Shown here: piece by piece, positions 1 through 38,894 of the stretch
Position numbering within the stretch: the stretch's first letter is position 1
Layout of the letters: every line of letters begins with the position of its first letter
NCBI GenBank assembly: GCA_013115145.1
Contig: JAAPAO010000329.1
Span: 1 to 38,894, forward strand
Length of the DNA stretch: 38,894 nt
From: Perkinsus chesapeaki
Lineage: Eukaryota; Perkinsozoa; Perkinsida; Perkinsidae
Direction of reading: 5' to 3'
The notes under the pieces: generated by a model
Told to the model about the DNA's origin: nothing
The model's database searches: none
The model's input: the letters and a program-made list of their open reading frames with translations, nothing else
Position numbers and translations under genes: made by a program

Positions 1-1807
1 GTATACTAATCAAAGGGACACCACGATCACGAATGGATGTGGCAATGAGCATGAGCTTGCCGAATACACAACAAATACGACATCTGAGAGGAGAAACGGG
101 TATGAAGTTTATATAACAATATCATTATATATAAACGGCTTACCTTCTGAAGTTGGGGGTGCCAATAACAGGCTCGGTGACGAATTGTATAATGCATCCA
201 GTGTCAGATTGGAGACTCCTAACAGTCTGTCCTTCATGGCCGATCATACCAGGTAAAGTGCTCCCTGAAATATTATACATATATTACTAAGGAATTATAT
301 ATAAGACAAGATATAACCCGGGTTCAAGCCCCAGGCGGGCCATTTTAATGGTAACTATTGTATGCCGAGAAGTGCTAACAAGGATTACAGTTATATTTCT
401 GAAAGCTCGCTTTCTTCAGTGCGTGAGGTAGATCAAACTCTAATTAAAGTGATACTTATCTGCAGGACTGGACTCGTCGATAGGTAATTTGGTTATTTCA
501 ACCTAGACTAATTGTCAAAGTGAAAGGACATCGAGAGAACCCTTTTGATAGCCTCTCAAGCGCGATCCAAATATCATTTTACTATCTTTGTCAGTGGAAA
601 ACTTAAGCCTGCAAGATAAGGCGCAGGTGATGAATTAATACCAACATGTTAATGGGGTAAGATACTATCTTACTTACCTGGGATTAGAAGGCAAATACAG
701 AAGGTGTCAGAGGATACCTGATCAGACCATCAGAAGACCCACAGAAGCTTGGGAAGCGGCGGCTACCTTAGGGTCAACACGGAAGACCTCTCTCTCAACT
801 TGTTGAGGATCAAAGTCATCATCGGGGAGACAGAGACGACGGCACACTCCAGCCATTACCCTAAGACAAGAAACATGCGTAAGAACTCATAGTGATCGAT
901 TGGTGAATGGTTATATATATTATACATAGCAGGATGCTATTATTGAGAATGCTGTGAAAGATCTTATAACTACATATGTATATGAACCTATATGTATCAA
1001 GCTGTATTCTCGTATATCAGTTCCACACAAAACGTGTAGGAATGAACATTGCTATTAATATTATAATATATCCGCTATCGTATCCTCGCTGGTATACATT
1101 ACTTCACAGAAGATGCTATAACAACTGATATAATAGCTACAATCACGATACCAAAGATTATCTTCACGAATGTTGCCTTACATATCAATACTGCGTTTCA
1201 TCTCTTCTTGTGACGGCTCTTCACCTTCTCTGATCTGCGCTCTAACAGCCACGATGCGCTCTCTCTGGGCATGAATGGCGGATGGCGTCTCGCTCTCATG
1301 AACAACAAGGCTGGCTCCTGGCCAGGCCTCGCGGATCTGAGGATCAAACCGTGGAGCTACCGAGAATAACAGAAAAAAGCTCTCCAACGCAAACCCACTC
1401 GAAAATCATATTCTGACGATTTGATTTCAACCGCGTATGGACAAACTATACAATGAGTAGATTATGGAATCAGACTCAATAGCCACAAGGTGATCAAATT
1501 GTATCGAATGAGTCTCACCTGGTTGATGATTCTTCCTTGTTTGCCAATTAGTCTACCAACATTATCCACCGATAGCAGGAATAAGACCGGTATACGGCCA
1601 GTAGTAGATGGGGATAATGGGCGAGGCTGTTGACGGTTGGTAGACAATACTGTCGGAGAGAGGGAGGATTCTGAAGGAGCGTTAATGATGACGACACTCA
1701 AGACACTTGAAGTACCCACCGTGGTCAGCGCCGACTCTTGGTTTCTCAGCAGTAGTGGCGGCGGTGATTGGAGGAGAGGATGGTAGAAGTGGGAAAGTAG
1801 TAGACAT
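1..1807 (-). CDS. KH-domain RNA-binding protein (C-terminus beyond window)
   Basis: Six exons can be read on the minus strand: 1720-1807, 1519-1670, 1182-1336, 728-860, 144-264 and 1-83. The first KH domain is split by an intron: exon 2 ends with VGRLIGKQGRIINQ and exon 3 continues IREAWPGASLVV, followed by a RERIVAVRAQI helix. A second KH domain in exon 5 has the GxxG loop GMIGHEGQTV and then LQSDTGCIIQF; exon 6 continues it. KH domains bind single-stranded RNA or DNA, so a role in RNA processing or translation control is likely. The start is the ATG at 1807, which gives phase-matched splicing across a 49-nt intron (1671-1719). The exon 4/5 junction is unclear: either a donor with an in-frame TGA at 722-724, or a GTCTGA donor plus a one-base error. 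The 3' end lies outside the window. Confidence 0.8.
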
Positions 1808-1894
1808 TATGTTCGACGATGATGTTATCGATGGTAAAGCGATAAGTCGACCCTGTTAAATCATAATTAGCCGGCAACGCAACATGAGTATCAA

Positions 1895-3657
1895 TCAACA
1901 GCAACACCATCTCATAAGTTCAACACCATTCCAAGCCTGTTGTCGGCCGATTTTCTGTTTTTCTATCAGAATTTCCCGAAGTTCCAGAGCTGCTCTGCCA
2001 TCAGTTTCCGATAAGTGGCTTTCTAGCAAAAACTGAGATCTCAGCGATCGCTCCTTCGCCAACAATTCTTCGTATCGGACAACGCTTGGGCTCGCCTGAC
2101 GAGGATTTCGTGGCGCGCAAGAAACAGTTTATCCCACATCCACAGGAGGAGGGACCAAATGCTTCTCCATCAACTTCATATTTTGTTTCCCCTTCGCCAT
2201 GACCCTGCGCATGCGTGCAGATTCTGGTATCCTTGCCAAAGCTATCGAGCTGAGAAAGCCTGTACGTCCATCCGGGCGTACCGTCATACCGACAAATCCT
2301 CCGCCCTAACACCAACCGTTAGCGACTAGCCGGACTCTTGGCAAGTACCATTCGTGGAGCAGAGGGGCCTGGTGACAGCCGAGAGGAGGTCGAAGGAGCG
2401 ATGAAATCCGAGGCGGAGCGATGCAGACTGTCGCTCTCCTTAGGTAGCAGACGCCTGTTGGGAGCAATAACGCTGTCAAGGAAACTCAACGATAGAACAA
2501 TTGCGAATAATTTCAACAAGTGTGTGAAGTACGTGAATGATAATATAAGGCAGTCGAGATGCGTGCTAGAAGACATCAACAGATATTATAATTTTACCAT
2601 ACGAGTTGATAAAGTTAATAAGGCGAAAATGCACGTCAGTGGAAATTGCTGTGTATCCCCTCACCTCGCTTTCCGAACGCTTCGCCCAAGCAGAGCTTCC
2701 AACATATCATCTCTAAAATATGAGCTGCTGGGGATCGAACCTGCGTCATCACGCCTACCTTCCTTTCGCTGCTTCTATTGGAGTTAACCCACCAGGATCA
2801 TTGACAAATACCGATGCTTTGCAATGAACCAAAAGGGAGACCTTAGAAGTGAGTTAGTCTGTAACATAAGTACGAATCTTACCAGTTCACAATTGCCGGT
2901 TTTTACCGCAGCCACGAGGCAAGTATGGCCACTCCCACTCGAACTGGAGTCAACAAACGACGCTCTCTCCGCAGAGTCAGACTCTAAGAATCTCAAGCTC
3001 GACCGTGCATGATGCAAAACAGGTAAGCCTACTTCGAGAGGCCAAAGCTAGAAGAGTTGCAGCATTATCTGTGATGCCTAAAACGCATGCCAAAAAGAGC
3101 GGAGTAAATCCTCCGCGATGAGTTCGTATCTTCACATCTGCACCATTCTCGATAAGTAACTGCGAATTCTACTTTCACACTTCCCAGTGAATCCCTGCCT
3201 ACTTTAATGCATTCCGAAGCGCCCTCACACATTGCGGCATGATGCAGCGGAGCGAAGCCGCTTTTTTTATCAATATTTTTGCCATCTGCTCCGGCATGTA
3301 GAAGAGTTGATAAAGTTTTCGGGTTGTTCGTCCACACGGAGAGTAGGAGAGGCGAAGCTCTTAAAGAGGCTAGCTTCATCAAAGGTTGCCCTGCATCGAG
3401 CATGGACCTGTTGAATTGGGAATAATGCTAACACCGGGAATTGAACCCAGGATCTTATACATACTTTAGGAGACGCTCGTCGGCCAAAGCGATACTTCTA
3501 TAAAAATCAAACAAGCCATCATTGCCATCATCTGTCGCACTGGCATCGATGGACATGTTCAAGTCCAACTGAAATGATATGAAAGACACCTTCACGTTCA
3601 ACCTACCTCATCGAGAACCGGGTTGACTTCTTGTGTGACAGCAGACCGCCGAACCAT
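1895..3657 (-). CDS. ankyrin-repeat protein, multi-exon
   Basis: The gene starts at the ATG at 3657 (MVRRSAVTQEVNPVLDE) and ends at a TGA at 1895-1897. Ankyrin repeats are visible in order: LLHAGADGKNIDKKSGFAPLH, LLIENGADVKIRTHRGGFTP, a GHTCLVAAVKTGNCEL unit and VNDPGGLTPIEAAKGR. The C-terminal part is non-ankyrin and ends in a charged helix (RYEELLAKERSLRSQ) and the tail RWCCC. Ankyrin arrays mediate protein-protein contacts; no partner can be inferred. Introns include 3408-3464, 2984-3032, 2713-2758 and 2096-2137, all phase-consistent, and three of the four known intron cores occur here. The exon around 2350-2566 is less certain: an acceptor further in, just before SVIAPNRR, has the same phase and would remove a hydrophobic stretch. 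The KH gene starts only 87 nt downstream. Confidence 0.8.
2096..2137 (-). repeat. intron with GGCGCG core
   Basis: A 42-nt intron of the ankyrin gene; the plus strand carries ATTTCGTGGCGCGCAAG (about 2105-2120). Splicing joins HLVPPPVD to ASPSVVRYEELL in phase. Confidence 0.55.
2713..2758 (-). repeat. short intron with T-arm/B-box core, sense
   Basis: A 46-nt intron of the ankyrin gene containing GCAGGTTCGATCCCCAGC. Splicing joins AAKGR to DDMLEALLGR in phase 2. Confidence 0.6.
2984..3032 (-). repeat. intron with GCATCATGCAC core, copy 1
   Basis: A 49-nt ankyrin-gene intron containing CTGTTTTGCATCATGCAC and a downstream AGCTTGAGATTC, closely matched by the intron at 9579-9634 of an unrelated gene. 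Confidence 0.6.
3408..3464 (-). repeat. short intron with T-arm/B-box core, sense
   Basis: A 57-nt intron of the ankyrin gene containing CCTGGGTTCAATTCCCGG. Splicing joins DERLLK to SMLDAGQPL. Confidence 0.6.
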
Positions 3658-3808
3658 AAAGGACAAAGAAATCTTCGCCGATTCTATAGTGCTAAGATCC
3701 AAGAAAATCCATACCAAGAAATAGATATTCGATAACTCAAGCCGCTCTAATGTTTTACATTAATAACAACATCATTCACACGAACATGATCGACAACAAG
3801 ATGATAAA

Positions 3809-4588
3809 TCAAGATATAACGCAGCTCGTACATTTTGTTACTTTTTTCTTACGGGGCTTTACTGAGGACCTCAACTGGTCTCCATCATTATTAATATTAA
3901 CCTGCTCACCAGTGTTAATCTCCGACTCGCTCTCTTGCCTAGCCTTCATCGACTCTTTATCATTCTTAATCGATTCTACTTGACCATTTTCTTCACTAAA
4001 CTTGTCAGTTTCCTCAGCAAGTCCTTCAGCAGCGATAGCCTCCAGCTTGCCCTTATTTTCGGCAGCCTTCCCCATTTCCTCATAATCTTCAGCGTTAGTC
4101 AGTTTCCCTATCATACCTTATATCGAAAGGGAAAACAATGTTCTCGACAATCGCTGTCTGCCTCCAATTCTTCCTCCGTTCATATCCCCCCAACTTGCGA
4201 GCCTGTGTACCAAATCCCAACCTCAGTTGTCTACCGTTCACAAGGGACGCTCTGAAAGCTGAGTCAAAGCTGGTGCTATCAGCCAGACAGTTTTTGAAGG
4301 TTGTGAAGGCCGCTGACTCATTGGGCTCGCATACGAATTCGACATCTCCATCATTGACAGCAATACCTTTTAACCACGGACTTTCACAGGTTGTATTTGG
4401 TTTCATAGCCTTCGCTCCAGTAGTAGTATTTAAACGAAGTTTCAGAGTCCCTTCATTTGAATGAAAGCTGACTCGATGTAGCCGTTCTTGAACCTAAACG
4501 AGAGTCCAGCTTGAGCGATATACCATAGGCTCAGAAATGAAACAAGTATCGTCATCGGAGCCAGGTTAGTGGATAGTAGACCAGCCAT
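3809..4588 (-). CDS. small secreted-family protein S1 with CaaX-type end; two apparent frame breaks
   Basis: This belongs to the same family as the proteins at 5064, 5859, 12547, 13858, 14559 and 20100. It has a signal peptide (MTILVSFLSLWYIAQAG), then the family landmarks KNGYIE, ESPWLKG with a following NDGDVEFV strand, an AAFTTFKNCL helix and LRLGFG. The C-terminal third is acidic and then basic (KPRKKKVTKCTSCVIS) and ends in CVIS, a classical CaaX prenylation box. As read, the protein breaks twice: near 4473 one base seems missing (GAG-TC) and near 4105-4110 a GGG run seems one base too long. Correcting both is suggested by alignment to the paralogue at 5859, so these are probably assembly indels, although a young pseudogene is possible. 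No function is known for the family. Confidence 0.6.
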
Positions 4589-5063
4589 TATCACCAAAAC
4601 AACTGATGAACGAGACAAGGGCCTGACCGTCAATGAGACCTGTCGATTGAAGTAGCAATCCGTTTGAATAGTTTGACAGAATAGTATATATGTTCCGATG
4701 ATCTATTGAAAACGAAATGTGACCTTGTTATAATAACAGATGAAATTATCCTATCCAAAGTGGTAGTCGAATCATCATTACTCTAGACGACCTTGTGAAA
4801 GGGGAAGAAAAAGGACAAGCTTGAAAATAATAAGAACAACGTTGTAAATAAAATCATGAGATCTGGAGAACCTGCAAATTCACACCCCGGAGGTCTTTCG
4901 TTACATTTTATTAAGAGAATATAAATTTCCAAGTCAACAAGAATGCTTCCCTTCATGAGAAACATCAATCACAGCAACACCGTGATGGATATGTCACGTG
5001 ACCTTGGGCGATCAGGATAGGTCAGGATATACTGCAGCTCTTCATTCGGCCACTTCTTCTTCT

Positions 5064-5585
5064 TCACCGCAGCTTCCGCCTACCAGACCTCACCGACTCT
5101 TTCTTTACATCAATCTTCATTCCCGCAGCAGCTGCTCTATCAGGTGCAACAGGAAATCCTATACACTTGATAACTTGCTTTTCGGGATCCCCAAAAGCCA
5201 AAATAAGATAACCCTCATAAATGATGAAAGCTTTGGAGCCATTGCCGAGGCCAGAAGCCTCGGCCAACTTGTTCTCAAACTCATCATAGACCTCGGAATG
5301 AGTTGGGACAAAGTCGATATGGTCAGACCCTTCGTAGCCCTCTCCATCCAGTAAACGGCTGACAAGTATTTCACCCGATCGTATGGCATTCGGCCCAGTA
5401 ATAATGCCACCAAGAGCCCGCAGGTCCCTGCTTTCGAGCGACCCAGTCATATCGATTTCCACTGAAGCAGCCTGAACTGGCTTATCAAACCTCTTCACGA
5501 TCCCAGCGTGAGCGATACAACACAGGTTCATGAAGAAAAACGATTTAGGAGACGACGCGGATTGGCGAGAGTGAAGTCTTGACAT
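5064..5585 (-). CDS. small secreted-family protein S2
   Basis: An intronless 173-residue reading frame. After a hydrophobic leader (SFFFMNLCCIAHAG) it carries the family pattern: SVEIDMTGSLES, then GSDHIDFVPTHSEVYDEF, KLAEASGLGNGSKAF and YLILAFG. These align by eye with VYDEF/AYRQF/AAFTTF and LAFG/VAIG/LGFG in the neighbouring members. Unlike S1 and S3 it has no C-terminal CaaX box; it ends in a basic RSGRRKLR. The start is uncertain because there are two upstream methionines before the hydrophobic stretch. Function unknown; secretion is inferred from the leader only. Confidence 0.6.
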   Translation of the reverse strand: MSRLHSRQSASSPKSFFFMNLCCIAHAGIVKRFDKPVQAASVEIDMTGSLESRDLRALGGIITGPNAIRSGEILVSRLLDGEGYEGSDHIDFVPTHSEVYDEFENKLAEASGLGNGSKAFIIYEGYLILAFGDPEKQVIKCIGFPVAPDRAAAAGMKIDVKKESVRSGRRKLR

Positions 5586-5858
5586 TTTACTACTGAAAAC
5601 TGCCGACGATAATTCCAGCCAACATTAGAACAGGAAAATCATTTTCGGCTGGTGATCTCTATTGCGTTCGGCGACACTTCGAGTGCGATTGGCTCCTTCC
5701 GCCGCGGATAGAGATGGACTACTGAGGAAGAATACAAAACGATGGCTTGAATGCACAATAATAATCCCAAGTCAAGGGACATCAGCAGCCTTATCCTCAA
5801 CTCAAAATGGGACATATGAGGACAACATCACACATGAACAGCTTTGAAGATTGAGAAA

Positions 5859-6392
5859 TTAAAGTATTGTGCAATCACCTGCTTTACATCTCCTTTTAAC
5901 ATTACCCATCGCAAACATGTCCGATGTTGTCTTAGCTTTCACTTCCACACGCGTGTCTGGCGCGGGTTGATCTTTTGGTAGGATACTGTGTTGGACACCG
6001 ATAGCCACAGTTAGGGTAGTCCTACCTACCACCTTCGCCTGGAACATGCGTTCGAGGCCAAACACCTCGCCAAGACGGACAAGGAATTGACGATAGGCTT
6101 CCTGATCCCCGGGTACCACAACGAACTTGACATCACCATTTCTATGGATCAGTCCTTTCAGCCAAGGTGTCTGAACTTCCTGGTTGGGTTGAGGCGCTTT
6201 TGGTCCGCTGGTCAAAGTGAATTGCCCTGTCAAATCGTTGTTAAGCACCGAGCCATTAAACATGAAGGACATCTCAGCAATGTATCCTCCGTTGTTGAAA
6301 GTAGCATGAAGTTGACCATTACTGATAGACCATAGAGCCAAGAAGTATACCAGGACCACCATGAAGGACTTCGCTTGGAATACAGAAGACAT
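5859..6392 (-). CDS. small secreted-family protein S3, CTIL C-terminus
   Basis: An intact intronless frame of 177 residues. Residues about 11-27 (MVVLVYFLALWSISNGQ) are a signal peptide. The mature part reads LHATFNNGGYIAEMSFMF, then the motif QTPWLKG with RNGDVKFVV, a DQEAYRQFLVRLGEVFGLE helix and RTTLTVAIGV. The last four residues are CTIL, which fits a geranylgeranyl-type CaaX box. It is the cleanest reference copy for the family and shows where S1 is frame-broken and where the fragment at 6527 has decayed. A signal peptide and a CaaX box on one protein is topologically odd because prenylation is cytosolic. Function unknown. Confidence 0.7.
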   Translation of the reverse strand: MSSVFQAKSFMVVLVYFLALWSISNGQLHATFNNGGYIAEMSFMFNGSVLNNDLTGQFTLTSGPKAPQPNQEVQTPWLKGLIHRNGDVKFVVVPGDQEAYRQFLVRLGEVFGLERMFQAKVVGRTTLTVAIGVQHSILPKDQPAPDTRVEVKAKTTSDMFAMGNVKRRCKAGDCTIL

Positions 6393-6526
6393 AGATGAAG
6401 AGGGAATGTCAACTAATAATGATACAGCTTTGAAAGGGATAATTGTCTACCCGACACGAATAATGTAAGGGGAGAATTTTGACCGTGCGTAGCGATCTTA
6501 CAATAACAGTTCGAGTCAATACCATT

Positions 6527-6895
6527 TTAAGGAACCTGAACGATAAGTCGTTTTTGAGTGATCCACGACGACGTAGGGCAGAAAAGTACAGTTTTGTTCA
6601 AGACATTCTCCCAAGTTGCGCACGATAAAAAAAGAAGCCGAGATGCATCGGAAGTCGAGGGATTATTCAGTAAGACAACTGCGCAATGCGACAATACCAT
6701 CACTTTTGACAGCAGCAGCAGCTGCTGCTGCAATACAATTATAGAAAAGACTAAGTTTCCCGCAATGGAACCGCCGTTCTTCAGAGCCTTCCTCAACTGC
6801 AAAGTAAGAGCAGGGCGAAGAAAGGCAAAGTTCCAACAGAATTGGAGAATCAACATCCATGGTATAATCACATCAAGCTTCACCTTGAACATCAT
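6527..6895 (-). pseudogene. decayed secreted-family copy (N-terminal part only)
   Basis: The start resembles S3: a hydrophobic leader (VIIPWMLILQFCWNFAF) followed by LTLQLRKALKNGGSIAGNLVF, matching QLHATFNNGGYIAEMSFMF of the 5859 copy. After that the frame becomes low-complexity, partly because of a perfect 20-nt palindrome of GCA/CTG triplets at 6712-6731, and no later family landmark (PWLKG, helix, VAIG) can be found. I read it as a remnant from a tandem duplication of the 5859 or 3809 gene. A frameshifted but longer gene cannot be excluded. Confidence 0.45.
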
Positions 6896-7267
6896 GCTCT
6901 ATAAGTGAAACCAACAACCGATATGTAATCATCCGGTCTGCAGTCGCTACAGCAATACCTGTCCAAAGTAGTGTACCACAGTATTGATAGGATCGATAGT
7001 CTGGATGAAAGTGGGGGGGACATGGAGATAACTGGAAAATCAATTTATAAAACCCACACTACTTGTAAGATTCAATAGGCCCAACTGAAGCAGGCAGATC
7101 GAACGAGTGCCACTTTGTAATATATAACGGATTCACGTACTACAAGGTAACAGAAACTACTGATAAGCCTGTGGTACTAACAAAAATGAAAAAAAGGCTT
7201 CGCTCCGCCGACCTCCCGCTCCAAAACGCAACAAGCCTAATTCATAACGGCCGCATCAATCAACATG

Positions 7268-10200
7268 TCACTCGTCGGCCAGTACTTCAAAGAGAAACCT
7301 TACAATTTCAGGATCACCGTTTGGGACCTGGAAAATTAAGGTATCTTTTGAGCCATGGAATGCATGGTTAACCTCGTAGAAATGCTGTCCATCGATCGCT
7401 ACAGAAACCTCTAGCAGCACCGACTGGCCTGCCTCCACTGACAGCTGTGACGCCGTGACGCGACCTGTCTCGAAGTGAACGAGTGGTGAATCCTCTTCAT
7501 GCATTTTGACTCCGCCAGGCACCTATCAAGCTTCGAGCCATTTCAGTTCGAAACTTCGCCAACCTCATATTCAAACGGCTTCCTCTCTTCCTCATCACCT
7601 TCCGCCTGTGTATGAACGTATCTTGCGCACAGCGTAAAATATCTTTGCGCACTATAAAGAATCCACCTGCGTATCTTACCTCATCTTAACCTTAACATTA
7701 TCGTAGCTGATGTCCGGCGATAGGTCGCCCTTTCCAAGTCGAACACACAACACTGTCCCCGCTGGAACTGCGCTTTCCAAAGTTAATATATTCCCATCTA
7801 AAAAAGGCGGAGCGAAGCTCATCGACCGAACGCCTTACCTTCCTCCTCCGTCCACTGCTCTACAGACTTGTACAAACCTGGCAGGATCCGGAAGCATTTA
7901 AGCTGACCTGAAAAATATCTTTGGAATCGTATGGTGAACAGAGGGTAGACCTTCGCTCGTATCCGAGAGGGGAAGAAGATACCTGAAATTTCACTGCGCC
8001 ATAAAATTCGTTGCCGCCCCTACGTGAAGTGGCATCGTTCCTTAGAATATTCAGCACCATCATTCAGCGAGACTTCCAAAGGTAATTGTAGGTACCTCTA
8101 CAATTTCAGAAATGACGAGGAAGGAGCGGTATGAAACTGGCACACGTGCCTACCTTCGATGTGATGTCGTCTATGTCCTCTGGTATCAAATCAGCCAATT
8201 TCGGCATGGTGAAGAAAAGGCAGACTTTTCCTTCGCCGCCAGTCTAGAACGGAGAAGTCCATGTGTACGCATGCGCACGCCTCACCTCAGCCGTCACCTC
8301 CGAGATTTCCTTTCTATTGATTTTTTGAGATCTCAACTCGCCATCCTTATGCAGAATAACCTGATGTAATTTCGTGGCGCGTGAAGTATACCCGACTCAC
8401 TCGAATTTTCGGTTTTTTCGTAACGACCGGCATTTTCCCTCCTAACAGCATCTTGACTTTCGTCTCATGGAGTCCCTCGCCGACCGCCGGAACAATCCCG
8501 TCGATCGTGAAGGAATAAACCTGCAATAGATTACAGAGCTTCGCTCCGCTAGGAAATATCTCACCTTAAATGGGATTGGTGGATCCAATTGTGTTTGCCC
8601 CTCATCGAAACTGACTTGCACAAAAACTTCAGCCGAGTCGTCGATGATGCGCGTGTCAAAGGCGGGGCACAAGCAGCAGACGCCCTGGCACGAACAAGAA
8701 GCCGGAGCGAAGCAAACGAGAGCTTTCCTACATCAGCAGTTCTCCAGCCGGGCACTTTGATCTGTAGACTTTCCATTGGCTTGAGGCCTTGCAACATCTC
8801 AGAGTCGGCGTACCTGTGACGGTGACACCATAGGTCCCGAGTTCGAAGCCCAGCAAAGGACATTCTTCCTCCCCTGAGAGACGGTCCTATCGAACAATAG
8901 ATCCCTCGATAAAACGAATAATATGAAGATAATCAATGATTCAGTTAGCTCTGAGATGCTCCGAGCAATGGAACCCTCTACAAGTGTGAAAGGCAAAGTA
9001 TAAATTGACAGGGGCCTGGAAGCGCAGCTCTCGGAGAGCTGGAGGACATGGTCAAGGAAGTGACCACCATAAACTTCAACAGTCATACCGATAAGTACGG
9101 TGGATGATGAGGAGCCATTAGCAGATGACAAATAGGACTCATTCATGGGAAATAGATTCGATACCGCTGCAAGGGTGCCCCGTGAAGCTGGGTGACGTAC
9201 ACATCGTCATAGTCCTCCATATCCACGGCCTTGGCATCGGACTTGCACTGGATGTTGAAGACCACCAACAAGGACTCATCCTGGAAATAATGATGAAGCA
9301 GCTGAGCCATAGGGGGAGTGATGAAGAGATTAATAATGAGACGGACGAATTGTGGGGAATAATAACGTCACCATGCGGAAATGTTGAGACAGTCTCTCAG
9401 AGGAGATGAGCTAGATACCAAGTATGTGACGAAGGGGGACTGTCACACTCACCGGCAAGTTAGCTGGGAGGACGGGTGGCCCTCCGCATGGCTCTCCGTC
9501 GATGGTGAGACCAGGGGCTCTAGGAAGGCATATTGTCAGTGGAGCACCGCCAACAACAGATGCACAGTTAGGGCGGACCTTGATGGAATCTTCAAGTTCA
9601 CAGTGCATGATGCAAAATAGGTTAAGAGCTTTACCACAAGCTGCCGTTCGGGGAACCTCAACACGGCGATCTGTGCGGAGCCTCCATCACCAATTGCCGT
9701 CCACGTTAAGCCTTCATCCAACGACAACTGAGGAAAAATACAGTAAAAACACACGAGGGGAGAATCGAACCCACCTGAACATTCAAAAACGTTGCAGTCG
9801 TTGCAGTATCGACAACAGACTGCATCGGTGATAACGAGAGGTCGGGGAACTTGAAGTGCACCAATCCACAAACCGGAGCATCCTAAAACCGGATGGCCGT
9901 AGGGCACATGGCCGGGAATACTCACTATAACTCGACCTTCAACCATGTGATCGAGCGAGGGACTTTGATGCGTCAAGCGGACTTTAGGGAGGACATCACT
10001 CCGAGATAAGCCTAGACGCAAACTTGACCTAGTTTGTATCTTTCCGAAAGGCTCCACCTGTAACACGCAGAGTTATCGCCGTTCCACCATTAAGGCTGGC
10101 AATACGAGGTTTAACCTTGAGTATGTGGGATGGCGAGAAGACATATACCATCTGACGATGAAAGGAAAAGTCGGTATGGAAAGTGTACGGCTTTACACTA

Positions 10201-12482
10201 TCAGTTGCCAACATTTTTCCGATGCTTTTGATAGGCCCTTGTAGGTTATATTCTGACGGGAACGGTGGTCCCATTTCCTGTAACAATATTAATCAGCGTT
10301 CTTGCAACTACTCGGATGGACGTCACCAGCGGTCCAATGAATCCCTGTCTCGAATTTGGCGTGTCGACCCCAAAAGTGTATCGTCCTGTATGAAAGGGAC
10401 TTATTCACTGACCCGAACGGCGCTGGCTCACGCTCTTCTCGATCGATGAATTTTTTCGAAAATAAGTCACTTTTCTCCGGCTGCTCGTTCACACTTTCAG
10501 ACGCCACAGCAGCAGCATCAGCAGCTCCTTCGATCATTTCAATTGGTTTCGCACTCGACAGATTCTGAGAATTCTTCAGATCAGCTCAGTGTCTTCCGTG
10601 CCGACTTTTCCCGCATAATAAAAGCCTCTAGCCCCTCCAGATGCTCTCGTTGTTCCATCAGCCCATACAGCAGTAAAGAGCTGACCGCATGCAACATGTG
10701 TCACGTCCCTGACAAACTTCAAGTGTCTCTTTGGCCCTCAACCCACTGACCAACTGGACCATTTCTAGAATGCGAAAGATCACTCCGAGAACTGTGAACT
10801 TCTCATTTCTGCCATTCTACGATCTAACCCTTCCGATGACGCTGCCTTCATTGTTGGGTAGTCTGCTCTTGGCAGAAGGATATTTTTGACGCAGGTGAGT
10901 AACTTTCCTCGCTACTTGCAATTCTGGCCTTCGTATATTATATGATACAAAAAAATATGGTGACAATATTTTCCATGTTTTTGCTTGGAACGCCTTCAGC
11001 TGGCACTGCCAAATGGAACGGAAGCTCGCAGAGTGCTAAGACAGAATTTCCAACGCTTTGCTCCGGTAGCGAAGAAGACAAGATGGAATCCGGATTCGCT
11101 GTTAAGTTCCGCGATCGAACTCACTTGACCATATCGATCTTTTCCGGTACCCATCGGCTTTTGAGATCTCCAAACCCGAGTTGACCATGAGAGTTGAGAC
11201 CGAAGCTGGAATACAGTATTATAAATAGATAACTTGAGCTCACCTGTAGGCATATCCGCTGCCATCCACAACCACTGAGTGTGCCCAACCAGCAGCAATC
11301 ATGGATATGCTGGTGGAAGAACTGTCCTGATCTTAAAACAGAAAAGATAATCATGACACGCTTCGCTTCACAACCTCACTCTCTTTGTTTGTTGGAACTG
11401 GTAATTCCACAAAGGACGGCTGCTCCATCGAGGAGACCTTCCGAACGATCTAAATGAAATCTTGGTGCACTTACGGACCTTGCATTTCCTCAACGTACTC
11501 CCAGTTGGCCACACGTATTGTCGCCCCAAGCGACACATTGCTGTAGACCCGTGATACCGAGGCAATGGTTTCCGCCAATTGCTAAAGTGATAATCTAAAA
11601 GACATGCTCTTACTGGGATTCGAACTCGGAACTCGTTCCAACTTTCAGCTTGGTGAGTTGATTAGAGAATTTCGGTATAGAACTAACCAGGCCCAAATTG
11701 GCAGCTTCTCCGGCGAAATTATATCCCCAGGAGTATCTGACAGTGGTCTGAACAGCCCTGACTGCTACGAAGCGAAACTTACACATCTCCTCCTCGGGTT
11801 ATTGCAAAACATGTTCGACCACCAGCGGCTACGTATCGAATGGGGATGCCTCGGAAAGTTGGTATCTATCAAAAAACGCCACGCATGTGCACTTAGTCTT
11901 CATTCGGATAAAATACCTCCACCCAGACATTGTCTTTCCCAAGATGTCCTGCCCCTCCAAGGCCACGAGGAGCAGGGGGATGTCCTAGGCTAGTCGAGGC
12001 GCTGTAGACTCTCCCAGATCTACCTGGAAAGGTCGCGAGTTCGATTCCCGGCAAGAACACTCCAAAATTACCAAGTGCAATAACGCTACCCTCGCAAGTG
12101 GCTATCATTTTAATATCCTCTTCTATCGACAACTCAGAGCTAACGATCGAATTAGTATCTGAAAATGCCTCAGCCAGGAATCGAACCCAGGACCTCACTA
12201 CCGTCAATCTGAAGCAACGCGCACTTAACCGTATCGTGACCTGCGTAAAATGCTTTGCCAGAAGGCCTTTGTGGCGGACATACCCGAGGACGTCACGATA
12301 GAAACCGAAGAGCCAGACGATGATGAGCATTCAATCCTCGAGCCACTAAGACCCGGTAGATGAACGAGACGATCTTCTCGAGTACTCCTCAGCAAGAAGG
12401 CATCCCCCGATGAAATTAGTGCCATGCGGAGAATACAAAACCGTATGGAAGGACTGACGCCACCTGGGATGGACAAACGCAT
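7268..12482 (-). CDS. RCC1-repeat and IPT/filamin-like domain protein, about 25 exons
   Basis: The first exon begins at the ATG at 12482 and the last ends at the TGA at 7268-7270 (FLFEVLADE). The N-terminal half carries RCC1 beta-propeller repeats: VYSWGYNFAGEAANLG, AIGGNHCLGI, QCVAWGDNTCGQLG, AAGWAHSVVVDGSGYAYS, FGLNSHGQLGFGDLKSRW and HVACGQLFTAVWADGTT. From about 10280 downward the sequence becomes beta-sandwich repeats of IPT/TIG or filamin type, for example PRIASLNGGTAITLRVTG, LTWTAIGDGG, NCASVVGGAPLTICLP and CSPYDSKDIFQVSLN. RCC1 propellers act in guanine-nucleotide exchange or as protein scaffolds; IPT/filamin folds are binding modules. Over 20 introns of 28-82 nt are phase-consistent. 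Five places (near 10720, 10580, 9147, 8025 and 7876) need one extra base. Two adjoining genes merged here, split near 10290, is the main alternative. Confidence 0.65.
7798..7838 (-). repeat. intron with GGCGGAGCGAAGC core
   Basis: A 41-nt intron of the RCC1/IPT gene; the plus strand carries GGCGGAGCGAAGCTC. Similar cores lie in the introns at 8521-8564, 8685-8731, 11332-11379 and 11737-11782. Confidence 0.5.
8361..8400 (-). repeat. intron with GGCGCG core
   Basis: A 40-nt intron of the RCC1/IPT gene; the plus strand carries AATTTCGTGGCGCGTGAAG. Splicing joins VVTKKPKIR to VILHKDGELRSQ. Confidence 0.6.
8521..8564 (-). repeat. intron with GCGGAGCGAAGC core
   Basis: A 44-nt intron with CTAGCGGAGCGAAGCTC on the coding strand, opposite orientation to the 7798 copy. 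Splicing joins DPPIPFK to VYSFTIDGIVP. Confidence 0.55.
8814..8861 (-). repeat. short intron with T-arm/B-box core, antisense
   Basis: The plus strand reads CCGAGTTCGAAGCCCAGC within a 48-nt GT-AG segment before the exon YADSEMLQGLKPM. The upstream exon boundary is less certain. Confidence 0.45.
9579..9634 (-). repeat. intron with GCATCATGCAC core, copy 2
   Basis: A 56-nt intron of the RCC1/IPT gene containing CTATTTTGCATCATGCAC and AACTTGAAGATTC in the same order and spacing as the ankyrin-gene intron at 2984-3032. Splicing joins FPERQLV to VRPNCASVVGGAP. Confidence 0.6.
9728..9774 (-). repeat. short intron with T-arm/B-box core at its donor
   Basis: A 47-nt intron beginning GTGGGTTCGATTCTCCCC, so the core overlaps the splice donor. 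Its removal joins TATFLNVQ to LSLDEGLTWTAIGDGG. Confidence 0.6.
11595..11642 (-). repeat. short intron with T-arm/B-box core, sense
   Basis: A 48-nt intron containing CCGAGTTCGAATCCCAG on the coding strand. Removing it joins QLTKLK to IITLAIGGNHCLGI, restoring an RCC1 repeat. Confidence 0.6.
12024..12071 (-). repeat. short intron with T-arm/B-box core, antisense to gene
   Basis: A 48-nt GT-AG intron. The plus strand reads CGAGTTCGATTCCCGGC, a tRNA T-arm-like core, so the core lies antisense to the host gene. Splicing joins VIALG to RSGRVYSASTSLG in phase. Confidence 0.6.
12159..12240 (-). repeat. tRNA-like intron (82 nt)
   Basis: This intron of the RCC1 gene is the most tRNA-like in the window. 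It has a possible D arm (CAC GATACGGTTAA GTG), a loop CTTCAGA that would place UCA at the anticodon position, and a T arm/B box (CTGGGTTCGATTCCTGG). The 3' acceptor-like GAGGCA has no 5' partner and the anticodon stem is poor, so it is not a functional tRNA gene; it looks like a tRNA-derived insertion that is spliced out. Confidence 0.5.
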
Positions 12483-12546
12483 ATGACCACAACAAGGTGA
12501 GGATTATAGACAACACACACACAACAACATGCTTATGACATCTACA

Positions 12547-13035
12547 TTAGGTAGGACAACCTTTTAACCAGTCCACGTTTTCATCGTAATCCGCCGTAGT
12601 GGCTTCCGAGTTCATAATATTAATTTCCCCGTAATTATCAAACACCCAAGTGAAATGATCGACTCCCGCGGTTAGTGTTGGTTTGTCGGTCTCATGAAGC
12701 CCTTTCCTCATCAGAGCCTTCTTAATAAATGAAAAGAGGTCGCCGAATTTATGAGGGTCAAAATACAACTCTCCCTCATCGTCAGTAGCCACTTGAACTT
12801 GAGCGGCATGGAAGTGGCGAGATGCAACTACGATGTTAAACTCGGCTTTAACTTGAGGATTGTGAGGCTGATAATAACCAGTGAAGCTGACGGCAACAGT
12901 CTCGAACAAACTGTTTTCATCATGCCTACAGAAGGTCTTACCAAGAATACTCGAGAATATCTCTTCGGGGGTGCGATGGGCGGCAACTAACTGCAGCAGG
13001 AGCACAAGACTAACGATGGACCGAGGGAATGCCAT
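12547..13035 (-). CDS. small secreted-family protein S4
   Basis: An intronless frame of 162 residues from the ATG at 13035, chosen because it places the signal peptide (MAFPRSIVSLVLLLQLVAA) at the N-terminus; the frame is open further upstream. It shares the family element LGKTF (SSILGKTFCRHDENS) with the proteins at 13858 and 20100 (RGKTF, VGNKF), a following strand VSFTGYYQPHNPQVKAEF, an amphipathic helix (FGDLFSFIKKALMRKG) and a final strand. It ends DWLKGCPT, without a CaaX box. Secretion is inferred; function is unknown. Confidence 0.65.
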   Translation of the reverse strand: MAFPRSIVSLVLLLQLVAAHRTPEEIFSSILGKTFCRHDENSLFETVAVSFTGYYQPHNPQVKAEFNIVVASRHFHAAQVQVATDDEGELYFDPHKFGDLFSFIKKALMRKGLHETDKPTLTAGVDHFTWVFDNYGEINIMNSEATTADYDENVDWLKGCPT

Positions 13036-13190
13036 AATGTAGAGAATACAAATGCGCTGTGGTGAAAATAGTCGTTCCGTGTAAAATACGCTGATTAGGG
13101 CGCTGTAATGTGAGATGTAACATAAGCCAGATGTGCTCACTTTTAGCCAGTCTGTCATTCAACACGGGGGAGCGCGGATAAAGCAAAATA

Positions 13191-13499
13191 CAGGGTGTTG
13201 CAAAAAAGGGCCCACCACCCTGGCATCTCGTAACGCGTGCGGAATTATTAGCAACACGGGTACCATTCGAGAGCTATCGAAGCCAAGGTCTTTGTAATTG
13301 CCGTACGAGTCACTTCGATACTCATCCTGCACTTCGAGCAATGAGCACACGAAAAAATGTCTACACAGGGAAATGCGCTAGTAAAGGATTGGGAATTTCG
13401 CTATCCTTCGTTGTTTAAGAAGCCGAATGAACCTTATGCAACATGTCACATTTGTAATACGGAATCTCAGGGGATGGGCCCTTTCTTTGCAGCACTCTG
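13191..13499. mobile_element. MITE with mariner-like terminal inverted repeats
   Basis: A 309-bp segment bounded by imperfect inverted repeats: left CAGGGTGTTGCAAAAAAGGG and, read on the other strand, right CAGAGTGCTGCAAAGAAAGG, each continuing into GGCCCA. Both ends abut TA (13189-13190 and 13500-13501), the target duplication typical of Tc1/mariner transposons, whose ends often begin CAGGGTG. The interior has no transposase; a short plus-strand frame near 13355 reads DWEFRYPSLFKKPNEPYATC followed by HIC and may be a remnant or chance. It lies between two secreted-family genes. Confidence 0.65.
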
Positions 13500-13857
13500 T
13501 ATTATTATCTTTATTTTCCCACGGTAAGTCACGATAACCAAGTTCACTAAAGCGTACAGACCAAACCGGTAATAAGGCGATAACGAATATACAACAGAAG
13601 AGTTGACAATCGGCTATACCGCCACGAGCTTGGATGGACCCCTAACGGTCTCGACAGTACTCGACCATTGGGCCGGTTACGAACGACTATGAAGTGTCCT
13701 GAGACTATCACTCCCTTGAAGCCATGGGTCAGCGTGTAATAAGAGGAGAAATTCCCCACTGAGGAGTCTCTTATGAATAGTGTTATGTTGAAGATTTGAT
13801 CAAATCAATACTCGTGATACACATATTCACATCACACATCCATGACATACATACATT

Positions 13858-14505
13858 TTAAGACACAACACATTCGCTCTGTCTTTTCTTTCCAATTACT
13901 GGCTTTTCTTCCACCAGAGCGATTTTTTTCCACACTACATTTTTCGGTTCTTTTCCAATGGTAATGATAGCGACTGGCACGCGGTCGAGGCTAGTGATAT
14001 CAACAGAGAATGCTTTATCGGCATTATGATAAGTATACTTGTAGAGCTTCGCATAGAACGCTTCCATACCTCCCCCCTTGTCCCCCTCACCGAGCCCAAC
14101 CGCCGGCCTTTGCGGTGGCAGCTCGATAACCCAGTGGTTTTGCACTTTCCCCGGTACAACAGGGAAGAACGGAGTTTTTAGCAACTCAGTGTAATTTTGG
14201 CGTAAAGAAGCCTTCAACTTCAGTGTCAGTTTAGCCTTTGGGTACTCCCTGTCCCTATCATCTTCAAATTGAATAGAAGAGCTCTCAATGAACTGGTTTG
14301 GTTCACACTCTTTGAATGTCTTGCCACGAAGTGATTCAATAAACTCCTTATCTATTGATATACCCTCTTGTTGATCAGCTGAACGCCGCCGCATACCAAC
14401 GGCCACATTACAAATGACCATCACGATGAGAGGACCTTTACTAGAGAACATCATGAAGGAGAATAAACCCTCGTGTGAAGCTATTGGGGGATGTATTGGC
14501 AACAC
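13858..14505 (-). CDS. small secreted-family protein S5 with CVVS C-terminus
   Basis: An intronless frame of up to 215 residues; the second methionine (MMFSSKGPLIVMVICNVAVG) gives a better signal peptide. Family landmarks: ESLRGKTFKECEPNQ, then SSIQFEDD and a KAKLTLKLKA strand, a TPFFPV/WVIEL region, MEAFYAKLYKYTYHNADKAF and VAIITIG. The last residues are SECVVS, so it ends in a CVVS CaaX-type box, like S1 (CVIS) and S3 (CTIL). Function unknown. Upstream (13500-13857) I see no gene beyond the MITE. Confidence 0.65.
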   Translation of the reverse strand: MLPIHPPIASHEGLFSFMMFSSKGPLIVMVICNVAVGMRRRSADQQEGISIDKEFIESLRGKTFKECEPNQFIESSSIQFEDDRDREYPKAKLTLKLKASLRQNYTELLKTPFFPVVPGKVQNHWVIELPPQRPAVGLGEGDKGGGMEAFYAKLYKYTYHNADKAFSVDITSLDRVPVAIITIGKEPKNVVWKKIALVEEKPVIGKKRQSECVVS

Positions 14506-14558
14506 AACTCAAACCCTATCCACAACAACAGCATGCCACATTAGTCCAACTGGGAAGT

Positions 14559-15041
14559 CTACAGGCAGATACCTGTGGAATACCCAAGACTGATATTCTT
14601 CACAATTCGCGGATTGCACAGCGAAAGCTTTAAAGTGACTCCGCCATCACGTGGCTCCATGACAGCAGCGAATGAGTTCTTAAAGTCAAACTCTCCGCAC
14701 ACAGAAGTTAAGAATTTTTCATACTGCTTCATATCGGGGGAGATCTCCCAGCCGCGGTAAGTCGAGAGGACTCGAGCGTACGGGCTTTCGTACTGGGTGG
14801 TCCCTTTTTTCTTCCCAAGCACTTTCACGAGAACACTGGCTTCCAGCTGAGATTTGTCCTGCTTCATGGGCCTGAAATGGACTGACGAGCGAGGTACCAT
14901 GTTGTTGAAAAGGCTCTCGTGAAACTTCGTATTTTCCAAATTCTCTTTGGCGAGACACTTAACATCATTCACAGTGCGGATCGTTGAGAGCGGTCTGAGG
15001 AGGGCGGCTAGGAGGATCGTCAACCAATTGGAGGGAATCAT
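14559..15041 (-). CDS. small secreted-family protein S6
   Basis: An intronless frame of 160 residues beginning with a hydrophobic leader (MIPSNWLTILLAALLRPLST). Family landmarks: KFHESLFNNMVPRSSVHF, KSQLEASVLVKVLGKKKG, YESPYARVL (compare YQSPWLLL at 20100 and CESPWLKG in S1), then KQYEKFLTSVCGEFDFKNSF and VTLKLSL. It ends in GICL; the cysteine is three from the end, so it is not a canonical CaaX box. It lies 53 nt from S5 on the same strand, consistent with tandem duplication. Confidence 0.6.
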   Translation of the reverse strand: MIPSNWLTILLAALLRPLSTIRTVNDVKCLAKENLENTKFHESLFNNMVPRSSVHFRPMKQDKSQLEASVLVKVLGKKKGTTQYESPYARVLSTYRGWEISPDMKQYEKFLTSVCGEFDFKNSFAAVMEPRDGGVTLKLSLCNPRIVKNISLGYSTGICL

Positions 15042-15128
15042 TGATTATCGGGAGACAACTCTTAAACATCCATCTTTGCCAAAGACCAACACAAGTGTTC
15101 TCAGCAAGGGACAGATCCGAATGTCATG

Positions 15129-15933
15129 CTACTCATTAATGACAATTCCTCGATGGCTTTGATTCAGCAAAGATATAGCAGCAAGCTGCCTATCCACTGC
15201 AACACCCATCATCGGATAAATTTCGAGGCGCGCTGGAACGCTCCGTCGGCCATCTCCAAGGCCAAGTCGACATCCTCGAATGACGTCCAGATGCTCTACG
15301 ATATCTCCATCGTGCCCGCCGTAATAAACTAATTTCATGGCGCGTGACGCTTCCTCCTCTTCTAAACGAGATGCCGGGCGCGTAAGCGCTGAACTGGATA
15401 AACTGCTTGTCGTCGGCGGTCGTCTGATTGATTGCGAGGATTCTGTACTGTGACGAAGCTCGCTAAGCCTCGGCAGTTCCGATGATGACAGCGGTGGCGG
15501 TGTGTTGTGCTCCAAACAGTCTCCTCCTCCTTTTTCAGATGCTTCAACAACAGGCAGTGATGTGGCGCTGTCAATGTGCGAGAATATTCTGACAATAGCA
15601 TTTGGTTGGAGAGGTTCATTACTCGGGCAAGCTTAATGGCCGAATTCGTTATTAACTGCGAAATACAATTCGGCTCAACCTCTCCGATCACCTCATCCAA
15701 TTTAGAATGCCAGAATGCCAACAACTCTCAGAATTTGAGTCTAGCAAATTGATAAGCATATCTCAAATCGCCTCCCGGCCGAAGTCAGAAGAAACAAGAT
15801 TTCGAGGCATTCAAAGCGGCAGATGAGTACCCGGTGTACTGTACGGCAGAGGACCAAGCCAGACAACTGCTCCTTCGACTCACCTCCTCCAGAGCACCTC
15901 TCTTTGCCAACGGTCTTTCTTATCAATCTTCAT
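15129..15933 (-). CDS. unrecognised multi-exon protein
   Basis: The first exon is MKIDKKDRWQREVLWRR (ATG at 15933), followed by exons giving TGYSSAALNASKSCFF, then LAFWHSKLDEVIGEVEPN and a serine/proline-rich stretch (NTPPPLSSSELPRL, SSLSSSALTRPASRLEEEEA). The last exon reads KLVYYGGHDGDIVEHLDVIR and ends at 15129. The pieces are coding-like in composition and bounded by GT-AG sites, but two joins do not keep phase without a base change, so the exact model is uncertain. I recognise no domain. Confidence 0.4.
15329..15348 (+). repeat. GGCGCG core copy
   Basis: The plus strand carries CTAATTTCATGGCGCGTGAC. On the minus strand this reads GTCACGCG...AAATTAG, so it lies at or near an intron end in the gene at 15129-15933. 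Confidence 0.5.
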
Positions 15934-16066
15934 TATGAATTTCTCATTATTGTTCCGCTCTTTCATATGGTCCCGTTTCCCTAACAGCCACCCTCCTGGT
16001 GCTGTTGCTGACATTTTCCTGAAATCGGCACTTCCCTACGGATGATGTCTTTTGTTAGTCACTTCC

Positions 16067-17089
16067 CTACTCAGCATCAGATTGCTTGCTTGCCTGGGTC
16101 GACGGGAAGGATGTCGTGAATGGCCGTGCGGCAGCAAGTACTCGCTCTCGATTACGAGAAAAGATGAAATTCAACCCTGACCGATAATCGATCAAGCGAT
16201 CGATTTGGCCGGAGCATGGCACACCTTTGCTTTCCAATAGGATTTTCTTCTTCACCACTCCTTCAGCCTTCCGTGTTTTCGGTCTGTCGATTAATTTCGC
16301 CTCGCATAATTCGCGTGTCTTGGCCGAAGCCTTCAACTGCAGTTTGGCTAACACCTGCAACATGGTCGACTAGGCATGGCTGGTCAGCTATGCTCCAAGA
16401 TGCCATAGGGATCGCCAAACGAACGAGAGGCGGACAAATCGCCGAAGATTCTCCTACCCTACAGTAGTCATCTATCATTACCGACGAGCAGGACGATAAA
16501 ACTGATAACAGTTACTTGAATGGCTGAGCCCCCATTTGATGGCGACTCGGCCAGCATTGTCGAGATACTCTGCTGGTGAGCCTCTCGCTGACCATCCTCG
16601 AGGGGAACGCCGCTGACTGATCCTTGAGCAGACGGCAATGCCCTGATGATGATGATGGTGATGATGATGATGATGATAAAGAATAAGTTATAGCACTCAA
16701 CTGTAATCACTTCTTACCTTCTCCTCTGATTCTTGCTGCCCTTTTTCGTTCCGTATTGTTCAGGCAAAGTCTCATTCACTGTAAGACTACACGCTGTCGG
16801 GATCCTCGAGAAACCTCCCATCGGCAATGTTGGCAGTTTCTCAGCCGACGAACTTCGATTCATCTACAATCCACCAGTCTCTACATTTTGCAGCCACTCT
16901 CACCGATTTCGTCTCGAACTCTCGTGCAAGGCAATCAAGACTTTTGCCCCAACCCGCCTGCCTTCGACGGTAATCACTATCTCCGAGGCTCTCCCTCAAC
17001 ATACGCCAAGACGCTTGTTGACGAAGCCTGAACTCTGGGAAAGATTCGCTTCTAATACCGTTGGAAAACGGCGTAAGCGGAGGGCCCAT
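16067..17089 (-). CDS. unrecognised basic multi-exon protein
   Basis: The start is the ATG at 17089 (MGPPLTPFSNGIRSESFPEF), followed by a basic helix-rich exon, a 40-nt intron, and AEKLPTLPMGGFSRIPTACS. A GAAAAAGGG run near 16739-16747 seems one base short; with it corrected the frame continues QQESEEK, ALPSAQGSVSGVPLEDGQRE and, after an intron, RRIFGDLSASRSFGDPYGI. The C-terminal exon (LAKLQLKASAKTRELCEAKL, KAEGVVKKKILLESKG) is lysine-rich and helical and ends at 16067. FGDLSASRSFGD is reminiscent of a PP2C motif, but no other PP2C motif is present, so I do not call it one. Confidence 0.45.
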
Positions 17090-17171
17090 TTAATTTCTAG
17101 TAAACTGTTCAATCCTAGCAACCCGAATTTACCAGAACTCAAATCTCCACATTTTTGAGACACCCAATCAG

Positions 17172-18419
17172 TCACTCAGGAGGATCATGCTTCCCTCCGC
17201 CTTCTTTCCTCTTGCAAAGGTACACTTCCAGCGCAGACGGTTCTGTCTCGCGCAAGATCTCAAGTGAAGGGGCGCCGATCGCTCTGAGTTGCCAACCCAC
17301 TATAGAGAACAACCATACAGCTCTGTTCACCTGAAACCCTCGAAGGTTTCGCCTTCTCTAATAGCTCTGTCGGCGTCAAGCCAAAACTCCAGTTCTTCGT
17401 GGTTCAGCGGCCGTGCATGAACATGTGGCGAGGTTGCGTTTAAACGGACTAGCTTTCCATCAAAGGGCTGCAGAGACATGTACAAGCCCACCTATTCTTA
17501 TATCCTCCGTAGGCGCTACGAACTGCGGCATCCTGTGGTGCTCCAAAACGCCCTCGAGAACCTCACAATGAGCCCCGATGGCTTCGAAAAGCTCCGACTG
17601 TATTTGCCGAATAAATGGTGGCAGATAGTCATACACCGCAGCAGGGGTATTCTACCAGATCCTGTCATAGGAGCCAGACGCCATCGACAATCTTGCTATC
17701 TTACTTCATCTTGCATTTCCTCAACGCTTTCTATCCCATTCCCTTCAACCTGAATCTTCAAGTACTTCAGGGCTGTCATCATTCCTCGAGTGAGCATGAT
17801 AAACTTGTGGAGTGTTTGGTAGCCGCCAGATATACTCGAAACAACGAAAGTGAGATCCGCATTCTCATCAATTGACAAGTACGCGATCATTACCTAAGAC
17901 ACAACCAACCTAACAATTGTTATTTTAGGCAGCAGAAAAAGTGCAGTATCGGTTACAAACTTCCAAGCAGCTACTTCTGCAACTTCCATTTCGATGCGGC
18001 ACAGCATCTCCGAGAATGTCAAGTACGGCGTCATGATGGCGGGAGCTAAACCATCTGATAACTCGGCCGTGAGCATCTCTGCTATCATCGTCCAAGTGTG
18101 GGCGAGCTGATGGTGAGTTAGATGAGTCTCGAAATCGATTTTGTACTTGACTGGCGCACAGCCTGAGGAGATCCTTATCCTTTCCAAGGTCCCTTCGCAC
18201 AGTTTTCCCTATGACGGCCCTCATTTCCGGTAAGACAGATGAGAGGTTATCATCCGCAGTGCCTTAAAGAGAATACCTTCAATTATCAGCAAACCATACA
18301 TTTCTAGAAGGCTCGAGGTAGCAAGGGGGTGGTCCGGATCACGAACGTGCTCGGTAGACTCTTTAGAAGAATCAAGATTGCGCGAAGAGGAGGAACAGAC
18401 TTTCGCATGAGATTTGACT
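17172..18419 (-). CDS. unrecognised helical multi-exon protein
   Basis: Exons include RNLDSSKESTEHVRDPDHPL with LEMYGLLIIEGILFKALRMI, then LERIRISSGCAPVKYKIDF with HTWTMIAEMLTAELSDGL, then YLSIDENADLTFVVSSISGG, DYLPPFIRQIQSELFEAIGA and HARPLNHEELEFWLDADRAI, ending ALEVYLCKRKEGG and a TGA at 17172-17174. Junctions at about 17830-17640 and 17340 are phase-consistent, and the 28-nt intron 17492-17519 restores frame. No family is recognised. The 5' end is unclear; it may belong to the same gene as 18448-19928. Confidence 0.45.
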
Positions 18420-18447
18420 TATGTGGGCCTCATTGTTGTTGATTGTG

Positions 18448-19928
18448 TTATTTTCTAATAATTGAGTCAAGCAAGTAGGTCCGATGTCCTCCAACAACTT
18501 GAATTCTGACCACATGACCGCCCGTTGCTGAGAAGTGTTACTTCCAAGAAATTAGCGTTACTGATGTTGCTGGTGAGAACCAATAAATCCTCCATGGGTC
18601 CCTCTCTTACTCTTCTGCACTGCTTCAAACACCTCTTTATGGACCGGTGCAGACAATCGCCAATTATTGAAAAGCCGTTGGCGATGCTCAAAGCACGCCT
18701 GGAGGGTTCTATCCCACGAGAATGTCGTCGATGAGGTCATGTACAATGAAGCTCTGAGTTATCAGATCATGATCGGGGAGGAAGTTCAAAAAATTTCCGC
18801 AGTCTCGATCAGCCAATCAGCTGGTCCCGCGTCCCGAAAAAACTTCTAAAGCACCAATTTGCTGACTTTCAGAGAAAGCGATTTTCGAGGTTACAAAAAC
18901 CAGCCTCGCAGTTTGCCGGCGCACCTTCTCGAAGGTGCCCCACATAAGACGCAATAGATCGAGTACCACAAGACCGCCAAAGTATACATGAATTGAAGAG
19001 ATGAAGTTAAGTAATGTGAGGTGGAGCATCGTCGTCCATATTTATCAACCTCACACATTCGTACCAAATCAGCCACCTAGTACGATATCTCGCCTCCACA
19101 GCAATCATAACCTTACCTTCGCTTTAGACTTTCTTTGCCGATATCCTGCATGCCGCCTTCATAATGACAAAACAGAACGCTGTGTTTGAGCCACTCCTGT
19201 AGAAGCAACACATGTATCTCCTCAGGGGAGACTTCCCCACTTTTCCAAATCTCGCCGTCCGCAGGTTGAGCCCCATCGCCTCGCATAGACGAGATAAAAG
19301 TCTAACGCTCCCGGATGCGCTGGCCTCTATTCGGCCACCGTCTGACAAAATTCAATTTGACAATCCCATCTTCGTCCATTCCACTCACTCGGCCGTAAGC
19401 TTTCCCATATCTCGTTGAATGCTTGTTCAGGGTCTCTACTGACGCTCGAGCGTCGCCGCGATTGAGTGCTTCCTCGCTTCCTGTCTCCAGAAGGCACGGT
19501 AAGCTCCTGTTAAGACCGTGCTGCAGCGAGGGCCCCACCATGGTAGCCGTCCCGACCTCTATCCAACCCATATCCATTCGTCTTGGTGCCACATAGCCCA
19601 TCCGTTTGCTTTCATTCTCTCCACCGTTGCTCGTCCATGACATACTACTGCTGGCGGCGGCGGCCCCATGACTGCTATTATACGGGGCAGTATCACCTCT
19701 GTCAAACCTTACTCTTGAGACAGTGTCAAGCCATTCCTTGGCCGATTCTGACACGGATTTTCCCTGGAAGCAAAACCGCTCTCACTACTCCCCCTCGAAG
19801 CTTTCTACCCTCGAAGCGCAATAGTTGGCAAGATGCCGTTTGTGGTTGTCCGGTACGCCTGATCGAGCAACAAGACGCTTGTTCTCCGCCCACCAATGGT
19901 CGATTGCTGCTGGAGAAGCATCAGCCAT
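18448..19928 (-). CDS. unrecognised multi-exon protein
   Basis: The ATG at 19928 begins MADASPAAIDHWWAENKRLV; a 45-nt intron (about 19800) then joins HLANYCASR to GKSVSESAKEWLDTVSRVRF. The next exon is serine/glycine-rich and leads to GMDEDGIVKLN. A TTTT run near 19348 seems one base too long; after it the frame continues SDGGRIEASASGSVRLLSRL, WLKHSVLFCHYEGGMQDIGK and WLIWYECVRLINMDDDAPPH. Further exons (YFGGLVVLDLLRLMWGTFEK; FNNWRLSAPVHKEVFEAVQK) follow, with a possible stop at 18448-18450. No domain recognised. Confidence 0.45.
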
Positions 19929-20099
19929 TTAAAAATATAATAACCTGATACACAAAGGCTTAGGTTTAGGTGGGCCTCTATGGGCGTCGAGGAGACCAGC
20001 TGAGAACAGAGTTTCGAAAGTTCTAATAAAAGCCAACATCTCATTAATGAACTTTGTCAGAAAAAGCATTTTACACCAAGTCACCTTATTTGAATAAAC

Positions 20100-20606
20100 T
20101 CAATAGAGGAAGCTCGAAGACATCATCATCATCATCACATCACCTATTAAAACATGGACCTTTGGAGGGATGAAGCTATTATGTATATCGCCAACAACGA
20201 TATCGGCCTGGAGTTTGCCTTGACCATTTAAGCCTATGAATGCTCTTAGTTGGTGGGTAAGATAAGCGTCTACAGTGACATAATCGACGAACTCCTTGAA
20301 AGCCTTCATGTCTTCCCTGCTGTGAACTAATTCAGTACTATCAGTGGCATCGTCATAACCCTCCTCAAGCAGCAGCCATGGGCTCTGGTACTCCTTGCCC
20401 TTTGCAAAAGCCTTCTTCCCCATCTTAATATTGATTCTACCTCTCACCACGCCACCAGTCTTATCAAACCTGATCGAGGCCGACGCGATCATGTCCTTTG
20501 GTTTCGAGGAGCCAACGAATTTATTTCCCACGAGGGATTCGACCATCTTGAGAATTCTACCAGCCGCGGCCACAAAGGGTAGGGCGGCAAATACGAGAAA
20601 GCGCAT
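20100..20606 (-). CDS. small secreted-family protein S7
   Basis: An intronless frame of 168 residues from the ATG at 20606, chosen because it starts a clear signal peptide (MRFLVFAALPFVAAAG). Family landmarks: VESLVGNKFVGSSKPKDMIA, ASIRFDKTGGVVRGRINI, EYQSPWLLLEEG, MKAFKEFVDYVTVDAYL and KLQADIVVG. The C-terminus is odd: a run of methionines (DVMMMMMSSSFLY) encoded by a CAT/ATC repeat on the plus strand (about 20120-20142), so repeat expansion may have altered the tail. Function unknown. Confidence 0.65.
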   Translation of the reverse strand: MRFLVFAALPFVAAAGRILKMVESLVGNKFVGSSKPKDMIASASIRFDKTGGVVRGRINIKMGKKAFAKGKEYQSPWLLLEEGYDDATDSTELVHSREDMKAFKEFVDYVTVDAYLTHQLRAFIGLNGQGKLQADIVVGDIHNSFIPPKVHVLIGDVMMMMMSSSFLY

Positions 20607-20676
20607 TATAGAGACAACTGCAAAGCGATTGTGCAAAATTAACAACCAAAGACACTTGACCATTAACACCAATTGC

Positions 20677-21758
20677 CTAACATGGATCTTCTTCATCCTC
20701 ACTTTCCGAATCCAAACAACTTTCCATCCATCTCGACCCAGGTGGGTTCCTCCCTTGACAGCTTGTCCAACTCTTCAGCTTTCCCACTGCATGGTGCTTC
20801 AAGAACGACCCATACGTGCCCGGGCCGAGGTCTCCAGCACCGCTCTCGGGACTTGGTATTCCCCTTACTGGACGTGCTCGGCCAAAAGACCTACCACTGG
20901 TAAGATTCAACGTACTACCAACATCAGCAAGCCTCCTTCCTCTTTCCCTGAAAGCATCCTCGGTTATCGTCAAAGAGCACTTCGCCGGTGCCGCTCCAGC
21001 TCTGCCAATCGTAGCCATTTTAAATGATGGTGATGATAGGTTGGTGTTATAGGTACCAGGACCAGGTGTGAAGTCATCCTCGGGCAATGCCATGCCCGGT
21101 CTTACGCCACGGTCCCATGCCCCACTCACCGATCTTCTCATCTCGCTAGGAGTGTAAGCACAAGGGCCAGGCGATCGGCTAAGAATGCGAGGGAATCGGT
21201 ATCGAGTCTCACAACCCGCCTTCCGTCGGCGTTTCGGACATATCTGCATCGTACTGGGGATGTTGTACGACCATGGAGCGATATCAACGTTGACACCATA
21301 CATATCAAAGCTACCACCACGAGAATAGCGCTCAGCAAGGCTCCATCTCGGGCTGTTGGCGAAGCCTCCTGTCGACTGGAGGCTGGGAGAATAAGCATCA
21401 GGGCCAGGGAACTCGACAGACTCTGGAGCCGGACCAAACCGGAGCTCACGGCGTTTCCGGCAACTGGCAGCCGGCGACTTCTTTTCCACAGCACATTGCG
21501 GACGGCTGGGCGCGACCGATCCATGGGAAGGCCTTTTCCGAGGGAGAGACAGTTTAGATGAGACCTGAGCGGATAAGTGAGGAGGACTCCGAGCAAGTGG
21601 GCTACCTTGGGCCCACCGATGGGCCCTCGGGGACCGAGAATTCGCGCATCTTTGCCTCGCTTAAAAGCATCCATAAGCAGCGATGGAATGCCACTCGACC
21701 GCTTACCGTCACAACTATGCTCTAAAAGGGCTGATCGGCAAGCCCAAAGGGAAGACAT
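20677..21758 (-). CDS. SHIPPO/STPGR-repeat axonemal protein
   Basis: Two exons (21606-21758 and 20677-21564) around a 41-nt intron (21565-21605) give a 346-residue protein. It carries proline-glycine-rich sperm-tail (STPGR/SHIPPO) repeats: FPGPDAYSPS, SPGPCAYTPSEM, TPGPGTYNTN and LGPGTYGSF, each spaced by about 60-90 residues. Proteins of this family bind along or inside axonemal microtubules, so this gene points to a flagellated stage (zoospore). The C-terminus is acidic (SESEDEEDPC). The minus-strand start at 21758 follows an open region; the first exon is less certain than the second because it has no repeats. Confidence 0.75.
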
Positions 21759-21844
21759 TGAAATAAGACCTCAAGACGGGCTGCCCACCGACAAGAACTC
21801 AATGAGATGAGAGAAGGAAACAGGGATTGCAATAATCAGTAGTA

Positions 21845-22354
21845 TTAGGCGGTAATGACACCCTTTTCGAGGAGGAGTTCGTGTAGTTCACCTAAGGGAA
21901 GGTGAGCAGGAAGATGGAGGGAAAGGGCTTACCGTCCTCAGCCATTTGAAGAACAATGTCACAGCCACCCACGAACTCACCATCAACATACAATTGAGGA
22001 TAAGTCGGCCAGTCTGAGAAGATACCAATCCGCCCCACCAATGGACCTCCCGAGTATCATGCATGCTTCAAGCTTAGATACGACCGTTTCAGATACTACC
22101 TGAATACTTCTTAACACCCTCTCTTAACGTATCGTTAGCTAATATATTCATATGTGCAAATGACTCCACACCTGTCATAAGCTCATAAGTTACCCTCACA
22201 CCCACTTTGCCTATTTACCCTCATTTTTCAAGGCTTCGACCACCTTCTTGCTGAACCCACATTTTGGGGCTTCAGGGTCTCCCTTCATGAACAAGACAAC
22301 CTTATTAGACTCAACAAAAGCGTCAAGCTTCGGGAACAACTCCTCGTACGACAT
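21845..22354 (-). CDS. monothiol glutaredoxin (CGFS type)
   Basis: Three exons give a protein of about 111 residues. Exon 1 begins [20 protein letters not shown] and contains the active-site [13 protein letters not shown]; exon 2 gives [20 protein letters not shown]; exon 3 begins [20 protein letters not shown], and a last small exon ends [10 protein letters not shown]. The CGFS site and the [17 protein letters not shown] glutathione-binding loop mark the Grx5/GLRX5 class, which carries [2Fe-2S] clusters with glutathione for iron-sulphur protein assembly. All junctions are phase-consistent. No targeting peptide is seen at this start, so cytosolic versus mitochondrial location is open. It is divergently paired with PPWD1. 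Confidence 0.9.
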
Positions 22355-22508
22355 ATCAACGCTACAACTAAAACAGGAAATATTATCAACCCGACCAATC
22401 GATTCTGGAAATTCGATTTCGAGCGATTTTAAAAAATGCGAGACGTGACCCGATTCGCTCCGCCTTCCAACGCGAGTCGGAAATTACATTGAATTGAGTA
22501 ACTGGTTG
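22355..22508. promoter_or_regulatory. putative bidirectional promoter, glutaredoxin / PPWD1
   Basis: Only 154 nt separate the divergent start codons of the glutaredoxin (minus) and PPWD1 (plus). Both 5' UTRs and promoters must lie here. It contains a GATTCGCTCCGCC element (about 22451-22463) resembling the GGCGGAGCGAAGC intron core in reverse. No TATA box is evident. Confidence 0.4.
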
Positions 22509-25500
22509 ATGTCGGAGGTTAATAGGAAGAAAGAAGGCCTCGACGATGAGGGCTTGAGTTCGTCATCTTCATCTGAGGATGAAATGGGACCCGCGCCAAT
22601 GGTGAGCTAATATGTATCTTATCAATTCAACCTAATTCGAATCTTTAGCCCGCGCCCGAACCAGCCAAGAAGCGACGGAAGGTCAAAAGGCAACTCGCCA
22701 ACGAGAAGGAGTATCTTGAGAACCTTCCGAGTGCGAAAATGTACGAGAAGAGCTTTATGCACCGGTAAGGTCAAAAGATATTTTTCGGCTCAAGTATATG
22801 CCCCTCAGAGCGCCGATTTCGCACGTTGTCGTGTCTAAGTCGCAGGAATTTATCATTACGTGCTCCACCGACGGTCATGTTAAATTCTGGAAGAAACGGA
22901 AGATCGGGGTAGATAGCTGAGGACCCCAAATCGACCTCAAATGAATCTTTCAGGTCGAGTTCGTTAAGCATTTCGCAGCTCACAAAGGTCCCATAGGATC
23001 TGTCACCATGAGCGCGTCTGGGTTGGAGTTTGCTACCCTCGGCAAGCAAGACAAGTAGTACCACCGATGGGCCACTGGAAAATGGTACATTTTTGAAGCG
23101 CTATCTTCACAGGTGCATTAAGGTATTCGATGTCGCCGGCTTCAACATGATAATGATGCACAAATTCACCGGTTTTGAACCTCTTGCGTGTTGCTTTGTC
23201 CACGAAGCCGATTCGCCAACTCCAACTCTGGCAATCTCGAGCGCGACTGACAGTAAGATACGGTAGGCTATCACACTGTAAATATTCCTTCCTGGAAAGG
23301 CACCGTGGAAATCTGGCCGATATCGAAGCTGGGAAATCCCAAGGCCAAGCCAAAGAAATATACTGCTCATTTGGACCCTGTCCAACACATTAAGTAATTA
23401 TACCCTCCCTGGGATTTGAACTCGAGACCTTTTAAGGTATAACGATAAGCTTAAACTGGTTGTCTCGATTGATGCTGGTGGACTTATCGATATATGGGAC
23501 CCTACTACATTGGAGTTGCCGGAAAGTGTTTCCTTCGACTCTAAATTTGATACCAGCCTTTTCGAGCTCAAATCGGCGGAGGTACTAAGTGGGAAGAGCG
23601 GGGTGGATGGTTAATTATTAAATGACTCCGTGGTGGTCTCGATACCAGATATCTCGGGTTGCATATCTTTAATGAAGTGAGATTCTCATGCAGTGTCCAG
23701 CAAAATGACACTCCGAACGCAAGGGGGGCTCCCCTTGAGCTCCTGACAGCCTACAGAGTTTGGCATCGTGGCTCCAGGGTGGCATGGAGTATAATGTCGA
23801 TTCTTAAAGCTACCAAAGTTGAGAATTGTTATTGGGCTTTGCGGAGTAGTGCCATGGTAGAGTAACGTGTACTGGTGAAGAATCAAATTTGAGTTCTCGG
23901 CAGCGTAACAGTTTTTCCTATCTTCATGAGATTATACTGTTATACAGTGTGACACTTCTGAGGTATATGCTCCTCGGACAGCGCTGGGCCATACCTCTCC
24001 CGAGCTTCATAATTCCACCATCTTGCTGTGGTTGAGGTGCGAGAATCGCTCGTTAAGTTTATGCAACCTCTCCCCTTTACCGAATTGACCGCCAGCAATA
24101 TCGATATGCTAGGATCGAATCCTTGGCTATTGGTCATCAGCCTATTGCATCATTTGTAATATTGGTATTTCAGACCACTGCATTGGATCTCTCTATCTCT
24201 CCGGATGGTAACTTATTCGCCGTCCTCGGTAAGGACTCTCAAGTAAGAGTATTCAGGACCAAGTACGAGCCGGTTGCCCGCCGCCTCGGTAGTATCTTTT
24301 AGGTCGGGTAAGCTCTTCAAAGCGTTCGACGAATCTTTGGACGCGACCAGCATAGCTCAGTCGGATCCTTTAATGAAACAGGTCCATCTTGATGGGTAAC
24401 AACGTTCATTAATTTCGTGGCGTGTGACGGTTTCTGTAGGTTCGATTTCGGTCGACGGTGTGCTGTTGAAAAGGAGTTGCTGAGATCACCGGACGCGATG
24501 TTCCAGACGATCGATTTCGACCAGTCTGGCAACTTCATCATTTATCCGACCATGGTTGGTATCAAGGTAAAAGATAGTATCTTTAGGTTAGCTTTCGATC
24601 TTGTGCCGCTCAGATAGTTAATCTGGTCACTAACCATTTATCGGCCTTATTGGGCAAGGTTGAATCGAGTGAAAGATTCCTCGCAACCGCACTGTAAATA
24701 TATTCCTTTCTATGTCGCTCCAACTTGCTCCAACCGTTTAGATTGCAACCAAAGCCCATTCGTCAGAAGGTCAATCCCGGTGGAGAGGAGAACATGGCAG
24801 CAGCTGGCGCCGGAGCGTACGAGTATGTCACCGACCCGACCTTGGTGGCTTCAAGGTGAGGGGGAGAAGGAAAAAGGCGAAGTGAGAACCATGTATGGCA
24901 GTTTCAAGAAGAATCGGTTCTATCTCTTTACGAAGCGTTTGCCGAGTGATACCGGAGCAGGCCAGCAGAGAGATATCTTTAACGAGAAGCCAACGGCGGA
25001 TGAGATGGCAGCTGCAGCCGCTGCAACAGGCGGTGATAGGAAGCCACAAATCAAGTAGAGGTGGTGACACGACTGGTGACATGACGAATGCATTAGGATT
25101 GGCAAGAAGGCTGTCATACATACTGATTACGGTGACATACAAATAGAACTATACGGAAAGTTGGTACCCAAAACTGTTGAGAATTTCAGCAAACATGCAC
25201 AGGATGGATATTATGACGATGTGCTTTTCCATAGGGTAAAATGCCGCATGCCGGGATCGAACTTGGGATCCCGTATATTGCTCAGGTTATCAATAAGTTT
25301 ATGATACAGACGGGTGATCCCGAAGGAACTGGTATGGGTGGCACGAGCATCTGGGGAGGCGATTTCTCCGATGAATTCGTAAGCTGACGGCTTTGATAGG
25401 TTTGATATCGGAAAACAGGTTCCCGAATTGGACCATTCGGAGCCCTATATGGTTTCGATGGCAAACGCCGGACCTAATACGAATGGTTCGCAGTTCTTCA

Positions 25501-25912
25501 TTACAACAGTAAAAAAGATATAGTCATTTAGAGTAAGCCTTTCGGCAGGTACCTTGTCCTTTCCTTGATAACAAGCACACTGTCTTTGGTAAAGTGACGA
25601 GCGGGCAAGATGTTGTAAGGAGAAGCGAGGGGGTTTTTCGCTCAGTTGTCAAGCTAGAGTATATCGCAATATCGTGATATATACCTTTGTTGATGGGCGA
25701 AGGAAATTAATGAAAATCAGAGTTTGTTTTTTTCCGATTCGGTGGGGAAGTTTTAGACTGGTCGCCTAAGAGATGTTAGAATACTACTCAGTTGTAGTGA
25801 TCGTTTAAGCGCATACACGCATTGATAGGTTCATAAAATAGAAGGTGTACGGACCGACGCGGAGGATCGACCACGTGAAGAGATTCATATCCAAACCATC
25901 AAGATAGAGTGA
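22509..25912 (+). CDS. PPWD1: PPWD1: WD40-repeat cyclophilin (peptidyl-prolyl isomerase)
   Basis: About 17 exons from [15 protein letters not shown] to IHIQTIKIE and a TGA at 25910-25912. The N-terminal half is a WD40 propeller: [55 protein letters not shown] and [20 protein letters not shown]; then [13 protein letters not shown] and [11 protein letters not shown]. The C-terminal cyclophilin domain has [58 protein letters not shown] and [15 protein letters not shown]1 is a spliceosome-associated isomerase. Most introns are 40-50 nt; two are long (23582-24173, 592 nt; 25615-25828, 214 nt). Boundaries are fixed by homology, so this gene is the best standard for the intron-core findings. Confidence 0.93.
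23394..23436 (+). repeat. short intron with T-arm/B-box core, antisense
   Basis: A 43-nt PPWD1 intron; the minus strand reads CGAGTTCAAATCCCAGGG. Splicing joins DPVQHIK to YNDKLKLVV. Confidence 0.65.
23582..24173 (+). other. unusually long PPWD1 intron
   Basis: This 592-nt interval separates [11 protein letters not shown] from [12 protein letters not shown], which are adjacent in the protein family, in phase 0 with GT and AG ends. It is over ten times the usual intron length here. It holds a T-arm-like AGGATCGAATCCT (24111-24122). I see no open reading frame with a recognisable domain. Confidence 0.7.
24396..24439 (+). repeat. intron with GGCGCG-type core, sense
   Basis: A 44-nt PPWD1 intron carrying AATTTCGTGGCGTGTGACGG on the coding strand. 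Splicing joins MKQVHLDG to [13 protein letters not shown], fixed by PPWD1 homology. Confidence 0.65.
25236..25285 (+). repeat. short intron with T-arm/B-box core, antisense
   Basis: A 50-nt PPWD1 intron inside the cyclophilin domain; the minus strand reads CCAAGTTCGATCCCGGC. Splicing joins DDVLFHR to [14 protein letters not shown], where homology fixes the boundary. Confidence 0.7.
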
Positions 25913-25931
25913 TCTAAAGTTAACGTTTCAC

Positions 25932-26453
25932 ATGCCCTTTGATTGGGTTGGTCAATATATACACAGCCTTTCAGTAGTCCATATGCCAGGAGCCCACTTG
26001 GGACCAGACCTGGGTGCTACAGCCTCCGCTCTGGACGGCTTAGCCTGTAACCCTACCCTTTCAACACCGGATCAATGTCATGGTCATGGAGTGTGTACAA
26101 AGGACTTTCAATGCTACTGTGGGAGCTACTATACGGGACTGCAGTGTGATGAGTTCGCATGGTAGCATCTTTAGATCGTGATACCCTATAGACTCTTAGG
26201 TACACTTACCTTCTATTTTCCCTCGGTATTATTCTACTATTAACGGTGGCACTGTGCGGTTGCTATTGTCATTCGATTTGTATCAGAAATCGGCAGAAGG
26301 ATACTCAGCCACAATCAGGGGGCCGAAAGCCATCATCGAAGGTAAAACGAGAGCCCGGGATGGTGAGCACGGTTTTTCCATCAGAAAACGCAGCTGTTGT
26401 CATCCTCACGCGAAGAAGATAAATCATTAGAGAACAGCTCGAATTTACCATGA
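25932..26453 (+). CDS. small EGF-like single-pass membrane protein
   Basis: Three exons. Exon 1 ends with an EGF-like module, ACNPTLSTPDQCHGHGVC then FQCYCGSYYTGLQCDEF, with six cysteines in EGF spacing. A 38-nt intron (about 26162-26199) leads to a transmembrane segment (YLLFSLGIILLLTVALCGCY), a basic flank (CIRNRQKDTQ) and a short cytoplasmic tail ending SLENSSNLP. This is a type I topology: extracellular EGF, one membrane helix, short tail, suggesting surface adhesion or signalling. The start could be 25932 or the Met near 25982 (MPGAHLGPD); neither gives a good signal peptide. The PPWD1 stop is only 19 nt upstream of 25932, so trans-splicing or an unseen 5' exon is likely. Confidence 0.7.
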
Positions 26454-26617
26454 GCCGATGCTGTCATTCTTGTTGGGGTTATTAAGTTGAGTTGAATAGT
26501 CATGAGGTATGATTAAATTCACTTCACAATACCTGCTGTCCGACTCGCAGTATTATCCTCGTAATCGTTTCAGACTCAAACTTTGAGTGTCGCTGTACCG
26601 AAAGTCCGAAAAACTTG

Positions 26618-26907
26618 TTGTTACTTATTACCATAAGATTGTCGTTGTTGTTACTTATTACCATAAGATTGTCGTTGTTGTTACTTANNNNNNNNNNNNN
26701 NNNNNNNNNNNNNNNNNNNNNNNNNNNNNNNNNNNNNNNNNNNNNNNNNNNNNNNNNNNNNNNNNNNNNNNNNNNNNNNNNNNNNNCGTTACTTATTACC
26801 ATAAGATTGTCGTTGTTGTTACTTATTACCATAAGATTGTCGTTGTTGTTACTTATTACCATAAGATTGTCGTTGTTGTTACTTATTACCATAAGATTGT
26901 CGTTGTT
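26618..26907. repeat. 30-bp minisatellite interrupted by assembly gap
   Basis: Tandem copies of a 30-bp unit (GTTACTTATTACCATAAGAT followed by TGTCGTTGTT) with very few differences. Because 30 is divisible by 3 and the unit has no stops in several frames, long spurious reading frames cross it on both strands. True copy number is unknown because of the gap. Confidence 0.95.
26688..26786. other. assembly gap (99 N)
   Basis: A run of N inside the minisatellite; the array was not resolved by the assembler, so its real length may be much greater. Confidence 0.99.
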
Positions 26908-27534
26908 AATATTTGGGTTTGCCAGATATTATTTCCAATTGCTCGGTTCGCTTGTCCATAAGAAATCCAGGAAGCTTCCGGTGTGATCAGCCACGGTGAT
27001 TCGATGAAATTCCCGACATTAGTTATAACGACCATCAGAGCAGTGGGTAAACTAATGCTGCTACCGGAGCACGGGTCCAGTGCATTATATGCATTACAGA
27101 ACCGATCCATTAGTTCGCCTGCTCCATCTCTTAAGCAACTCAATACCATATCATAGATGAAAGTAGATAGCGATGACTCAAAATAAAGAGACAAATAAAA
27201 TATGCTATACCAAACTAACTCTTCTAAGACTCCCCGCAGAGCGCCATGCACCCGCATGGGTTGCAAACCAGTCGAACGCAAAAAAATCGAATGGGAAATT
27301 ATTTCCCATGATAGAATAACCTAGCTCAGCGAGACCCAGCCGACGCAGTGCAATATAAACCGATATGTCTACATTACCGTTCTACTATTATAATGCTGAG
27401 TGCAAGCCTAAGAACAACTACATGGCCGCTTCATGCGCTATGAGGATGAGATACCCCACCACGAAGAGATACAGTGAGACTATAAACGGCGAACGAAAGC
27501 TAAGGCATTGGACGAAACATGATCGACGCGCCTT
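26908..27534. other. intergenic region, no supported gene
   Basis: AT-rich spacer between the minisatellite and the stop codon of the first subtilase. The open frames here are short and show no signal peptide, domain or splice logic. Confidence 0.5.
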
Positions 27535-28860
27535 TCAACGAACAGCGGCTTTAATCGTGTTCAAGGCTTCGAGTACTCCACCGTTAGGGTTAATCTGACG
27601 TGACTTAGCATCCAAAGGAGAAGCATTGTGCATTAGAAGAGACTTGATCTGTTTAGGCTCCACATTCAGACCCAATAGCATACCAATCGTACCAACAACA
27701 AACGGAACCGCAAATGACGTACCGGACACCTTGGGAGGACGATTAGCAGTATCGCCAAGGACTTGAACATCCTCTCCGAAGGCAGCAATATGGACCTGTG
27801 GACCATAGTTGCTGCTTGTACTGAGCGTGTAATGCTCAGCGTTTGTAATAGCTCCGACACAGATACTTAAAGTGCTATTGAGCGCACATGGGAGCAATTC
27901 CGGTTCATCGGCGCCATAGTTACCAGCGGCGGAGACTACGATGATGGAACTGTTCACCACTTTATCTAGAGCTCGTAGGAAAAGATATCTAGTCATACCG
28001 GCGAAAGGCCCCGGTTCGATGCGCAAGGAAAGCGACAAGGAAACGACTTCTACGCCAATATCCATTGCCAAATCAAGACCCTCGCTGATTTCGGATAGGT
28101 ACATTTCTTCATCATCATCCGTGACCTTTATACCTATCAGCTTCAAGTTAGGAGCGATTCCGGCCATACCGTGAGAATTGTTAACTTTAGCTGCCATAAT
28201 TTGAGCAATTTTAGTCCCGTGTCTGCGGGTGATATGCGGGTTCGATGTGTTGTAAACAGTATCCCACGAACCATGTAGAATAACACCGTCTGATCTTCTG
28301 AATACGCCCCTGGCTGGAGCAAGATCCGGGTCGCTGAAGTCAATGCCATCATCTATAATGGCAACCGAGACGTCACGTAGAGTATGCTGATGGACCAAGT
28401 CCCACACCTCAGGCATGTGCATGCGTTTCAGTTGACATTGGGTGCAAGCACCGGGGTCGTTGACATGCAAGTCGCATTCACACCGTTTAGGATTATGTCC
28501 TCCATCAAGTTTGGCGACAGGATTGTCAGCGCATATGACCAGGATATCTGGAAGCAGTCTAGAAGCCATTGCAGTGTAGTTGCAGAACGTAACAGAATCC
28601 ACATGATCGACGGAAGTCCACACGATCTGAATATTCAAGTGTGTCAAAGTCTTTATTCTAACCGACTTGATGAAAGAAGATATCTTAGGATCAGTAACAT
28701 ATCCGATCTTCTCTTTTAATAGTGAAGGTAGACTGTGAACATCTATCATCTCCTTGGGCTGAGTAGTATTAGTAATTGATAGAAGTGTTCTACCATCACC
28801 GGCAGCTTCAGAGTTAACCAAATAAAAGAGTAGAGGTAGAATCATCATAGTCGACAACAT
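27535..28860 (-). CDS. secreted subtilisin-like serine protease, copy A
   Basis: An intronless frame of 441 residues. A signal peptide (MMILPLLFYLVNSEAAG, about residues 5-21) and a propeptide are followed by a peptidase S8 domain. The catalytic triad is complete: Asp170 in VAIIDDGID, His214 in RRHGTKIAQ, Ser382 in SGTSFAVPF; the oxyanion Asn314 is in SAAGN. Subtilases of this size are known secreted proteases of Perkinsus and are considered virulence factors acting on host proteins; that role here is inference. Asn-linked glycosylation motifs are frequent. The first roughly 295 nt, plus 29 nt upstream of the ATG, are nearly identical to copy B at 31294, whereas the protease domain is clearly diverged. 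Confidence 0.93.
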   Translation of the reverse strand: MLSTMMILPLLFYLVNSEAAGDGRTLLSITNTTQPKEMIDVHSLPSLLKEKIGYVTDPKISSFIKSVRIKTLTHLNIQIVWTSVDHVDSVTFCNYTAMASRLLPDILVICADNPVAKLDGGHNPKRCECDLHVNDPGACTQCQLKRMHMPEVWDLVHQHTLRDVSVAIIDDGIDFSDPDLAPARGVFRRSDGVILHGSWDTVYNTSNPHITRRHGTKIAQIMAAKVNNSHGMAGIAPNLKLIGIKVTDDDEEMYLSEISEGLDLAMDIGVEVVSLSLSLRIEPGPFAGMTRYLFLRALDKVVNSSIIVVSAAGNYGADEPELLPCALNSTLSICVGAITNAEHYTLSTSSNYGPQVHIAAFGEDVQVLGDTANRPPKVSGTSFAVPFVVGTIGMLLGLNVEPKQIKSLLMHNASPLDAKSRQINPNGGVLEALNTIKAAVR

Positions 28861-31293
28861 ACTTAATGGAAATTGCAGAAGGGAGAATCCTACGAGATAA
28901 TAACATGGTACCAGTTATATGGCTAACATAATAGCCCTATAATACTGTACCTTGACCGTGCGCATTAACAGTCTTGCTCGATATGCTGCAAAGTCTACGC
29001 ATCAGATCGCGTCGCACTCGCATTTGGAATTATCGGACACATTAATGGACAAGAAGATATTGCAATCGCGAATGCAGCTGGAACACACGATATGGCTCTT
29101 CAGAACAAGTCCAGCTCCACGGTGGCGCCTCTCGCAATGGCTCATGGAACGTGGCTCATGGCTCTTGGGCCAGGCGCCATGGAGAGGTGCTTTGGGATGG
29201 CTATCGGGGATTCACACAGTAGGAAGAGACAGTCTGACTCAAGTAGTCTGACCACCTCCGAGAGGCACTGCAGTTGCTCCTTTACGACTTAATTTTGGCC
29301 AACCTGTCCGACTTTATTGGGCATAATCTTGTGTGCACGCATATGTGTTCTGTAGACAATATTAGACGCAACCAATAGGCAAACCTGGAATCTCATTGTC
29401 GGAAGTGCAAAATTTATATATGCGATTTACGACATGTACTGGAGTAAAACCAAATAATCCCGGTCACGCGAGCATGCGCCATTGCCTTTTGGTAATTGTA
29501 CACATGCCCTCGATTGCTTTAGCGACTCCTGCGGGGAGGAGTAGGATCTCTAGACACTGATTACATTCCTATTCGATGAGCCATCGTGACAATAAAAGTA
29601 TAGGTATTGAACTCTCTCGGAAGTTGCACATAGAATGGATGGTCTAACTAAGCAATACTCGGCATTAGACTATTTACTCACACAACCAAACACGAGTTAC
29701 TGTTCATCGTACTTGATAACTGTTCTGAATGCCTGCTACTTAGCACTATGCAATCATATATTATGAATGCATTTTTATTGCCATATAGGCCCTATTGTAT
29801 AGGGATCTCGGGATATCTTAGCGACTCGCTGAAATGCCACTCACTGGTAGCGAGTTTCGTTGAGTCATTACAATAGACGCCGTGTATTGTGAAATTCGCA
29901 AACTCAATCAATGAAGCAAGGCCTATTGTAGACCACAAGACCAGAAGTGTTATTTTCCCATGGTTGTTCCATGGGCATTCATTTATCATGATTCTTTCAA
30001 AACCCAACTTGGGCTGTCCAACTTTCTATGTCATATAATTAGAGAGATGCCGTAGCGGTACTGCCGTTCCTGGAGGCACATGAACCAGAGTTCCTAGTGC
30101 AGTATGCCCGGTTCAGCTCGAAATACAATCATTCCAAGGAATCAAGTCATTTCCGCGGATATTATTTGCGAATATTTGTCGCAATGCCGGTGCGACGTCG
30201 AACCGAATCTGGGAAACATTAGTCGATGTTACCTACCCGATAATAGTCTCCAGTCACAAGGCTAGTTATCTGGCACGCTGCACGCTATCGCGCAGTCCAC
30301 ACTGAATCTAGCCTACGGGGGCCGCTAAATTCACGCCATGTTTGACGATGACGTTATTCTGTGAACGATTCTCCAATGAACCTAGGTACATGTAAGGTGC
30401 ACTAACGGCCCTCAGGGGTACTAATGGCCCTCAGGTCTCACTCAGCTTTTGGAGGGCGTTAGAGTTTCAGGTGTGGAGTATTCGGGTTTGGCGGGAGTTT
30501 CCCTCCCGCGCTTACTACGTTTGATGGGACTTCAAGCATGAGGGATTGTCTATGAATATGGAGCGCTCAAAGCGCTGCGCTTGTTATTAGACGTGGTTGG
30601 CGCACCTTTGTGCCGAACCGTATCAGACCAGCCATAGCAGTCGAACCATGCATAGACGGAGAATAGTGCACCAATATAGTGAAAAGAGAATTCACGCACG
30701 AAAATAGGCGTAGATAAAGCGAAGGGGAAGATTCTACCTCCTTTTACCTACGTAATGGGAAATTTTCTGCTGTATAAATTAGTCAATTACAGTTCGCACA
30801 AAGTCTTTGTGACAAACAGTGTACAAGCTACATTAAATGGTACTGGAGCATTGCTGGTATAGCGAAAGGCTGCACTGGCGATGCTTCGGTGAAGCATCAC
30901 CAGTGGCTTGCACTTTTGTGAATATGTGGTACAGTGGCGCCATTCCCATTCGAGCAACTCAGCAAAACATAGTCACGCCCCATGGAACATATTTCACGCC
31001 ACTCTAAATAGTCTGAATAAACCGTTCACTTGTGCCTCAGTATCGCCTCAGAAGTGGGCCGCCTCGCAAGCGACATCCACTTGTGTGGGTAGGCCAACAC
31101 ATCTGGTCCAGTGGACCAGGTCAACGCAGTAGAATCGTATTGAGCAAGCCTCAAAGTCTAGCTCTAATAACGCAAATCTGTGCCATAATGGAAAGTTGTT
31201 GAAGCTGTTACTACAATGGCTATAGAGGGTGAGATATAATTATATAATGTAGTTAGATCGAAGTTTTAAACGAAAGGTCTATGGCATTGTTCT
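28861..31293. other. 2.4-kb spacer between subtilases, no supported gene
   Basis: No frame here has a recognisable domain. Notable pieces: a segment at 29121-29152 shared with the flank of copy B at 32789-32820; a 16-nt direct repeat (ACTAAYGGCCCTCAGG at 30401-30416 and 30420-30435); a small GC hairpin near 30488-30507; and a strong hairpin at 30873-30905. The region has many degenerate short frames typical of non-coding DNA. Confidence 0.5.
30873..30905. repeat. 15-bp stem, 3-nt loop hairpin
   Basis: CACTGGCGATGCTTC, loop GGT, then GAAGCATCACCAGTG: 14 of 15 base pairs, with one C-A mismatch. It lies about 400 nt downstream of copy B's stop codon, in the intergenic spacer. Confidence 0.75.
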
Positions 31294-32706
31294 CTACATA
31301 CCGGCTTCGTTAAGAGCACCCTTGATAGTATTTAAAATCTCGAGCGCGCCACCATGAGGATCGATCTGACGAGATGTCCTAGCCAAGGGAGAAGCATAGC
31401 GCATTAGAAGACGCTTTATCTGAGCAGGCTCCACCTTCAGACCTAATAGAATTGCAACTGTACCGGTTACAAATGGTACAGCATATGATGTACCGGAGTC
31501 CGTCACAGGCATACCAACACCATCATCGCACTTATAATCAACTTGAACCTTATCGCCAAATGCAGCAATTTGTACCTGTGGGCCATAGTTGCTGTATCTG
31601 GCGAGGCTGTTGTCATCAGTATTGTTGCGTAGAGCTCCTACGCAGATACTATTGGATGCGTTGTAGGCACACGGGACGGTGGTCGGATCGTTTTGGCCTC
31701 TGTTTCCGGCGGCAGAGATAATAATGATGTTTCTCCTTTCCAATTCACTCATAGAGTACTCCAACATAATACAGTCTCTACTGCGCTTAGATGGGCCGCA
31801 AAAGAACGAGAGAGATATGGAGATGACATCTACTTCAATATCGATTGCCAAGTCCAAGGCGTCGAGAACTTCAGACAAGAAAAAATCGTCATTGTTGTCT
31901 GAGACTTTTATACCCATAAGTTTTACATTAGGAGCTATTCCAACCATACCGAAAGAATTGTTTGCTTTTGCTGCCATTATACGGGCAATCTGAGTCCCAT
32001 GATACTCCGTGATATGTGGGCTTGCTGTATCGTAAAAGGTATCCCAGAAGCCTTGTAGAACACCTCCATTTGACTTTCTAAACGTCCCACGAACAGGCTT
32101 AAGATCCGAGTCTTCGAAATCAACACCATCGTCTATGATGGCAACCGAGGTGTCCCGCAGAGGATACTGGTGGATGAGATCCCACACCTCGCGCATGTGC
32201 ATGCGTTTAAGATGGGTTTCCGAGCATGCACCGGGGTCGTTAACTTTCAAGTCATCACAGAAACCAGTACATTTCTTAGTTCTTACATTCTTAGTTGATC
32301 CTCCGTTACGTTCAGCGGGAGCATTACCGTCGCATATGGCCAGGATGTCAGGTAGTAGTTTCGAGGCCATGGCAGTGTAGTTACAGAACGTAACAGAATC
32401 CAAATGACCGACGGAAGTCCACACGATCTGAATATTCAAGTGTGTCAAAGCCTTTATTCTAACCGACTTGATGAAAGCAGATATCTTGGGATCAGTAACA
32501 TATCCGATCTTCTCTTTTAATAGTGAAGGTAGACTGTGAACATCTATCATCTCCTTGGGCCGAGTAGTATTAGTAATTGATAAAAGTGTTCTACCATCAC
32601 CGGCAGCTTCAGAGTTAACCAAATAAAAGAGTAGAGGTAGAATCATTATAGTCGACAACATACTTAATGGAAATTGCAGAAGGGAGAATGCTAATACTCG
32701 CATCAC
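31294..32706 (-). CDS. secreted subtilisin-like serine protease, copy B
   Basis: An intronless frame of 470 residues (or 455 if it starts at the MLST methionine used by copy A). Signal peptide and propeptide are nearly identical to copy A. The S8 triad is intact: Asp192 in VAIIDDGVD, His236 in EYHGTQIAR, Ser407 in SGTSYAVPF; the oxyanion Asn335 is in SAAGN. Relative to copy A it has an insert with extra cysteines between propeptide and catalytic Asp (TKKCTGFCDDLK). Copies A and B lie in the same orientation about 2.4 kb apart, so they are tandem duplicates. The additional N-terminal segment (MMRVLAFSLLQFPLS) is hydrophobic and may extend the signal peptide. Confidence 0.93.
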   Translation of the reverse strand: MMRVLAFSLLQFPLSMLSTIMILPLLFYLVNSEAAGDGRTLLSITNTTRPKEMIDVHSLPSLLKEKIGYVTDPKISAFIKSVRIKALTHLNIQIVWTSVGHLDSVTFCNYTAMASKLLPDILAICDGNAPAERNGGSTKNVRTKKCTGFCDDLKVNDPGACSETHLKRMHMREVWDLIHQYPLRDTSVAIIDDGVDFEDSDLKPVRGTFRKSNGGVLQGFWDTFYDTASPHITEYHGTQIARIMAAKANNSFGMVGIAPNVKLMGIKVSDNNDDFFLSEVLDALDLAIDIEVDVISISLSFFCGPSKRSRDCIMLEYSMSELERRNIIIISAAGNRGQNDPTTVPCAYNASNSICVGALRNNTDDNSLARYSNYGPQVQIAAFGDKVQVDYKCDDGVGMPVTDSGTSYAVPFVTGTVAILLGLKVEPAQIKRLLMRYASPLARTSRQIDPHGGALEILNTIKGALNEAGM

Positions 32707-33826
32707 ATCACATTGCTGATACTTAAGGATGTTATCTCAATATCTCGCTGTTCAACTAAGATGCTATTCAGAAGAGCTTAAGCTATCCAGTGGCGCCTTT
32801 CGTAATGGCTCGTGGAACGTCACACTGATGAGCGTCATGGAATATTTAATAAACTATCACACTTTATTACTCTAGTAGAGTAACTTTAGAATACCCGAAC
32901 GGAACTTGCACACGCAGTATACATCAAACTTCGATGATCAAAATATGCCAACAACTGTTACCGAACTTAGGATCCGATTTGCTATGCGCCCGCAGACTCT
33001 GCGCCGCAGAGCTCGAGAGTTAACGGGATCTTCTCACTCCCTTCATGCATGTCCGCTTCTTAACGACGCATTTTCGCTTGGAGAGATGGAGTTGGGTTTC
33101 CTATGAGATCGACTAGGAGCATTATTCGATGAGCGAGAATCTCACCAAGCCTACACCCGCCTCGGATGAACGGCTCCATGGCGCTCATCAAGCTGAGGCT
33201 CCGGGAGCCGTCGAGATTTTTTTTCTTAAGATTGCGCCTTTGAGGTGCATGTGCACTGTAACTCGATGCAGTGCGGTAAAACGAGACTAGACTCACATGT
33301 GAGCACGCTTAGTGCCCTGCGCGATGAGTCGATCATCGTGAGCGATAGGTTGATGTGTACGCAAGCGCGAGCATAACAGTAATAGACAAGACTACTTAGT
33401 AACTATAGTGCACATAGAGAACGATGGAATAGAACGAGCGGCGCCTTATATCAGTGACTAGGCGGCCTAGTCTAGGCCGACAGACCTATAACGCATAAGT
33501 CGGTTGTGAAAGTTATAGTCACAACCCACATGTCAATATACCTCTCGGAAATCTATTTCGCGGATAAGGACAGGGATGCCATTGATTCATAAATCAAGTG
33601 TACGCATACGGCCCCTGTACTTTACTCCAAAGACTGTTTTATGACGTTGAAGGAGCATTCTGAAGTTGATATCCCTTTTCGTGAAATAGATTTCTCAAAG
33701 TTACAGAAGGAATTAGCGGTTTTCTATTCAAGCTAGGGTGGCTTTGGGTTAGCACCACTCCACCAAGTATGGTATGTGAGTGTTGTGTGCGTAGGTATGT
33801 GAGCCAGCTACGTGAGCCATTACAAC
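32707..33826. other. intergenic region upstream of subtilase copy B
   Basis: Contains the flank shared with copy A (32789-32820) and presumably the promoter of copy B. Short frames are present, but none has a domain or splice support. Confidence 0.5.
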
Positions 33827-34321
33827 TCAACCCTGGCTTGTCGTAAACAACCATTGGTACCGATCCACACATAAGCTGCTTATGGTGAGCCCTCGGTTCC
33901 GAGGAAGCAAAGATTCCGGCGGTGACTTTGCCAAGCTAATTGGTTGAGAATAGAGCTGTTTGAATGGCGCAAGCTTGTTCCTTCTCTTCAAGGCTTTCTC
34001 TTGGCACCTGCGTTCGGGCCTACTGACTTTTGGAAAGCCGACATTCCAGTGAGGTTCACCAGTCTCAGTGCGTGCTATGATGCTATCAACGCTTAGGTCC
34101 ATGGCGTAGAGATAGCCTTCGAGGTGTTCGCGCGGTGGGAAGTTGCACCCCCCGTCAACACAAAGGGGGTTTCCTTTGCGTCCATGGTGCACTTCCTTTT
34201 TCGTTGAGCGTCGCTTTAGTGCAATGAGATTCCAGGAGCTGTAATTCTCTACAGTCAGATATTCACGTTTTAATGTCTTCGATGCATGCCTCCGTGCCAC
34301 TTCACTTTTATAACTCAACAA
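33827..34321 (-). CDS. doubtful hypothetical ORF
   Basis: An open frame of 164 residues, basic (KRRSTKKEVHHGRKG; RRCQEKALKRRNKLAPF), with no signal peptide, membrane helix or known domain. It lies 30 nt downstream of the transporter stop on the same strand, so it could be a separate gene, part of a long 3' UTR, or a remnant of something transposed. Only its length and composition support it. Confidence 0.3.
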   Translation of the reverse strand: MLSYKSEVARRHASKTLKREYLTVENYSSWNLIALKRRSTKKEVHHGRKGNPLCVDGGCNFPPREHLEGYLYAMDLSVDSIIARTETGEPHWNVGFPKVSRPERRCQEKALKRRNKLAPFKQLYSQPISLAKSPPESLLPRNRGLTISSLCVDRYQWLFTTSQG

Positions 34322-34351
34322 ATCTGCAGGGTAAAATATGAAAAACTTCTA

Positions 34352-35467
34352 TTAGCTCCTCGGATAATCGAACCATGGTAACTTGACCACATCTGAGTAG
34401 GCCGCTTGGCTATACGTCAACAGTACAAAACCGACCAGTTGCAGCCAGGACCAAGATGTCCACCTCTCGCCAAACTCTGACCCTGGTAATATGACATAAT
34501 GTATCAGAAGGTCTACCGTCCAAATGACTGCTGTACGGGACGCTTCTATCATTGTTCTATGTACCGCGGTGAGCTTGTATGTCACCATTACGCCAGAGAT
34601 GTTATAACTTAATATCGATACGAAATATATTATTAGATTGGCAACAAGCTGGGGATTGTTTTTCAGCATTTCAAAGGTATCCATGGTATTCTCCAGACTG
34701 CCGCGGTCTTGTCCTGGAAGCCTCTGTAAAACGGGAAATGCTATAAATATCATTAACACACATCCCCAAAGCCCTTCCATCCCAACCAACTGCAAAGGGC
34801 TCACCGTCCACACCTTCAACAAACGTTCTTCACACACGACCTGCCCAGCTTGAACCACTTGCCCGCCGACTATCATCGCCATGCCGAATAACATCAATGC
34901 GGGGTCCTCCCCAGCTGGTGTCGATTCACCCGAACTCATCAGGTTTGAGAAGCCTACGATGAGAATGGCCACCACACACAGTGCTACCGCTCCCCAGTGG
35001 TAAGCATGCAGTTTTCTGCCGAGAAAACACACCGACAGTATCGCACAAAATATGATTTCCGCTCCTCTTAGCATTTGCCATACTGAAGCCGGATTATATA
35101 ACAGCCCAACAAAGCACATGACTGTGGCTGACAAATCCAAGGCGGCTGGTAGGCAAATCACAAGCGACCTTATCATCGGGTTTGAATGGGGGGGCCCTCC
35201 TCGAGCCTCATCATGGTGAAGCAGGGGCTCCTCCTGGTCCACCTTTTGGCCTTCACTTCTCCGTTTTATCGCCACACTGATTAGATGCGCCACGATACTC
35301 AAAGACATGCCCATGAACATCGAGAATGTGTTGAACCATGGCTTAGTGAAGAGATGCTTTTCACCGTCGATACCAACCGACACCGTTTGGAATTGGATTT
35401 TACCGATTAACGTGTTCAGAGCACCGAAGACCAACATACAGACGACGTAAACCACAACCGCCGCCAT
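34352..35467 (-). CDS. SLC35F6-like drug/metabolite transporter
   Basis: An intronless frame of 371 residues with about ten hydrophobic helices, from MAAVVVYVVCMLVFGALNTL to LQLVGFVLLTYSQAAY. Diagnostic for the SLC35F/CRT-like branch of the drug/metabolite transporter superfamily are LVICLPAALDLSATVMCFVG, SVWQMLRGAEIIFCAIL and SVCFLGRKLHAYHWGAVAL. A hydrophilic loop (KVDQEEPLLHHDEARGG) carries an acidic dileucine-type EEPLL signal, suggesting endosomal or lysosomal membrane targeting. The substrate cannot be predicted. The lack of introns contrasts with neighbouring housekeeping genes. Confidence 0.85.
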   Translation of the reverse strand: MAAVVVYVVCMLVFGALNTLIGKIQFQTVSVGIDGEKHLFTKPWFNTFSMFMGMSLSIVAHLISVAIKRRSEGQKVDQEEPLLHHDEARGGPPHSNPMIRSLVICLPAALDLSATVMCFVGLLYNPASVWQMLRGAEIIFCAILSVCFLGRKLHAYHWGAVALCVVAILIVGFSNLMSSGESTPAGEDPALMLFGMAMIVGGQVVQAGQVVCEERLLKVWTVSPLQLVGMEGLWGCVLMIFIAFPVLQRLPGQDRGSLENTMDTFEMLKNNPQLVANLIIYFVSILSYNISGVMVTYKLTAVHRTMIEASRTAVIWTVDLLIHYVILPGSEFGERWTSWSWLQLVGFVLLTYSQAAYSDVVKLPWFDYPRS

Positions 35468-35615
35468 ATTTCTGCTAGCCAGTGGAGAAAACCTACGAAA
35501 AAATCATACCAATAATGAAGCCCTGAAACTCTGTGACACGGTGGGCTTTGGAAACGATATTGAGAAAATACTAAGACAACAGAGGAGATATCTCGAACCT
35601 TTCCATGCGAAGGGT

Positions 35616-38600
35616 TCAAACCAAAAAGTTTAGGAAAGCTCGGCGAGTGAGAATGCCAGCAATTCCTGCGTCAACAGCAACAACCGGCAACCCGTCGGTC
35701 TGCACGTCGAGTTTGGTGGCGACTTCCGCGAGAGATGATTCCAAACCGACTGTCAAAGGCGTCGGTTTGTGTCTGAACATGGAGTCACGCGCCATTAAAT
35801 TAGGCACCACTACACCTACTTGCACTTTTCAACAGTGATGCTCTTAGGGTCATCTGCAGCCGTCAATCGTGCATAGAGATTCGCCACCGTGACCATCTCC
35901 ACGAGCGTTGCAGAATCCTTGACCAATCCCACCTGTAAAGTGGAAGATCTCCAAAAGGACAGCACAGTATTGAATATAAACCCCAAGTTAACAGTACGAC
36001 CGTCCATTCTCACTCGATCGAAAAATCTACAAAAGTCATCGACAGAACTGTTGACCTGGTTATTGAATAAAATACGAAAGCCTACCGATTATTATATACA
36101 GTTATATAATTATACAGTATATACAAAGCTACCTAGCTGCCATATTATGTGCATATAATAATACGTATTAACCTTTGTACAAATTATATTAAATACAGCA
36201 TAAAACATTCCTCAACAAATCACACACTGGTTTGATGCTTTTCCCAGTAAGCATGCAAAGCAACCTCTCATACCCACCTGGTCCGAAAAACTAGAGTCCT
36301 TCTCATGCGCCGCGTTAATCGTCTTTATCGCTTCCGCCGCTGTCATTCTCGACTCCACAGTCGCCATTTTCGATAAAACTATCCCCGACTCTTTCACAGT
36401 AACACTCCCCCATGGCTTCTGGCGATACAAATTAAACCTAAAAAACAAACTACCGAAAAAAGACCAGCATTGCCGTATAACGTTGAGAGCTCTTCGAAGC
36501 CGATGAAACCATGAGCAAGCATCCAACCATCATCCAAGAACTGAAGAAAATCCGAACAATCCGCAATTTCGCCCGAGGTCCCCTACGACTCTACTTTTGA
36601 CATGTAGTTCCGCGATGAGTCAGGTAGAAGCGCCACCACTCTCTTGCCGACCATATCCTCCCGCTTCTGTGATTTAATGTAACGAACCTGTCCAACGGGG
36701 ACAAGATATTGCACAACGCTCAAAGGTGAGGTAATCATATACATCCTCAGAAATATATTATTATGAATATTCTTGATGAGAAATCGGTGACTGTAAAAAC
36801 TTCTTATAGACGAGGTCGATAGATACACTCCGTTCAATACTAAGATGATGTTATATATTTATTATACACAATAGTAATACATCGCATCTCGACCACACCG
36901 CCGTGGCACATGAAATCGACGCACTACAATTTCCTCCATTATGGCGTCACCCCTCTTCCCCAAATACTACCGCAGCTGCCACACATGTCCCCGAGCTCCC
37001 CCCAACAGTTAAGCCTTCCAATCTTATCAATTTGCGTGCCATTCCCAATGCTTCACCATCACCAACTTTCATCCATTCGTCGATTACCGAGGGGTCTCTA
37101 TCAAGCACCTGAAATAAGTCCCAAGTTCGATCCCCAGCGGCGGCAGTTCTCCTTACAGTGGGGATGAAATCGTAACCGATGCCCTCTACTTGATATCCTT
37201 GCAGCCTCCCAGGATCATTCAGGGAATCCGGAACGGCAAGAATCGAGCCGACCGGATCAACGCCCACAACGCGGCCTGAAAAGAGGGTTGAAATGTGATG
37301 GAAAGGATGATAATAAACATAAATGATGAGAGCAATATATTAATAAATCGACTGACATACTATTACATAACGAATATGCAATTATTAATCCGATAATGAA
37401 GGAAGATCACAAAGTGGATGTAGAAGTTACACATCATATAACAAGGTGCCCCGAAAAACGTGGGCGTTTTTCAGTATTCGTGCGAAAGATGTATTTGACG
37501 TTATTACGACTTCCACATACTTTTACGATAAACAAGCATCGACGAAAAGCATCCTAAATTCGCCCTCTATTCTCTCATTACATTTCTCGCCAAATTCATC
37601 CTTAAGCTTCCTGGCCACGCCAGTGATAGTTCCTCCTGTACCGGCACCCAGCACCATTCTAAATACACCCACTTGCCACCGCCAAACTCTTACGCAGCCT
37701 CCTCCTTACACGTCCACTTTGCCATCGCATTGCTCTACTATCTCCGCGCCGGTGCCTTCATAGTGTGCCATCGGATTGGCCGGATTTAGATACTGAATAA
37801 TGTAAATACTAACATTTATTGCAAGTATATAATAAAGTTTGCCAATGAAGGGCTTATTAGACTTGTAGTTATTACTCATTTCCTATATACTATTACTTAT
37901 AATTAATATCAACATTCTTGCTCAATAGCTTCATAACACATCCGAAGCCATGAGAGCTAACCAGAGATGCCGACAACGATTGTGCTAATTCCCTCACAAT
38001 TTCGTGGCGCGTGAAGGCCAGTCCTACTAAACAAATTTTAATCATCTACTGTACATAACCTAATTCTTGCATTTTTATGGTTATAGATGTCCTATCCCAT
38101 CGACGTACAGGAATCCAAATGCGTGCCACACGACAGAGAAATAATATCAGTAAACAGCATTGCAACAACAACTATTATTAAGTATTGGTACTTATACTCC
38201 TTCCATAAGTACTTGTACTTAGTATTGTTAATACTAACCCACACTAACCTGATCCAGTATATGACTCCTTGGTATCTTCTTTTGTAGTTTAATAGCCAAA
38301 CCAATGTGTGATTCCGGAGAGTTCCATGCAGCTTCATTCGGTGTACCTAACAAGGCACTATCCTGTCGCGTTGAACATTATTAATTTCACAAAGTGGAAT
38401 GACAAATTTATTCGAACCTTTTATTCTTAATACGTATTGAAATTCCACCTCAACTACTCTACATTCACCGGTGCAAGGTCGTGGGCGAAATTAAAGCAAT
38501 CATGTGGCCACCAAAAAATGCAGATGATGGTACCAAACCGAGTTGACATAATATTACACCATTACACAGCTCTCGACACTTCACCAATATATATTGTCAT

Positions 38601-38894
38601 CGTAGGCAGCCCTCTACTTACGCAGAATCTCCGCCCCGAGAGCCTTCATCATGTTGATCTTCTCACCGCTCATCTTCTCTGGCATTGTTATTACCATTTT
38701 GTAACCCTAAAGGCCGAACCGGAATATTTGCACACTTCTTCTACTACACTGCGCGTCAAATTCTTATCAACTCGTGTTTTACAAGGATTTAAGAACAACT
38801 AAGGTGTACTCATCAACGATCACCTCAAGGATATGTTCCCTAGTCAAAATAAGTATATCCTCCAAGTTTCAGAGCCAAACTCCTTGTCAGTAGT
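35616..38894 (-). CDS. CBS: cystathionine beta-synthase (N-terminus beyond window)
   Basis: Exons read, from the right edge: YKMVITMPEKMSGEKINMMK; TPNEAAWNSPESHIGLAIKL with SHILDQ; NPMAHYEGTGAEIVEQCDG; LGAGTGGTITGVARKLKDEF; VVGVDPVGSILAVPDS with YQVEGIGYDFIPT; VLDRDPSVIDEWMKVGDGEA with LTVGGSSGT; KRVVALLPDSSRNYMSK; FLDDGWMLAHGFIGFEEL; FNLYRQKPWGSVTVKESG; a CBS-domain exon; and HKPTPLTVGLESSLAEVATK to the stop at 35616. GAGTGGT and GGSSGT are PLP phosphate-binding loops. The enzyme joins serine and homocysteine (transsulphuration), and the C-terminal CBS pair is regulatory. The lysine-bearing N-terminal exons lie outside the window. Intron lengths vary from about 47 to 460 nt. Confidence 0.93.
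35773..35819 (-). repeat. intron with GGCGCG core, sense
   Basis: A 47-nt intron of the cystathionine beta-synthase gene carrying AATTTAATGGCGCGTGACTC on the coding strand. Splicing joins ITVEKCK to HKPTPLTVGLE. Confidence 0.65.
37109..37156 (-). repeat. short intron with T-arm/B-box core, antisense
   Basis: A 48-nt intron of the cystathionine beta-synthase gene; the plus strand reads CCCAAGTTCGATCCCCAGC. Splicing joins YDFIPT to VLDRDPSVID, a junction fixed by homology. Confidence 0.7.
37998..38016 (+). repeat. GGCGCG core copy in long intron
   Basis: AATTTCGTGGCGCGTGAAG on the plus strand, identical over 19 nt to the copy in the intron at 8361-8400. It sits inside a roughly 460-nt intron of the minus-strand cystathionine beta-synthase gene. 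Confidence 0.65.

Follow-up and report, generated by a model that had tools for sequence, protein, structure and literature searches.

Introduction

The source of new introns is a long-standing question, and the closest described systems are the introners. Gozashti et al. (2022, PMC9860276) surveyed introner families, most of which are read there as DNA transposons, whereas the introner elements of Micromonas occur in the sense orientation only and are tied to splicing (Verhelst et al. 2013, PMC3879977). In Amoebophrya, an alveolate relative of Perkinsus, introners are described as invasive (Farhat et al. 2021, PMC7789003). As far as these accounts go, described introners are read either as DNA transposons or as sense-only elements linked to splicing, and the main text of the 2022 survey mentions neither Perkinsus, SINEs nor tRNA.

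We analysed a stretch of 38,894 nucleotides from Perkinsus chesapeaki (the window) in which ten short introns of unrelated genes share a tRNA-like motif. tRNA-derived SINEs carry tRNA-like sequence with a B box and a T run; unlike them, the Perkinsus elements mostly lack an A box, are without duplications, measure about 45–50 nt, and form introns. ETC sites are B boxes bound by TFIIIC without a pol III gene in other eukaryotes, and the Perkinsus elements likewise have an isolated conserved B box apart from tRNA genes, here read from the sequence, but they are intron-sized and have tRNA flanks. As in the introners surveyed (PMC9860276), similar short introns sit in unrelated genes, and, as in some of those families, duplications and inverted repeats are absent; some families there acquire their two splice sites from the sequence into which they insert. 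The difference is the body, here the 3' half of a tRNA. The repeat fills the intron to its borders as in Micromonas (PMC3879977), but here it does so in both orientations, and where the Amoebophrya introners (PMC7789003) depart from canonical splice sites and carry inverted and direct repeats, the Perkinsus introns are canonical GT-AG introns without repeats of either sort.

Results

All ten segments that a preliminary description had named as introns begin with GT and end with AG (43–82 nt, all coordinates checked), and every junction, once spliced, has a frame that stays open for 17 codons or more in each direction. In four of the ten the frame is also open unspliced. Three are fixed by homology, as had been claimed. 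In the PPWD1 gene, on the forward strand, the exact ends of a 43-nt intron (23394..23436; core antisense, profile score 35.3 bits) and of a 50-nt intron (25236..25285; antisense, 33.8 bits) were recovered by spliced alignment to P. olseni P0079, in which intron 23582–24173 was returned as two introns with a 6-nt exon and was counted as one. The 48-nt CBS intron (37109..37156, reverse strand; antisense, 37.9 bits) shows up as an insert when compared with PDB chains, and its ends were returned by alignment to P. olseni P0199 (residues 145–534; one intron, of 450 nt, was as long as the script allowed).

The remaining seven are on the reverse strand, in genes labelled ankyrin and RCC1/IPT by the preliminary description. 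The 46-nt and 57-nt introns of the ankyrin gene (2713..2758, core sense, 27.2 bits, spliced frame open 31 codons upstream and 17 downstream; 3408..3464, sense, 33.9 bits, 47 and 114 codons) and a 48-nt intron of the RCC1/IPT gene (11595..11642, sense, 24.9 bits, 52 and 34 codons) break the frame if left unspliced, so splicing is needed to maintain it. Frames alone do not demand splicing for the other four RCC1/IPT introns, because there the unspliced frame is open too: 8814..8861 (48 nt; antisense, 30.3 bits; 23 and 84 codons), 9728..9774 (47 nt; 36 and 63 codons), 12024..12071 (48 nt; antisense, 37.6 bits; 86 and 43 codons) and 12159..12240. The second of these, with a sense core at its extreme 5' end, is the weakest of the ten members. 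The last, with a sense core (38.3 bits) and tRNA-like sequence upstream, matches the Rfam tRNA model weakly (14.3 bits, under the cut-off of 29). Its 82-nt form does run from GT to AG and is open when spliced, but its donor is uncertain, as splice scoring favours a 40-nt intron at 12159–12198, with which the spliced frame is open as well.

The core lies in both orientations in these unrelated introns, as previously described, with five sense and five antisense in the window. It had been given as a GTTCGAAYCCC type; that literal string was found once, whereas GTTCRANYCC is exact in eight of the ten introns and has one mismatch in 8814–8861 and in 9728–9774. The short complementary arms said to flank it did not survive analysis: over 48 copies the T-stem averages 3.31 of 5 pairs, compared with 3.40 when partners are shuffled. 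Of three more diverged copies proposed, that at 317–332 passes the profile as an element at 311..347 (forward strand; G53 at 322; 29.7 bits), though it lies outside any intron candidate, with no GT..AG candidate on either strand. Those at 11109–11124 and 24111–24122 fail, the latter lying within a long PPWD1 intron.

The shared motif is the 3' half of a tRNA. It contains the tRNA T-arm/B-box core, as previously described, and is wider than a B box. AGGTC (positions 44–48), the T-loop, C72, A73 and TTTT recur at tRNA spacing. A B box is present, but A-box-like sequence was found in just 8 of 139 copies, which, with T-stem pairing not kept, indicates that there is no standard SINE head. No tRNA gene was found within the window by ARAGORN or Rfam, and in six element-rich stretches a tRNA model at E≤10 matched only four genuine tRNAs, leaving the elements without a recognizable cloverleaf.

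The family is dispersed throughout the genome. The strict pattern GGTCNNNRGTTCRANYCC occurs 614 times genome-wide (tRNA genes counted in), compared with once in the control. A 42-column profile is passed by nine of the ten window introns (24.9–38.3 bits), with 9728–9774 below the cut-off. In its last round the profile matched 53 places at ≥15 bits in 239 kb (the window and 20 further stretches), five of them tRNA genes, and none in one shuffled set; at ≥12 bits the counts were 55 and 2. The core is therefore not, as the preliminary description had allowed, merely as frequent as in shuffled sequence. Because 14 of the 19 sampled contigs were taken from the GGGTTCGAACCC list, copy density in the sample exceeds that of the genome (19 strict sites in the 239 kb vs ∼4 expected from the genome-wide count), and five stretches on contigs outside the motif list gave no non-tRNA profile match. 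The 139 copies comprise 48 from this 239-kb sample, 11 selected by palindrome, and sets of 40, 20 and 20 (AG, AC and AW) chosen by the base after TTTTA.

Simple rescue of open reading frames around copies did not discriminate (at 20 codons, 43 of 53 copies vs 792 of 1060 random places; at 60 codons, 5 of 53 vs 130 of 1060), and splice scoring with a shifted-splice control was used instead. Splice-signal scores of 48 copies exceeded those of random places (p = 2×10−8; 69% vs 38% at a score of 0), a comparison from which about 55% of copies would lie inside introns and about 45% would not be explained by introns. The frame was open with the true splice in 76% of 95 copies, as opposed to 44% and 38% with the splice shifted by one or two nucleotides (p = 4.6×10−6 and 2.2×10−8). 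Whichever way the element lies, the introns begin and end at matching element coordinates, as in introners, at about −18/−21 to +29 (18 sense, 15 antisense; the search covered introns of 38–64 nt spanning −4 to +13). A donor GTRRK lies upstream of 20 of 40 TTTTAG copies (3 of 40 in a control stretch) and of 10 of 20 TTTTA[AT] copies (1 of 20), while the TTTTAC class is not significant alone (12 of 20 vs 6 of 20, p = 0.11; frame test null in 9 copies). There is only a mild bias towards G in the base that follows TTTTA (80 of 266, p = 0.009 against 0.236). As a class, the copies behave statistically as introns, and three are introns by homology; in a homology-defined set of 27 introns and 29 exons, all three cores are in short introns and none in exons.

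The idea that the element is the ancestor of every short intron is rejected: 90 introns chosen blind to the motif showed no residual element signal (two held clear copies and the next best scored −2.6 bits). These were supplied by a weak gene finder trained on long open reading frames, later versions of which missed all ten window introns and whose coding model was poor on element-rich contigs.

Traces of insertion were sparse. There were no target-site duplications, the longest words shared between flanks equalling those of shuffled pairs, nor duplications at the splice borders, including those of the AG|GT kind. For two loci searched in the assembly there was no second copy, allelic or paralogous, and so no empty site. 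Some pairs of copies are 94–100% alike over 28–33 nt, with ∼100-nt flanks otherwise unmatched, but copies are far from the consensus (mean match 25.9 of 36), unlike a recent burst. Subfamily structure is weak. One identical pair of sites (C403/C473) proved to belong to another, longer repeat, which is matched at 11 places, and not to an intron; the copy linked to it (L077) was omitted from the linkage test and counted among the 139 elsewhere.

Discussion

Similar introns in unrelated genes, with element ends at the splice sites, are features that these introns share with introners. The target-site duplications of DNA-transposon-type introners were not found among these copies, nor were those duplications or the paired A and B boxes of the tRNA head of tRNA-derived SINEs. 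We consider an old, tRNA/B-box-derived, introner-like family, with putative mobility, to be the best reading, one that we hold with moderate confidence. The intron body would correspond to tRNA positions ∼42–73 (variable loop, T-arm with B box, 3' acceptor strand and discriminator A), followed by a short T run resembling a pol III terminator, and spliceosomal introns would host it in either orientation relative to the gene. Because the orientations are about equally frequent, which is not expected of reverse splicing, copies would enter exons as DNA or cDNA. The T run would then provide one splice site, a TTTTTAG acceptor in sense or a GTAAAAATG donor in antisense, and the other would come from adjacent sequence. 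A bolder version, which we think rather unlikely, is that a pol III-type element reduced to B box and terminator, with no A box, copies itself into exons both ways and is removed by splicing, with its T run serving as polypyrimidine tract or donor and its B box being selected in place, so that the introns would form a genome-wide set of putative TFIIIC sites.

The core might instead be a putative functional DNA site in introns (e.g., an ETC-like site bound by TFIIIC) that is kept by selection; the tRNA-like flanks would then either belong to the site or be relics, and mobility would be minor or long past. Orientation is indeed immaterial, and the core is better conserved than its flanks: among places with good flanks, 36, 13, 1 and 4 have 0, 1, 2 and 3 core mismatches, compared with 0, 0, 1.3 and 5.7 by chance, while flank columns match the consensus in only 29–94%, so that selection on the core is possible, although flank weights were derived from copies found by their cores, which favours intact cores. 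The core is also exact in 28 of 33 intron-like copies vs 11 of 18 others (p = 0.08), and a continuum of decayed copies is absent among the 90 motif-blind introns. However, a functional site leaves unexplained why borders fall at the ends of a tRNA-like unit and why C72, A73 and TTTT keep tRNA spacing, and we judge it improbable as the main explanation.

Still less probable is that each intron is an independent 3' fragment of a tRNA or pre-tRNA captured in DNA repair, with no self-copying family. Column frequencies of the element resemble those of tRNA genes, linkage between copies is weak, and the missing target-site duplications also suit capture, but the T-stem would still be expected to pair in intact tRNA fragments, whereas its pairing is not retained in the copies, whose best matches to 26 distinct tRNA 3' halves, which sample part of the tRNA types of the genome, reach only 17–25 of 30. 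The same two observations weaken direct copying of intact tRNA genes. Reverse splicing, the route of intron transposition proposed for introners that occur only in sense, would account for precise introns without duplications; it is already disfavoured, and in our view very unlikely, because reverse splicing into transcripts gives no antisense copies, which are about half of those here. Coincidental resemblance to a short, degenerate motif, to which the reversed form of a loose 10-mer lends a little weight (9 matches vs 50 in the 239 kb), can be dismissed given that controls yield almost no matches to the profile or the strict pattern and the frame and splice tests are positive.

tRNA-derived fragments turned into introns are possibly an undescribed intron source. 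If the tRNA/B-box-derived family is real, pol III relics would be added to the sources of introns, yielding introns in both orientations, and there would be a simple rule by which an insertion gains splice sites whichever way it lands. As the genome is small, presence and absence of individual introns among Perkinsus species could test intron gain directly, and the conserved B box may point to a tie between introns and pol III factors.

Results

Ten short segments of the window, proposed in the preliminary description as introns of the ankyrin, RCC1/IPT, PPWD1 and CBS genes sharing a tRNA T-arm/B-box-like core, all begin with GT and end with AG on the coding strand, and splicing leaves each with a frame open across 17 or more codons to either side of the junction. 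Exact ends of the two PPWD1 segments (23394-23436 and 25236-25285) were returned by intron-allowing alignment of the Perkinsus olseni orthologue P0079, and the CBS segment (37109-37156) is an insert relative to PDB cystathionine beta-synthase chains, its ends also being returned by aligning P. olseni P0199; homology fixes these 3 of the 10 as introns, as had been claimed for the two genes. Without splicing, frames are broken at 2713-2758, 3408-3464 and 11595-11642. By themselves, frames are no proof of splicing at 8814-8861, 9728-9774, 12024-12071 and 12159-12240, where the sequence also reads through when left unspliced; the donor of 12159-12240 is uncertain. PPWD1 and CBS together have 20 short introns (925 nt), 7 long introns (2,465 nt) and 29 exons (3,102 nt), the count of 27 introns taking 23582-24173 as one; all three cores lie inside short introns (p = 0.003 by length).

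The window is an entire contig (C256). Its PPWD1 is 79% identical to that of P. olseni, and the protein encoded at 34355-35503 (minus strand) shares 79% identity with P. olseni and 73% with P. marinus, which suggests a Perkinsus species with no proteins of its own in the database searched. P0079 carries 'cytochrome P450 monooxygenase 16' as its source name, at odds with its WD40 and cyclophilin domains. Two neighbouring paralogous genes at 27538-28860 and 31297-32661 (minus strand) encode proteins of 442 and 456 residues whose hydrophobic N-termini are almost identical. A short tandem repeat at ∼26527-26983 reads NNNDNLMVIS on the minus strand; the assembly shows a run of N there.

Starting from GTTC[AG]A..CC seeds, a profile was refined by iteration on 239 kb, made up of the window and 20 stretches of 10 kb. 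It gave 53 matches at 15 bits or more, as against none in one shuffled set (55 and 2 at 12 bits or more), contrary to the refuting outcome named in the preliminary description, a core no more frequent than in shuffled sequence; 5 of the 53 are tRNA genes, leaving 48 copies. The consensus, AAAGGTCCCGGGTTCGATCCCCGGTGGGGGCATTTTT, matches tRNA positions 42-73 plus a T run: in tRNA numbering it has the G53-C61 core, AGGTC at 44-48, C72 and A73, and then TTTT. The 48 copies form 3.31 of 5 T-stem pairs, compared with 3.40 when partners are shuffled, and the complementary arms described beside the core are therefore unsupported: the element is a tRNA-like sequence that has not kept its T-stem.

Genome-wide (35.4 Mb, 884 contigs; reversed pattern as control), GGTCNNNRGTTCRANYCC has 614 sites, tRNA genes included, versus 1, GTTCRANYCC-(12-18)-TTTTAG 80 versus 1, the same pattern ending in TTTTAH 186 versus 6, and the palindrome GGGTTCGAACCC 95 versus 0. 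The 239-kb sample holds 19 strict sites, 4 of which read as tRNA genes; extrapolation from these 19 and the 48 copies, in a sample biased to motif-rich contigs, suggests a genome total of roughly 1,000-2,000 copies. Five stretches on contigs chosen without the motif had no non-tRNA profile match. Density is uneven among the 20 stretches, with 8 per 10 kb in two of them (L007 and L008) and none in nine. Long near-perfect hairpins at L007:7812-7876 and L007:1598-1682, which match unrelated microRNA families below cut-offs, are possibly small inverted-repeat elements. A longer repeat, with 11 matching places 72-95% identical to the query (sampled place L142:300-546 and the places in L143-L153), includes a stretch resembling a T-arm, GGTCGCAGGTTCGAATCCCGGCTAAGACATTTTTT, other copies reading GGCACGAATCCC or similar; on contig C473 the repeat is divided at this stretch into a left and a right part, which are separated and inverted.

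Splice-site weights were trained on 88 short introns predicted motif-blind and motif-free, and each copy was given the score of the best surrounding GT-AG pair, on either strand, that spans 38-64 nt. Of the 48 copies, 69% scored at least 0; the figure was 38% for random places and 94% for the training introns (copies versus random places in a separate comparison, p = 2e-8). By our arithmetic a mixture solved at thresholds 0, 2 and 4 places 53-57% of copies in introns. Because these introns were picked by splice signals only, reading frames are a separate test. Among 95 copies with a score of at least 0 and enough flank, the frame was open over 75+75 nt in 76%, compared with 44% and 38% after shifting the acceptor side by 1 and 2 nt (paired p = 4.6e-6 and 2.2e-8). 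The respective p values were 3e-5 and 1e-5 for 64 sense copies and 0.038 and 0.0009 for 31 antisense copies; for the 33 copies from the window and 20 stretches the figures were 70% versus 45% and 39% (p = 0.038 and 0.0065), and the TTTTAC set (9 copies) gave a null result. Motif-blind introns, themselves predicted with frame in mind, gave 73/88 versus 36/88 and 39/88. The 63 element introns with a single open frame divide 32, 15 and 16 among phases 0, 1 and 2, phase 0 being about twice as frequent as either other. Clear copies occur in 2 of 90 motif-blind short introns (35.4 and 24.5 bits; next best, −2.6 bits). Element introns are a minority class, and ordinary introns carry no sign of the element.

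Borders were read from 33 intron-like copies (score at least 2; window and sampled places L001-L040), the search requiring 38-64 nt covering −4 to +13. In element coordinates, sense introns start at −18 (quartiles −20 to −13) and end at +29 (28 to 33), antisense introns at −21 (−23 to −17) and +29 (26 to 32); intron and element are thus nearly one object in either direction. The T run would adjoin one splice site, as pyrimidine tract in sense and GTAAAA donor in antisense. GTRRK stands upstream, within −26 to −6, in 20/40 TTTTAG copies versus 3/40 in a control stretch (p = 4e-5) and upstream of 10/20 TTTTA[AT] copies versus 1/20 (p = 0.003); a reverse-complement YAG acceptor upstream of TTTTAC copies was not significant (12/20 versus 6/20, p = 0.11). 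The base after TTTTA is G in 80/266, no more than a mild excess over a proportion of 0.236 (p = 0.009).

Discussion

The core is conserved despite divergent copies: at places with flanks of at least 4 bits, 0, 1, 2 and 3 core mismatches occur 36, 13, 1 and 4 times versus 0, 0, 1.3 and 5.7 by chance, with flank weights derived from core-found copies and so biased towards intact cores. Neutral old copies should include many cores with two or three mismatches, and the few seen point either to selection for the core, via a putative B-box-binding function, or to turnover of copies from many sources. Intact cores in 28/33 intron-like copies versus 11/18 others (p = 0.08) do not decide between the two.

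The core lies in both orientations, as described, with 18 sense and 15 antisense among the 33 intron-like copies. This near-equality argues for insertion of copies as DNA or cDNA and against spread of introns by reverse splicing, which has been put forward for the Micromonas introners; these, unlike the elements here, are reported as sense only (PMC3879977). Against this reading, target-site duplications were found neither in 139 copies nor at splice borders, and neither of two loci tested had a second copy in the assembly. Copies have also diverged widely: mean identity to the consensus is 25.9/36, and nearest-neighbour identity is 21.9/33 versus 21.2±0.1/33 in column-shuffled data (138 copies); some pairs are 94-100% alike over 28-33 nt with unmatched flanks.

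Among the 548 introner families of Gozashti et al. 2022 (PMC9860276), some lack duplications and some obtain donor and acceptor alike from the site of insertion; the main text of that paper has no mention of Perkinsus, SINE or tRNA. Non-canonical introners are reported in Amoebophrya (Farhat et al. 2021, PMC7789003). In the titles and opening abstract lines of the matches listed from open-licence literature, introns derived from tRNAs or B boxes are not described. We conclude that these elements, tRNA 3' halves in their make-up, form a genome-wide intron class that is introner-like by anatomy and possibly mobile.
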